The translations under genes were made by a program, and so were the position numbers. 64,000 nt of DNA from Aureococcus anophagefferens (taxonomy: Eukaryota; Sar; Pelagophyceae; Pelagomonadales; Pelagomonadaceae), in the NCBI RefSeq assembly GCF_000186865.1, contig NW_008705562.1, forward strand, positions 3,328,135 to 3,392,134, read 5' to 3'. This document shows, one piece after another, positions 1-64,000 of the stretch (positions within the stretch are counted from its first letter, which is position 1; every line of letters starts with the position of its first letter). Below the pieces are notes generated by a model, which had not been told where the DNA came from, did no database searches, and saw nothing but the letters and a program-made list of their open reading frames with translations.

Positions 1-212
1 ATAATACGTCCCGTCCGCCGAAGCAGTTGGGAGTCGATGCATGTATTAGCTCTAGAATTACTACGGGTATCCATGTAGTAAGGGACTATCAAATAAACTA
101 TAACTGATATAATGAGCCATTCGCAGTTTCACAGTACAAAATCGTTTATACTTAGACATGCATGGCTTAATCTTTGAGACGAGCGTATGACTACTGGCAG
201 AATCAACCAGAT
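1..212 (-). rRNA. 18S small-subunit rRNA, 5' end only (partial)
   Basis: Read on the minus strand, the sequence starts with CTGGTTGATTCTGCCAG near 210 and runs through the conserved start of eukaryotic 18S rRNA (GCCATGCATGTCTAAGTATA-type block, then the CGAATGGCTCATTA block). It is cut by the window edge after about 212 nt, so most of the gene lies outside. The universal forward-primer site has T where most species have C (TGATTCTGCC), a variant seen in various protists. The mature 5' end is placed near 212 by the primer match and may be off by a few bases. Confidence 0.97.
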
Positions 213-1130
213 TGCTATTCCCACCGAAGGAACACAAAGTGTCCTTCAGTCGCGACTCGACCTCAGTATAAAACCGAGAGCCTTGGCGCTTTTTGCAAAT
301 AGCGTAGAGTGACAGTCGCCGAAGCAACCGTCGAACGACCGGTCCGACGAGACTCCAAAGGGCTTCCCCAATGGAACGTCGAACCAATCGATCGTGTCGA
401 AGGATCAACCTTCTCGCACTTTCAAGCGCCAAAACCGAGAGGACCAAACGAGCAAAGCACACCGACCTCGACGCCCGCCTGCGAGATGCAGAGCGAACAG
501 TCCATAGGCAACGGTCACCAGTATTCGTAGACTCCCGGAGTAGGGCCTTCGTTGCACGCTCAGCGACCGAGACCTGGTTCTACTAGAAAACCTATCTCGA
601 CCACTGGTCGCATGCGACTTGTGCACAATAGAACCGGTCCTACGAGTAGGACCACTCTTCGCATGGCGTACCAACGCAAGAGTCTTCTATCAGGTCGCGC
701 AGACTCAGCGAACTGACCTGGCGGTACTTCGTGGGACCGAGAGTAGCGAAACTCAAACCAGTCGACCACTCCGTAGTAAGACACTGATCATCCCCAAGCG
801 AGACCACTGATATCGACCAGTGGACCCACCCAAGAGACTCTCGTCAGTCTACTGAACCACTCGACTGTTCATTGCTGAACTGTCGACCGGCGGGGAGGCT
901 GAAACTCATTCGAATTTCTGCCTCCTCCATAAGGTATGCGCGAGGCGGCACACTGCGACAAAACGACATTTGCGGTCTGTCGAGTAGTCGCGATTTTTTC
1001 GACAGTATACTACAAAGCTCTGACTACTCGCCACTGTTGGTCAAAAATAGTGCTGCTATTTGCGGGTTGTCACACATTTATCCAGTCGCGGAGTAGTCAT
1101 ACGCTTCAATCTATCCAGTAAACCCGCGTC
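213..1130 (-). other. rDNA upstream spacer (5' external transcribed spacer / intergenic spacer)
   Basis: This stretch lies directly upstream of the 18S 5' end and has clearly lower GC than everything to its right. Only short, unrelated open frames occur on either strand. Short motifs recur (GACCACT/CGACCA variants) and there is a perfect 8-bp hairpin at 636-653 (GGTCCTAC ... GTAGGACC). This fits a 5' ETS plus part of an intergenic spacer. No promoter can be identified from sequence alone. GC rises sharply at about 1130, which I take as the edge of the rDNA unit. Confidence 0.7.
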
Positions 1131-2016
1131 GCACCGTTGGCAGCCCCGGGGCAGCCTCCCCAAGCTTGGCCATTTGGGGCAGCTTTCGGGCGCCGACGCC
1201 GCGCGGCACGTCGTCGCCGCCGCCCCGCGCGCCGACGCCGCCCTCCCGGCCGCCGCCACCGCCTCCGCGGAGCCCCCCGGGACCGTCCTCGGCCGCGGAC
1301 CCGCCGCGGCCGGCGTCGGCGACCGCGCTCTCGCGCCCGGGCAGCTTTCGGCTCGTCGCGGCGACGGCGCGGTCTGCGCGCGGCCCCGCGGTCCGCCGGG
1401 TTCCTCGGCGCCCTCTGAGGCTTTGATCCGCTCGTCGAACCCCTGGACCCGGTCACTGGCGCCGTCGCGAGCTCGCGCCGCGCCGAAATCGGTCCGCGCT
1501 CGCCGCTCCGAGAACGGGTTCCCGAGCAGGTCGGCCGCGCGCGGACCGCGGTGTCTTCGGGCTCCCGGAGCTCCAGCGCGGCGGGTCCGGGTCGGCGACG
1601 ACGCGGTCGTGCTTGGACCAAAATCTCGCGCCGAGCGGCGGCGGTCGAACGACGTCGCGCGGGCGTCGCTCCTCCGACGGGATCGACCGACCGGCTCGGG
1701 ACGGCCCGCGCGGCCGCGCGTGCGGGCGACTAGTCGTCGTCGAGCTCTTGGCCCGCGCAGCCGGTCTTGGCAATGATGCTCTGGAACCTCGGCGGACGAC
1801 CCGTCGACCGCGCGGCTAGCGCGTCGCAACGCGTCGCCCGCCGACCCCGTCCCGACGTACCGAACGATCCCGGATGCTGTCGACGACCGCCCTATGTCAG
1901 CGACGCGGGGCGGTAGCGCGCTCACGAAGTATCGCGGCGGATGGCGCGTGCGCGACAGAGGCCTAACGACCCTTACGAAACACGGACGTCCGTGGGGATG
2001 GAGCGGGGGCGCGCAA
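1131..2016. other. GC-rich stretch without a supportable gene
   Basis: Long open frames exist on both strands, but all are Arg/Ala/Pro-rich with no recognisable motif, as expected by chance at this GC content. It separates the rDNA spacer from the first protein gene. Confidence 0.5.
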
Positions 2017-3567
2017 TCAGTTCTTCCTCACGGGCCGCTGGAGCGCGCGGCCGCGGAGGCGCACGGGCGTGCCCGGCGCGTACGGCTTCTGGCCGCCGCC
2101 GAGGCCCCAAAAGGACGAGAGGAGGTTCGTCGCGCCGAGGACGACGAGGGCGACGAACATCGTCGCGAGGCGCTTCCGCCCCTTGGGCGTCGTCGGCGCG
2201 AGGGCCGCGACGACGCGCGGCGGCGACAGCGCGCCCTCGGCGAGGCGCCACGCGGGCCGGGCCTTCGCGCGGCCGAGCTCGGCCGCCGGCGTCGCGTACG
2301 TCGCGTCGATCTTGACGTCGTAGAGCCGCTCGAAGGGGTCGTCCGCCGGCGGGGACGTCGGCGTCGCCGGCTCCGCCGCGCTCCAGGGCAGCTCCGTCCG
2401 CGACAGCTCCGCCGGCGTCGTCGCGGGCTCCGGCGTCGCCGCGGGCGCCTCCGGCGTCGCCGCGGGCGCCGGCGTCGCCGCGGGCGCCGGCGTCGGCTCC
2501 TCGGGGACCGCCGACTCGACATTCGCGGCCGGCTCGGGCGTCGCGGCGGCCTCCGCGGCGGCCGCCTCCGGCACCGCCGGCTCGGGCGTCGCCGGCTCCG
2601 CGGGCGTCGCCGGCTCCGTGGGCGCCGCCGCCACCGCCGCGGCCGCTTCGGCGGCGGCGGCCTCCTCGAAGCGGCGGCGCGCCTTGGACCGCGGCGAGTC
2701 GCCCGCGGCCCAGGCCGCCGTGTCGGCGAGCGACCCCGAGTCGAGCGCGGTGACGACGGACGTGCCGCGGGGCTTGCCCGCGTCCGCGCGCGGCACGTTC
2801 GTCCAATCCCGGAGCGGCCGGCGGCGGCCGGGGATCTTCGCGAGCACCTCGCGCGTGTGCGTCCGGCGGTAGTGCGGCGACGACGCGGCGACGGCGTCGC
2901 GGATCGTCCGCTCGGCCTCCGACGCGACGACCGCGGGCGACCGCGGCGCCCAGGCCGCGCGCGGCGACGGCGGCGGCGGCGGCGGCTCGTCGACGGGCGA
3001 GACCGCGCCGAGGGGCCGCGCGACGACCGCGGACACCGCCGTCTCGCCCGCGCCGCCGGGCGAGAACGTCGCCGCCGGCAGCGGCGCGAGCCGCGGCGGC
3101 GTCGCCGGCGCCGCGGCCGCCTCGCGCCGCTTCTCCAGGCTGAGCCCGCGGTCGAAGCGCTCGCGGAAGGACGCCGCGGGCGCCGCCGCGGGCGGCGGCG
3201 CGGGCGGAGCCTCGAGCGGCGCGGGCGGCGCCTCGAGCGGCGCGGGCGGCGCCTCGAGCGGCGCGGGCGGAGCCTCGAGCGGCGCGGGCGGAGCCTCGGC
3301 GGTCGGCGGCGCGGCGATCGTCTCGACGGCCGGCGGCGCGGGAACGGCCTCGTCGACGACGGCCTTTAAAGAGATAGCGCTGACCCACCCCGCGACGGGC
3401 GTTACCAGGCGCACGCGCTTCTTGCCATACGGCAGGGTCTCGATCGCGTCGCTTTCGCAGCGCGTGCCGGGAGCCAAGTCCGCGATCTCGCGCGTGTCGA
3501 GAGAGGCGCCTTCGCGGACGAGGGCGCCCTTCTTGCGGACAATGTACATCGTTAGTTGCGCGGCCAT
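2017..3567 (-). CDS. SH3-like-domain, Pro/Ala-rich protein with C-terminal membrane segment
   Basis: The protein has 516 aa. Residues 7-70 look like an SH3b-type beta domain (MYIVRKKGALVREG ... GWVSAISLK). The middle is low-complexity Pro/Ala/Glu, including five tandem copies of EAPPAPL (about 88-125) encoded by a 21-bp repeat near 3200-3310. One hydrophobic segment near residues 468-490 (ATMFVALVVLGATNLLSSFW) suggests a tail-anchored or single-pass membrane protein. The ATG at 3567 is the first in a long uninterrupted frame. A second minus-strand gene at 12319-13350 has a similar N-terminal domain. Function is unknown; SH3b domains usually mediate binding. Confidence 0.7.
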   Translation of the reverse strand: MAAQLTMYIVRKKGALVREGASLDTREIADLAPGTRCESDAIETLPYGKKRVRLVTPVAGWVSAISLKAVVDEAVPAPPAVETIAAPPTAEAPPAPLEAPPAPLEAPPAPLEAPPAPLEAPPAPPPAAAPAASFRERFDRGLSLEKRREAAAAPATPPRLAPLPAATFSPGGAGETAVSAVVARPLGAVSPVDEPPPPPPSPRAAWAPRSPAVVASEAERTIRDAVAASSPHYRRTHTREVLAKIPGRRRPLRDWTNVPRADAGKPRGTSVVTALDSGSLADTAAWAAGDSPRSKARRRFEEAAAAEAAAAVAAAPTEPATPAEPATPEPAVPEAAAAEAAATPEPAANVESAVPEEPTPAPAATPAPAATPEAPAATPEPATTPAELSRTELPWSAAEPATPTSPPADDPFERLYDVKIDATYATPAAELGRAKARPAWRLAEGALSPPRVVAALAPTTPKGRKRLATMFVALVVLGATNLLSSFWGLGGGQKPYAPGTPVRLRGRALQRPVRKN

Positions 3568-3784
3568 CGCAGACGGCGTTGGGCGCTGCTCGATGGAGCG
3601 GATGCTGCTAATCGGTGCGGCCGGCGCTCATCGGCAACGGGCGGCTCGACTTCATGTTGCCGTCAAACAAGCAGGCCAAGGCGACACCTCAGAGTGAGCG
3701 CCCGCCGTCGACGCAGCCGCAGCAACCTCCAGTGCGACCGCAACAACTCGCAGCACTCGCAACACACGCCTCCAAACCACGTGC

Positions 3785-4774
3785 ATGCGCTTCTTCGCCA
3801 TGTCCGTGCTCTCGGCGCGGGCCCTGAGCACGACCCCAACAAAGCCCTTCGTCGTCGCCGTCGACGGCGTCGCGGAGCGCACGGCGCTCACGTCCAAGGA
3901 GTGGCTCACGGCGGGCCCGAGCGGCGCCTACACGACGGCGCGGACCTGCGCCAACGGCGCGCGGCTCTTCGAGTGGGACATGCACGTCGCGCGGACGGCG
4001 GAGAGCGTCGCGTCGATGGTCGCGGCGGCGCCGTCGGCCGCGGGCGCCGCGGCCGTGGCGGCCGCGGGCACGGCGGCGGCGCTGCGGCCGCGGCTCGAGG
4101 CGTCCGTGCGCGCGGCCGTCGACGCGTTCCGGGCCGATTCCGACGCGGACGAGCTCAAGGTCACCGTGCTCGTGGCCTGGGAGGAACAAACAACGGTCGC
4201 GGCGCACGTCGCGCCCCTGCCGCCGCCGCCCGCGCGGCCCGTGCGCGTCGAGGCGCGCGGCGCGCCGCGGTCCAACGCCGCGGCCAAGGACTCGAGCTGG
4301 GTCCGCGAGCGCGCGCCGCTCGAGGCGCTCATGGCCGCGTCGGCCGTCGGGCCCGTCAACGAGCTCCTGCTCCTCGAGGGCGGCCGCTACGCCCTCGAGG
4401 GGTCCCAGACGAACTTCTTCGCCGTGGAGGGCGGCGCGCTCGTCACCGCGGGCGACGGCGTGCTCTTCGGCACCGTGCGGCGCCTCGCGCTCGAGGTCTG
4501 CGCGCGCGAGGGCGTGCCCGTGGAGTTCCGCGCGCCGGACGTGAAGGCCGCGGGGACCTGGGACGGCGCGCTCGTGTCGTCGACGAGCCGCCTGCTCCTG
4601 CCCGTCGACGAGCTCTACGCGCCCGCGGAGGGCGAGCCGTCGCGGCCCGGCGACCTGCTCCGCGCGTTCGACAACAGCGACGGCGCGCTCGCCGCGAAGC
4701 TCGCGGCGCTCGTCGCCGCGGAGGTCGAGGCCCACTCGTCGCCCGTCGCGGCCTTCCCGGCGGCGGCGTCGTAA
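3785..4774 (+). CDS. Class IV (fold-type IV PLP) aminotransferase-like protein
   Basis: The protein has 329 aa. It resembles the plant/algal branch of the branched-chain aminotransferase / aminodeoxychorismate lyase superfamily. The diagnostic parts are PRSNAAAKDSSWVRER (about 161-176), whose Lys168 matches the PLP Schiff-base lysine, NELLLLEG (about 192-199), and LEGSQTNFFAV (about 204-214), the cofactor-phosphate loop region. The C-terminus keeps a VSSTSR loop typical of the fold. Likely a PLP enzyme on amino acids or amino-deoxychorismate; the substrate cannot be assigned. The N-terminal RARALSTTP-like stretch might be a weak organelle signal. It converges with the next gene. Confidence 0.8.
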   Translation: MRFFAMSVLSARALSTTPTKPFVVAVDGVAERTALTSKEWLTAGPSGAYTTARTCANGARLFEWDMHVARTAESVASMVAAAPSAAGAAAVAAAGTAAALRPRLEASVRAAVDAFRADSDADELKVTVLVAWEEQTTVAAHVAPLPPPPARPVRVEARGAPRSNAAAKDSSWVRERAPLEALMAASAVGPVNELLLLEGGRYALEGSQTNFFAVEGGALVTAGDGVLFGTVRRLALEVCAREGVPVEFRAPDVKAAGTWDGALVSSTSRLLLPVDELYAPAEGEPSRPGDLLRAFDNSDGALAAKLAALVAAEVEAHSSPVAAFPAAAS

Positions 4775-4782
4775 AAGTGAGC

Positions 4783-4965
4783 ACCGCCCCCCGATCCCGA
4801 CGTGTCCGCGGAGGCCGTCGCCGCGGCTCTGGAGGAGCGCGGGGACGGCCGTGGACGTCGTCGTGATGTTAAAATTAGGACCGCCCCCCGATCCCGACGT
4901 CGCCGTGGAGGCCGTCGCCGCGGCTCTGGAGGAGCGCGAGGACGGCCGTGGACGTCGTCGTGATG
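4783..4965. repeat. 97-bp tandem duplication at a convergent gene end
   Basis: The segment starting ACCGCCCCCCGATCCC at 4783 recurs at 4880 with few differences through GTCGTCGTGATG. The second copy overlaps the 3' coding end of the minus-strand nucleoside-phosphorylase-like gene; the first lies between the two convergent genes. It looks like a local tandem duplication. Confidence 0.85.
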
Positions 4966-6424
4966 GCGAACGCGTAGCCCGCGCGCGTCGCGTTCGCGCG
5001 CCCCTCCGGCGAGACCCAGGTCGCGTCCTCGAGCCAGACGTCGTCGGCGTAGCGCACGACGGGGTCGTGCGTGTAGTCGGCGACGCCGCGGACGTTCGCG
5101 CTCGGCAGGTGCGCGAAGTCCAGATAGGTCTCGCTGAGCTTGAGCACGGCCATCCAGCCCGCGCCCTCCATGGCCGAGATGGCGAGGACGTCGCGCTTCG
5201 ACGACGCGGCGCGGCTCGTGCCGTTCGGGTACGCGGCCGCGGTCTCCCGCATCAATTCCGCGACGTAGCCCCGCGCGAGCTCGTCGTAGGGCGCGCCGTT
5301 CCAGTAGGTCGCGCTCGTCGCCTCGCCGCAGACGTCGTAGCCCCAGGCCCGGGCGTCGCGTTTCTCCGCGCGCGCGTACGCGGCCGCCCACGACTCCGCG
5401 CCGCGCGCCGCGCCCGTCGCCGCCCAGTAGCCCGCCTCGAAGGCCCGGAGCTCCGGCGGCGCCCGGGGCGTGTGTTCGAGGTTCCGCGTCGCCGCGAGCA
5501 CCTCATCCGCTAAACTCGGCTCCGTGAAGTAGGAGCAGCCGAAGTCGCCGAAGAGGTCCCAGCGGTCGTGGAGGCTGCACCTGCGCCGGAAACGACCGGT
5601 GGAACGCCCCGTCCAGCAAAAACTTCTCTCGCTCGGTCACATCGAAGTCGTTTCGGCTGATTTTTGGACAATTCGTTTTCTCTCGGCGGGTTCCTTTTGG
5701 ACAGTGAAAGAACTATGTCAAAGTCGTGCAAAAACATGCATATTGAAGTCGTGTCGAACATTTTTGTTTCCCGCCCGGGGCTGCACGGCGCCTTCGCGCA
5801 CGCGTTCCGCGACCGCGCGGTCTCGGGCGCCTCGGCCAGCGCGCCCGGCGCGGGTTTCGCGTAGGGCTCGGCGGCCCAGAAGCAGCGCTGGCAGTCCCAG
5901 TCCGTCGCGAAGGGGCTCACGCAGACGTCGCCGAGACGCACGAGCTTGGCCGCGGCGCCTTGATTCGCGGCGCCGCAGGCGTCGCTGTCGAGGATGCCGC
6001 CGACGGCCGGCGAGCCCCCCGCCGTGCCCAGGAAGAGCACCTCGCGGGCCTCGGGCCCGTAGACGCGGAGCAGCGAGTCGAGGCAGAGCGCCGCGCGCGT
6101 CGCGCCGATGCCGGTCGTCACTATCAACACGGGCTGGCCCGCGACGTCGCCCCGGTGCGCCGTCGGGCAGAAGAGGTCCTCCTTCGCGACATCGATGGTC
6201 TCGAGGTCGTGGGCGACGTCGAGGAGCACGGCGGCCTCCGAGAAGCCGCCGATCATGTCGCCGGGGTCCGCCGAGAGGATGAGCGACAGGCGCCGGCGCC
6301 GCGGCGACCGCAGCGTCGCGCCGTAGAACGGCGAGCGGCGCGTGGACGCGTACAGGACGCAGGCCACGATCGCGCACGCCAGCGCGACGCCGCGGCGGAG
6401 GGCGTGGCCGCTCGAGCTGCCCAT
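4875..6424 (-). CDS. Nucleoside phosphorylase superfamily protein (NUP/bark-storage-protein-like), membrane-anchored
   Basis: Two exons (6424-5787 and 5580-4875) join into a 447-aa protein after removal of a 206-bp introner. The N-terminus has a signal-anchor (residues 10-27, GVALACAIVACVLYAS). It then matches the PNP/UDP phosphorylase fold: an early VLIVTTGIGATRAAL segment, a FLGTAGGS loop, and a late SAMEGAGWMAVL element like the substrate-binding MEG motif. Plant relatives include bark storage proteins and nucleosidases. Probably a secretory or lumenal nucleoside-cleaving enzyme; activity is unproven. The joined frame across the intron (APC|SLHDRWDLFGD) is uninterrupted. Confidence 0.78.
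5581..5786 (-). mobile_element. Introner, long family (copy 1), spliced intron of the NUP-like gene
   Basis: The intron begins with GTGCAGCC (plus-strand 5779-5786) and is followed in exon 2 by the identical 8 bases (5573-5580), a target-site duplication. The element itself (5581-5778, 198 bp) has imperfect terminal inverted repeats (CCGGGCGGGAAAC / GTTTCCGGCGCAG). It carries the family core TCCAAAAATCAGCCGAAACGA in the gene-sense direction. The donor GT comes from the duplication and the acceptor AG from the element. It is markedly lower in GC than the exons. Confidence 0.9.
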
Positions 6425-7343
6425 AATTGCTCAGAGAGTCACAGGTTCAAACTCGCTTCACCAACCGCGGCGCGCGCCCGCTGCCGCCGCACCGGTCGAC
6501 GTGCAGAGCCCGCGAGACGCCGGCCGACGTGCATCGCGCCAGTGCTGTCCGACGCTCGCGCGCGCGGAGACGCGGCCGCGTCGCACACCGCGGAGACGCG
6601 GCCGCGTCGCACAGTGTGTGGCAGGAAGCCGCGTGGCAGCCAGTGCGAGTCTCGGCGGATTATTACAAAGGAGGGGTACACGGGGCGTCGACAGGCTCGG
6701 AGGTCCCGCGGAGCGGGGCGCGGCGGGGAGCCCGGACGCGGCGCGGGCCGCGTTTCGCGGCGGCGCGGGCCTGTCGCAGTCTAGGCCAGGGGGTGGTGGG
6801 CCGCCGCGTGCGCACGCCGTGTGTCGACCGCCGCGCGCTGGAAGACGCGCTGGCCGCAGCCTGCGGAGAGGGAGCCGTGCTCCGAGACGACGCAGACGGA
6901 GTCGCCATCGTACGACGACGTCACGTCGCCGACAGGCTGCAGAGCGTTGTTCGAGCTGTGCGGGATGTCGGGCGAGAAGAGCAGGCGGCTGCTCGGCGTG
7001 AAGGAAGCCCTGCGGCGGGATCGGGACGTGACGGGAAGGTTTCGATCGAAGTTTGAAATTGGGGGCTTGTCTGCCGTTCGCGGCGCGCGCGCGCGCGACT
7101 CACCGGCACCAGCAAAGCGTGGGAATCAGCAAAGCGAATGAGATGGTACGCATGGTCGGAGGTGTCGTTGCTCGTGAACGCGTGCTGCCACAAGTCAGGG
7201 TTCTGGCGGCTTCACACCCTGAAGCTCGATCTCGGCACGCCGAACATCGATCTCGTCACCGGGGGTCTCGTGGAGGCCTTCGTGGGGGTCGTCACGAGTC
7301 GCCGGCCACACGCAGGCCTACACGCGCCCGATGGCATGGACGT
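6425..7343. other. Intergenic region between divergent/neighbouring minus genes
   Basis: No supportable gene. A 22-bp direct repeat GGAGACGCGGCCGCGTCGCA.. occurs twice (about 6567-6588 and 6591-6612) upstream of the NUP-like gene. Open frames here lack motifs. Confidence 0.45.
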
Positions 7344-8411
7344 TTACCCCCCGCCCCCGAGCAGGTCGAACTCGGCGCGGCAGTGGCGCGCGTACATGGC
7401 GTCGAACGCGTCCGCGGACCGCGCGAAGCAGGCCCAGTGCCGCCGCCGGTCGGCCGCGATCCCCGCGTCGGCGCTCCGCGCGTAGACGAGCAGCTGGGCC
7501 GCGGCGAGGGCGACGCGCTCGCCGAGCGGCGGCGCGACGCCGCAGCCCGCCGCGAGGAGCCCCGGCGCGTCGCGGAAGGGCCGCCCCGCGGCCGCGGCGG
7601 ACGCCGCGAGCGGCGAGGTCTCGCTCCCGGCGCCGAAGGCGACGGCGACGCGCGGCGGCGCGCCCGCGTCCGGCGCCGAGCCCCAGTGGAGCAGGCGGTG
7701 CGAGAAGGCCAGCACGCCGCCCATGGGCGCCGGCAGCGCGCGGACGTGGCGGAACGACGCGGGCCCCGCCGCGAAGCAGGCCTCGAGCGGCGACCGGCCG
7801 CCGTCGCCGGCCGCGTAGCCCGGGTCGCGGGCCCGGGGCACGCAGTAGAGGCAGGACGTCGCCGGCGTCGCGTCCGAGAGCGCGACCCAGGCCGTCGCGC
7901 AGCGCGGTGCGCCGTCGGCCGCGAAGCCGTCGGCGACGGCGCCGCCGACGTGCGCGGCGTCGTCGCGGTCGCGGTGCGGCGCCCAGCCCGCGGCCAGGGT
8001 CTGGGCGTTGCCGCCGGCCTTGACGTGGAAGGCCGCGAAGTCGAAGTTCACGGCGAGGTCCGCCGCGCCCCGGAGCGTGTGCGCGAGGCGGCCCCGGAGC
8101 ACCCAGGCCTCGTCGTAGACGAGGACGTAGATCGGCGGCCAGCCGGCCTCGCCGAGCGCGACGACGGCGTCGCCGAGCGCCGCGACGTCGACGCCCCAGC
8201 CGCCGCCGTCGTCGAAGAGGCCGCAGTCCTCGGGCGGCGCCAGCTGGAAGAAGCCGTCCGCGGCGAGCGCGGCGCGCAGCGCCGCGGGCGCCTCGTCCGT
8301 GCAGAACGGCACGAGGCCCCGCCTCAGGATGTGCCCGCTCGCCACGTGGAGCGACGGCGCGAACGCGAGCCAGTACTCGGGCGTGGCCCACTCGGCGCGG
8401 AAGGCGGCCAT
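7344..8411 (-). CDS. Phytanoyl-CoA-dioxygenase-like Fe(II)/2-oxoglutarate oxygenase
   Basis: The protein has 355 aa, a usual length for PhyH-type enzymes. The iron facial triad is visible as H146-R-D148 (in PHRDRDD) and a distal His in FSHRLLHWGS (His238 or His242). Arg254 (PPRVAVAF) is placed to bind 2-oxoglutarate. Other family-like pieces are FHVKAGG and the PAPMGGVLAFSH strand. No signal peptide is visible. The substrate is unknown. Confidence 0.75.
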   Translation of the reverse strand: MAAFRAEWATPEYWLAFAPSLHVASGHILRRGLVPFCTDEAPAALRAALAADGFFQLAPPEDCGLFDDGGGWGVDVAALGDAVVALGEAGWPPIYVLVYDEAWVLRGRLAHTLRGAADLAVNFDFAAFHVKAGGNAQTLAAGWAPHRDRDDAAHVGGAVADGFAADGAPRCATAWVALSDATPATSCLYCVPRARDPGYAAGDGGRSPLEACFAAGPASFRHVRALPAPMGGVLAFSHRLLHWGSAPDAGAPPRVAVAFGAGSETSPLAASAAAAGRPFRDAPGLLAAGCGVAPPLGERVALAAAQLLVYARSADAGIAADRRRHWACFARSADAFDAMYARHCRAEFDLLGGGG

Positions 8412-8599
8412 AGCGATTGCGGTCTGTTGTGCTCTGTTTGGCTGCTCGTGCTGCAGCGATGCGATCGCTGCGGTCTGTTGCGCTATCTTTGATACGTGTT
8501 TGCGTAGTTACGCGGCTATCACGCCGAGCGCGCACACATAGAGTCTACGCTCGCCGAAGTCAACAAAAAGCCACAAGTGCAAAAACGCCTGGGCCCGCG

Positions 8600-9652
8600 A
8601 TGCCCTCGACCTCCGCGCAGGCCAAGGCGCGCGGCTCGTCGCTCTACGCGGCCAAAGACTACGCTGGGGCCGCGCGCTGCTTCGGCGAGGCCATCGCCGC
8701 CGCGGGCCCCGCCGACGACGCGGAGCTCCACGTCTACTACGGCAACCGCTGCGCGTGCTACCAGCAGCTGCGCCGGTGGCGCGAGGCCCTCGAGGACGCC
8801 GAGGCGGCGACGTCCATCAAGCCCGGCTGGGCCAAGGGCTGGGCGCGCCTCGGCGCGTGCCTGCGCCAGGCCGGCCGCGGGAACGAGGCGCGCGCGGCGC
8901 TGGCCAAGGCCGCGGAGCTCGAGCCGGCGAACGCGTCGTACGCGCGCGCGGCGCGCGGCGACGCCGGCCCGGCCTTCGCCGCGGGCGACGGCGTCCTGGG
9001 CACGCTGGTCAAGGCCGCGGCGCACATCCAGGTCTGGTTCGCGGGCCTCGACGGCCTCAACAAGGTCGGAGTCGTCGTCGCCGTCGTCTTCGCGTTCTAC
9101 TTTGGCTTGATGATGGTCCAGAGCGCCGTCATGGGGCTCAAGCGCCTCGGCGTCGGCGGCCCGCGGTCGCGGCCCCGGGGCGTGCCGCCGCCGAGCGACC
9201 CCTACGAGCGCTACGCGGCGCCCGCGGCGGCGGGGCCCGCGTGCTGCGACAAATACGGCCGGCGCACGTACGGCGGCACCTACGACGCCTACGGCCGCCC
9301 GGCCCGGGGCCACCCGGACTACGCCGACGACGCCTACGGCGACGCCTACGACGCGCCGCCGCCGCCGCCGCGCCGGCCGTCGTCCTACGGGTCCTACGGC
9401 GGATCGTCGTCCTACGGCTCGGGCGGCGGCATGGGCATGATGGGCTTCGCGGCGATCATGGTCGCGGCCTGGAAGCTGCCGCCCTACTTCGGCCACGCGC
9501 CCTTCTTCGGCATGTCGCCGATGACCTTCATGTGGCTCGTCCAGATGCTCCAGAACCAGAACCGCCGCGGCGGCCGCCGCATGCCCATGGGCGGCATGGG
9601 GGGGCTCGGCGGCCTCGGCGGCTTCGGCCGCCGGCGGGGGATGTTCTTCTAA
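8600..9652 (+). CDS. TPR protein with membrane segment and Gly/Tyr-rich tail
   Basis: The protein has 350 aa from the ATG at 8600; the frame is open further upstream but has no better start. Residues 1-115 form three TPR units of the STI1/SGT type (AKARGSSLYAAKDYAGAARCFGEAI; YYGNRCACYQQLRRWREALEDAEAA; GWARLGACLRQAGRGNEARAAL). One hydrophobic helix follows at about 155-177 (VVVAVVFAFYFGLMMVQSAV). Next come Gly/Tyr/Pro repeats (DAYGRP, YGGSSSYGS), a second hydrophobic stretch (MGMMGFAAIMVAAWKLPPY) and a Met/Gly-rich end. Possibly a membrane-anchored co-chaperone; this is inference. Confidence 0.72.
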   Translation: MPSTSAQAKARGSSLYAAKDYAGAARCFGEAIAAAGPADDAELHVYYGNRCACYQQLRRWREALEDAEAATSIKPGWAKGWARLGACLRQAGRGNEARAALAKAAELEPANASYARAARGDAGPAFAAGDGVLGTLVKAAAHIQVWFAGLDGLNKVGVVVAVVFAFYFGLMMVQSAVMGLKRLGVGGPRSRPRGVPPPSDPYERYAAPAAAGPACCDKYGRRTYGGTYDAYGRPARGHPDYADDAYGDAYDAPPPPPRRPSSYGSYGGSSSYGSGGGMGMMGFAAIMVAAWKLPPYFGHAPFFGMSPMTFMWLVQMLQNQNRRGGRRMPMGGMGGLGGLGGFGRRRGMFF

Positions 9653-9707
9653 GAGGAGTTGGCTTCGTCGGAGGCTTTCCCAGCTAAAGGACGCTCAGCG
9701 CGCGCGG

Positions 9708-10112
9708 CTACAGCTCGTCGTGGCGGCCGAGCCGCTTGTCGACGAGCCTCTCGAGCGTGTCGACGTACTCGCCGCCGTAGTGGACGAGGTAGAAGGGCTC
9801 GGGATCGGCGAGCTTGCCGCCCGGCGGCCACCACTTGAGCATGGGGTACGCGTGGACGTCGAGCGTTTTAATCAACGCGGGCTCCGCGGGGCCGGAGAGC
9901 GACGCGAGCGCGACGTCGTCGCGCCGCAGGACGAGCTCGTCGAAGGCGCCGAGCAGGTGCTCCGCGCACATGTGCGCCGTCTTGCTGCAGAAGAGGGCGA
10001 GCACGGGCCGCTCGCCGCCGATGGCGTCCTCGAGGGCCGCGCCGGTGGTGATCTCCGCGTTGGCGGCCGCGGCGCCGCGCGCGGCGAGCGCGAATACGAT
10101 CAGCCGGAGCAT
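9708..10112 (-). CDS. ER-resident thioredoxin-fold protein ending in HDEL
   Basis: The protein has 134 aa. An N-terminal signal peptide (LIVFALAARGAAAA) is followed by a compact thioredoxin-like domain: a strand VLALFCSKTAHMC (36-49), then HAYPMLKWW with a likely cis-Pro at 90. The C-terminus is exactly HDEL, the ER-retrieval signal. The active site is atypical: instead of CxxC there are Cys42 and Cys49 six residues apart. It may therefore be a non-redox PDI-like chaperone or have altered redox chemistry. Convergent with the TPR gene, whose stop lies 55 bp away. Confidence 0.72.
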   Translation of the reverse strand: MLRLIVFALAARGAAAANAEITTGAALEDAIGGERPVLALFCSKTAHMCAEHLLGAFDELVLRRDDVALASLSGPAEPALIKTLDVHAYPMLKWWPPGGKLADPEPFYLVHYGGEYVDTLERLVDKRLGRHDEL

Positions 10113-10264
10113 GGCGACGCCGCGCGGCGCGACGCACGCTCGTCAAGGCCGCGCAAGGGGCTGCCCACAGCACCTCGAGCTCTCCGGAGCGGGCTGCCCC
10201 GTCGGCTGCATCTTTACGGCACTCAGATGGCGCTCGACAAAGTTGCCGCAAAGCTCGCGAGCCG

Positions 10265-11593
10265 ATGGCCTCCGCGAGCGAGGCCGAGGCGCTCCGCCAG
10301 CGGTGGAAGGAGCTCGACGAGCAGCGCGTCGCCTGCGAGGGGCGCCTCAAGGGCCTGCAGAACCCGCTGGCGAATGGTCTCCAGTATCGGCCGTCGGAGG
10401 ACGTCGACCGCACGAAGGAGGGCGACGGCGCCGAGGCCGGCGACGGCGCCGCGCGGGCGGGTCCGCGCCCGGGGTTCGCGCGCCGGGGGCCGCCGGACGG
10501 GCCGTCGCCCCACGTCGACTACCGCGGCCCGGAGCCGGGCGCGCGCTACCGCCCCGGCGACCGCGACCGCGACCGCGACCGCGACCGCGGCCACTACGGC
10601 CCCGGCGGCCCCGACCGCCCGCCGGACCGGAAGCGCGCGCGCGACGACGACGACGACGGCGACGAGCGCGCGGCGGCCGCGGAGCGCGCGGCGGAGCGGC
10701 GGCGGGACAACGAGGGCCGCGGCGACGAGAACCGCGCGCGGCGGCCGGGCCGGCCGAGCGGCGGCGGGCCCGAGGCGGGCGGCGTGCGGCGCGTGCCCGA
10801 CGCGCCGAGCCGGTCCGGCCGCGGCGTCTACGAGGACAGCGCCGTCAAGGCGCGGTCGCGGCGGCTCTTCGGCGGCCTGCTCGGCCACCTCGGCTCGGCG
10901 AAGAAGAAGCTCGAGGCCGACGCGGACGTGCTCGCGAAGCGGCGGAGCCAGCAGGACTTCGCGGCGTCCAAGGCGCACCGGCTCAAGCGCGAGGCCCTCG
11001 CGGCGGCGAAGCACGCCTGCAAGGAGGTCAAGTACAAGGAGCTCGCGGCGCGCGACGAGATCCTCACGAACCTGAGAAAGACCGAGGCCGCGCTGCTCCA
11101 CGCGGACTTCGCGGCCAAGTGCGACCTGCTCAAGGCCTTCCTGCGCACCGAGGCCGAGCCCAAGATCTTCTGGCTCCCGAAGCGCCACACCGACGCGACG
11201 CGCGCGAAGCTCGCGGCGACGGCCGAGGGCCTCGACGGCGACGTCGCGGCCAAGGCCGAGGCCTACGACGCCTTCGTCGCCGAGCACGACAAGGCCTTCG
11301 CGACGCGCCGCGAGCGCCGCGAGAAGGCCGCCGAGGACGCGACGGCCAAGTTCACGAACGTGCCCGGCGCGCCGCCGCGCGCCGCGTCGCCGTCGCGCCG
11401 CGACGCGCCGCGCCGCCGCGAGAGCGACGAGGAGCGCCGCGACGAGGGGCGCCGCGACGAGGAGCGCCGCGACGAGGGGCGCCGCGAGAGCGGCGACGAC
11501 CGGCCCCCGCTCGACGTCGAGGACGAGCTCGCGGCCATCGACGACATGGACGACGAGCGCGACCGCGAGCCCGAGCCGGAGATCCTCAGTTAG
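10265..11593 (+). CDS. Pinin-like splicing/exon-junction-associated protein
   Basis: The protein has 442 aa. The centre (about 198-330) matches the pinin/SDK/memA domain: RSRRLFGGLLGHLGSAKKK, a long basic helix (KRRSQQDFAASKAHRLKREAL), then ILTNLRKTEAALLHADFAAKCDLLKAFLRT and EPKIFWLPKRHTD. The N-terminus begins with a short coiled coil and an (RD)n run, and the C-terminus has ERRDEGRR repeats and an acidic end. Pinin is a nuclear factor of the exon-junction/ASAP-type complexes in pre-mRNA splicing, in keeping with an intron-bearing genome. Confidence 0.82.
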   Translation: MASASEAEALRQRWKELDEQRVACEGRLKGLQNPLANGLQYRPSEDVDRTKEGDGAEAGDGAARAGPRPGFARRGPPDGPSPHVDYRGPEPGARYRPGDRDRDRDRDRGHYGPGGPDRPPDRKRARDDDDDGDERAAAAERAAERRRDNEGRGDENRARRPGRPSGGGPEAGGVRRVPDAPSRSGRGVYEDSAVKARSRRLFGGLLGHLGSAKKKLEADADVLAKRRSQQDFAASKAHRLKREALAAAKHACKEVKYKELAARDEILTNLRKTEAALLHADFAAKCDLLKAFLRTEAEPKIFWLPKRHTDATRAKLAATAEGLDGDVAAKAEAYDAFVAEHDKAFATRRERREKAAEDATAKFTNVPGAPPRAASPSRRDAPRRRESDEERRDEGRRDEERRDEGRRESGDDRPPLDVEDELAAIDDMDDERDREPEPEILS

Positions 11594-11612
11594 GCGACGC
11601 GTCCTAACGGCC

Positions 11613-12166
11613 TCAGTCGTCGTAGCCGTCCTCGTCGGGCGCGCTCTCGGCCGCGGGCGCCGCCGCCGCTGGTCGCGCGGGCGTCTTGCCCGAGAGGACC
11701 GCCTCCGTCGCCTCGACGCCGAACTCGGCCTCGAGCTCGCGCTTGCCCTCGGCCATGAAGTCGTCGGCGAGCTGCGCGCGGGACATACGTCGGGACGGGC
11801 GCGCGCGCCGCGGGCGCCGGAGACGCGCGCGCTCGTAGGCGTCCGATTTGTCGATGAGCAGCGCGGTGACCGCCGCGCCGCCGACGCCGACGAGGAAGAG
11901 GCCGATGCTGCGCGCGCGCGGGGTCCGCCGGGGCGCGGGGGAAGGGGGACGTACCCGCCGAAGAAGATTGGGCCATAGACCTCGGCGCCGACGGCCTCGG
12001 TCACCGTCGCCTTCGTGTCGGCCGTGGCCTCGGCGAGCAGCAGCAGCGTGTCCGGCAGCGCGGCGCGCGGCGCCGCGCGCACGCGAGTCGGGAGCGGCGG
12101 CCGGAAGGCGCTGGCCGTGGCGAGCAGCAGCGCCAGCACAGGCAGCTTGGCTAGAGCTTGAGCCAT
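11613..12166 (-). CDS. Small plastid-targeted membrane protein (ASAF pre-sequence)
   Basis: Two exons (12166-11955, 11907-11613) give a 168-aa product. The N-terminus is a signal peptide ending ATASAFRPPLP, the ASAF-type cleavage site that marks plastid import in algae with secondary red plastids, followed by an Arg/Ala transit stretch. The 47-bp intron (11908-11954) is GT-AG and splits a glycine codon (FFGG|IGLFLVG). The mature part has one membrane helix (IGLFLVGVGGAAVTALLI), a basic segment and a C-terminal MSRAQLADDFMAEGKRELEAEFG helix. No family recognised; a thylakoid accessory protein is possible. Confidence 0.65.
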
Positions 12167-12318
12167 AGCTTTGCTCGGTTCTGGCCTGATGAGTCGATCG
12201 TCCGGGGCCACGCCGGCGCCGGGGTCGCCGTCCGCCGGGAGCTCGCCGCCCACAAGTCCTTGCCGTCGCGACTCGTGACCAACGTTGAAGTCTAGCACGC
12301 GATAATGAGATATTCCCC

Positions 12319-13350
12319 TCACAGCCGCTCGTCGACCCAGGCGGGCTGGAGGATGGAGCGGCCGTCGTCCTTTCCTTCTTCCTCTCTCCTCCTCGGCTTC
12401 CGCGCGAGGCGCGCGGCGCTCTTCCGCAGCTCGTCCTGGCGCTCGCGCTCCGCGGCGAGGACCGCGTCGGCGACGCCCGGCGCCGAGAGGGGCCCCTTCT
12501 TCACCTGGCGCTTCACCTTGCGGTCGTCGCGGTCGTCGCGGAGGCTGAGCAGCGTCCGCCGCCGCTCGTCCTCGGCCGCGCGCTTCTCGCGCGCCGCGGC
12601 CTCGCGGCCGTCGCTCCGGCGCCGCTGCTCCGCGTCGGCGGCGTCGCGGGCCGCGCGGCGCCGCGCGAGGCGCCGCTCGCGCCGGTCCTCGACGAACGCG
12701 TCCATCTCGTCGAGCGCCTCGCAGGCCGCGTCCTCGGGCGACGCGGGCGTCTCGAAGAGGTGGCGCGCGTAGGACGCCTTGAAGCGCCGCGTTAGGACGT
12801 CGCCGGCGCGGCTCGCGTCCAGGTCCCCCGCCTCGAGCACGTCGCGCCGGTAGCGCGCGAAGACGGCGACGAACGCCGCCTCGGCCGCGGCCGTGAGCGG
12901 CGGCACGGCGACGGCCTCCTCCTCGGCGGGTTTGCACTTCTTCGGCGCGGCCGCGGGCGGCGCGGCCGCGGCCTCGAGGAGCGCGGCGCGCTCCCGCTCC
13001 TTCGCGAGCTTCGCGGCGGCGCGCTCCGCCGCGCGGTCCGCGGCGGCGCGCTCCGCGGCCGCCGCCGCCCGCTTCTGCGCGGCCTCGGCCGCCGCCGCGC
13101 GCTGGCGCCCCTGGGCGACGGCCGGCGCCTCGGGGCACCGCTCGAGGAGCGTCGCCTTGAGCGTCACGTAGCCCTCGAGGGGCGCGACCATGTGGGCCCG
13201 GTAGGCGCCGCCGTCGATGGCCCTGCCGCCGTCGATCCAGACGGTCGTGCCCTTGCGGAGCTCGCCGACCACGTACGAGTCCATCGCCGGCGCCTCTCGC
13301 ACGATCACGCCTCGCCCGCCGACCACGGTGTATTTGTCCCCCTCGGGCAT
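12319..13350 (-). CDS. SH3-like-domain coiled-coil protein
   Basis: The protein has 343 aa. Residues 7-72 resemble an SH3b domain (YTVVGGRGVIVREAPAMDSYVVGELRKG ... EGYVTLKATLL), similar in spacing to the gene at 2017-3567. A long Ala/Glu/Arg coiled coil follows (about 80-140). Then comes a helical domain with YRRDVLEAGDLDASRAGDVLTRRFKASYARHLF, and a basic C-terminus. Function unknown; probably a cytoskeletal or scaffold protein. Confidence 0.65.
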   Translation of the reverse strand: MPEGDKYTVVGGRGVIVREAPAMDSYVVGELRKGTTVWIDGGRAIDGGAYRAHMVAPLEGYVTLKATLLERCPEAPAVAQGRQRAAAAEAAQKRAAAAAERAAADRAAERAAAKLAKERERAALLEAAAAPPAAAPKKCKPAEEEAVAVPPLTAAAEAAFVAVFARYRRDVLEAGDLDASRAGDVLTRRFKASYARHLFETPASPEDAACEALDEMDAFVEDRRERRLARRRAARDAADAEQRRRSDGREAAAREKRAAEDERRRTLLSLRDDRDDRKVKRQVKKGPLSAPGVADAVLAAERERQDELRKSAARLARKPRRREEEGKDDGRSILQPAWVDERL

Positions 13351-13531
13351 CGTCGTGGAAGGGCTGCTGCTCTGTTGGGGTAGCGAGCCAAAGTTATCGA
13401 TGTTGAGGCTGCCCCCGCATGGGACGAGCGCGAGTGTGGTTTTTCACCGAGGCACCGAGGCGCGCGGGCTCCGCGCGTGAGCTCGTTTTGCACCGAGGCG
13501 CCGAGAGGCGCGCGCTCCCCCGTCGTCCACG

Positions 13532-14074
13532 ATGATGCTCCCGGAGCCCAACATCATCCTCGCCGTGAAGAACAACGATTTGCCGTGGCTGCGCAGGCTC
13601 CTCGGCGACAAGAACGTCGACGTCGACGAGGACGACATCGGCGGCTGGACGGCGCTGCACCAGGCGGCGGACCACCAGAACGCCGAGGCCGCCATGCTCC
13701 TCCTGGCGCACCACGCGGATCCGACGCTCGAGAACGGCATGGGCCTCACGGCGCGCGACTCCGCGCGGATCCAGTTCGACAAGCACGGCGACTTCGAGGT
13801 GCTCCGCGCCGTCGACGCGGCGATCCTGCGGCGCGAGGCGGTCCGCGCGTGGATCCGGTGGACCCGCGCCGTCGCGCGCGCGCGGGCCGAGGCCGCCGTC
13901 GTCGCCGTCGTCGTCGCGCGGAAGCGCGGCCAGCGCGTCGCCACCTGGCGGCCCTGGCTCGCCGTCCGCTACCGGCCGCCGTCCGCCGCGTGCCGCGCGT
14001 TCCGCCTCCACATGTGGCGGGACGGCCTCATCGGGGCGAAGATCCGCGCCGACGACCGGTGGCGGCTCAACTAA
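13532..14074 (+). CDS. Ankyrin-repeat protein with IQ-like basic tail
   Basis: The protein has 180 aa. Residues 6-75 contain two ankyrin repeats (NIILAVKNNDLPWLRRLLGDKNVDVDEDD and GGWTALHQAADHQNAEAAMLLLAHHADPTLENGMGLTARDSA). The rest is Arg/Ala/Trp-rich with IQ-motif-like spacing ([19 protein letters not shown]). Its stop codon shares bases with that of the opposing gene (CTAA at 14071-14074). Partner unknown. Confidence 0.75.
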   Translation: MMLPEPNIILAVKNNDLPWLRRLLGDKNVDVDEDDIGGWTALHQAADHQNAEAAMLLLAHHADPTLENGMGLTARDSARIQFDKHGDFEVLRAVDAAILRREAVRAWIRWTRAVARARAEAAVVAVVVARKRGQRVATWRPWLAVRYRPPSAACRAFRLHMWRDGLIGAKIRADDRWRLN

Positions 14075-14787
14075 GAAAGTACCTTACGTTCGCCGAAGAG
14101 CGCGTCGAGGTGGCCGAAAAACTGCTGGTAGGGCGGGCCGCCGTGGCCGTGGTGCGCGCGGTGGTCGCGCGCGCCCCGGAGCAGGCGCGGGAACGCGCGC
14201 GAGAGGCGGTAGGGCGTGTCCGCGTGGGAGTCCGTGAGCAGGTACGTCACCACGACGTTGTGCGCGAGCCGCGCGAGGAAGTTCTTCGGCGCGCCGAGCG
14301 GGCCGCGGCGCTGCGCGAGGATGTTCGCCAGCACCTGGAGCGCGCCGTCGGCGAGCGAGTGGTCGAGCACGCCCGCGGCGGTGACGCGCGCCGCAGCGTG
14401 GTGCCGCCCGTGGCGCGCGAGCCGGCCAACGCGCGACTCGTGCATGAGTTTGTGCAGCGCGAAGAAGATGAGGTCGTAGAGCACGACGCCGTAGACGACC
14501 TCCGCGAGGAACGCCGCGATCGTCGGGCAGCGCCAGTCGACGGCCGCCGGCGGCGCGACGCGGCGGAACGCGGCGACGCCGACCGCGTAGCACGTGCCGG
14601 CGCGGAGCACGCGCGTCGACTTGCGCACGTCAAAGACAGCGCGCAGAGCTTGGCGCGCGTCGCCGCGGCTCTCGAGCACGCGGAAGAGATTGATCCACAG
14701 CGCGAAGGCCGCCGTCGCGACGAAGGGCTCGACGGCGCCGTGCCGCGCCCAGAGCGGCGCCTCGCAGGTCGACGGCGGCGCGTTCAT
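14071..14787 (-). CDS. Fatty-acid hydroxylase / sterol-desaturase superfamily membrane protein
   Basis: The protein has 238 aa with several hydrophobic segments. The histidine boxes of the di-iron hydroxylase family are present: H112KLMH116, H126GRHH130 and H209RAHH213, each beside a membrane stretch (VVLYDLIFFALHK). These enzymes hydroxylate or desaturate sterols, fatty acids or carotenoids at the ER or plastid membrane. The substrate cannot be told. Convergent with the ankyrin gene, overlapping by 4 bp. Confidence 0.8.
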   Translation of the reverse strand: MNAPPSTCEAPLWARHGAVEPFVATAAFALWINLFRVLESRGDARQALRAVFDVRKSTRVLRAGTCYAVGVAAFRRVAPPAAVDWRCPTIAAFLAEVVYGVVLYDLIFFALHKLMHESRVGRLARHGRHHAAARVTAAGVLDHSLADGALQVLANILAQRRGPLGAPKNFLARLAHNVVVTYLLTDSHADTPYRLSRAFPRLLRGARDHRAHHGHGGPPYQQFFGHLDALFGERKVLS

Positions 14788-15002
14788 CGTGTAGCAGTAG
14801 GCGCTTGTTGCGGATGGTCTAGCGCTTCAGCTAGCACTTCAGAGCGGCTCGTTCCATGCTTTGCCGGGCGCATTTGCCACAGCCAACTTGAACAAAGCAC
14901 GCATAGTGAAGTGGGTGCACTTTGGGGTTGCACGAGCAGCCCGATTCGGCTTTCTGACAGTTCGAACACCTCGGCGCCGCGGTCCCCTACTCCGACACGA
15001 CC

Positions 15003-15593
15003 ATGAAGCTCATCACTTCCACGCTCGGCGTCGCCCTCATCGTCTCCTGCGCGTCCGCATCCTCCGTCAAGACCAAGACCGTGCGCGTCGTCGCTCCTCT
15101 CCTCGTCGGCTCCGTCAAGGCCTTCCCGGGCTTCGGGGGCGGCGCCGTCCAGGCGGCGCCCGCCGTCCCGCCGAACAACGGCTACCCGTACCCGGTCCAG
15201 GGCAACCCGTACCCCTACATGATGATGCCGCCGCCTCCGGCCCAGAAGGATTGGACGGACATCGTGCCCATCCTCCTCCTCCTCGCCGGCTTCGCGTTTC
15301 TCTTCCTCAAGATCCAGGACAACAACAACGCGAACGACAACCGCCGCTACAACGGGGACGGCGCCAGCGACTACCGCTACCTCGACGGCGTGCGCCGTGA
15401 CCACGTCACGGCCCAGATCCAGACCACGGCCGGCCGCGCGCGCATGAACGACGCCGTCGAGGCCCTGTCCCCGGGACCCGACGTGTCGGGGCCCAACCGC
15501 GGCTCCAACAACGGCACCACCAACAACATCCACAACGACAACTCCCAGAACCCCGTCAACGCGGACCGTGGTGGCGCCGCCCGCCAGCGCTAG
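15003..15593 (+). CDS. Small secreted/membrane protein, unknown
   Basis: The protein has 196 aa. A signal peptide (MKLITSTLGVALIVSCASAS) is followed by a Pro/Tyr-rich stretch (NNGYPYPVQGNPYPYMMMPPPP), one membrane helix (IVPILLLLAGFAFLFLKI) and an Asn/Gly-rich hydrophilic tail. Upstream of the ATG the sequence is pyrimidine-mixed and lower in GC, fitting a 5' UTR. Not recognised. Confidence 0.65.
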   Translation: MKLITSTLGVALIVSCASASSVKTKTVRVVAPLLVGSVKAFPGFGGGAVQAAPAVPPNNGYPYPVQGNPYPYMMMPPPPAQKDWTDIVPILLLLAGFAFLFLKIQDNNNANDNRRYNGDGASDYRYLDGVRRDHVTAQIQTTAGRARMNDAVEALSPGPDVSGPNRGSNNGTTNNIHNDNSQNPVNADRGGAARQR

Positions 15594-16618
15594 ACGCGCC
15601 GCGCCTCTTCCCCGCCCGCCGCCTCCTCACCGCCCCCGGCACGACGGAGGCCGCCAGATCCGCTTCGTCATCGGACGGCCCGTCGGGCAGTCCTGGTGCG
15701 TCGTAAGAGATACCCGTCCCCATACGACTCGTTGCCAGAGAAGCTTACGCGTGCCCGTCCTACGCGCCCGGGCCGAGACGCGTCGAGCGGCGGGCGCGCG
15801 CGCGTGGTGGTGTCGGGCCCGGATCGCGACGCGATCCGGCGCACTCCGGCGCACGGCCAGGCCGCGTCCACGGCGGCCGCGCGGCCGACGGCGGCGGCTC
15901 GCGCGGGACGCGAAACGATCGCTCGATGGCGCCCGGAGCGCGCGTGCACACGGACACGACCAGCGGGACCGTGGACGAAGAGGCGACGTCTGCGTGCGGA
16001 TCATGCGCGACCCTCGCGCCCTGTTCGCTCCAGCGCCGCGCCTTCGAGGACCGTGGCAGAACCGCCGGCGTCGACGCCCGGACGTAGTCGACGCCCTCCG
16101 CCGGCGCGGGCCAGGACTTGTGCGTCTCGTGCGTCACGAACGTGACGCGCGGTCTATCGCGCACGACTCAGCTCGAGTGGGGCGGCAATGCGACGCGCAG
16201 CACCGCGCCGCGCATGCCAAAGGCGAAGCAGCAGAGCACCGGCGCCAATCGCTCGTGTAGCGGCGACTCGCTCTCGAGCAGCGCGTCGAAAGCGACGCTC
16301 TAGGCGTTCGCGCTCGAGCCGCTCGTCAAGCAGCACGTCGAAGCGATCGAGTGGCTCGTTCACTGCAGCGGTGGCGCCGAGGCGCTCATCGATTGCGAGC
16401 ACGGAGAGCGCTCTCGAGAGCTCGAGGCGGCACCGGCCGGGCGGGCGCGCCGGCCGGCGTGTCCGCCGACGACCTCCGCGCCGCGCGGTCCATGGCCCCA
16501 ACGCCCGGCTATATACGAATAGGAGACTACATAAGGAGGAAGACAAGGCCGGCGGGCTGGCTCTCGCGGCGACGAAGCCCGGGGCGCGCGGCGCGGCGAC
16601 GGAAGGGCCGCGCGGCGC
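15594..16618. other. Intergenic stretch, no supportable gene
   Basis: Open frames on all strands are Arg/Ala/Pro-rich with no motif and overlap one another. One minus frame (16154-16546) has some helical heptads but no clear start context; I do not call it. Confidence 0.4.
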
Positions 16619-19441
16619 TCAGCCGCCGGAGTACGTCCGCCGCAACTTCGACGGGGAGAGCAGCTCGCTCTCCGCCGGCCGCTTCTTCGACGGCGGGCGC
16701 GGCGCGGCGGCGGCCGGCGGCGGCGGCGGCAGCGCGAAGCCGGAGGCCGGCGCGGCCGGCGGCGGGCGCGGCGCTGCGGCGGCCAGCGCCGGCACGGCGA
16801 CGCAGCGCAGGTGGCCGTCGACGACGCGGAGCTCGCGAGCTGGCGGCGGCGGCAGCGCGAAGCCGGAGGCCGGCGTGGCCGGCGGCGGGCCCGGCGCGGC
16901 GGCGGCCGGCGGCGGCGGCGGCAGCGCGAAGCCGGAGGCCGGCGCGGCCGGCGGCGGCGGCGCGAAGCCGAAGGTCCGCGCGCCGGCGGCGGTCGGCGGC
17001 GACGGCGGCGCAAAGGCCGGCGCGGGGACCTCGCCGGCGCCGGCGGCGACGGTGCGCGCCGTCGCCTCGACGGGGCGCGGCTCGCCGAGCTGGCGCTCCA
17101 GCTCCGCGATGCGCCGCCGGAGCGCCGCGTGGTCGTCGCCGACGGACCGCTCCTCGGACGCGGGCGTCCGCAGGAGCGTCGCGGGCGTGGGCACCTCGCC
17201 CGCCGCCGCGTCGGCCATGGGCGCGGCGGCGGCCGGCGGCGTCGCGAAGACGGAGGCCGGCGCGGGGACCGCGACGGCGTTAGCGCCGTCGACGCGCCAG
17301 ATCTGCACGAGGTCCGCGGCCGAGCCCGCCGACGTCGGCTTCGCCCCGACGGCACTCCGCGTCACCAGCGTGAACTGGCGGCCGTAGCAGCCGTGGAGCC
17401 GCCCCGCGTCCTCGCCCGTGCGCACGCGCCGCGCCATGGGCCGCGCGGCGACGCCCCGCAGCGTGTCCCCCGGCGCCCACCAGAGCTCGGCGCCCGAGAT
17501 CGACTGGAACGCGACGGACACGACGGACGCGGCCGCGACGTCGCCGCCGCCGCCGCGGTTGTAGCGGCTCCGCGACGCGACGTAAGCCGCGTGCGCCTCC
17601 TCGAATTTCGGAAACGGGGAGGCGCTCAGGCGCACGGGCAGGTCACCGGGCACGGGGCCGTCGCCGGCGAGAGCCACGAGCAGCGCGAACATCTCGGCCA
17701 GGTCCACCTTGGCGCCGGCGGCGACGGCGCGCGCCGTCGCCTCGACGGAGCGCGGCTCGCCCGTCGCCGGCAGCGACGCGAGGCCCGCCGCCGCGTCGGC
17801 CATGGGCGTGGCGGCGGCGGCCGCCGGCGGCGGCGACGGCGCGAAGACGAAGCCCTGGGCGGCCGGCGGCGGCGGCGCGAAGCCGAAGGTCGGCGGCGGC
17901 GGCGGCGGCGCGACGGCCCGCGGCGGCGGCGGCGGCGGCGCGAAGGCCGGCGTGGAGACCTCGCCGTCGCCGCCGGCGGCGGTCGGCGGCGGCGGCGGCG
18001 GCGCGAGGCCCGCCGCCGCGTCGGCCATGGGCGCGGAGACCGGCGCGTCGTCCTGGAACTCCTCCGGGTTATCCTCGATGTAGCGGAGCTCCGCCTCCTC
18101 GAGGGCCTCGTCGATGCTCTGGCCCGGGAGCTGGACGACGTTGTAGATCGTCGGCCGCGCGCGCGTCTCGCCGAGGCAGGCCGCGCGCTGCACGCCTCGG
18201 CGCTGCACGCCTCGGCGCGGCGCCACGCGCTGCGCGCCGTCGTCGGTCGAAGCCGCCGGCATCTGGAACGCGGCCGCGACGGCGGGCTTCGGGTCCCAGC
18301 CCTTGCCCGGGAGCGACGGCGTCATATAGGACGGGAGCGACGACTTGGTCTTGGCGCTCGCGTTGAACGCACCCCAGAAGCAGCCGTCGGACGGGCGCAC
18401 CTCCTTGCGCACGGGCCGCGGCGGCGGCACGACGATCGCGACGTCCGCCGTCAGCACGGCTTGGAGCCGATCGCGCTTCGCGCGCTCCTCCTTGGCCTTG
18501 CGCTCCGCCGCGGCCTTGGCGTCGGCCTCCGCCGCGGCCTCGACCTCGCGCTCCACGCGCTCGGCATCGGGCTCCGCCGCGAGAGCCCGGCTCTCCGCCG
18601 AGAAGAGAGTCGGTGGCGGCAGCGCCTCGCCGTCCTCGTCGAAGTTGACGGGAGGCCGCTGGTAATGCGCGAGCATGGCGTTGACGGCGCCCCCCGCCTC
18701 GTCCTCGTTGTCGTACGCGCCGCACGCGATGCGGTCCTTGAGCTCGGGAATATACGGAGACGCCCGCCACTTCCCGCCAATGCGGCTGACACCCCAATAC
18801 TTGGACGACACCTCCTTCCGCCGGCTCAGCAGATCGAGCGCCGCGTCGCGGCGCGCGCGGTCCTCCCGCTCGTCACAGGCAGCGTGATCCCAGTCGATCA
18901 TGCTCAAGTTCGCGTCGAGGGCAGCGCGCAGCCGGTGGGGCATCGCCGGGCCCTCGTCGACGACGGGCTCCTCGGCCTCGGCGGGCCGCAGCCCCGCGTC
19001 GGGGTCCGCGGCGATGGACATCTTGATCTTGCGCAAATCATCGCGGAGCGGCACACCGCTCGCATCAAAGTTCACAGGTTCGTAGCCTTTTTCTCGCAAA
19101 GCCTCGTCGACCGCCTGCGCGGCCTGGACCTCGCAGTCGAAGTAGACATTCAGAAGGACCACATTATCGCGCTGGACTGTCACTCGCCATCTCGCCGCCT
19201 GCCCGTCCCATGAGACGTTCTCGTAAAGGGACGTCTTGCCTCGGCTCCGGCTGAGGCGCGCCTCCGCCTCGCCCGCCTCGCGTTGGCGCTGCAGGGCGCG
19301 CTCCCGTTCGTTGTAGGCGTATCGCTCGGCCATCTCCTTCAGCATCTGGGGCCGGTGGACGTCGCGTTCATCCGGGCGCGAGCCCATCACAGCCGCCGCA
19401 CGGTCGCTGAGCGTGTCGCAGACGCTGCGGACGAAGTCCAT
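16619..19441 (-). CDS. Protein with two AP2/ERF-like DNA-binding domains and low-complexity tail
   Basis: The protein has 940 aa from the ATG at 19441; the frame stays open upstream but with low-quality sequence. Two AP2-like domains are visible: 70-127 (SLYENVSWDG ... FDCEVQAAQAVDEAL ... EPVNFD) and 211-268 (SKYWGVSRIGGKWRASPYI ... GAYDNEDEAGGAVNAM ... PPVNFDED). Both end in the NFD signature. A charged coiled coil (about 295-340) follows. The C-terminal half is Pro/Ala low complexity with recurring units (PMADAAAGL, PPPPPAAAAP, EATARTVAAGA) encoded by GCC/GGC triplet runs. It is interrupted by an ordered block around SASPFPKFEEAHAAYVASRSRYNRGG and GRQFTLVTRSAVG. Probably a chromatin or transcription protein. 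Confidence 0.75.
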   Translation of the reverse strand: MDFVRSVCDTLSDRAAAVMGSRPDERDVHRPQMLKEMAERYAYNERERALQRQREAGEAEARLSRSRGKTSLYENVSWDGQAARWRVTVQRDNVVLLNVYFDCEVQAAQAVDEALREKGYEPVNFDASGVPLRDDLRKIKMSIAADPDAGLRPAEAEEPVVDEGPAMPHRLRAALDANLSMIDWDHAACDEREDRARRDAALDLLSRRKEVSSKYWGVSRIGGKWRASPYIPELKDRIACGAYDNEDEAGGAVNAMLAHYQRPPVNFDEDGEALPPPTLFSAESRALAAEPDAERVEREVEAAAEADAKAAAERKAKEERAKRDRLQAVLTADVAIVVPPPRPVRKEVRPSDGCFWGAFNASAKTKSSLPSYMTPSLPGKGWDPKPAVAAAFQMPAASTDDGAQRVAPRRGVQRRGVQRAACLGETRARPTIYNVVQLPGQSIDEALEEAELRYIEDNPEEFQDDAPVSAPMADAAAGLAPPPPPPTAAGGDGEVSTPAFAPPPPPPRAVAPPPPPPTFGFAPPPPAAQGFVFAPSPPPAAAAATPMADAAAGLASLPATGEPRSVEATARAVAAGAKVDLAEMFALLVALAGDGPVPGDLPVRLSASPFPKFEEAHAAYVASRSRYNRGGGGDVAAASVVSVAFQSISGAELWWAPGDTLRGVAARPMARRVRTGEDAGRLHGCYGRQFTLVTRSAVGAKPTSAGSAADLVQIWRVDGANAVAVPAPASVFATPPAAAAPMADAAAGEVPTPATLLRTPASEERSVGDDHAALRRRIAELERQLGEPRPVEATARTVAAGAGEVPAPAFAPPSPPTAAGARTFGFAPPPPAAPASGFALPPPPPAAAAPGPPPATPASGFALPPPPARELRVVDGHLRCVAVPALAAAAPRPPPAAPASGFALPPPPPAAAAPRPPSKKRPAESELLSPSKLRRTYSGG

Positions 19442-19957
19442 GGCGCTGGCGGCGCGGCAGCGCGGCGGCGCGGCGGCGGGGGGGCGGAAGGCGCGGGTGG
19501 AGGCGGTGGCGTCGCGCGGGTCGGGTCGCGGGCGTCGACGGCGCTGGTTGCGTTTGCGATCTGCCTCAGCTCTGAGACCCGAATGTTTGATATTGCGCGG
19601 CACCGGCCGATGGTGCCGCTCTTCGTCCGCGCAAATGCCCGACATCGATGCTCGATGCAGCTCGAGTCGGGCTGCCGCGAGACTGTCCGGCACGCGCTGC
19701 CTTCCCAAATAACACAGCTATAAGTCTGTGACACCACAAGGCGCTCCAGCCACCCAGCAATATCACTCGTGCACGAGCAGAACCCCATGCAACTCCCGCT
19801 CCCAACCCAGTGCGATGGCCCCTTTTTCGAGGCTGCAAAGCTAAAGATCTCCGCACCCAAGTCCAACCCCAAAGTCCCCGCCACCCCCGCCACCCCCAAG
19901 ACCAAGACCAAGACCACCGCGGGCAGCCGCACCACCAAGACCAAGACCAAGATCCCC

Positions 19958-22900
19958 ATGCTCCTCGTCGTCGCCGCGGTCGCGGTCGCGCCCGCGGCCG
20001 CGTTCCCGAGCCGCGTGTCCTGCGGCCAGCGCGTCGCGGTCGGCGAGGTGCTCATGGCCAACCTCCCGGCCCTCGAGGAGACGACGCTCACCTTCGCGTC
20101 CGTCGTCCTCTCCCGGGGCGACACGCCCGTGCCCTGCGGCGGCGCGTACGTCCCCGGCGAGACGCTGACCGCGGACCTCGTCGCGGACGCGGGCACGCAG
20201 TGGCTCTTCGACCTCGAGGGCAACGGCACCTTCGCCGGCGGCTCCTGCGGCGGCCGGCGCGCCGACGGCGCGGCCCAGCTCGTCGCGCCGCTCGAAGGGC
20301 CCGTGACGATCCGCGCGGGCTTCGCCAAGGCCTACGGCGCCGTCACGGTGACGGCGGCCTGCACCCTCGAGGCCTCGGACGTGCCCGCGCCGTCCCGGGC
20401 CCCCACGGCCGCCGGCGGCGCCACGGCGCCGCCGACGACGCCCAATTATTACGAGACGGACGTGCTCGTCGTCGGCGCGGGCCTCGCGGGCTCCGTCGCG
20501 GCCTGGGCCGCCAAGGCCGCGGACCCGTACGCCACGGTCACCGTCGTCACGGCGTCGCTCACGGACGTCACCACAGCCTACAGCGGCGGCTGGCTGTGGC
20601 TCCCGAACAACATCCTGCAGGCCGACGGCGCGGACCCCGAGGACGCGTTCGTCGAGCACGCGTCCCAGATCGCCTACCCCGCCGGCGGCGCGCCGGCCTG
20701 GGCCGACGCCGGCCTCCGCAGCTTCTGGGAGTTCTCGCCCGCGGCCATGACCGCGCTCCGCGACGCGCACGTCTTCAACTGGAGCCTCCAGTACGACATG
20801 ACGGGCCAGCCCTTCCCGGACTACTACGGCGCCGACGCCTACCCGAACAACACGCTCCCGCGGGGCCGCGTCATCCGCGCGACGAAGGGCGGCCGGCCCC
20901 TCGCGGGCTACGAGCTCGTCGCCGAGCTCCAGGACGCGGCGCTCTCGGACGTCGTCCTCGAGGGTTATCTGGTGGACGCCGTCGAGGAGCGCGGCGACGG
21001 CTCCACCGTCGTGACCGCGCGCGCCAAGGACCCCGCGAACTCCGACGTCGTCATCACGGCGGCGCGCGGCGTCGTCGTCGCCACGGGCGGCAAGATCCGC
21101 GGCCTCGAGCCCGACGCCGACGACGACGCGACGCTCGACGGCAACTACGGCCTCGACGCGCACGTCGTCGGCACCTGCGCGTCGCCGGATTCCCGCGGCG
21201 ACGCGCTCGACGCCGTCGCGACGCTGCCGGGCGTGCGCATCGCCAACAAGGGCAACAGCTGGATGTTCGAGGTCGACAGCACGGGGCTCAACACGATCTG
21301 GTTTTTATGGTACGGCCAGCCCGGCGGTGATTTCTTCGTCGTTGACGGGACGGGAAAACGCGTCTACAACGAGGGCCTGTCCTACAACGCGCGCGGCGAG
21401 TTCCACCTGGACCGCGTCGTCGACAACGACGGCGAGTCGAGCGTCGAGGACGACGCCGCGCGGAGCCAGCTGTTCTTGGTCTACGGCGACGCGGCGAAGG
21501 CGACCTACTCCTACCTCATCGACTCGGCCGACACGATCGCGACGAACGTGTCCCGGGCCGGCGACGCCATCGCGGGGGCGCCCTGGTTCTCCCTCGGCGC
21601 GCTCGCGGACGACTTCGGCGCGAACTTGCGAGACACGCTGGACGCCTTCAACGCGGCGGCGAGCGGCGACGGCGACGACCCCTTCGAGCGCGGCGTGCCG
21701 GGGACGACGGCCTACGAGTCGTCCATCGCCTGGTGGCAGTTCGCGTTCGCGTATCTGGGCGCGGCCGCGCCGGAGACGATCGGCTACGGCGGCAACGCGC
21801 TGACCCAGCCCTTCGCCGGCGACGGCGCGTCCACGCGGTTGTACGTGCGCCCGCTCAACTTCGGGTCCATCGACACGAAGTTCGGCCCCGAGTGCGACGG
21901 CGACATGCGCGTCGCCGGCACGGCCAACGTCTACGCCGCGGGCAACGCGGCCGCGAGCCCCTTCGGCCAGACCTACACGGCGCCGGGCAACACGCTGGGC
22001 TTCGCGCTGACGTCGGGCTGGGTCGCGGGCCGCCGCGCCGTCGTCGACGTCACGCGGCCGCCGACGCCCGAGTTCGTCGTCGCGTGGGCCGGCGAGCCGT
22101 TGGCGATCCCGCCGGGCGCCCACGCGCTCCCCGCGTCGCTGGAGCACCAGGTGCTCCAGCTCGCCTACGCCAACTCGACGACGGTCGTCGCCGCGCGGTC
22201 CTACGGCGGCTTCCCCTGGGAGGGCGTCGGTCCGCTGCCGCTCGCCGTGTCCTGCGACGGCGACGGGCTCTGCGACGCGGACTTTCCCGAGGGGCTCTGG
22301 CTCCTGGGCTTCGACGCGGCGCCGGAGTCGGACCGCGCGGCGGCGTCGCGCCTCCTGGGCCAGGCGACCTTCGGCGCGACGACGGCGGGCGTCGACGACG
22401 TCGTCGAGGTCTTCGGCAACGACACGGCCGCGTGGCTCGCCGAGCAGATGGCGCTGCCGCCGACGTCGCACCGGGCCTACTTCCGGCGGCGGGCCCTGCC
22501 GGCCTTCGCCGGCGCCTGCGACGCGTCCGAGGCGGCGACGGACCCGGCCCTCGGGAACCCGCGCTACGGCTGGTACTACGGCGCCGACGACCGCGGCCGC
22601 GGCGTCGCGTTCCACGACGACCTCGAGTTCCCCCACGACGAGGAGCTCGGCAAGGGCATGGTCTTCACGAACATCGCGCTACACGCCCCGGACCAGCTCC
22701 GCCAGCGCGTCGCCTGGTCCCTGTCGCAGGTCTACGTCGTCGGCGTCGGCGGCGTCGAGGAGGCGCGCGACGAGGTCGAGGTCTGGCTCAAGTTTTATGA
22801 TATCTTCGTCGAGCACGCCTTCGGAAATTTAAGGGACGTCCTGCGCGCCATCAGCTTCAGCCCCGTGATGGCCGTCTATCTCACCTACTTGGGCTCGCGC

Positions 22901-25900
22901 CAGTTCGACGGCGTCGACCAGTACCCGGACGAGAACTACGCGCGCGAGTTCATGCAGCTCTTCACCATCGGCCTCCGCGAGCTCCGCGACGACCAGCGTC
23001 GAGCGACGGGAGTGTTTTTTCGCGTGAATTTCGCCTAAAGTTGTGAGGAAATCCGACCCCGTCGTACTTGGTAGGCGACGACGGCGCGCCCACGGGCTAC
23101 GAGACCTACGACAACGACGATATAGCGACGCACGCGCGCGCGTGGACGGGCTTCGACGTCGCGCCGCTGCGCAGCAACGTCGAGGCGAAGCGCGCGGCGA
23201 ACTACGTCGACGACCTCCGCGTGCACGCGGACCGCCGCGACCCCTTCCCGAAGCGCGACCTCTACGGCGGCTACATCGGCGACCGGCGGCCGCGCTGCGC
23301 GGACCTGGACCCGCTCGGCGCGGGGTCTTTGTTCGTCAAGGTCGCCGTGAAAGACGCCTACGCGGCGCCGCTGTCCAACGGGACGCTCTACGCGGCGCTC
23401 TGCGCCGAAACGGACGGCGCCTGCGCGTTCCCCGAGACCGTGGCGCTCTCGACGAAAATCGACGGCACGCTCGCGACCCCCCGCGTCGCCCTGGCCGAGG
23501 GCCGGCGCTACGGCGCGGCGGCCGTCTACGAGTACGCGCCGCCCGCGTGCGTCGCCGTCGCGTTCTACGAGAGCGGCGTCCGCGCGACGGACGCCCTCGG
23601 CCGCGCCCTCTGCGCGGATCGCGCCGCCCCGGCCTGGCGCGCGGCGGGCGCGACGATCGACGAGGAGTCGCCCTGCGCGACGAAGGTCCAGGTCCACAAG
23701 ACGGGCGCGGTGAATTTGGTCCACGACCCGGCGTCCGACGACGCGTTCCTCGCCGACAGCGACCGCCTCTTCCGCGTCGCCTGGGCCGGGGCCCACCCGA
23801 CGGCCGACGGCGGCTGCGGCGGCTGCACCGCGCGGGGCGTGACCTGCGTCTGCGACACCGAGGCGACCGCGGCGGCGGCCTTCGACGGTATTCCGGCCTG
23901 GGACGACGCGCTCGCGACCCTCCACGTCGGCTCGCCCGTCGGCGACCCGGCGACCCACGAGGGCTACGCCCTCTACGGCGAGGTCGACGGCGTCGCGGCG
24001 TACGTGAAACTCGCGTCGTGCCCCGGCTGGTGCGAGAGCAGCTCGCAGCCCGACGAGGTGACGTGCGCCATGTCCGCCTGCATGGAGTGCCACTTCTGCG
24101 GCGTCCTCTCGGGCCTCGCCCTGGACGAAGAGGCCGTCTTTTCGTTGACGGACGAGGTCGGGACCGCGATCCATCTCAAGAACGTCGTCGAGACCGTCGA
24201 CGTCGCCGGCGGCCTCTACGCCTTCCGCAACGCGCCGCACTTCGTGCCCTTTGGGCTCGCGGGCGCCGAGGACTTGGACGACGCGGGGGCCCTGTCGGTC
24301 GCGGGCCGCGCGGCCGTCGCGGAGACCGAGGCGCTCATCGACCACATGTTCGAGCACTCGAACACGCCGCCCTTCTTCGCGCGCCACCTCATCCAGCGCA
24401 TGGTGACGTCGAACCCGTCGCCGCGCTACGTGGCCGCGGTCGCGGACGCGTTCCGATCGGGCGCCTACGACGGCCGGACGTACTCGGGCGCCTACGGCGA
24501 CATCGGCGCCGCCGTCGCGGCGGCGCTGTCCGACCGCGAGGCGCGGTCGGCCACGATTTTAGCGGACCCGACGCACGGCCGCCTCCGGGAGCCGCTCCTC
24601 AAGGTGCTGCACTTCGCGCGCGCGATGGAGCTGTCGCCGACGGGCGGCCGCGAGGTCTCGCTCGAGGGCATGGACCAGAAGATCGGCCAGATGGCCCACG
24701 AGGCGCCGAGCGTGTTCAGCTACTACCTGCCGGACTACTCGCCCCAGGGCGCCGTCGGCGACCGCGGGCTCGTCGCGCCCGAGGCGCAGGTGTTGACGGG
24801 CACGCAGATGATCGGCCTGCTCAACGGCCTCCACTCGCTCATCGACCACGGCCTGTCGCGCTGCGCGTCGGGCTTCGGCGGCGAGACGGGCTCCTGCCAG
24901 TGGCCCGCGGCGGGGGGCCTCGCGTTCGCGCCGGCGGACGACGACGCGGCGGCCGCCGTCGCGGAGCTCGACGTGCTCCTCACGGAGGGCCGCCTCAGCG
25001 CCGGGAGCCGCGCCGTCGTCGAGGCGGCCTACGGCGCCGCGACGAATCCCGCCGCGGCCCTGCGCGCGGCCCAGGAGCGCATGGTCCTCGCGCCCGAGTT
25101 CCACGCGACGAACGCACACGAGCCCGGCGCGCCGCGCGACTCGTCCAAGTACGAGAAGCCGTCGTCGGCCAAGTTCAAGGCCGTGGTCATGTTGTTTTTG
25201 AACGGCGCCGTCGATTCGTATACCATGCTCGTGCCCCACAGCCAGTGCGAGAATTCGAACCGCCTCGCGCGCGAGTACCGCGAGTACCGGGGGCCCGTCG
25301 CGGACATGCCCTTCGACGTCACCGACGACTACCTCCTCATCGAGCCGAGGGAGGACACGCAGCCCTGCGGCACCTTCGGCATGCACCCGAGCCTCGCCAA
25401 CGTCCACGGCCTGTACGAGGACGGCGACGCGGCGTGGTTCGCGAACATCGGGCCCCTCGTCGAGCCGATCACCGTCGACGAGTACCGGTCCGGCGCGAAG
25501 CGCACGCCGCCGTCCATCGGCGCCCACAACGTCCAGCAGCGCATCGCCCAGTCCGTTCATTCCGACGACATGAACGCCCAGGGCGTCATGGGGCGCATCC
25601 TCGACGCGCTGTCGAACCCGAAGGCGAACCCGCTGAACGCCGTGGGCTACAGCCTCAACGGCATGCAGAAGGCCCTCGAGGGCTCCGGCGCGGCGGACGT
25701 CGTCGACCTCAACGGCGACACGGCAACTTCCCGCGCCTGCTGGACTACGACCGCCTCAGGGCCGACTTCGAGGCGCTCACGGACCCGGAGAGCTCGTCGG
25801 CGTTCGCGGACACGTTCGCGGGGCTCGTCGGGTCGGCCGTGCTCAGCGCCGAGGAGATCTCCGCCGTCTTCGAGGGCAACGACGGCCTCACGGCGACCTT

Positions 25901-28900
25901 CCCGAACACGGGCTTGGGGAACCGCTTCCGCAACGCCGCGCGCGTCGTCCGGAGCCGGGAGGCCCTGGAGCACGAGCGCGCGGCCTTCTTCCTCGAGATC
26001 GGCGGCTTCGACACGCACGGCAACCTCGACAGCCTGCCGGGCAAGCTCACGGAGATCGACGACGCCGTCGCGGCCTTCGCGGACGAGATGAAGGCCCAGG
26101 GCATCTTCGAGGACGTCGCGATCGTGACCATGTCCGACTTCGGGCGCACGCTGACGTGGAACGGCGCGGGCACGGACCACGGCTGGGCGGGCCACCACTT
26201 CATCGTCGGCGGCGGCTTGAACGGGTCCCAGATTCTGGGCCACTACCCGGAGACCATGGGGCCCAACGGGGCCATGAACATCGACGAGGGTCGCGGCCGA
26301 TTGATCCCGACGACGCCCTGGGAGTCCATGTGGGAGCCTCTGGCCAAGTTCATGGGCGTCAAGGACGAGGACATGGACTACGTCATCCCGAACCGGCACA
26401 ACTTCCCGGATCTGCTCGTCGAGAGCGACGTCTTCGAGACGGGGCCGACGTCGATGCCGACGCCCGTGCCGTCCGCGCCGCCGTCGTCGAGCCCGTACCC
26501 GACGCCGGAGCCCTCCGCGGACCCGACGGAGGCGCCGAGCCCCGCGCCGACGCCCCTGCCGTCCATCAGCCCCGTGCCGTCCGCCGCGCCGTCGCCCGAG
26601 CCGTCGATGACGCCCACGGTCTCCAAGGTGCCGACGTCCGCCGCGCCGAGCGCGTCGCCCGTCCCGACCGCGGCGCCGTCCATCTCCGCCGCGCCGACGC
26701 TCGCGCCCGTGTGCGGCGGCGTGCCCGGCGTGACGTCCTACGGCCCCTACGACCTCCACTGCCTCGCGCTCGGCGACGGCCAGATCGTCGACGCGCTCGC
26801 CGTCGAGGGCGGCGCGCGGACCTGCCGCCACACGGACGCCAACTCCTGCCCCGAGGGCTTCGACATCTGGGTCCCCCGGTCCTACGAGCACGCCGAGGCG
26901 GTCTACGAGGCCCTGGGCGCGCCGCTGACGGGCCTCGTGGGCGTCTACAAGGAGTCGAACGGCTGCGCGGGCTGCACGCGCGTGCCCATGAACTCGGCGG
27001 CCTACGACGCGTGGGTCGCCGAGGATCTCAGGGGCCGCGTGAGCGCCATCGACGCCTCCGTCGGCGGCTGCCTCTACGCGTTCAACCTCTACGACGCGGA
27101 CGGGACCGCGAACCAGTTCGGCGACCCGGAGGGCGTGGCCTTCGACGGCCTCGAATTCGTCAACACGACGTCGGAATACGTGAGCCGCGTGCGCCACTAC
27201 GGCGGCTGCGACGAGTCCCTGGGCCGCGGCGTGACCTTCACAATCAGCGACTTCCTCGAGGGCGACCGGAAGGTGAAGGACGTGACCTACGGCGCCACGA
27301 ACGCGCCGCTCGTCGGCGACTTCGAGGCGGCCTGGCCCTGCCAGATCACGGGCGTCGACATCGACGGCGCCGACGTCTCCGGCGCGGACATTTACTGCGG
27401 CGGCGCGCGCGATTCCTGGACGTCCGTCGCGGGCGACGAGTGGTTCCTACGATCGGAGACGTACACCGAGCCCAACGGCAACTATCTGGCCAACTGTTGG
27501 CTCACGACGAACTGGCGCAACGGCTGGGAGGCCGGCGTCGGGTTCCGCTTGGACGACAACCAATGCAATTTGTGCTTCGACGACTATTTGTGTTCCACGA
27601 ATCGCGTCGACTACGACGGCCCGACGAGCGCGCCGTCGGCCTTCCCGAGCGGGCATCCGACGATCTCGCCGCTCCCGACGCACCCGCCGACGACGTCCGT
27701 ACCGAGCCACGCGCCCGCGCCGCTCCCGACGGCCGTCCCCACCATCTCGTCCCCGCCGTCGATCGCGCCGACGCCGGCGCCGTCCGTCGTCGGCGTCTGC
27801 GGCGGCGAGGCCGGCGAGTTCGAATACGGGGACCACGCGCTCCACTGCCTCGAGGTCGACGGCGAGGTGCACAACGTCATCCCGATCACGGGCGGCGCGC
27901 GGACGTGCTCGCGCCTAGACGAGAACTCGTGCCCGGGCGGCTTCGACATCTGGGTCCCGAAGACGTACGCGCACGCCGCGGCCGTGAGCGACCGCTTCGG
28001 CGGGTCGCCGTACACGAACGTCGTGGGCGTCTACCGGGAGGAGGGCGGCTGCGGGGGCTGCACGTCCTACGCGATGAACTCCGAGTCCCAGGCCGTCTAC
28101 GAGGCGTCGTCCGACGGCAACCTCGGCTGGCGCGCGGTCGGCGGCGGCGACTGGTTCATGCGCAACGCGCCCTACTCGGAGCCCAACGGCGACTACAGCG
28201 CGAACTGCTGGCTCACGTCCAGCTCGTGGGACGGCGTCGAGGAGGGCCTCGGCTTCCGCTTCAACGACTGGTCCGGGTCGCACTGCGGCTACTGCTTCAG
28301 CACCTATCTATGTTCCACGAACACGGCGGAGATCGCGCCGACGGCCGCGCCGACGGCGTCGCCGCGCCCGACGGCGGCGCCGACGCCCGGCCCGACCGTC
28401 TCGCCGATCCCGTCGCCCGCGCCGACGGCGACGCCCGCGCCGTCGTCCGTGCCGACGGCCGCGCCCACGCGGCCGCCCGTCTGCGGCGACGGGCCCGGCG
28501 TCCACGCCTACGACAACGGCGGCGACGTCCACTGCTTGGTCGTGAACAACGACACGCTCGTCAACGTCTACCCCGTCGCGGGCGGCGACCGGACGTGCCG
28601 GCGCACGGACGCGAACAGCTGCCCCGACGGCATGGACCTGTGGGTGCCGCGGGACTACGCGCACGCGGCGGCGGTCCGCGCGGCCTTCGGCGACGCGATG
28701 ACGAAGCTCGTGGGCGTCTACCGCCCCGAGAACGGCTGCGGCGCGTGCACGACGACGCCGATGAACTCCGACGACCAGAGAGCGTGGGCGGCGCTCGACC
28801 CGGGGAACAACGTCGCGTTCACGTCCGTCGCGGGCGACGGCGAGCCCTGGTTCATGCGCAGCGCCTGGTACAACGAGCCCAACGGCAACTACCAGGCCGA

Positions 28901-31115
28901 CTGCTGGCTCACGACGACCTGGCGCGAGGGCTGGGAGGAGGGCGTCGGGTTCCGCCTCGACGACAACCAGTGCAACATCTGCAGCGCGAGCTACCTCTGC
29001 TCCACGAACCAAGTCGAGCGGCGCCGCGACGAACCGACGCCCGCGCCGACCTTCGCGCTGCGCGTCACCGTCGACTGGGGCGGGCTCTGGGCCCCGGCGT
29101 CGAACGCCGCGGCCGGGGCCGCGACGGCGGCCGCGGTCGTCCGCGTCGACGCGTCCGACGGCGCCGCGGCGCTCGCCGCGGGCACCGCGGCGACGTTCGA
29201 GTGGACCGGCGACCACGACGTCTGGCGCCTCGACAAGGACGCCTTCGAGTCCTGCGACTTCTCGAACGCGACGTTCCTCGGCGCGGCGCCGGGCGTCACG
29301 GTCGTCGGCGCCGCGGGCGACGAGGCCTACTACGCCTGCGGCGTCGGAAACCACTGCGCCGAGGGCCAGAAGCTGGCCATCGCCTGGGCCGGCGCGCCGT
29401 CGGCGTCGCCCGCGCCCGCGCCGACGCCGCGGCCGACGCCGCGGCCCTCCGCGGCGCCGACGCCGCGGCCCACGCCCCGGCCCACGCCCCGGCCGTCGCC
29501 GGAGCCGACGCACGCCAACGCCGTGGCCGTCGACTGGTCCCTGGACCCGCCGTCGCAGACCGCGGCCTACGCCGACGACGCGACGCTTTTCTTCGAGTGG
29601 ACGGGGTCGCACGACGTCTGGGAGTTCGCGACGGAGGCCGCCTGGGCGAGCTGCGACTTCTCGGACGCCGCGCTCCTCGGCGACGCGTCGGGCGTCGCCG
29701 TGACGAGCGCGGGCACGGGCTTCTACGGCTGCGGCGTCGGGAGCCACTGCGCGGACGGCATGAAGCTCCGCGTGGCCTGGTACGCGACGGACCCGACGGC
29801 CGCGCCGACGCGCGACCCGACGCCCCGGCCGACGCCGGCGCCGACGCGCGACCCGACGCCCCGGCCGACGCCGGCGCCGACGCGCGACCCGACGCCGCGG
29901 CCGACGCCGCGGCCGTCGCTCGCGCCCGCGCCCGCGCCGACGCCCGAGCCGACGCCGCGGCCGAGCCGCGCGCCGTCGCCGCGGCCCACGCCGGAACCCA
30001 CGAAGCGCCCCACGCCGGAGCCCACGAAGCGCCCCACGCCGGAGCCCACGAAGCGCCCCACGCCGGAGCCCACGCGGCGTCCCACGCCCGCGCCCGCGCC
30101 GCGGCCGACGCAAAAGCCCACGAAGCCGGCGCCGACCCCGACGCCGACGCCCGAGCCCACGCGGAAGATCGTCCCCGCGCCGACGCCGCGGCCGACGCCC
30201 GCGCCGACGCGCGACCCGACGCCGCGGCCGACGCCGGCGCCGACGCGCGACCCGACGCCGCGGCCGACGCCGCGGCCGTCGCTCGCGCCCGCGCCCGCGC
30301 CGACGCCCGAGCCGACGCCGCGGCCGAGCCGCGCGCCGTCGCCGCGGCCCACGCCGGAGCCCACGAAGCGCCCCACGCCGGAGCCCACGAAGCGCCCCAC
30401 GCCGGAGCCCACGCGGCGTCCCACGCCCGCGCCCGCGCCGCGGCCGACGCAAAAGCCCACGAAGCCGGCGCCGACCCCGACGCCGACGCCCGAGCCCACG
30501 CGGAAGATCGTCCCCGCGCCGACGCCGCGGCCGACGCCCGCGCCGACGCGCGACCCGACGCCGCGGCCGACGCCGGCGCCGACGCGCGACCCGACGCCGC
30601 GGCCGACGCCGCGCCCGTCGCCCGCGCCGTCGCCCGGGCCCGCGCCCGAGCCCACGGCCGCCGGCGGCGACGTCATCTCCATCAAGTGGCCCCCGGGGGA
30701 CACGTACCTCGAGGTCGAGGCCGGCCGGACCGTGCGCTTCGAGTCCGACCCGGGCCGCGAGATCATGCGCATGTCGAGCAAGACGCGCTTCAAAAAGTGC
30801 AGCTTCAAGAACGCCGAGGCGGTCTCGTCCGTGGCGTCGACGGTCGACGAGGTCGGCGACAACGCCTACTTCGCCGACGCGGACGGCTGCGACGACGGCG
30901 AGAAGCTCCACGTCAGGTGGTACCTGCCCGAGCCGTCGCCCGCGCCGGTCCCCGCGCCGGCCTGCGAGGACAGCGCGTCCTGGTTCTACAAGAAGCCCAA
31001 GAACACGTGCGCCAAGTTCGTCACCAAGAAGGCGAAGAACTGCAAGAAGAAGGACAGCTCCAAGGTCAAGGCCATGGAAGCCTGTCCCGAGACGTGCGGC
31101 GTGTGCGACCTGTGA
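19958..31115 (+). CDS. Giant secreted multidomain protein: FAD oxidoreductase + DUF1800 + DUF1501 + Cys-rich repeats + cupredoxin-like + ShK-like
   Basis: After removing an 89-bp introner (22986-23074) and allowing one missing base near 25,722, the product is about 3,690 aa. In order: signal peptide (start chosen at [16 protein letters not shown]); FAD-binding flavoprotein domain with [13 protein letters not shown] (about 170-190) and a late GGLW-type AAGNAAAS segment; DUF1800 (about 795-1580; [41 protein letters not shown]); DUF1501 (about 1710-2120; [18 protein letters not shown]); Pro/Thr/Ser linkers; three Cys-rich repeats (about 2220-2990) each ending YLCSTN; two cupredoxin-like domains ([10 protein letters not shown] ... 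[16 protein letters not shown]) and a third degenerate one; long PT repeats; ShK-like tail (CPETCGVC). DUF1800 and DUF1501 are typically neighbouring bacterial genes; here they are fused in a eukaryote. Confidence 0.82.
22986..23074 (+). mobile_element. Introner, short family (copy 1), GC-AG intron
   Basis: The intron starts with GCGACGAC and exon 2 starts with the same 8 bases (23075-23082), the target duplication. The inserted 81 bp begin CAGCGTC and end CTTGGTAG, exactly like the two short introners in the myotubularin gene. Without it the frame reads [16 protein letters not shown], restoring the DUF1800 domain; with it the frame hits TAA. Confidence 0.9.
29800..30650 (+). repeat. Pro-Thr-rich tandem repeats including a 363-bp duplicated block
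   Basis: Units such as [12 protein letters not shown] and PEPTKRPT recur in the giant protein's linker. A block starting at 29,880 recurs at 30,243 almost identically; it ends with the [14 protein letters not shown] unit and the first copy has one extra PEPTKRPT unit. This is coding repeat, likely prone to expansion and to misassembly. Confidence 0.85.
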
Positions 31116-31356
31116 GTGTGTGTAATAGAATGTACTGTGGTTGTTTTTTGGGGGTGTTTTTTTGAGAAGCGACCTCCACCGAAGGGGTGCTGTGAACACC
31201 CCGGCTCTCGACTGCGTGGTCTCCACGGTCGCCGACCTGATCCGCATGCGCCGACTGCCGCCCACGGGCGGCCGCCAAAGTCCCCACGTTAAAGCACCCA
31301 TAATAATAATCATAAGAGGGTCTCTCTCTAGCGCATTAGGCGGCGCACCCCAGTGA

Positions 31357-31437
31357 AGAGTAGACCCGAGGGGCAAGGAGTACCGTCCGAGGGCGCAGCC
31401 CGAGGACGGTGCGACGCAGCCTCGAGCGGTCTACTCT
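31357..31437. other. Nested inverted repeat / structured element
   Basis: The outer arms AGAGTAGACC (31357-31366) and GGTCTACTCT (31428-31437) are perfect, extended inward by CGAGG/CCTCG across a 3-nt bulge. Inside is a second perfect pair ACCGTCC (31382-31388) and GGACGGT (31404-31410), with a GGGC-GCAG-CCC top. It lies just left of the recombinase-like gene, in lower-GC DNA. It could be an element end, an RNA structure or a terminator. Confidence 0.6.
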
Positions 31438-31673
31438 GAGTGGAGTCACCCTTCCGCCTCCTGCATTCTGCTGGTCATGTTTTCTCTCTGCCGTCGCTCT
31501 GTGAGGCGTCGTCGAAGTAGGGGCCCATCGTCGACCCCCCTTATTTTAAATCTTAACTCTAGTTATTCGTGATATATATCCTTCCGGCGTTGTGTTAAAC
31601 GCATACGTATGCGGGATCGAGTGGCTGTGAGAGCTCAGAAGCGCACTGACAGCCGGTTCCCAACCCACCCCGC

Positions 31674-34426
31674 ATGGCGGGCGACGAGGACTGGGCCCCG
31701 GGCCTGGTGCCGTGGGGCATGGAGCAGCCCTCCCCGGGCCCCTCCCCCTCTCGCCCGAGCGTGTCCGTGACCGACCGTGTCTCGAGCGCGCGCGAGAGCC
31801 TCGGGGGGCTCTCGCTCTTCGACGACGAGGACCTCGCGGACCTCGCGGGGTCCGACGACGGGCTCCTCGACTTCCCGGAGTTGCCCGTCGAGGAGACGTC
31901 CTTCGAGGACGCTCCAGCTGCTTCGAGGACGAAAAGGCTGAGGAAGCCGCGGACGCTCATGAACGTGTCCGACACCAGCGGCCGGAGGTACGCGTCCCAA
32001 GCCCCCCCCCCAGCCTCCCCACCCGCCCCGCGCGACATCTCCAAGGGCGTCGCGCCCGCGCGGGGCCGCGGGGCTGGGCCTCCCGGGGCGCGCCCCGCCG
32101 GCCGGCCGGCCGGCCGGCCGGCCGGCCGGGGCCGGGGCCGGTGCCGGGATCGTCTCGGCGCGCCACCGCCGCCACGACCTGTACCCGCTCCCCAGCCACC
32201 TGTACCCGCTCCCGCACCTCCACCACTCCCTCGGGGCGCTCCTCCTGCTGGGCGAGGGCGAGGAGCCCCTCCTCTTCCCCACCCTCGACCATCGCTTCCT
32301 CGCACCCATGCGCCCCGAGTTGAATCGGTCAAAAACGCCACTGGTGCGCCCACCCCCACCCCTCATCATACCTTTCACCACATCCCTCCCTCATAGGTCT
32401 GAACTCCTACGACTCTACGCTGAACAGAATTTTCTTTTCGGGCTACGACGGCGAGGACGTCGACCTGTTCCGCGTCGCATGCGAGGCCCAGGTCAAGGCC
32501 GAACTCCAAGCAGGCCGAGCTGTAGCGCCCGTTGACGCGCTCTACATGGTCAACCACTCGGAGCGCGTCTCCTGTTTAATCCTCTACATGCAGACGGCAA
32601 CGTGCCTCGACAACCCATCCCGGATGTATGCCCCCACCGGCATCAAAAAAAATCTTGACTCCATTCAGTCATATCTACGGTCGGGCCAGCGTCCCCCTTT
32701 TTTTTACACTTTTTGACTTTGAGATTTTGGAACATGACACTCAAATCGTAGGTTGCGGGAAGGCAAGGACAGCCAAAGGGCTACGGAATTGGGCAATTGG
32801 GGTTTTTGGAACAAAACTGATACTGCTTACCGTCGCCTGAATCAGTCGTACAAGGATTTTGGGTTGCGTTTCCAGAAAGAGATTACCTTGTCAAATGCTG
32901 AAGGCCGTGCGGAGCTTTACGCTCGAGTGGGCCACACGAAGACCGACCCCATTCCAGCAGCTATCTTTGACCACATGAAAAAATACGTGGACCGCCTCAT
33001 CACACTTACTCGTGGAGACGGACCTAGTTTGAAAATACAACTTCTTGACGACTATCACCGACGTTGTGTTTCCTCCGGAGACACCCGCACTGTCCACCTC
33101 AGCAGATTTGCTCAACACCTAACTCTCATCAGGTTCCGCTTTCAGCTGGACATCGCCTACAACGCTCTTGGTCGAGCGGTCGAGCAATATGAAAAGCTCT
33201 GCACTTACGATCTGATCCCTGTGAACTTAGCTGGTGGCAAAAAAGGACTTTGGGGATTGGAGACATGGCCGCTGAAGACAACGAGGATTAATGCCATGGG
33301 CAAACTTGTCCAAAAACCGCCATACTTTATCATTGACGGTGGTACGAATGCTGGTATAGTTGAACGGTTTGAGACTTTGCTCAGTGGCAGGCCTCCTGGA
33401 TCTCCCTCAAGCGAGCCTCCTGGACAGTTTCGAGTAAACGACAAGCTGCCGCCGAATGATGTCCGGTTGATACTAAAGCCGCGGGCAGATGTTACCAGGG
33501 CTTCGAAGGTTTGGTGGGGCCAGCCGGTTGGACGAAATATGATTAATTTTATTCCTTCGCTTCTCAAGGCCATGAGGACTGACCCAACTATTCCACCACC
33601 GACGAGAGAGCGATTTGGGAAAATGATTCCGGAATCTGGGGTTTACAGCCTTGGAAGCGCCCGTTACGGAATGGACTCGTACCTCACTGAACGTGGGGTA
33701 CCAGATCATTTCATCATGCTTCTTCTTGGGCACGTGACGTCAAGACTCAAAGCGATTTCAGCCATGGATTCCAATGCAGGGACTTATCGTACCGGAGCCA
33801 TGAAGAGCAGCGCAGACCACGCACGTCTTGCACTTCTTCTCACCCATCCGCCTAAGGTCACCAAGTACTACAAGGATTGCACACCGAGCAGTGAACTGGT
33901 CGAGAGTATCAACGCTACGATGCCGGATCAAATTAAGAGGTCAGATGTGGACTTGGATCGACTTGCTTCGGGTCTTGCTTCGGAGCTGGATAAAGAGTTC
34001 GAGAATGACGATGATGGCATGGATGGGATGAATGCTCTTATGGATGATTCGCAAGCCCCGGCACCTGCTACACGAACTTCTCCGACTCCTGCTGTGACTT
34101 CTGACTCGCCTGTGCCTCCTTCGTATATGCCTCCGTACGCTAATCCGAGCATCATCTCAAATTCCAATCAATTCTTCAGTGGAGCTCCAATGCATGCCCA
34201 TCAAGCCATGCCTTTGACTCCACTGCCCATGTACCATCATCCCATGCATTCCATGCCCCATCAATCCATGCCTCAGATGCACCATGCACCTCCTGCGACT
34301 CCGAGGGGCAATACTGGGAACTTGATCGCAAAGATTTCGGAACTGAATGATCTCCTGACGGCCCGGGCTATTACCCAGAGCGAATTCGATACTCTCAAAC
34401 GAAATTTGCTGTCGTCTCCGCGATGA
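31674..34426 (+). CDS. Tyrosine-recombinase-like protein (multi-exon)
   Basis: The last exon (32752-34426) joins cleanly to an exon at 32397-32679 (SIQSYLR|LREGKDSQRA), bounded by GT-AG with a T-rich 72-bp intron. The exon before that is uncertain; a candidate start is the ATG at 31674 (MAGDEDWAPG). The core resembles tyrosine recombinases in its C-terminal half: SLGSARYGMDSYLTERGVPDHFIMLLLGH, with LGH like the conserved His box and a Tyr about 20 residues later (GTYRTG). The usual HxxR box is not intact, so catalysis is uncertain. The tail is Pro/Met/His-rich and ends in a SHOCT-like helix (ISELNDLLTARAITQSEFDTL). Codon use differs from neighbours, suggesting transfer. Confidence 0.55.
32090..32135. 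repeat. GGCC simple repeat
   Basis: A run of (GGCC)n interrupts the first exon candidate of the recombinase-like gene. The frame that encodes the following HDLYPLPSHLYPLP stretch differs from the frame before it, so the repeat length or a splice event decides the reading frame here. Confidence 0.8.
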
Positions 34427-34793
34427 TGGCGCATCTGGGACGTGCTCCGATTCTGCGATCCTGTTCTGCCAGGATCTGCCCCGACGCCTCCCTACTTCTT
34501 AACTATCTTATCGTACTCTTCGTTCTGTACTCCCTACTCCTCTGTACTCCTAAAAGTATAGTCCGGATTTCTATGGGGCATACTGTACTCCGGGTTACTC
34601 CACCTCCTCTACGTGAGAAAGTCGCGACCAGGGTAGATTCGTGACTTAGCGATTCTTTACCGCAGGCCTCGAGCGTACAAAACTGGTCGACGCCGCCGCG
34701 GCATCGCCGCGCGTCGCTTTTTCGTGGCCACACGCCGAAGTCCCGCGCCGTCGAGGAATCGTCCCGGTGTCATCGCCGGACTACCGCCAGTCC

Positions 34794-35741
34794 ATGGGCC
34801 GACGCACGCTTGTCGTGCTCGTCGCGGCGGCGGCCGCCGCGAGCGGGTCGAGGCCCGGCGACGAGCGGCGCCCGTCGACGCCCTGCGCGGACTCGGCGGC
34901 CGTCGTCTTCAAGGGGAAGCGGCGCGACCGGACGTGCGACTGGGTCCGGGGCGACGCGCGGCGGTGCGAGTTCCGCGCGGCGCCGGGCGCCGCGCCGCTC
35001 GCCGAGGCGTGCCCCGCGGCCTGCGGCCGCTGCGACGCGGCGGGCGACGGCGCGGCGGGCGACGGCGCGGCGGCCACGGCGGGCGACGGCGCGGACGACG
35101 GCGCGGACGACGGCGCGGACGACGGCGCCGCCGCGGGGCCGTTCCGCGCCGCGGACGTCCGCGTCGCGGCGCGCCAGCAGGTCTACCGCGTCGGCGACGT
35201 CGTCCTGCGCAAGGGCAAGCGCTGGAAGCAGGACCGGCGAACGATCCTGAGCGACCCGACCTACGAGCGCAGCATCCTGCGCGCGTACCTGCGGGACATG
35301 GCGCGCGACCCCGAGTGGCGGCTCCTGAAGCGTCTCTGCCGGAGCGCGTTCCCGGCGCCGTTCCCGCACGAGGACCACGTGAGCGTCCACCTGCGCGCCG
35401 GCGACCGCAACGCCTTCGCGACGGCCAACGTGACGCGCTGCGTCGACGGCCACCTGCGCGGCGGCGCCGACCGGACCGTCTACGTCGTCGCCGTGCTCCA
35501 CTTCGGCGAGAACGACAAGACCGGCAAGTATTTTTCCACGCCCGCGCAGATCCGCGACGGCCGGGCGCTCGTCCTGGAGACCATCGGCGCGCTCCGGGAC
35601 CGCGGCTACGCCGTCGAGCTCCAGTCCAACCGGTCCGTGGACTACGACCTCTGCTCGCTGGAGCGGAGCAAGCACGTCTGCCTGAGCAAGGGCGGGCTCG
35701 ACCACGTCGTCCAGCGCCTGCGCAAGCTGGACGCGGGGTAG
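34794..35741 (+). CDS. Secreted ShK-like-domain protein, glycosyltransferase-like core
   Basis: The protein has 315 aa from the ATG at 34794. A signal peptide (RRTLVVLVAAAAAASG) precedes a six-Cys ShK-like module (CADSAAVVFKGKRRDRTCDW ... CPAACGRC). A Gly/Asp/Ala linker with ADDGADDGADDG repeats follows. The C-terminal half contains HVSVHLRAGDRNAF, similar to the HxRxGD donor-binding loop of fucosyltransferase-like enzymes, and an ordered end (GLDHVVQRLRKLD). Catalytic function is a weak inference; it may be a divergent O-glycan enzyme. Confidence 0.6.
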   Translation: MGRRTLVVLVAAAAAASGSRPGDERRPSTPCADSAAVVFKGKRRDRTCDWVRGDARRCEFRAAPGAAPLAEACPAACGRCDAAGDGAAGDGAAATAGDGADDGADDGADDGAAAGPFRAADVRVAARQQVYRVGDVVLRKGKRWKQDRRTILSDPTYERSILRAYLRDMARDPEWRLLKRLCRSAFPAPFPHEDHVSVHLRAGDRNAFATANVTRCVDGHLRGGADRTVYVVAVLHFGENDKTGKYFSTPAQIRDGRALVLETIGALRDRGYAVELQSNRSVDYDLCSLERSKHVCLSKGGLDHVVQRLRKLDAG

Positions 35742-35795
35742 ATCACTCCCCCCCCCCAACTTTGAACCCTTTAAAAAGGTTGGAGTCGCCGCATA

Positions 35796-37091
35796 TTAGA
35801 GCTGCGCCGCGACGATCCCGCACAACATCGCCAGCTCGGCCGCCATGATCGCGAGGCCGACGAGGGACGTGCCCGCCGCCTTGCGGCGGCGCGGGGCGAC
35901 GTCGTCGTCCGCGAGGTGTCGCGCCCCCGGCGCGACGCAGGCGCCGAGCGCCGCCGGCGAGCCGTCGCCCGAGCAGTCGGCGACGTAGAGCGCGCCCGCG
36001 TCGCGGAGCGCGAGACACTTGGCGCGCCAGCCCGCGCGGTGGTTCGCGTGGAAAAAGACCGCGGCCGGCGACGCCCCGACGTAGCCGGCCTGGAAGAGCG
36101 CGTTGTCCAGGACCCGGACGTCGTAGTCGCCCTCGCCGTATCCACACGACGCGCCGAGGTCGTAGAGCGCGTCTTTCACCGCGGCCTCGAGGAACGGCTG
36201 GTTCTCGATCTTCGCGGATCCGCGGGGCCGCCGCGCCGTCGGCGCCCGCACGTTCGGCGTCACCAAATTCGCGCAGGCGCCGAACCAGGCCGACAGCGCT
36301 TTTCGCGCGACGGGCGACCGCGCGAGCGCGAAGACGAAGCCGCCGTTGATCTGCTGCGGGCACCGGCTCGAGTTCGAGTTGTGCGTGAAGACGAGGCTGT
36401 CCTGCCTCGCGCGGCGCCGCCGCCGGCCCCGGGGCCCGCGCGGCTGGAGGTAGGTCACGACGTCGCGGCGCCAGACCGCGTCCGCGTCGTGCGTGACCGC
36501 GTCGCGGTCGAGGCGCGCGACGGCGTAGGGCATGAAGGCCTTGAGCGCCGAGAACCGCGCGTACGCGCCCGTGTCGTCGTCGGGGCCCGTCGCGCGCGCG
36601 AGGTCCGGCCCGCCGGCGAACCACGCGGTCGCGTCGAGGGCCGCGACGCCGGGCCAGCCGGCCGCGAGCGCGCCGAGCGAGCACGCGTCCGCGGCCCAGA
36701 CGACGACGTGCGCGAGGCGCGACGCGTTCGCGGCCGCGACGCTGCAGAGCCAGTTCTCGAGGAGCGCGTGCGCGCCGCAGGAACTGAGCACGTGCACGGA
36801 CGGCGACGGCGCTTTCGCGAGCGCCGCGTCGAGCCGCTGCCAGAGCGCCGAGCCGTAGGTCGATCGCACGAGCGACGCGCAGAGCGCCGCGGCCGCGGGC
36901 GGCGGCGCGCGAAAATGACGGCAGGAGGGGCGCGAGCCGCGGGCCGTCGCGTTCGAGCACACGGCCGGCGGCGGGCCGCGGGCGCCGGATGCCACCAAAC
37001 TGAGGAGCTCCGACTCCTCGGGCGCGCCCGCGGGGAGGGGGGTCGAGGCGGCGAGGCGGGAGGCGACGAGTAGGAAGAGGTGGCGACGCAT
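35796..37091 (-). CDS. Nucleotide-diphospho-sugar transferase-like membrane protein
   Basis: The protein has 431 aa with an N-terminal signal (HLFLLVASRLAAS) and a C-terminal hydrophobic helix (SLVGLAIMAAELAMLCGIVAA). The centre fits the GT77/nucleotide-diphospho-sugar-transferase fold: VHVLSSCGAHALLENWLCSV, a DxD-type THDADAVW motif that would hold the metal-sugar nucleotide, QQINGGFVFALARSPVARK, and ENQPFLEAAVKDAL with LDNALFQAGY. Likely a Golgi or secretory glycosyltransferase; donor and acceptor are unknown. Confidence 0.7.
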   Translation of the reverse strand: MRRHLFLLVASRLAASTPLPAGAPEESELLSLVASGARGPPPAVCSNATARGSRPSCRHFRAPPPAAAALCASLVRSTYGSALWQRLDAALAKAPSPSVHVLSSCGAHALLENWLCSVAAANASRLAHVVVWAADACSLGALAAGWPGVAALDATAWFAGGPDLARATGPDDDTGAYARFSALKAFMPYAVARLDRDAVTHDADAVWRRDVVTYLQPRGPRGRRRRRARQDSLVFTHNSNSSRCPQQINGGFVFALARSPVARKALSAWFGACANLVTPNVRAPTARRPRGSAKIENQPFLEAAVKDALYDLGASCGYGEGDYDVRVLDNALFQAGYVGASPAAVFFHANHRAGWRAKCLALRDAGALYVADCSGDGSPAALGACVAPGARHLADDDVAPRRRKAAGTSLVGLAIMAAELAMLCGIVAAQL

Positions 37092-37139
37092 GGACCGAGT
37101 GAGCTCGCGATTTCTTTACGACGAGATTTTTTCGTTCGT

Positions 37140-37220
37140 TTGTGGTCTAGGCGTACACGAGGGTCTCTCGTTTGTAATCGAGGCGTCCACGAGGGTCTCT
37201 CGTTTGTGGTCGTCGAGGTG
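37140..37220. repeat. Short direct repeat upstream of the minus-strand gene
   Basis: CACGAGGGTCTCTCGTTTGT occurs twice (about 37155 and 37190), each preceded by a similar GAGGCGT-type stretch. The period is about 36 bp. Its role is unknown. Confidence 0.7.
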
Positions 37221-37511
37221 CGGGCCAGTGGCGAAAAGGCAAAAACTGGAGCGATGCCGTCGTCAGCCAAAGTGCGCTCTTGTCCTCAACGCCTGCTTCT
37301 CGACACCTGCTCGACGCCGCGCGCATCGCCGCGCCGTCCGACGCCCTGACGACCACCGGTGCGTCCCCCTGCCGCCCCACGCGACGACCCGCAAGAGCCC
37401 CCCCTCACCTCGGCGCCGGCCGTCGGAGCCTGGGCCCCATTCTGAGGGTCGCTCGCTCGCGCCTCAAGCCCATCGCCCCGGCGCCCGCCCGCCTCGCCCC
37501 GGCGCCCGCCC

Positions 37512-37637
37512 NNNNNNNNNNNNNNNNNNNNNNNNNNNNNNNNNNNNNNNNNNNNNNNNNNNNNNNNNNNNNNNNNNNNNNNNNNNNNNNNNNNNNNNNN
37601 NNNNNNNNNNNNNNNNNNNNNNNNNNNNNNNNNNNNN
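37512..37637. other. Assembly gap (126 N)
   Basis: A run of N flanked by C-rich low-complexity sequence. Sequence and true size are unknown; the metalloprotease gene starts 52 bp to the right. Confidence 1.
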
Positions 37638-37689
37638 GCGCGCCCCCCCCCCGCGGCCGACCGCCGATCCGCCCGCAGGCCGAGACGCG

Positions 37690-40600
37690 ATGCTTCGCGC
37701 CGCTCCGCTCCTCGTCGCGGTCGCCGCGGCCGCGCGGCCGTACTGCAAGGAGCCCCACGCGGACCATCTCCAGGCGCACCGGGTGCCCACGGACTACAAG
37801 CTCGCGCTCCTGGGCATCTACTACAACGACGTCGAGGGGGAGGACCGGCCGACGGAGGCCGACCTGCGCGCGTGGTACCACAACGACGCCGCCGTGGCCT
37901 ACCTCGAGGAGGTCAGCGACGGCTGCCTCGACGACATGACCGTCGAGTTCTTCGTCGCGGAGAACGGCATCGGCCACGGCCTCGGCGCCGGCTGCGACGA
38001 CGACGAGTTCTTCAAAGAAACGTACATCGCGGCGCCGACGAACGGCGGCGGCCGCGCCTTCAACGCTTCGGACTACGACGGCATCGTCGTGTTGCCCCTG
38101 GGCTACTGCACGACGAGCGCGTGGGCGGGCGCCATCGCGCTCCACGTCGACGAGCGGACGGAGGAGTTCTCGGGCGTCTACATGGGCCGCGACCTCGGAG
38201 GCCCCGGCTGGCGGAGCGCGGGCGACGGCGACGACGCCTGCGAGGACGACGCGGCGTGGAGCGCCGGGTCCGTCGACTGCGCCTACATCGCCGAGGACCC
38301 GGCGGCGCGCTGCGGCGACGTCGAGGCGGCGGCGGCGTGCCCGGACTGGACCTTCGACTACGCGCAGTACGAGAACACGATGACCGCGACGATCCTGCCG
38401 AAGATCGGCGGGACCAACCAGGTCGAGGGCGCGCTCTCGGCGTGGATCGACGGCGAACGCCACGCGCAGTCGGGCGGCACCGACGTGCTGCCGTTCGGCC
38501 CCTACGCCGGCCAGTCCGTCCACCAGGCCATGATCTACGGCGGCGCGGCGCAGGAGGACGGAGCGATCGTCTGGAAGCTCTGCGTCGACGGCGCGATCTA
38601 CGCGAGCGTCGGCTCCGCGGAAACGTTCCAGGCCGACGAGACGCTCGGCGACGCGACGAGTCCCACCGTCGTCGACTTCGTCAAGGAGACTCCCGAGGCG
38701 AAGTGCCCGAAGACGTGCGGCGCGTGCTCCGCGCTCGCCTCCACCTACATGCACGAGCTCTTCCACATGATGGGCGCGCAGTACCACGCGACGGGCCTCG
38801 TCTGCCACGAGCCCGAGCGCGACTTCCAGGACCTGCTCCACCGCTGCGCGGACACGAACTACGGCGACTTCTACGACGTCATGGGCTCGGGCAACGGCTT
38901 CGCGCCGAACCTCCAGGCGGCGATCCGCTACGACATGGGCTGGATGGGCAAGGACGACGTCGAGTTCGTCGAGACCAGCGGCGAGTACGCGATCTACCCG
39001 CTCAACGGCGGGCCGGGGTCCCACAACCGGACCGATCCCAAGAAGCGCGCGCTCTTCTTCGCCACGGGGCCGGGCGTGCCCGTGCACCTGACGCTCGAGT
39101 GGCGCACGCACCACGACGCGCCGGGCGTCAGCGCCGCCGTCCTCGAGCGGAACCCGGGCTTCTTCGTGCGCTCGGGCACCGCGCTCGTCGACGCGGACGT
39201 CGCGTCGTGCGAGCCCTTCGGCGACGACGAGAAGCTGCGGACGACGCTCCTGCCCGACGCGGCGCTCGTGCTGCACATGGACGGGACCGTCGTCAAGGCC
39301 GACAAGGAGGGCCCGCGCGACGACGGGACCATGGCCGTCGAGATCCGGTTCACCGGCGAGCGCCAGGAGTGCCACCGCGGGCTGCCGGCGATGCACACTG
39401 GGCATCTTCAACGGCGTCGATGATTTACATGATTTCAAGGAACCGTACGAATCTAGGTACTTCGGCGAGTACTACAACTGCGGCAGTTACGGCTCGTGCG
39501 CCGGCGACGGCGGCGACGGCCAGTACTGCGACGCGGGCGCCTGCGGCGACCACGGCGCGTCGCTCCGCGTCCCGAAGCGCCTTTCCCGTCCCCCGATCCG
39601 CGCGTCTCCCTAGGCAACTTCTGGGCTCCGTTCTATACGTGCCACGACGAGTGCCTCGACGAGACGAAGGTGTGCGACGACTACGACTTCCGGGGTCACC
39701 CGTCCGTGGGCTACCCGCTCACGCCCGACGCGACCATGGACAGCGGCTACGCCTACCCCTGCTGGGACAAGGACCTCGGCGACGTGCCCGCGGACCTGCG
39801 CGACGCGTGCTCCCAGATGTTCCAGGGGCGCTGCACGGCCGGGACGCGCTTCGCGCGCGTCAGCCACCACCACATCTCGCACCTCGCGAACGCGGACCGC
39901 GACCCCGGCTGCCACGGCGACGAGGGCGAGTTCGACATCGAGCTCGTCGCGTCGACTCTCGACGGGGTCGGCTTCGAGGTGCAGCAGGACCCCTCGTGGT
40001 ATTCGTGGTTTCCGATGCGCCGGCTGAACATGGCGCCGGGCGACGGCCGCCAGGTCCACTTCGCCTACGGCATCCCCGACGCCACGCCCGACGGCACCTA
40101 CGACAGCTGCATCTCGATCACGAACACGTTCACGGGCCTGCGCAAGGGCTTCCTGCACCGGCTCACGCTCGGCCAGCCCTTCGACGAATTCCGCCACAAC
40201 CGCCTCGCGAGCTTCGGCCCCGTCGACTACGACGGCGACGGCGACGTCAGCGCCGGCGAGCAAGGGCTTTTCCTGGCGATCGAGGCCGCCTGCGACGGTC
40301 TGGCCGGCTGCGCGCCCGGCTACCCCGACTGCGAGTGGGACTGGCATCCCGACTTCTGCCACGTCGAGGACGAGGTCGCCTGCGACGGCGCGGACGCGGC
40401 GCTGGGCACGGAGGACCGCTGCTGGGAGGCGTCGTGGTCGCCGGACGACGCGGCGCACTACGCCTCCCGCGGGCGCGACCAGTGCGAGAACCTCGGCGCG
40501 TTCTGCAAGGGCGGCGCGAAGATCCTCGAGGCCGAGGCGTGCGACGACCCGCTGCTCATGCCCTGCAAGAACCAGGAGTTCTGCTTCCAAGACACGACGG

Positions 40601-42201
40601 CGTGGACGGAGCTCGGCCGCACCTACGACTACGCCGGCCGCGTCGTCTCGGCGCTCGACTACGACGCGGACGCCTCGCTCGAGCCCTGGGCGACGCCGGG
40701 GCCGTGCCAGACGGCCTGGACGCTCGACCCGCTCCGCGACGCGCTGCCGACGGCGCCCGTGGGCAGCAACTTCCTCTGCGGCGAGGACGGCGCGGGCGGC
40801 GCCAACTCGCTCCACGGCACGGCCTTCTGCGAGCACACCGCGAGCAAGGCGGACGTCGACGCGCTCGGCTGGACGTGGCCCGAGGAGACGGCCGCCTTCC
40901 CGCACGCGCGCTGGGCGGGCTTCATCCAGGAGGGCCACGCGTGCTGGGCCCAGGGCGAGCCCGACGTCGAGTGCGCCAAGCGCCTCTGCGAGGAGACGGA
41001 CGAGTGCGGCGGCCTGACCGTCGGCTGGGTCGAGAAGGACGCTCCCATGTCGGCGCCCCCGGAAGAGCGCCGGGGCCGGCCGTTCTTCGTCTACTTCCTC
41101 CAGCGGGGCCTCATCGGCCGACCGGACCTCGACAGTTTCAACAACTGGAACAAGCGCGGCGAAGGCTCGGGGAGCACGGAGATCGCCTGCCTCTACAAGC
41201 CGCAGGCGTCGTCGACGGCGGACGAATGTACGTGCTTCGGCGTCTACCTCGACGGCACGTCGCCGATCGTCCCGTCGGGCGCCTGCCCCAAGCCGACGCC
41301 CGCGCCGTCGCCCGCACCGATTAGCGATACGACGACGACCACGACGATGACGACCACGACGACGACGGCCGCGCTCTCCGCCGCACCGACGCCCGCGCCG
41401 ACCGGCGACGCGGCCGCCGCAACGTGCGAAGACGACGCGGACTGGCTCGCGCAGTCGAACAAGAAGGCGAAGAAAAAGTGCGCGAAGAAGACGACGAAGA
41501 AGAAGTGTAAAAAAAAGTGCGCGTGGATCGAGGGCGCGTGCGTCGAGAAGCTCCAAACATGCGAGGACCTCTTCTACAAGAAAGGAAAGCCCCAAAAGGA
41601 AGGCGCTAAGCTCGTCAAAACCTGCAAGAAGCAGGGCACGATCGGCGGCGCGACTTCGAAGAAGGCCAGCGCCGCCTGCCAGAAGGCGTGCGGCACGTGC
41701 GACGACGTCGGCGCGGTCGTCAGCGCGACGACGACGACCGCCGGCTTCACCGATCTCGGAGAGTGGTGCGCGGACTCCGGCACCCAGCTCTGCAAGATGC
41801 AGTGCGAGGTCCCGGACTGCCCGATCGGCGAATGCGCGATGCGCCAAGGCACCTGCTGCGACTACACGTGCAATGGTCCCTCGTGCGAGTCGAAGAGGGG
41901 CCGCGACTCCTTGTCCTGGCACCGGAAAGACGCCCCGACGAAGACCTGCAAGTGGGTCGAAAGGAAGCCGACGACGCGGTGCCGCAAGAAGGGCGCGACC
42001 GGCGCGCGGGCCGTGGCGGAGTGCGTCCGCGCCTGCGCGTCGTGCCCCTCCGAGGGCGCGTGCGCGGACGACGCGACGTGGTACCACACCAACAAGAAGA
42101 ACAAGAAGCTCGACTGCGTCAGCGTCGCGCGGAACCCCGCGCGCCGCTGCGGCATGCCCGGCGCCAAAGCGGCCTGCCCGGCGACCTGCGGCACGTGCTG
42201 A
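37690..42201 (+). CDS. Large secreted metzincin-like metalloprotease with ShK-like modules
   Basis: The N-terminal part (from MLRAAPLLVAVAAAARPY, a signal peptide) contains HELFHMMGAQYH (nt about 38752-38787), a zinc-protease motif, followed by a Met-turn-like YDVMGSGNG, as in M11/M6-type proteases. A frame change is needed near 39,397: the second frame (LGIFNGVDDLHDFKEPYESRYFGEYYNCG) is open and sensible. A further intron of about 60 bp ends at CCCTAG|G near 39612. Downstream come YTCHDECLDETKVCDDY, an EF-hand-like loop (DYDGDGDVSAGE), Thr-rich linkers and four ShK-like Cys modules at the C-terminus, ending CPATCGTC. Likely an extracellular or wall protease. The frame change may be an assembly error or make it a pseudogene. 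Confidence 0.65.
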
Positions 42202-42280
42202 GTACGCAGCCCGAGAGCCCCGCGCCGAACGCGCGGGGCCGAACAAGAACCCCTTCCCCCGACGCGCTAAAAGACGCCAC

Positions 42281-43738
42281 CTACGCCCCGAGCGCGCCGT
42301 CGGAGATCGGGAGCAGGAGGCTCTTGAAGGCGAGGGCGACGATGGCGTTGACGGCGACGTTCGCGAGCGCGCCGTCCGGGTCGTGCTCCCGGAGCGTCTG
42401 GGCGACGTCCTCGGAGTAGGCGCCGAAGCCCGAGAGCGCGCCGCAGAAGGAGCCCGCGACGCGGTCGAGCGCGGCGTGGAGCCGGTCGCCGGCCGCGCCG
42501 CGGCGCGCCGCGAAGGCCGCGTAGGCCGGGAGCCGGAAGACGACGAAGATCGACGACGCGACCGCGAGCGCGACCTGTGTGGAAATCAAATCTTCAACCC
42601 GACTTCAATGTGCGCGTATGCGACCGTTTCGACGCGAGGTTTTCTGCTGTGCTTCGAGAACTCGACGAGAGCAATCGATTCGTCCAAAAATCAGCCAAAT
42701 CGACTTCGATTTGACCGAGCTAGAGATTTCTGAAGTTTGGCCCCGACGTCCCAGCTCACTGGTTGATTTCCACACAGAGCGCGACCGCGTTCGCGAAGGC
42801 CGTGCCCCAGTTGACCTCGCCCTCGTGGACCTGCGCGGCGCCCGGGCTCGCGCGCGCGCCCGGGTGCGCCGTCGCCGCGCCGGTCGCGGGCGGCGAAGGA
42901 CAGCTCGTAGTCGACGAGGTGGCCGACGAGCTCGCCGGCGACGCACGCGAGCGCCGTCACGGCGCAGCCGAAGGCGAGCGCGGCGCCGCGGCCCGGGCCC
43001 GCGGCGCACTCGCGCGCGAGCGCCGCGGCCAGGAGCGCCGCGAGCGGCGCCGCGAGGCCCGCGGCGTCGCCGGGCGGCGGCGCCGCCGGCGGCGGGAACG
43101 CGGCGAGCGCCGCGCGGCGCCCGAGGAGGTGGAACGCCGGGCCGAGGAGGAGGCAGCCGAGGAGGTACGGCGTCGACAGGTCCACGGTCTCCTTGTCGCG
43201 CTTCGCCTGGGCGACGGCGCGGGTTTTCGAGCGATCCCACGCGTCTTCGGACGGGCGATCGGCTCGCGGCCCCGTCTCGAACGCTCGTCGAAGGGTCCCC
43301 CGCGCCGCGCGCCGCGAGCTCCGCGGCGTGGACGACGAAGAAGACGAAGGACGTGTAGGCCGCGACGAAGCCGTCGTTGAAGGCGCTCCAGAGGGCGCCG
43401 CGCCGGCCGCCGTGGGCCGCGAGGACCGCCGCGAACCCGCCGAGCGCCGCGCCCGACAGGTTGAGCAGCGTGCCCTGGAGTTCGACGCCCAGCACGCTCC
43501 CGAGGTCCGGCGTGACGACGCTGTTCCAGCACTCGGCGAGCGCCGCCATGAGGCAGACGAGCAGCAGGCTGTGGGCGTTGCCGCTGAGCCGCGCGCCGAA
43601 GCGGCTCGTGAAGGCCACGTGGGCGTGGGGCGGCCGCGCCGCCGTTTTGGCCGACTGCGTGAAGGCGCCGGAAATTGCCAGCAGCAGCGCGACGATGAGC
43701 GGGCCCGCGCAGAACGCGATGGCGTGCGCCGTCGTCAT
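42281..43738 (-). CDS. Fluoride-exporter-like (CrcB/FEX) membrane protein
   Basis: At least four exons: 43738-43316; 43206 to about 42890; 42830-42786; 42574-42281. The product is an all-helical membrane protein with two related halves, as in eukaryotic FEX. The second half shows FRLPAYAAF and SFCGALSGFGAYSEDVAQTL, close to the CrcB GxxGxxTTFSTF segment. The first half has LGSVLGVELQGTLLNLSGAALGG and NDGFVAAYTSFVFFVV. It then ends ANVAVNAIVALAF. FEX channels expel cytoplasmic fluoride. The canonical TTFS residues are changed, so function is tentative. One intron is an introner. The donor of the intron ending at 42831 is unresolved. Confidence 0.6.
42575..42785 (-). mobile_element. Introner, long family (copy 2), with perfect 15-bp terminal inverted repeats
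   Basis: The element (42575-42777) has ends CTGTGTGGAAATCAA and TTGATTTCCACACAG, perfect inverted repeats. The flanking duplication is GTCGCGCT in gene sense (plus-strand 42778-42785 and 42567-42574). Splicing gives AFANA|VALAVASSIF in phase 0. The core TCCAAAAATCAGCC is present, antisense to the gene. Confidence 0.92.
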
Positions 43739-43898
43739 CGCGCGAGCGCGCGGCGGCGCGGATGTGCCGACGGCGTGGGGCTCTATGGGGCTGCCCCGAC
43801 GCAAGAAAAACGGATTGAAGACTGCATCGACCGACGGTGAAGTGCGGCCCAGCCAAGCAATGATGCCTCAGTAGACTCAGCCTCTTGCCAACCGCTGA

Positions 43899-45107
43899 AT
43901 GGCGCCCGTGCCGCGCTTCGCGACCGTCGTGCGCTACGCGCTGGCCTCGCGCCTGCTCTGCGTCGCCTGGTGCGTCGTCGCCGACGCGTTGCTGCCGGAC
44001 CACGACGCCACGGGCGTCCGGCGCTGGCAGGTTGACGCCGCGCCGCTGCTGCCCGTCTGGCTGACGCGGCCCTTCACGCGCTGGGACGCCGCGCACCTGC
44101 TCGGCGTCGCGCGCTTCGGCTACGCGTCGGACCTCGACGCCGCGTTCTTCCCCGCGTACCCGGCGCTCTGCGCCGCGGTCGGCCGGTGCCTCGCGGCGGC
44201 CGGCCTCGGCGCCGCGGAGGCCCTCGTCGTCGCCGGCGTCCTCGTCTCCAACGCCTGCTTCGTCGCCGCCGCCGGCGGCGCCTACGCCGCGTCCGCGGCG
44301 CTCCTCGGCGACGAGGCCGCGGCCTTCCGCGCGGCCGTCGCGTTCTGCTGCACGCCCGCGTCCGTCTTCATGAGCACCTGCTACTCCGAGAGCCTCGCGG
44401 CCGCCTGCTCCTTCTGGGGCGTCGCCTGGCTCGTCGACGACCGCCTCGTCGCCGCGACGGCCGCCCTGGCGCTCGGGGCCGCGACGCGGAGCAACGGCGC
44501 GCTCTACGCTCTGGTCGTCGCCGCGCGCGGCGCGGCGCGCGCGGCCGCGCGCCAGCCGGCGCCGCGGCGCGCCGCGCGGCTCGCGGCGGCGGCCGTCGCC
44601 GCCGCCTGCGTCGCCGCGCCGCCGCTGGTCAAGGACGTCCTGCACCACCGCGCGCGCGGCGGCGGCGCGCCGTTCTCGTCGGCGTACGCGGCCGCGCAGG
44701 CCGACGGCTGGGACGTGGGGTTCCTGCGCTACTGGCGGCTCCGCCAGCTGCCCAACTTCGCCCTCGCGGCGCCGGCGGTGGGCATCGCCGCGCACGCCTT
44801 CGCCGCGGAGGCGCGGCGCCTCGCGCGGACGCCGCGGCGGCGGCTCCGGGCCGACGCGCGGTGCGGCGCCGCGGACGCCGCCGTCGTCCGCGGCGCGCTC
44901 GCGGGCCACGGCCTCGCCCTCGCCCTCGTCTGCGTCTTCGTCGCCCACGCGGAGATCGCCACGCGCCTCCTGGGCGCGAGCAGCCTGCCCTTCTACTGGA
45001 GCCTCGCGGCGCTCGAGGCGAAACGGCCGCGCGCGGTCCGCGCGTACGCGGGCCTCTTCGCCGTCGTCGGGCCCCTCGCCCACTGCAACTTCCTGCCCTG
45101 GACCTAA
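43899..45107 (+). CDS. PIGV: GPI mannosyltransferase 2 (PIG-V)
   Basis: The protein has 402 aa with many membrane helices and no intron. Family signatures are clear: RWDAAHLLGVARFGY (61-75), AAFFPAYPAL (81-90), FCCTPASVFMSTCYSESLAA (about 148-167), GAATRSNGAL (about 193-202) and the ending CNFLPWT. PIG-V adds the second mannose to the GPI-anchor precursor on the lumenal side of the ER, using dolichol-phosphate mannose. Length is slightly short of animal PIG-V but typical of protists. Confidence 0.9.
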   Translation: MAPVPRFATVVRYALASRLLCVAWCVVADALLPDHDATGVRRWQVDAAPLLPVWLTRPFTRWDAAHLLGVARFGYASDLDAAFFPAYPALCAAVGRCLAAAGLGAAEALVVAGVLVSNACFVAAAGGAYAASAALLGDEAAAFRAAVAFCCTPASVFMSTCYSESLAAACSFWGVAWLVDDRLVAATAALALGAATRSNGALYALVVAARGAARAAARQPAPRRAARLAAAAVAAACVAAPPLVKDVLHHRARGGGAPFSSAYAAAQADGWDVGFLRYWRLRQLPNFALAAPAVGIAAHAFAAEARRLARTPRRRLRADARCGAADAAVVRGALAGHGLALALVCVFVAHAEIATRLLGASSLPFYWSLAALEAKRPRAVRAYAGLFAVVGPLAHCNFLPWT

Positions 45108-45290
45108 CCCCCGTCTGGGTGGCGTAGATATACGCCGCGTACGCAGCGACGCCCGCGGGCGGGGATCGGCTGGCGGTCGATAAATTGAGAAGAACGCGGA
45201 CGCGTTGCGGTGTGGGAGCTCCGCGGCGCGTCGCCCCGCGCGGTCGGCGCCGCCGCCGGGCGCCGCGGCGCACGGGTCGCGCCTCGGCGC

Positions 45291-46327
45291 CTACTCCATG
45301 AAGTCGGCGTCGCCGCCGGCCGCGGCGGCCGCGCCCGGCCGGTCCGAGATCACGCCCGCGCCGCCGGAGCCGCGCTGCTGCGCGACGTACTTCTCGTAGG
45401 TCCACTCGTGGTCGCTGTCGTCGTCGTCGGAGTCGGAGTACATGGGCGCGATCCACTTGAGGTCCTCCTTGAGGTCGTCCTGGGCCGTGCCGAGGTACGT
45501 GAACGCGAACGCGTCGCCGTTCGCGTAGCCGACGTCGCGGACCGTGTCCTTCGCGTCGCAGGGGATCCAGTTCACGTAGTCCTTGAGGCGGCTCTCCATC
45601 ATGGCCTTGTGGTCGTCGTCGACGGGGCCCGAGTTGTACTTCTTCACGGGCAGCAGCGGCTTCTCTTTGAGGCCCGTCTCGCGGCAGATCGTCGCCTGGG
45701 AGAGATTCGAGTTCGCTTCGACACGAGCGTCCCGCGCGTTCCGAAAAAGCAACCATGCTTCGAGACCGTTCCGAGCAATGATCGCGCGTCCAAACATCAG
45801 CCGAAACGAGTGGAAACGGCCGAGAGAGGAGCCTTGGAAGTTGGGAAGTTCGCGCTCTTTTCCCGCCCCGATTCGTCGCCTTGAGGTCGACGACGGGCGT
45901 GTCCGCGTAGACCTCGACGGTCATGACCTTGTGGTCCTTGTGCTCCGGGTGCATGACCTTGAGCGTGATCTCCGGGCCCCGGGTCCGCGCCGCGGGCGCC
46001 TCGGGCGCCGCGGGGACGGCGTAGCCGCCGGCCTCGCTGCTGAACCAGCCGCCCTTGGACGCGGCCGTCGCCTTGGCGCGCATCCAGGACCCGTCGAGCT
46101 CGACGACCTCGAGCTCGTCGCCGACGCCCCGCGAGCACGCCGGCGTCGAGTCCACGGCGGCCCACTTCTTGAGCACGAACTTGGCGCTGCCGCCGCCGAC
46201 CTCGTTGCTCGCCGTCACGACGAACTTCGTACCTGCGCGCGGGCCGGGGCTGGGCCGGGGGGCCCGGGGGGGGGGCGACCGCACCGACGTCGCCCATCGC
46301 GCCCGCGGCTGCTACGACCGCGGCCAT
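45291..46327 (-). CDS. Protein with SH3-like and ubiquitin-like regions
   Basis: Three exons (46327-46285, 46232-45880, 45695-45291) give 266 aa. The first intron (46233-46284, 52 bp) is GT-AG and splits a Gly codon (MGDV|GTKFVV). The N-terminal half contains a beta-rich SH3-like segment (RGVGDELEVVELDGSWMRAKA). The region EITLKVMHPEHKDHKVMTVEVYADTPVVDLKATICRETGL resembles a ubiquitin-like beta-grasp start. It ends in an acidic stretch (SDSDDDDSDHEWTYEKYV) and an Ala/Gly tail. Family not identified; possibly cytoskeletal or an adaptor. Confidence 0.6.
45696..45879 (-). mobile_element. Introner, long family (copy 3), GC-AG intron
   Basis: In gene sense the intron begins GCGACGAA and exon 3 begins GCGACGAT, a 7/8 target duplication. 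The element starts CGGGGCGGGAAAAGAGCG and ends TCTCCCAG. The core CGTTTCGGCTGAT(G)TTTGGACG is in gene sense. Removal gives VVDLK|ATICRETGL in phase 0. The donor is GC. Confidence 0.88.
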
Positions 46328-46507
46328 GGCTTTGATGGGAGAAGGTAGTCGACTTCTAGCGTGTGGAGGCAGCCCAAGGGGATCTTGAAGATCCCCGCCC
46401 CGATTAATAAAGTTCAAGTCCGGCAACGTTGAATTCACCATCGCGAAGTTGGCGAGGCGCCACGATGGTCGCAGCATTTTCCAGCGCGTAAACGAAGCCA
46501 TTCAGCA

Positions 46508-47656
46508 ATGCCATCGGTTCGTACGCTGCTCCTCGTCGTCGCGACGTCGGCGACGGCCGACGAGGTCTGCGTGGACCGGACGCTCGTGCGCAGCGCGCAG
46601 GCGGCCTTCGGGTCGCCCGGCGGGTCGCGCGTCGTCGCGCTCGACGTCGGTTCGGCCCTCGCCGCCGACGAGACCGTCGTCGCCGCGACGCTGCGCGCGG
46701 CCGTCCGCGGCGACTTCGGGTCCGCGGGCGCGGCCGCGACGGCTTCCGCGGGCAACGCGACGGTGGACTGCGACGGCGGCGGCGTCTCGCAGTGCAACGC
46801 GTGGCACGCCTGCGGCGGCGCCGCGCTCGACGGCCCGTCGGCCGCCGTCGAGGCCACGGTCGCGCTGACGGACGCCGTCGACTGGGACTACTGCGACGGC
46901 GGCACCGTCGCCGAGGCCGACGTCGAGGTCGAGTTCGTCGCGCGGTCGTGCGGGCCCGCGCCGTCGCGGGCGCCGACGCCGCGGCGGTCGCCGGCGCCGT
47001 CCCCGGCCGCGACGCGCGCGCCGACGTGCGGCGCGCGGTCCGAGGGCTCGGCGACGCGGTCCTCGGCCGTCGCGCGCGTCGGCAGCGCGTCGTCGGCCGC
47101 GACGGCGTCCGTCGCGGCGCCGCCGCGCGCGGCCGGCGCGTCGGCGGCCGTGCTCCGCGCCTACGCGCGCGGCGACTTCGGCGGCGGCGCGGCGCCGGGC
47201 AACGTCACCGTCGGCGGCGCCGTCGTCGGGTCGTGCGACGGCGGCGCCGCGAGCCAGTGCGCGAGCTGGAAGGCGTGCGCGCTCGACGGCGGCGGCAACC
47301 TCGACGTCGCCGCGGCGGCGGGCGGCGTCGACGCGACGCTCCGCGTCGGCGCGGGCGTGTCCTTCGACTACTGCGACGGCGGCGCGGTGGCCGAGTTCCG
47401 GATCTTCGTGGACTACGGCGTCCCGTCGTGCGACGACGCCGCGATGGACGCGGCGGACGACGACGACGAAAGCCGGGCCGTCGACCTCGGCCGCTTCCCC
47501 GCGCGCGTCGGCGTCGCGCTCCTCGCGCTCGCGGGCGCCGGGTTCGCGGCCGCGGGCGGCGCGCTCGCGCGCGCGTGGCGCGCGCAGGCCCGGCGGCTCC
47601 GGGGCGAGAGCGGCGGCGGCGCGCTCATCGGGGACCCCGGCGAGACGCGCCTGTAA
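46508..47656 (+). CDS. Secreted single-pass membrane protein with two internal repeats
   Basis: The protein has 382 aa. After a short signal (RTLLLVVATSATA) come two related domains (about 30-150 and 185-310). Each contains LRAxxRGDFG, a NxTV segment, CDGGxxSQCxxWxAC and FDYCDGGxVAE-type strands. They are separated by a Pro/Ser/Arg linker. A C-terminal helix (VGVALLALAGAGFAAAGGALA) and a basic cytoplasmic end follow. Function unknown; the repeat looks like a Cys-stabilised extracellular domain. Confidence 0.68.
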   Translation: MPSVRTLLLVVATSATADEVCVDRTLVRSAQAAFGSPGGSRVVALDVGSALAADETVVAATLRAAVRGDFGSAGAAATASAGNATVDCDGGGVSQCNAWHACGGAALDGPSAAVEATVALTDAVDWDYCDGGTVAEADVEVEFVARSCGPAPSRAPTPRRSPAPSPAATRAPTCGARSEGSATRSSAVARVGSASSAATASVAAPPRAAGASAAVLRAYARGDFGGGAAPGNVTVGGAVVGSCDGGAASQCASWKACALDGGGNLDVAAAAGGVDATLRVGAGVSFDYCDGGAVAEFRIFVDYGVPSCDDAAMDAADDDDESRAVDLGRFPARVGVALLALAGAGFAAAGGALARAWRAQARRLRGESGGGALIGDPGETRL

Positions 47657-47789
47657 CCCGACCTTAGGTGTGCCCCCCTAGAAGCGCGCGCAGGCCCGGC
47701 GGCTCCGGGGCGAGAGCGGCGGCGGCGCGCTCATCGGGGACCCCGGCGAGACGCGCCTGTAACCCGACCTTAGGTGTGCCCCCCCTAGA
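47581..47789. repeat. 106-bp tandem duplication at a convergent gene end
   Basis: The segment CGCGCAGGCCCGGCGGCTCC ... TGTGCCCCCCTAGAA at 47581 is repeated from 47687. It includes the last codons and stop of the plus-strand gene and reaches the stop of the minus-strand gene. The copies are almost identical, so the event is recent. Confidence 0.9.
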
Positions 47790-48217
47790 ACAGGTCGGGC
47801 TTCTTCTCCTTGACGGTGACGAACTCCTTGAAGGGCTTGCCCGTGCCGTAGATGGAGTTGTTCGTCTGGAGCCGCACGCCGGGGATCTCGTCGGCCTTGG
47901 CCTGGAGCTTCTCGATGCGGTCCTGGTAGTTCGTCGGCTGGCTCGGCGCGTAGAGCGACCCCCAGTCCTTGTACCACTGCTTCGACGCTTCCAATTCCGA
48001 CTTGACGCGCTGCTCCCAGTTCTGCGCGTCGGCGACCTGCGCGGCGCTCGAACGCTCGGACGTTTCGGCGCCGTCGCCCCGGCGCGTCGTTTCTCGAGCG
48101 CCGCGCCGCCCGACGCGCTCCCCCGGCGCGCCCCCTCCCCGCGACGTTGGGCAGCCCCCGCGCGTCGGACGCGGCGCTGCGTGCGTAGCTGTGGTCCTGC
48201 TTCGCGCGCTCCTCCAT
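47785..48217 (-). CDS. Small conserved-looking protein, unknown
   Basis: Two exons (48217-48146, 48036-47785) give 107 aa. The 109-bp GT-AG intron (48037-48145) joins GLPN|VADAQNWEQRV. Its flanks GTCGCGGG/GTCGCCGA look like a decayed 8-bp duplication. The protein is hydrophilic with an N-terminal helix (EQRVKSELEASKQWYKDWGSLY) and an ordered C-terminus (NNSIYGTGKPFKEFVTVKE). The size and the YGTGKPF-like strand suggest a small axonemal or cytoskeletal protein; that is a guess. Confidence 0.6.
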
Positions 48218-48382
48218 GGTGCGGCGGCCGCGGCGCGACGCCGGGAGTGTGAGAGGCCTCGCGACGGCGCCCGCGCACGCTACGAGGTCGGTTGTCGGGG
48301 GCCGAAGCTGTGCGCTGATTTGCGTGCCCTGCTCCTTCGCGGGCAGCGTATCCAACGCTGCCCTTCTCCGCAGCGCGGGGCA

Positions 48383-48909
48383 ATGGCGTCCCGGCCGACG
48401 CCCGCCAAGTCGAAGTCGCGCTTCCAGGTCTGCGCCGAGGAGTTCTGCGAGTCCTACTTCAAGTGCAGCTACCAGTGCCACCTCCAGGAGAAGCCGAGCA
48501 GCTCCAACGTGCGCACGTTCATCGCCACCTTCAGCAAGCCCACGCTCCTGACGCCGGCGCCGCCGGCCGTCGTCCGCGTCAACCTCGAGGTCGTCTACGA
48601 GGGCGGCGGCTGCAAGGTGAGCCGCTTCAAGGTCGACGGCAGCAGCCACTGGCTCGACAGCGAGACACCGTTCCAGGAGCTCTGGTTCGACCGCGCGCGC
48701 GCCCGCGCCCCGACGACGCGACGCGCGCGCCCGACACCACGCGCACCCGACGACGCGACGCGCGCGCCCGACACGCGCACCCGACGACGCGACGCGCGCA
48801 CCCGCGCCGCGTTCACGGGTACCCCGCGCAGGTCGTCCGGCGAAAGCTCGCGTGCCAGCAGATGGTGTCGCTCGACGACGCGTTCACGGAGACGCGCCTG
48901 CCGCAATGA
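48383..48909 (+). CDS. Unknown small protein with repeat-filled intron
   Basis: Exon 1 (48383-48694) encodes an ordered, Cys-containing start (RFQVCAEEFCESYFKCSYQCH) and strands (VVRVNLEVVYEGGGCKVSRFKVDG). The following stretch is a simple CGACGACGCGACGCGCGC repeat that reads as Arg/Thr noise and is best taken as an intron (about 48695-48831, GC-AG). Exon 2 then gives ELWFDR|VVRRKLACQQMVSLDDAF, total 129 aa. Not recognised. Confidence 0.55.
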
Positions 48910-48933
48910 ACGAGGGACGCCGTCCTAACAGGA

Positions 48934-50430
48934 TTAGATCGTTCGGTCACGACCGGCCGACTTGACGAGGAAGCCGAGGTGGTAGAGGTGGGCGATGAGC
49001 TTCCCCCCGAGTTTCCCACGGATGACACACCAGGTCTCCGGATTGCCGGCGGGCGCCCGGAGCGCGGCCTCGAATTTCCGGTAGAGGTTGGGGCCGAGCA
49101 GGAGCCGCGCGCGCACGGCGGGCTCCAGGAGCTCGCTGCCGCCGTAGTTGCCGTTGATGATGACCCAGGACGGCTCCGCCGCGTCCTCGATCTCGTGCTG
49201 CATCGTCGCGGCGTAGAGCGGGTTCACGTCTAATTTGCACGGCCTCATCCCGCCTGGCTCCGGATCGTTCACGACGTCGATGACGAACTCGCCGTCGTCG
49301 TCGCTGTCGTCGTCGCCGTCGCTGTCGTCGTAGGGCGTCCTCACGCCGTCGCTTCGAATCACCGGGTTCCGTTTGCAGGCGCGCGGGAGGATCGCTCCCG
49401 TGAAATTGTCGACGTCGAGCTGCCCGACGATTTGCTTGAGCTCGCCCAGGAGCCGGCGCAGGTCGTCGGCCGCGCCCGGCCCGGACGTCGCGCGCGCGCG
49501 GAAGGCCTCGCGGGACGAGAGGCAGTGGCGGAGCGACGACGTGACGACCTCGGCCCAGGACGGCGCGACGAGCGACACGTTCAGCGACACGTTGTCGTCG
49601 TCGAGCGACTCGACCTCGTGGTAGAGGCCCGCGGGGAAGTACAGGACGTCGCCCGCTTCCAGCACGAACTCGTCGACGTCGTCCGCGTCGCGCTTCCGCT
49701 TCTTCGACGACGGCGCGGCGCCGCGGTCGCGCCCGTGACATAGGCCCGCGGCCTTGCGCTGGTCCTCGGCGACGGACGCGTCCGCGAAGTGCAGCGAGTG
49801 CGCGCGGAGCGGGTGCGTCTCCGTCGACCGCGCGACGCGCCAACGCTTCGACCCCCGGAGCTGGACCGTGAAGTTCTCCTGGAAGTCGTAGTGCCAGCCC
49901 GTGACGTGCCCCTCGCGCGCGCAGAACATCTCGACCTCGCCGTGGCCCGCGAGTTGGCCCGCGCCGCGCCGCGGCGGCAGGCCCAGCGACGTCTCGCCGA
50001 GGAGCGCGTCGACGAGCGACGCCTCGAGGCCCGGCGGCCCGCGGCAGTAGAGCGCGTGGCCCGCGCCGTGGAGCGCCGCCGCGGAGCGCGCGTCCTCGGC
50101 GACGACGGACGTGAGCGCCGTCGTGGACCGCGACGCCGGCAGGCCCCAGCGCCGCGCCTCGCCCGACGGCGCGGCGCCGCCCGCGCGCACCCAGAGCATG
50201 AGCCGCTCCGACGAGCTCGCCGCGGCCACGGCCTCGACGTCGCCGGCCGCCGCCTCGGGGAAGAGCGCCGCCGCGCGCGCCGCGCCGCCGCCCGCGACGA
50301 CGACGGCGCGGCGGCGGAAGTGGGTCTCCAAGAAGGCGTCCTTGCCGAGCGGGTGCAGCAGGGCGTCGAGCGTCAAATTGCCCGGGTCCAGCGGCGGCGC
50401 GTCCGCGTCGGAGACGACGCGGTGGGCCAT
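48934..50430 (-). CDS. JmjC/cupin-type Fe(II)/2-oxoglutarate oxygenase
   Basis: The protein has 498 aa from MAHRVV; codons further up lack an ATG. The iron site is H180-Y-D182 (GWHYDFQENFTVQLRGSKRW) with a second His at about 270 (VLYFPAGLYHEVESL), then the closing strand VSLNVSLVAPSW. This arrangement is that of the ROX/NO66-MINA53 ribosomal-oxygenase and related JmjC groups. A basic stretch SSKKRKRDADD may be a nuclear signal and lies inside the fold as an insertion. The C-terminal domain has acidic runs and a winged-helix-like end (VIINGNYGGSELLEPAVRARLLL). Likely a protein hydroxylase. Confidence 0.75.
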   Translation of the reverse strand: MAHRVVSDADAPPLDPGNLTLDALLHPLGKDAFLETHFRRRAVVVAGGGAARAAALFPEAAAGDVEAVAAASSSERLMLWVRAGGAAPSGEARRWGLPASRSTTALTSVVAEDARSAAALHGAGHALYCRGPPGLEASLVDALLGETSLGLPPRRGAGQLAGHGEVEMFCAREGHVTGWHYDFQENFTVQLRGSKRWRVARSTETHPLRAHSLHFADASVAEDQRKAAGLCHGRDRGAAPSSKKRKRDADDVDEFVLEAGDVLYFPAGLYHEVESLDDDNVSLNVSLVAPSWAEVVTSSLRHCLSSREAFRARATSGPGAADDLRRLLGELKQIVGQLDVDNFTGAILPRACKRNPVIRSDGVRTPYDDSDGDDDSDDDGEFVIDVVNDPEPGGMRPCKLDVNPLYAATMQHEIEDAAEPSWVIINGNYGGSELLEPAVRARLLLGPNLYRKFEAALRAPAGNPETWCVIRGKLGGKLIAHLYHLGFLVKSAGRDRTI

Positions 50431-50734
50431 CGTACTCGCTGCGACAGGTCTCACCAAGCCAGCATTAGAGTGGTTTGTGGTGTGAGCTCAGCGAATCACA
50501 TCACCGAGCAGGGCCGTCTCACTAAGCCATGCGATGATGCAACCTTGGCGATATGAAGGGTGGTGCAGCCCGCCTTGCACTTTTGTGTGTGGGCTACGCC
50601 TGGACAAGATCTTCCCGCCGCCCGCCTCTTTGCGCGCCGGGTGGCACCTGCGCGTCGGCCGCCGCGTCGCGCCTCGCCGGCCGGACCGCGGCCGGCCCCA
50701 GCTACGAACCACCCGCCGAACGCCGAAACCGAGC

Positions 50735-51043
50735 ATGTTCAACATCAACTGCGGCGACGACGCGCAGCCCGGGCCGACCTGCGGCATGTTCGACACGGAG
50801 CGGCCCGGCGGCGACGCCAAGGGCCCGCCGGACATGTCCCTCGACGAGCTGCTGTCGAAGCTCGACCTCTCGGAGTACAAGAGCAAGTTCGAGTCCGCGG
50901 GAGTCGCCGACGTGCCGACGCTCGCGCGGCTCACGGAGGACCAGCTCGACGGCTTCGACATGCGCAAGCTCGAGAAGCGCAAGCTCCTCCACCACCTCTC
51001 CGGCGTCGCCGTGCCCAAGGGCGACGACAGCATCATGTGCTGA
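50735..51043 (+). CDS. SAM-domain protein, small
   Basis: The protein has 102 aa from the ATG at 50735. A short N-terminus is followed by a SAM-like helical bundle (about 34-91): DELLSKLDLSEYKSKFESAGVADVPTLARLTEDQLDGFDMRKLEKRKLLHHL. SAM domains self-associate or bind partners. The frame stays open upstream, so a longer or spliced form is possible. Confidence 0.72.
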   Translation: MFNINCGDDAQPGPTCGMFDTERPGGDAKGPPDMSLDELLSKLDLSEYKSKFESAGVADVPTLARLTEDQLDGFDMRKLEKRKLLHHLSGVAVPKGDDSIMC

Positions 51044-51327
51044 CGCGCGGCGCGTCTGTGTCTAAATCCCCCCGCGCCCGCGCCCGGCGACACGCCGCGC
51101 GCGGCGGGGCGGCTACCTCGTGACCCTCCGGCCCGGGGCGTCGGCTCGCGACCGTGGTGGATGTTAGGACCCCGCGCGCGCCGCGCTCGAGATTGCAAGT
51201 GAGATTGCCACGCTCACGCCGCTCTGGCCAATCAGGGCAGCCCGATGCCGACCGAGTGCTCTCCGACGCGTCCGAGGACTAGGGGCAGCCCGTCGGCGCC
51301 AGGCCCGGCCCCTCGAGCCCCGCGACC

Positions 51328-54300
51328 ATGCCCGACCCGCCGCCGGAAGGCCTCGTGCGCATGCCCGCGGCGCGCGCCCTCGCCGCGCGGCCGAGCGAGG
51401 AAAACATCGCGCACACGGCCCTGCGGTCCCCCGGCCGCGACACGCTCCTCGACCGGCCGTCGCACCTCAGCGGCCGGTCGACGCGCGAGGACATCGAGGC
51501 GTACCACGCGTCCATGCTCGACGACACGGAGGCGGAGGCGGCGGAGGAGGCGGCGGCGGTCATCTTCAGCGGCCACCTGAGCAAGCGGGGCCACGTCCGC
51601 GCGACGTGGAAGACGCGGTGGTTCGAGCTCCGCGAGGGCGCCATGGTCTATTTCGATAGCCAAGGGGGGCGCCCCCTCGGCGCCGTGCTCCTCGGGCCGG
51701 AGACGTCCGTCGTGCCGAGCGGCCACAAGCCCAACTGCGTCTTCATCTCCACGCCGGCCGCGGCCAAGGCCGCGCGCGGCGCCGAGGTCGAGGCCCTGGG
51801 CTGCCGCGTGCACAAGAGCTTGTTCGTGGAGTGCGGCACGTCCAAGGAGAAGGAGCGCTGGATGAGCGCCGTCTTTGCCGTGATCAACCTGCAGCGGGGG
51901 CCGTCGCTCGCCGTCAAGGGGCTCCGGGACCGGCACTGCGCGTGGGAGCCCGACTCCTCGAAGGCGCGGACGCTGGAGCAGGTGGACCGCGAGCGCTTCG
52001 CGAACATCATCTCGGACGGCGGCAAGGCGACGACGTCGGACCGCGAGCTGATCTTCGGCGAGGTCATGCGGGGCGTCGAGAAGTGCCGCGCGGAGCGGCC
52101 GCAGCTACGCGTCAAGGTCCACGCGGGCCGGGACCTGCCCTGCGTCGGCGACGCCAACGGCCTCGCGGACCCCTTCGCCAAGGTCATGCTCGGCGGCGTC
52201 GTCGCGCGGACGCGGACCTGCCCGGAGTCGCTCGACCCGCGATGGGGCGAGGCGCTCACGCTCGACTTCGACCGCGAGTCCATGCGGTTTCTAGTCGTGG
52301 AGGTCTGGGACGAGAACGCGACGATCCGCGGGCCGAGCGAGGAGTTCATGGGGCGCCTCGTGCTGCCCCTCGCGGCGCTGGGGCCCGACGTGCGCGTGGA
52401 CCGCTGGTTTCACCTCGGCCGGAGGTCGTCGCGCGACCGCGGGTCCCGGGGCCAGATCCGCCTCGAGATCGCGACGAACGTGCCCCTGCTGGCGGGGCTC
52501 TCCGAGGCGCTGGCCCACGCCGCGGCGCTGCCCGTCTTCGCCGGGGGCCCGGGCCGGGGGCTCGGGCTGCCGCTCGCGGGCGCGGAGGCCGTCGAGGACT
52601 GCGCGTCCGACGTCACGCTGGTCTGCACCGCGGGCGACCAGGGCGCGACGGCGGCGAACGACGGGGTTTTATTGCTGACGAACCACCGCCTCTTGTTCGC
52701 GCGCGACGAGTACTGGCCAGGGCAGGAAAAGAGAGCGAAATTCCCAACTTCAAAGGCTCCGATCTCGGCCGTTTTCCACTCGTTTCGGCTGATTTTTGGA
52801 CGAGCGATCATCTCTCGGAACGGTCTCGAAGCATGGATGCTTTTTCCGGAACGCGCGCGCGCAGAACACTCATGTTGAAGAGAACTTGAATCACCCTTTT
52901 CCTGCCCAGGTACTGGCGCGGGTCGAAGCGGCCGGGCCTCACGTGCCACGCGTCCCTCGGCGCCGTCACGGGCGCGGAGCTGCGGACCAAGGGCGGCGTC
53001 GATTCGTTGGTCGTGCACACGGCGACGGCGCGGACGTTGGAGTTCCAGTTCCACGGCGTCGCGAGCCGCAAGGTCTCCGCGGCGGCCGACGACGGCGCGG
53101 CGGCGCGGCGCCTCGACCGCGGGCTCCTGAGCCGCTTCGACGCGATGCTCGGCGCCGTGCTCGGCCGCCGCACGGGCAAACCCAAGGAGGACCGCGCGCG
53201 CGTCGAGAGCGTCGTCATCGCCGCGCGCGAGACGGAGTGCGCCGCGCCGGAGCGGCCGCTCGCGGGCCTCGACGCGCCCGACGCGGACGAGGGCCCGCCG
53301 AGCGCGCGCATCCACGCGCGCCTCGAGTTCTGGCTCGCGAACCGGCCCCGGCTCCTCGAGCGCTGCGCGACGGCGGCCGCGGCAGCCATCGCCGGCTTCA
53401 CGTCGACGTCGTCCGCGGCGCACGCGGCGCTGTCCTACCAGCGCGGCACCTACGACGACGACGACGACGACAACGACGGCGACGACGACGACGAGGCGTC
53501 CGACGGCACGGACGACGACGACGCCGAGGGCGGCGAGCTCACGGCCTACGCGGCCGCGCGCGCGTCGACGCGCGTGCCGCGGCTCCTGAAATTCGGCTGG
53601 GACCTCTTCGACGCGGCCCGCGAGCTCCAGCGCCTGGGCATCCCCGACGGCGCCTGGCGCGTCACGGCGGCGAACGAGGACTACTCGCTCTGCCCGACCT
53701 ACGCGCGCGTGCTCGCCGTGCCGCGGTCCGTCGACGACGCGAGCCTCCGCGCGGGGAGAGCGTGATTCAACGTCGCTTCAACGTGAGTGTTCCGCGCGCG
53801 CGCGTTCCAGAAAAAGCATCCGCGCTTCGAGAGCGCTCCGAGAGATGATCGCTCGTCCAAAAATCAGCCGAAACGAGTGGCCGAGAGAGGAGCCTTTGAA
53901 GTTGGGAATTTCGCACCCTTTTCCCGCCCAGGCGAGCCTCCGCGAGGTCGCGGCCTACCGGTCCAAGGGCCGCATCCCCATCCTCTCCTGGCGCGACCCC
54001 GTGACCCACGCGACGATCTCGCGCTGCAGCCAGCCCCTCGTGGGGGCAAGAGACCGGCGTCTACCGGGCGGCGAAGCAACCATCGAGCATCCGCGCAGGT
54101 GCTCCACAAACGGTCCGTCGCGGACAACGCGATGCTCCTCGCCGTCGCGTCCGCGAGCGGCTGGCGGTCCCTCGAGGGCGACGACGAGCTGGACGCGGAG
54201 GCCGCGACGCCGCCGGGCGTGCTGTCGACGGCCTCGGACGATCTGACGCTGCGGGCGCGGGTTCCGCGCGGAGATGTTTCGTCGAACCCCCCGACCACGC

Positions 54301-55908
54301 GCCGAGAGTTTGTTTGGATCTTTTCTTCGAACCGCGCCGCTCCAGGCGCTCGCGAAGGAGACGTCGCTGGGCAAGGCCGTGCGCCGCGCGAGCGGGCGGC
54401 TCGCGGGCGACGCGGCGACGGGCGACGCCGCGGCGGAGCGCGCGCGCGAGGGCCCCCGCGAGGCGCTCTGCGAAGACGACGAGCGCGCCGCGGCCTGCGA
54501 GTCGCACGTGAACTTTGGGGACCTGCCCAAGCTCGGCGACCGGCGCGTGTCGCTCACGCCGCGGTCGAGCGAGGCGCCGGCGGACGACGCCGCGCCGCCG
54601 CCGGCGGGCGACGCGACGCCCCAGCTCCGGCGCTACGCGGCGTGGCGGTCGCGCGCGCTCCGGCGCGCGCGGCGCCACAGCCTCCGCGAGTCGCTGCCCG
54701 CGGGCGCCAACTACGCCGCCGCGCGGCGCCGCGCCGGCGTCCCAAGAGAAAATGTTCCGACACTTATCGTGTCATCTACGAGGTTCCGCGACCGGTCCCG
54801 ACGAGCGTTCAAGAGACACTTTTCGCGTAGGCCCGCGAGCTCCCAGAGCGCGCTCGCGCACCGCGACGCCGACGCGAAGCCGCCCATGCTGCTCGTCGTC
54901 GACGCGCGGAGCCCGCTGGCCGTCAAGGGGAACCAGATCGCGGGCGGCAAGGGCACGGAGACGTTGGAGCACTACGAGGGCGTGCGCATCAGCGTCCTGT
55001 GGCCGTGACGATTTTCGAGAGATTTCGGCTGGGAAAACGACGAAAAATCGTTACCGACATGCTTGGTAGGTGCGCATGCGCCTCGAGTTCATGGGCATCG
55101 CGAACATCCACGCGGTGCGCGCGGCCCACGACGGCTTGGTGGACGCGGTCTGCGGCCGCGGCGACTTCGCGGCGGCGTGCGCGTCGAGCTCGGGCTGGTT
55201 CGCGCTGCTCCAGCGGCTGCTCGCGGCCGTGGTCCACGTCGTCGACGCCGTCGCGCGCCACGGCGTGCCCGTGCTCGTGCACTGCAGCGACGGCTGGGAC
55301 CGCACGCCGCAGCTGACCGCGGGGTCGATGCCAGCGTCCTGTGGCCGTGACGATTTTCGAGAGATTTCGGGTGGGAAAACCTATGAGAAATCGTCACCGT
55401 CACATTTGGCAGGTCGATGCTGCTCATGGACCCGTTCTACCGGACGATCCGGGGCTTCGCGGTGCTCGTGGAGAAGGAGTGGTGCGCCTGCGGCCACAAG
55501 TTCGCGGAGCGGCACGGCTTCGACGACAAGGGCCACGCGTCGAGCGACCGCAGCCCCTGCTTCCTCCAGTGGATCGACCTCGTGCACCAGGTCCGGCGCC
55601 AGGCGCCGGACGCGTTCGAGTTCAACGTCGAGTTCCTCGTGACCGTCGCCGCGGCGGCGAGCGACGGCTGGACGGGGACCTTCCTCTTCGACTGCGACCG
55701 GCTCCGCGAGGCCCACAAGCTCAAGGACCGCGCCGTGTCGCTCTGGTCGCACGTCGAGGCGCGGCGCCGCGACTTCAAGAACCCGACCTACCGCCCCGAC
55801 GACCGCGTCATCTACCCCCTCGTGGGGCGCCAGCACCTCGTCCTCTTCGACGCCTGGTTCCAACGCTGGCACGGCGCCGTCAACGGCGTCTACTGGGACG
55901 CGGACTAG
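51328..55908 (+). CDS. PH-C2-myotubularin phosphoinositide 3-phosphatase
   Basis: About eight exons give roughly 1,252 aa. Order: PH domain (about 78-190, SGHLSKRGHVRATWKTRWFEL); C2 domain (about 255-375, VKVHAGRDLPCVGDANGLADPFAKV); GRAM-like start (LLLTNHRLLFARDEYW|RGSKR); myotubularin catalytic domain with NEDYSLCPTYARVLAVP, RCSQPLVG, VVDARSPLAVKGNQ, GIANIHAVR, and the active site VHCSDGWDRT (Cys about 1075), so it is likely active. The end is VSLWSHVEARRRDFKNPTY. Firm introns are 52710-52909, 53739-53931, 54046-54098 (GC-AG), 54982-55069 and 55324-55412. Two more, ending at 54345 and near 54846, have uncertain donors. Myotubularins remove the 3-phosphate of PI3P and PI(3,5)P2 on endosomes. 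Confidence 0.85.
52710..52909 (+). mobile_element. Introner, long family (copy 4)
   Basis: Target duplication GTACTGGC (52710-52717 and 52910-52917). The 192-bp element begins CAGGGCAGGAAAAG and ends CTTTTCCTGCCCAG, near-perfect inverted ends. Splicing restores RDEYWRGS in the GRAM region. Core in gene sense. Confidence 0.95.
53739..53931 (+). mobile_element. Introner, long family (copy 5), inverted, GC-AG
   Basis: Target duplication GCGAGCCT (53739-53746 and 53932-53939). The element lies in the opposite orientation to copy 4 (it contains GTCCAAAAATCAGCCGAAACG and ends CTTTTCCCGCCCAG). Splicing gives SVDD|ASLREVAAYRSKGRIP in phase 0 using a GC donor. Confidence 0.92.
54982..55069 (+). mobile_element. 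Introner, short family (copy 2)
   Basis: Target duplication GTGCGCAT (54982-54989 and 55070-55077) around an 80-bp element CAGCGTCCTGTGGCCGTGAC ... CTTGGTAG. Internal GTGACGATTTT and AAAATCGTTAC form inverted sub-ends. Splicing gives HYEG|VRMRLEFMGIANIH. Confidence 0.95.
55324..55412 (+). mobile_element. Introner, short family (copy 3)
   Basis: Target duplication GTCGATGC (55324-55331 and 55413-55420) around an 81-bp element almost identical to copy 2 (same first 36 bases). Splicing in phase 2 restores LTAGSMLLMDPFYRTI directly after the catalytic loop. Confidence 0.95.
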
Positions 55909-56110
55909 TGGGAGGGGACCCCCGGGTAATCGGCTATCTGGCCGGGGGTCGACTCTGGGGTCGTCGCCGTGGATTTCAGCTTGCCCGATCCTCAATCCGC
56001 AATGGAGCCGTGTCCAGCAGAGATCGCTACCGCGCCCGCTCGCGCGACGCCACCCCGACACGCGCGCAAGACGCTGTGCGCGACGCCCGCTCTCCGCGCA
56101 GGTTTAAAAA

Positions 56111-56849
56111 ATGCAGAAGCTCATCATCGCCCTCACCGCCGCCACGGCCTCGGCCTTCGTCGCGCCCAGCGCCGCCGCGCCCAAGACGCAGCTCGCCGCC
56201 GTCCAGGACATGGAGGGCATCACCATGCCCATGGGCCTTTTCGATCCCTTCGGGTTCTCCAACGGCTGCAGCGACGAGGCGCTCGCGTGGTACCGCGAGG
56301 CGGAGATCAAGTCCGTTCCCGGTGTCCCCGATTTTGTTGATCCGAGCCAAAGACATCGCCCCGCGCGCGCCGCCGTCTCACCCCGCGCCCCTCAGGCACG
56401 GCCGCGTCGCCATGGCCGCCTTCGTCGGCTTCCTGGTCAACTACCAGGGCTACACGTTCCCCGCGAACCTCGACATGTCGGGCAACAAGTTTGCGTCGCT
56501 CGGCACCGGCAACCCGCTCCTCGCCTGGGACAACCTCTCGGAGAAGGGCAAGTGGTCCATCCTCGGCTTCGTCGGCCTCCTCGAGGTCCTCGGCGAGGCG
56601 GAGAAGCCCCACTACACCAAGGGCGGCAAGAGCGGCTCGCACGAGCTCGTCTGGTACTTCGGCTCCAAGTACATCTCCGGCAAGTCCCCCGAGGACCGCC
56701 TCCGGAGCCGCAACGCCGAGATCAACAACGGCCGCCTCGGCATGCTCGGCATCATGTCCCTCATCGCCGCGTCGACGGTCCCGGGCTCGGTCCCCTTCTT
56801 CACGTCGGACCTGGCGCAGTACACCGGCGACGTCTGGGCGCCCTTCTAA
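56111..56849 (+). CDS. Fucoxanthin-chlorophyll-binding light-harvesting protein (LHC/FCP)
   Basis: Two exons (56111-56310, 56396-56849) give 217 aa. The N-terminus is a bipartite plastid pre-sequence (IIALTAATASAFVAP). The 85-bp intron (GT-AG) interrupts the first chlorophyll-binding helix; splicing gives REAEIK|HGRVAMAAFVGFLV with the conserved Glu and Arg. The third helix EINNGRLGMLGIMSL is intact. Near the start is DPFGFSNGCSDEALAWYR, typical of FCPs. It sits in thylakoid antenna complexes. Confidence 0.92.
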
Positions 56850-57805
56850 GCGGCGCCGGCGGCTGCGAAGCCGGCGCCGCGCCGGCGGTCTCCCACCTCC
56901 ATCCCAAAAAAAAGTCGCCCGGCGGCGGGGCGCGAATCGTCGCGAGGCCGCGCGGCACGTCGTTCCCGTAACGGCCGTGCGCGCGGGTGATTCGTCGTTC
57001 TCTGCGGGGGGGGGCGTCTCTGCGCGGAGCGGGCGTCGGGCGGGGGCGGCGCGCCGCGTCGTCGTGGTCGAGCTCTCTACGGCCGACCACGACACGCGGA
57101 GGCGCCCGCTTGCCCGTCGCCGACGGATGTCTCGCGTCGGACGTCTCGCGGCGGCGCGGGGGACGCGTGCCGCCGGTCGCACCCACGCGCCGGCCGCCGC
57201 GTCGCCCACAGCAGACGTCAAAAAATCCCCGGGAGCTCGCACGCGGCACCACTGCGATGCGTCTCCCGTTGGGGGATATGTGGGCGGCTCGCTCGCTCGG
57301 AAGAGGGAACATCAACTTTGCGGCGGGTGTTACACAAATGAGGTATCCTCTGGATGAGCATCTCTAGCAGCGCTCACCACAAATCTCCCCAGACAGCGCG
57401 GGTGAAACAGGCCGCCTGGGCATCGTCGAAGAGAGGCTAGTCGGGTGCGCCGTCCACGCTCTCTCGTACCATGTCGTGCGTCGCGGCGTCTCTGCGAAGC
57501 GAAAACGTATTGCGAGGCGAAATGGAGAACCCGGGCTGCGGTCTCCGGGGCTGCCGCGCCGGCTGGCCGACGCTCGCTCTCGCTCCGGCGAGGCGGCCCC
57601 GCCGGGGCGGGGCGGCGGCCCCGGCGGCGGCGCGCGGCCACCCGGCCGGCGGCGCCGGCCGCCCGGCCGTTCGAAGAGCCGTGCGACGGACGGGCGCCGC
57701 GCGGCCGGCGGCCGGCCGGCGGCCGGGCCGCGCTCGCGCTACCCGCGCGCGCGCTTTGCGGCGCGCGAGGTCCGACCCGCGCCCTCTTTTCCCAGGTACG
57801 CGGAC
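56850..57805. other. Intergenic region, possibly with 5' exon or UTR of the next gene
   Basis: No recognisable coding sequence. A pyrimidine-rich acceptor-like TCTTTTCCCAG|G at about 57785-57796 just before the G-beta ATG suggests an upstream non-coding exon. Confidence 0.45.
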
Positions 57806-58854
57806 ATGACCAAGCCCGAGCTGAAGGCGAAGATCAAGGAGGTCAAGGCCGAGATCGAGGACCTGGCCATGGCCGTGAATAAGAAGCTCAAGGAGAACAC
57901 GGTCGCGTCGCCCTTCGCGGAGGACACGGGGACGCAGCCGGGCTGCGCGTCAGCNNNNNNNNNNNNNNNNNNNNNNNNNNNNNNNNNNNNNNNNNNNNNN
58001 NNNNCCTCATGCCGCTGAAGTCGGCCTGGGTCATGTTCGCCGAGGCGTCCCAGGACGACAAGAACATGTGCGCGTCCGGCGGCCTCGACAACGTCTGCAC
58101 GGTGTGGCAGCTGCCGACGGCCGCGGACCCCGCGGGCAAGCTCCTCTTCTCCCTCGAGGGCCACGAGGGCTACGTCTGCAACGGCCGCTTCCTCGGCGAC
58201 AACAAGCTCCTCACGACGAGCGGCGACAACTCCGCGTCGCTCTGGGACATGAACGCGCTCCCCGAGGGCAAGGACATCGACATGCGCGGCTTCATCTTCG
58301 AGGGCCACGACAAGGACGTGACCAGTTGCGACTTCAAGCCCGGCGCCTTCAAGGAGTTCGTCACGTCGTCCGCCGACGGCTCCATGATGACCTGGGCCAT
58401 CGGCCAGAAGACGCCGACGTCGACGATGCGCCTCTACCAGGCGGATCTGGACGCGGGCATGAAGCGCGGCCAGACGAAGACGCTCATCGACGTCAACAAG
58501 GTCAAGTACCAGTCCAACGGCTTCGGCATCGGCGTCGCCACGGAAGCCATGGGCTCCTTCCTCTACGACGTCCGCACGCTCGGCGCCGCGAACACGTTCG
58601 TCGGGTCGTCCGCGGAGTCCAAGTCCATCCCCAAGTACTCCTGCGCCTTCTCCAAGTCGGGCCGCCTCATGTTCGTCGGCACCGAGGACAACACCATCGA
58701 GGTCTGGGACACGTTCAAACCCGACGCGGGGTCGACGCTCCAGTCGCTGACGATGAACCACGACAACCGCATCACCGAGGTCTGCGTCCCGACGACGGGC
58801 TGCGTCTGCGCGTCGGCCTCCTGGGACACGACGGGCTCCATCATCCAGCCCTAG
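57806..58854 (+). CDS. Heterotrimeric G-protein beta subunit (WD40), interrupted by gap
   Basis: The N-terminal helix (PELKAKIKEVKAEIEDLAMAVNKKL) fits the coiled coil that pairs with G-gamma. A 50-N gap (57955-58004) follows. The rest is a WD40 propeller with G-beta features: SAWVMFAEASQDDKNMCASGGLDNVCTVW, SLEGHEGYVCNGRFL, TTSGDNSASLWDM, FEGHDKDVTSCDF and the end CASASWDTTGSIIQP. The frames on either side of the gap do not match as written, so the gap size is wrong or hides an intron. Part of a signalling complex at membranes. Confidence 0.85.
57955..58004. other. Assembly gap (50 N) inside the G-beta gene
   Basis: A run of N between the N-terminal coiled coil and the first WD40 blade; the round size suggests an unknown true length. 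Confidence 1.
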
Positions 58855-60698
58855 GGCGCTTTTTCGGGGCCGCGGCGCGCCCGAGACGCGCCGCCGGCGC
58901 TCGCCCGATTGGGCGAGGCCGCCGACCCGGGAGAAGTACCGAGCCGCGACGGGCCAGCGCTCCGACTCCCGGGCGGCCGCGCGCCGGCGGCGCACCGGGC
59001 GCGCCGCGCCCCCGCGCCCAAACCACCCGCGCCGCGCCGCCGAAGCTCCATCGTCCTGGGGGGAGCCGGAGGCGGCGCGGCGGACCCCCCGGTCTATCCG
59101 CGCCGTTCGCGACCGACCCCCCAGCCCACTCCCCGCTTAATCTTCATCTTAGGTTCTAAGGGGGTTTAATACGAAGTCAGAGTTGCGCTATGGTTTCGGA
59201 GGTCCCGTTTTCTGATGATCGGGCTACGATTTAATCTAAGAGCGACCTGCGCGGTCCCCGTACTGCCAGATGGCGCATGATTTAATATGCCATCATCGTG
59301 TTTTTGGACCAACCATGGCCATTGAAAAACAGAATCATGCAGTCAAGGTATCTTCTGCGACCACGGTTTTCTGGGCGTCCGATGCAGCGGTTCCAGGACT
59401 TGGCGCGGCGCTCGGTCTGTGGACCATGCCGCGCCTCGGGCCCGACTGCGAGTCGCTCGGGAAAGACCACCGGTCGATGGCGAGCAACTTGGTTCGCGTC
59501 GGGGCAGCCCGTGGATGACGAGAACGGCCGTTAACGATGGTGGGCGACCGACGAGGGGCCCAACTTAGTTCCAGAGGTCGAGCGGTGCGCTAGACCCTGG
59601 GTAAGCCACCCCTGGAATGTTTTCCCGGAGGTCTCTGCTTAGCACTGGCGCACCGAACGTCTCATTCATTGCGCGGTGAGCACCGTGTCACCCGCGGCGC
59701 CGCGCGCCCGTCGGAGGCGCTGAGATGATCTCGATCAAATCGACTCGAGCCGAGGAGCTGTCGCGAGAGCATCTGGTGGCCCCCATGACGAACGATTCCC
59801 GACGCTCTGTGGCTCGAAAGCGACCCGAAATTGGGTCGGGGGACGCTGCCGAGCCTCACTGCACCCCCTGAAGCTGCCCGTTTGCGCCACCTCGCAATCG
59901 TTTGGATGTCGCGTCTTCGCAGGTGCCTCGCCCACATGTTTGCGGACCTCGAAGCCACTGGGATCGTTGCACGTCCCTTCATATTCGCGGAGCTCTGGAC
60001 GTCCAACAGTTCACCAAGCATCTCGTCGGTCGAGCGCAGCGATGCGGAGATGCGATGCGGACCGGGCTGTCGAGGTATCGTTGTCGTCAATGTTGACGAA
60101 ATTCAATGGCTATGGTTGATTTAAAATGGAATTAAATCGGCGCGCAGGTTGCCGGCGCCGGCCAGCCTCCGGCGTCCCTTCTAGCCGACGTAGATTAAAT
60201 AATCCAGCGCGACGGCGTTGTGATTATTTCGCAGGGACATCGGCGTCGGCAGATCGATTTGTCTCCCCTTCGTTCCCTAGTCTAGCTTAATCTACCCAGA
60301 TGAAGGAGCGCGGGGCGTCGAGGCGGCTGGCGGGATACGTGGGCGCGCGGAGACGCGCGCGGCCGCACGCTCGAGGCCATAAGCAAAACTAACCCTCGAC
60401 GGAATAAACTTCACTGAGCTCGATGAACTTTGGGATATGAATGGCTGTGAGTGCACAGCCAATATTGAAGACGATGCAAACTTTAAAACGAGTGGCTCGC
60501 ATCGTTTATGATATATACGTTGGGCAATTATAATCACTACGGCTCATCCTATATTATGCCGGTGAGGCCGGCGACGCCCGCCGACGGCCAGATCCGCCGT
60601 GGACGCGACTGGTGCATCAGCTCCTAAAGCAACATCCACGCCGCCCGCGCCGCCGCCGCCGCCGACGCCTCGCCGGAGGCCGTTTGGCGTTTCCCACA
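58855..60698. other. 1.8-kb intergenic region, AT-richer from about 59160
   Basis: No convincing gene on either strand; the open frames are under 150 codons and lack motifs. GC is much lower than in the gene regions. TTTAAT/ATTAAA motifs recur (59166, 59230, 59281, 60121, 60195). It could be a decayed mobile element or regulatory spacer. Confidence 0.5.
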
Positions 60699-62773
60699 AT
60701 GTCGTCGCGCCAGCCGATCCGCCACGGGTGGCTGCTCTGGGCGGCGACGGGGACGACGGCGACGATGAACGCCTACCGCTACCCGCCGCTGCTGTCGACG
60801 GCCGTCGGGTCCTTCGTGTGCCTCATCTGGATTTTGTACAACGTGTCGACGCGCATGCTCATCTGCAACTTTCTGAGCGGCTGCGTCGACATCTTCTTCC
60901 GCCAGGTCGCGGTCGCCGGCGCGCACAAGCTCAACGCGAGCGACTGCCCGCTCCTCGTCGCGATCGCGCCGCACAGCAACCAGTTCATCGACCCCATGAT
61001 CGTGCTCAAGACCTTCGAGCGCAACATCGGCTTCCTCTGCGCGGCCAAGTCCATGCGCTTCAAGGGCGGCCCCGCGGACATCGTCGCGTCGCTCGCGCGC
61101 GGCTTAGACTGCGTCCCCGTGGAACGCGCGCAGGACATCGCCGCGGTCGGCGCCGGGAAGCTCGCGAAGGCCGCGGCGGCGGCCGACGGCGGCGCCGTGC
61201 ACGTCCACGGCAGCGGCACGGCCTTTGTAAAGCAGGTGAAGCCCGGGGACCAGCTCCTCATCTCCGCGGGCGCGTGCAAGGGCGCGCTCGCCAAGGTCGC
61301 GGACGTCGTCTCCGACGAGTTACTAGTTTGCGCCGCGCCGGCCTTCCGGGGGTCCGACGCGAACCCCGACGCGACGGCGGCGGACGTCAAGGACGCGGCC
61401 TTCAAGGTCATGCCCAAGGTGGACCACAGGGCAGGAAAAGAGAGCGAAATTCCCAACTTCAAAGGCTCCTCTCTCGGCCGTTTTCCACTCGTTTCGGCTG
61501 ATTTTTGGACGAGCGATCATCTCTCGGAACGGCCTCGAAGCATGGATGCTTTTTCCGGAACGCGCGCGCGCGGAACACTCACGTTGAAGCGACATTGAAT
61601 CTCTCTTTTCCTGCCCAGGTGGACCAGCACGACATGTACGACGCGATCTACGACGCGCTGGACGACAACGGCGTCATCGGCATCTTCCCCGAGGGCGGCT
61701 CCCACGACCGGTCGAGCCTCTTACCGTTGAAGGCGGGCATCGCCGTGATGGCGTTGGGCGCCTGCGCGAAGCACGGCGAGGCGCTGCGGTCGCGGCTCCG
61801 CATCGCCGCCGTCGGCCTCAACTACTTCTCGGGCCACAAGTTCCGGAGCCGCGTCTTCGTCGACTACGGCGAGCCCTTCGAGGTGTCGCGGGATCTCGTG
61901 GACCGCTACCTCGGCGGCGACAAGCGCGGCGCCGGCGACGCGCTCATGGCGGAGATCCTCACGGCCGTCAAGGCCGTGACGGTGCAGGCGCCGTCGAGTG
62001 ACATGGCGGAGATCTTCTGGATGCTCCGGCGGCTCTACGTGCCCGACGGGAAGCGGCTGACTTTGGAGGAGAAGGTCGCCCTGACGCGGGGCTTCGCGGC
62101 GTCCGTGGAGCGCGACGAGGGCGCGCACCCGGAGGTCCGCGACGTCGTCGTCCGCGTCGAGAAGTACCACGAGACGCTCAAGCACTACAACATCCACGAC
62201 CGCCAGGTGCTGCTGGGCGGCGCCGACGACGACGTCGTGGACCGCTTCGACGCCCTGGCGATTTTGGGGCTGCGCGTGACCATCCTCTTCGCCTACAGCC
62301 TGGCCATCTTCCCGGGGCTGCTGCTGGCGTCGCCGCTCCTCGTGTTTACGGACGCGATCTCGAGGCACAAGGCCAAGGTCGCCTTAGCCGGGAGCCGCGT
62401 GAAGCTGCGGGGCAACGACGTGCTCGCGACGTGGAAGGTGCTCTGCGGCATGATCCTCATCCCCGCGCTCCACCTCACGTACACGGCCGTCGTCTACGCG
62501 CTCTACGGCTTCCCCGAGGCCGTGCTCTACTTCTTCTTCATGCCCTTCGTGTCCGCGACGTCCATCTACGCGTCCGAGTCCTTCCTCTCCGTCGCGTCGT
62601 CCATCGGGCCCCTCTACCTCCTCATCGTCAACCGGTCCACGGGCACGCGGCTCCGGGCGACGCGGAAGCAGCTCCAGGCCGACGTCCGCGAGATCGCGAA
62701 CAAGCTCGGCTGGGCCGAGATCATCCGCAAGTCCCGCAGCGCCCACGCCGCGCTCTCCGAATACTCCCCGTGA
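60699..62773 (+). CDS. Glycerol-3-phosphate O-acyltransferase, GPT2/SCT1-like
   Basis: Two exons (60699-61418, 61619-62773) give 624 aa. The acyltransferase block I is APHSNQFIDPM (90-100). After the intron comes GIFPEGGSHDRSSLLPLKAG (about 261-280), matching the yeast SCT1/GPT2-type GPAT rather than plastid GPAT. Membrane helices lie near the N-terminus (STAVGSFVCLIWILYNV) and in the C-terminal third (ILGLRVTILFAYSLAIFPGLLL; TATAVVYALYGF-type). It would make lysophosphatidate from glycerol-3-phosphate at the ER, the first step of phospholipid and triacylglycerol synthesis. Confidence 0.88.
61419..61618 (+). mobile_element. Introner, long family (copy 6)
   Basis: Target duplication GTGGACCA (61419-61426 and 61619-61626). 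The 192-bp element is almost identical to copy 4 (52718-52909): it starts CAGGGCAGGAAAAGAGAGCG and ends CTTTTCCTGCCCAG. Splicing gives VMPK|VDQHDMYDAI in phase 0. The near identity of two copies in unlinked genes implies recent movement. Confidence 0.96.
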
Positions 62774-62808
62774 TGGTGCGCGCGGCGTTGGCTGGAGCCC
62801 GAGCTACC

Positions 62809-63894
62809 CTAGGCGTCGCAGTCGCCCGCGCCGAGCTCGCCGAGGCTCGCGATGACGTCGCCGTGGGCGTGGGCGAGCTTCGAGAGGTCCTCGTGGGCCG
62901 GCGAGAGCGCGGAGAGCGCGCCGCGCCAGAGCGCGTCGCCGGGCGCGTCCGCGAGCGCGAGCGCCTCGGGCGCGTCGGCGCAGGCGCGGAACCAGACGGA
63001 GCGGTCGAGCTCGTTGAGGAGCTGGGCCCGCGACCAGCCGCAGTAGCCGCAGAGGATCTTGTAGTCCTCGAGGCCGCGCCGCTCGATGGCCTCGCGGACC
63101 GCGGCCAAGTCGTGCGTGAACCACGGCGGCGCCGCCGCGCCGTCGCCGGCGAACCCCGGCGCCCGCACGGCCGTGAGCGTCTGCGTCGCGACGTCGCCGC
63201 CGACGTAGAGGTCCGCGTCGAGGATGGCGTCGCCCAGAAGCGCCGCGCCGTGCTCCGTCGCCGCGTCGCGCAGGCCGAGGCCCGCGCGCTTGTTCACGAC
63301 GACGCCCATGACGAACTCGCCGTCCGACGAGCCGCCGTTCGACTCCTCCGCGGCGACGAGCACGACGACGGCGCCGTGGAGCGTCGGCTGGCTCAGGCAG
63401 GCCATGGGGTGCGACAGGAGCACGGAGCCGACCAGAGCGTCGTCCGCGGTCGCCTCGCGCAGCGCGACGCCGGCGGACGGCGCGGCAACGGCGGCGTCGC
63501 GCCGCGCGAGCGACGACGAGATCGCCGCGGCCTTGCCGAGGTGGCGCACGGCCGCCATGCCCAGCTCCGCGGCGTCGAAGCGCCCGGCGTACGTCGCGGC
63601 GTCGCGCGCCGCCGCCGTCGCGACGGCCCGCAGCGACCGCGAGCGGTGCGGCGTGTAAAACTCGGAGCCGCCGTTCGCGCGGAAGACGAGATGGTCCACG
63701 GCGTCGTCGGCCGCGCGCGCCTCGTCGCCGGCGGACCGCGCCTCGCGGGGCAGCGGCACGACCTTGCCCTCCGAGCGGCTAAAGTATTTCTCCGGGCACG
63801 CGCTCAGCGATCCGCGGCGCGACGGCGCTTCGAGCTCGCGCGTGAGGCGCAAGATGGATCGGTAGAGGGTCCGCTCCAGCGCCTGCATGGCCAT
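62809..63894 (-). CDS. AlgH/UPF0301 (DUF179) family protein
   Basis: The protein has 361 aa from the ATG at 63894; the frame is open further upstream but without an ATG. The N-terminus has a helical ERTLYRSILRLTRELEAP segment seen in algal members. The DUF179 core starts GSVLLSHPMACL, with FVMGVVVNKRAG, LYVGGDV and YKILCGYCGWSRAQLLNELDRSVWF, the family's GYxGWxxGQL block. Function of the family is not established; algal members are often plastid-targeted. Confidence 0.8.
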   Translation of the reverse strand: MAMQALERTLYRSILRLTRELEAPSRRGSLSACPEKYFSRSEGKVVPLPREARSAGDEARAADDAVDHLVFRANGGSEFYTPHRSRSLRAVATAAARDAATYAGRFDAAELGMAAVRHLGKAAAISSSLARRDAAVAAPSAGVALREATADDALVGSVLLSHPMACLSQPTLHGAVVVLVAAEESNGGSSDGEFVMGVVVNKRAGLGLRDAATEHGAALLGDAILDADLYVGGDVATQTLTAVRAPGFAGDGAAAPPWFTHDLAAVREAIERRGLEDYKILCGYCGWSRAQLLNELDRSVWFRACADAPEALALADAPGDALWRGALSALSPAHEDLSKLAHAHGDVIASLGELGAGDCDA

Positions 63895-64000
63895 GACACG
63901 TTCGGACGTCGGTGTGGCGCTCCGATGCTTCGAGCTGTGGCAGAGCACCTTGTGGCAAATACAGTGGCAAATGTCCTGGCGAAGGTCAAAGCTGCCCCCA

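What the first reader, a model, noticed from the sequence alone, without database searches (positions are those of the whole stretch)
5581..61618. Six long introners make introns in five unrelated genes
Insertions at 5581-5786, 42575-42785, 45696-45879, 52710-52909, 53739-53931 and 61419-61618 share the core CGTTTCGGCTGATTTTTGGAC, inverted ends of the GGGCAGGAAAAG type and 8-bp flanking duplications. Removing element plus one duplication restores the frame and known domains each time. Copies lie both sense and antisense to the host gene, so both strands of the element can act as an intron. This is DNA transposition making spliceosomal introns, seen directly. The link to introners of Aureococcus/Micromonas is established knowledge.
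Basis: partly seen in the sequence, partly recalled or inferred. Interest (0 to 1): 0.92.

Follow-up and report, generated by a model that had tools for sequence, protein, structure and literature searches.

The report
Transposon-made introns in a brown-tide alga
Six short mobile DNA elements have jumped into five genes of the alga Aureococcus and appear to be removed as introns; this kind of element is already described in this species, but the sequences show in detail how such an element stays spliceable.

Summary
All six intervals carry the core (4 exact, 1 with one, 1 with two mismatches; none in shuffles). They are predicted introns: donor (GT or GC) from the 8-bp duplication, acceptor CAG at the element's end. 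The host is Aureococcus anophagefferens or a very near strain (99% protein identity). Introners of this species are already published (PMC9860276, citing Huff 2016), so the main claim is known. The genome holds 1155 exact-core copies.

Beyond the finding: (1) In the 192-bp family one base, position 2 of the inverted repeat, fixes the strand that can splice: among pattern-matching copies the one-sided form occurs 1028 times, symmetric T/T 6, A/A 0; form and coding strand agreed in 63 of 63 scored one-sided copies. A sister family has symmetric ends and occurs both ways. (2) 1012 of 1028 copies are followed by GC (535) or GT (477), a likely cause of this alga's 39.6% GC-AG introns. (3) Three more short introners lie in the window. 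Splicing was not observed in RNA.

The parts
5581..5786 (-). Introner intron (206 nt) in a nucleoside-phosphorylase-like gene; donor GT from duplication GTGCAGCC (5779-5786, copy 5573-5580), acceptor CAG at 5581; core antisense to gene
   Evidence: spliced protein gapless to P0122 (99%, 447 aa)
42575..42785 (-). Introner intron (211 nt), sister family with perfect inverted ends CTGTGTGGAAATC; donor GT from GTCGCGCT; core sense to gene (CrcB-like)
   Evidence: the CrcB match spans the junction but is below the curated cut-off; coding strand not scored as confident
45696..45879 (-). Introner intron (184 nt), GC-AG, duplication 7 of 8; core sense to a gene of unknown function
   Evidence: spliced protein gapless to P0143 (99%, 247 aa)
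52710..52909 (+). Introner intron (200 nt), GT-AG, duplication GTACTGGC; core sense; myotubularin-like gene
53739..53931 (+). Introner intron (193 nt), GC-AG, duplication GCGAGCCT; core antisense; same myotubularin-like gene
   Evidence: gap-free myotubularin alignment over the junction
61419..61618 (+). Introner intron (200 nt), GT-AG, duplication GTGGACCA; core sense; glycerol-3-phosphate/DHAP acyltransferase gene
   Evidence: gapless to P0001 (98.7%, 624 aa aligned)
54982..55069 (+).
   Evidence: spliced protein aligns to MTMR2 with a 2-residue gap next to this junction
55324..55412 (+).
   Evidence: gap-free MTMR2 alignment over this junction
22986..23074 (+). Short introner (89 nt), GC-AG, duplication GCGACGAC, ends CAGCGTCG...TTGGTAG; assigned to the third family by its ends and length only
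   Evidence: one frame continues after removal; it was not among the repeat matches

Best explanation
The six intervals are introners: short non-autonomous DNA transposons that a transposase encoded elsewhere inserts with an 8-bp target duplication. The terminal inverted repeat has two jobs. As DNA it is the transposon end; as RNA, read outward, it is a 3' splice site (pyrimidine stretch CTCTTTTCCTGCC plus CAG). The 5' splice site (GT or GC) is the first two bases of the duplicated exon sequence, so splicing removes the element plus one duplication and leaves the mRNA unchanged. In the 192-bp family base 2 of the repeat is A at one end and T at the other, so only one strand of a given copy ends in CAG; two mirror subtypes exist and each was found only in the matching orientation to the gene. 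The 203-bp family has T at both ends and is found in both orientations. Shown: repeats, duplications, polarity, GY constraint, open empty-site reading frame. Inferred: actual splicing, cut-and-paste mechanism, the transposase.
For: Core never seen in shuffles; 1155 exact-core copies in the genome, 590/565 by strand. Of 93 copies examined with flanks, 80 had a confident coding strand and 76 of these a clear family; in these 76 the duplication starts GC (50) or GT (26) in gene sense, 76 of 76, against 20.5% in the flanking exons, and the acceptor is CAG in 76 of 76; duplication position 8 shows no mirror constraint (C in 38 of 76), so this is not a palindromic target preference. Genome-wide 1012 of 1028 pattern-matching copies are followed by GC or GT. 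Form and coding strand agree in 50 of 50 (A or G at the left end, T at the right: sense) and 13 of 13 (T at the left end: antisense) copies (Fisher p 1e-13). The 93 are not a random set: 40 lie in loci of best BLAST hits, 35 in consecutive exact-core loci of C1, 12 in loci fetched for T/T, 5 in the window, 1 other; in the C1 loci alone 27 of 27 confident G-family copies follow the rule. Spliced-form proteins at about 99% identity without gaps over the junction for three of the six.
Against: No RNA reads or annotated transcripts were available. The 99% proteins come from contigs whose nature (RNA or DNA) is not given, so they could be empty alleles. Open frames that read into or out of the element also exist at two junctions (P0145-P0149 at 45696; P0126, P0129 at 5581), so intron retention is not excluded. 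Sixteen of 1028 copies are not followed by GY. L049, one of the C1 copies, lies between stretches that code on the other strand and was not scored. No transposase with matching ends was found.
Confidence: 0.95

Rival explanations
1. Ordinary miniature transposons sitting in exons that are not spliced and simply break the genes.
For: For any insertion with a duplication, removing element plus one duplication restores the frame, so frame restoration alone does not show splicing; frames that read into or out of the element exist in the protein collection.
Against: Unspliced insertions would not need GY at the duplication start (76 of 76; 1012 of 1028) nor match their one CAG end to the coding strand (63 of 63 one-sided copies); exons on both sides keep strong coding scores in 80 of 93 copies.
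Confidence: 0.03
2. Introns copied by reverse splicing of intron RNA into other transcripts and reverse transcription.
For: Copies lie in many genes and behave as introns.
Against: The first 8 intron bases vary from site to site and match the flank of that site; inverted ends; copies in both orientations to the gene. None of this is expected from an RNA copy of an intron.
Confidence: 0.01
3. An add-on about the asymmetry, not a rival to insertion: the A/T asymmetry of base 2 exists because a fully paired stem would hide the acceptor AG in RNA, so symmetric copies splice badly.
For: Predicted probability that the acceptor A is unpaired is 0.96 in copies with A at the donor-side end (n=54) and 0.02 when that base is set to T.
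Against: The sister CTGTGT family has T at both ends, its AG is equally paired (0.02, n=9), and it is found in both orientations. Two T/T copies of the G family also sit in genes in the sense direction.
Confidence: 0.15

Closest known systems
Introner elements of Aureococcus anophagefferens (Huff, Zilberman and Roy 2016, Nature 538:533; content recalled, paper not held, cited as ref. 12 in PMC9860276)
   Same: Same species by protein identity; short non-autonomous DNA transposon with duplication and inverted ends, one splice site carried and the other taken from the duplication (as recalled).
   Different: I could not compare sequences with the published elements; the base-2 polarity and the GC/GT counts may or may not be in that paper.
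Introners of diverse eukaryotes (Gozashti et al. 2022, PMC9860276; section 7 and passages read)
   [quoted passage not shown] 2B); up to 50% GC donors in some families.
   Different: Their Fig. 2B example has a 4-bp duplication (Symbiodinium). Their Aureococcus sp. example (Fig. 2F) carries both splice sites and adds 12 bp to the mRNA; the copies here carry one and add none.
Introner elements of Amoebophrya (PMC7789003, passages read)
   Same: Introns with direct and inverted repeats and predicted hairpins.
   Different: 3-5 nt direct repeats and non-canonical splice sites; here 8 bp and GY-AG.

Membership tests
Introner (transposon-derived intron) | many similar copies as introns in different genes of one genome | tested here: met
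   1155 exact-core copies, 3615 with up to 2 mismatches; coding sequence on both sides in 80 of 93 examined copies
Introner (transposon-derived intron) | removed by splicing in RNA | not testable with these tools
   no RNA reads; indirect support from GY/CAG constraint and spliced-form proteins
Non-autonomous DNA transposon (MITE-like) | target-site duplication of fixed length | tested here: met
   8 bp; exact in 22 of 28 distinct places of the C1 sample, the rest 5-7 of 8, one of these (L004) with misplaced ends
Non-autonomous DNA transposon (MITE-like) | terminal inverted repeats | tested here: met
   10-14 of the first 14 bases in the 192-bp copies with well-placed ends, 12-14 in most 203-bp copies
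Non-autonomous DNA transposon (MITE-like) | autonomous relative with the same ends in the genome | tested here: inconclusive
   PF05699 and PF18758: no match, control genomes silent; P-element-like PF21787 found but without matching ends
hAT superfamily | hAT transposase with matching ends | tested here: inconclusive
   no PF05699 match, control genomes silent too
P-element superfamily | P-like transposase flanked by the introner's ends | tested here: inconclusive
   one degraded gene with an introner-like stretch beside it, one side not readable; two open-frame genes without such ends in the fetched 3.4 kb
Introner of A. anophagefferens as published | sequence match to the published elements; insertion in nucleosome linkers | not tested
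   paper not held; nucleosome positions not available

The most novel reading that the evidence does not exclude
The 192-bp introner can turn over in place: its interior inverts between the two inverted repeats while the outermost two bases stay put. Because base 2, which makes the acceptor CAG, lies outside the flipped part, the intron keeps splicing although its interior is now antisense. This would explain why two mirror subtypes (A/T and T/A) arose repeatedly, nested in each other, with hardly any T/T intermediate and no A/A (1028: 6: 0), without needing two matched point mutations each time.
Probability: 0.2. Interest if true: 0.6.

Novelty: already known. Interest (0 to 1): 0.32.

Why it matters
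Introners are strong evidence for how spliceosomal introns are gained in bulk. This genome lets one read the rule at single-base level: the transposon end doubles as the 3' splice site, the target duplication supplies the 5' splice site, and the orientation in which a copy survives in a gene is set by one base. It also offers a simple cause for the very high share of GC-AG introns reported for this species (39.6%, its origin called an enigma in PMC3033335): in exons where GC is four times as common as GT, a spliceosome that accepts both will be handed GC donors by insertion.

Tried and rejected
Strand bias: the listing shows long runs of plus-strand copies on contigs C1 and C2; the reverse pattern lists the missing minus-strand copies, so this is a listing artefact.

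Hidden-acceptor model for the base-2 asymmetry: fits the 192-bp family but fails in the 203-bp family.

Transposase: PF05699 and PF18758 gave nothing, with silent controls. PF21787 gave one degraded P-like gene with an introner-like stretch beside it; the terminus of that stretch faces the gene, so it looks like an introner that landed there, not the parent; no 8-bp duplication with good inverted ends was found around it (my reading, and one side of the gene is not readable). Two further P-like genes show no introner ends within the 3.4 kb fetched.

Viruses as carriers: no exact core in the viral contigs (which may leave out records near this genome).

Rows dropped: 13 of 93 copies without a confident coding strand and 4 confident copies of unclear family were left out of the donor counts; some have misplaced ends (for example L004, L062+746, L066-369, and window-18192, the 45696 copy, which I read by eye). 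The 42575 copy (window-21298) is among the 13. L049 sits between two stretches that code on the other strand and was not resolved. In the tree the T/A rows fetched were chosen because they looked T/A (20 of those in the first 100 places listed); one long row (L011+3031) is in the set and may weigh on the p value.
Full report
What was checked. The 21-bp core occurs six times in the window with at most 3 mismatches and never in 100 shuffles. Each stated interval begins and ends at predicted splice sites in the sense of the host gene. The duplications are 8 bp, exact in five of six. The inverted ends fall into two types: CWGGGCAGNANAAG (called G family below; 5581 is a diverged relative) and CTGTGTGGAAATC (T family; 42575).

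Where it is. The window lies in a 49.05-Mb genome of 86 contigs. The spliced acyltransferase protein matches A. anophagefferens entries in NCBI (P0002 at 91%, P0007 at 84% over part; their gene models skip pieces), and the nucleoside-phosphorylase-like protein matches one at 99% (P0123). The host is that species or a very near strain.

How many. The exact core occurs 1155 times (590/565 by strand) and 3615 times with up to two mismatches. My least biased sample is 30 consecutive exact-core places on C1 (L001-L008, L041-L062; 28 distinct after removing two places already held). Thirty G-type elements lying in these loci diverge from their consensus by a median of 5.7% (range 1.0-11.8%).

Anatomy. 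In gene sense most G-family copies read G[C/T]NNNNNN - CAGGGCAG...CTGCCCAG - G[C/T]NNNNNN. I trained a codon-usage score on open frames of the window and loci and scored the empty site of each copy. Of 93 copies examined (40 in loci of best BLAST hits, 35 in C1 loci, 12 in loci fetched for T/T, 5 in the window, 1 other), 80 had one confident coding strand and 76 of these belonged to a clear family. Donors: GC 50, GT 26, nothing else. Acceptors: CAG 76 of 76. In flanking exons GC and GT together make 20.5% of dinucleotides (GC 16.4%, GT 4.1%), so both are accepted, and GT about twice as often per opportunity. Position 8 of the duplication is C in only 38 of 76, so the constraint sits at the splice site and is not a symmetric target preference.

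Polarity. For the G family, 50 of 50 copies with A or G at the 5' end and T at the 3' end (core orientation) are sense to the gene, and 13 of 13 copies with T at the 5' end and A, C or G at the 3' end are antisense; two copies have T at both ends. In the C1 loci alone all 27 confident copies have T at the acceptor-side end. Genome-wide, with exact end patterns and an interior of 150-175 bases, the one-sided pattern occurs 1028 times, the T/T pattern at 6 places, the A/A pattern not at all. Of the 1028, 535 are followed by GC and 477 by GT, 16 by something else. In the T family the T/T copies with a confident strand are 4 sense and 5 antisense. So strand competence is a property of one base. 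The tree of 87 copies, with the last 14 bases at each end left out, needs 6 changes between the two forms, and T/A as one clade is rejected at p 0.009; its table gives 3 (A/T) and 4 (T/A) changes forced by starred branches, T/T rows counted as outsiders. The T/A rows were enriched on purpose, one long row is in the set, and many branches are weakly supported. I read this as repeated origin of the mirror form. An in-place inversion between the repeats would do it in one step; two point mutations through T/T would also do it. I cannot tell these apart here.

RNA structure. The acceptor A is predicted open in copies with A at the donor-side end (0.96, n=54) and closed when that base is T (0.02), but the T family is closed as well (0.02, n=9) and still used both ways, so I do not rest on this.

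Proteins over the junctions. 61419: gapless over 624 residues to P0001 (98.7%), and the same residues meet in P0002 and in more distant relatives; two other A. anophagefferens gene models (P0007, P0017) skip the region. 5581: gapless to P0122 (99%, 447 aa); P0123 lacks 5 residues at the junction, as if a different splice site had been annotated. 45696, a GC donor: gapless to P0143 (99%, 247 aa). 53739, a GC donor: gap-free in the myotubularin alignment. 52710 is weak (7.9 bits, 5-residue gap beside the junction) and so is 42575. Against: P0145-P0149 and P0126, P0129 read into or out of the element. The collection does not say whether these contigs are RNA or DNA.

More in the window. A scan for 8-mers starting GT/GC repeated after AG, with coding flanks, found six places: three of the known six (5581, 52710, 61419; the other three were missed) and three new ones of 88-89 nt with ends CAGCGTC...GGTAG or GGCAG (22986, 54982, 55324). 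Controls with other acceptors gave CG 5, TC 2, GG 1, GA 1 and four others 0; with other donors 0 or 1; so the scan alone is only suggestive, and the shared ends carry the claim. Two of the three (54982, 55324) are 87% alike and a further copy with an exact duplication lies in L064; 22986 is assigned by its ends and length only. The myotubularin-like gene then has four introners. Its rejoined C-terminal part aligns to MTMR2 over 279 residues (E 1e-59): gap-free at the 55324 junction, with a 2-residue gap next to the 54982 junction.

Literature. PMC9860276 (section 7 and passages read) reports 27,563 introner introns in 175 genomes, names the duplication/splice-site scheme found here, cites reference 12 for algal introners as miniature inverted-repeat transposons and for linker insertion in M. 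pusilla and A. anophagefferens, and describes a search for mobilising elements. PMC3033335 (passages read) gives 39.6% GC-AG introns for A. anophagefferens and calls their origin an enigma. PMC7789003 (passages) mentions A. anophagefferens introners with direct and inverted repeats. Huff et al. 2016 is not held; what I say of it is recalled. I did not see the base-2 polarity in the passages I read, nor in the listings of five searches, but the key paper was not readable, so I make no claim that it is unpublished.

Verdict. A real, correctly spotted and mostly correctly read case of a phenomenon already published for this species. The single-base polarity and the GC-donor account are the parts worth a specialist's look.

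Noticed in passing
window 22986-23074, 54982-55069, 55324-55412: Third, short introner family (88-89 nt introns, 8-bp duplications, ends CAGCGTC...GGTAG/GGCAG), not in the finding.
   Followed up: partly
L089/L090 (G000:C25 near 178372-178980): P-element-like transposase gene (PF21787, E 1.4e-9) with 7 of its 8 in-frame stops TAG and one TAA near the start, and an introner-like stretch (86% over 72 bases) just downstream.
   Followed up: partly
L092, L093 (G000:C2:3449163-3449561 and C11:1394141-1394539): Two 99.94% identical copies of a P-like transposase gene with a 563-codon open frame, each within 5 kb of a contig end, overlapping another long open frame; no introner ends in the 3.4 kb fetched.
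   Followed up: partly
window 32526-34709: 2.2-kb low-GC island with a 557-codon open frame, poor fit to host codon usage, no Pfam match over cut-off, no NCBIfam or PDB match; the stretch FIMLLLGHV recalls a tyrosine recombinase (my impression).
   Followed up: partly
window 1-1160: Low-GC stretch (down to 32% in 100 bases) at the window start; no open frame over 133 codons lies wholly within it.
   Followed up: no
window 5581 and 45696 junctions; P0126, P0129, P0145-P0149: Database proteins that read into or out of the introner; P0129 and P0149 carry other letters than the window's intron at the same site, hinting at strain variants or relatives.
   Followed up: partly
L049: A G-family copy between two stretches that code on the other strand; it does not fit the polarity rule (perhaps in an older intron).
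   Followed up: no
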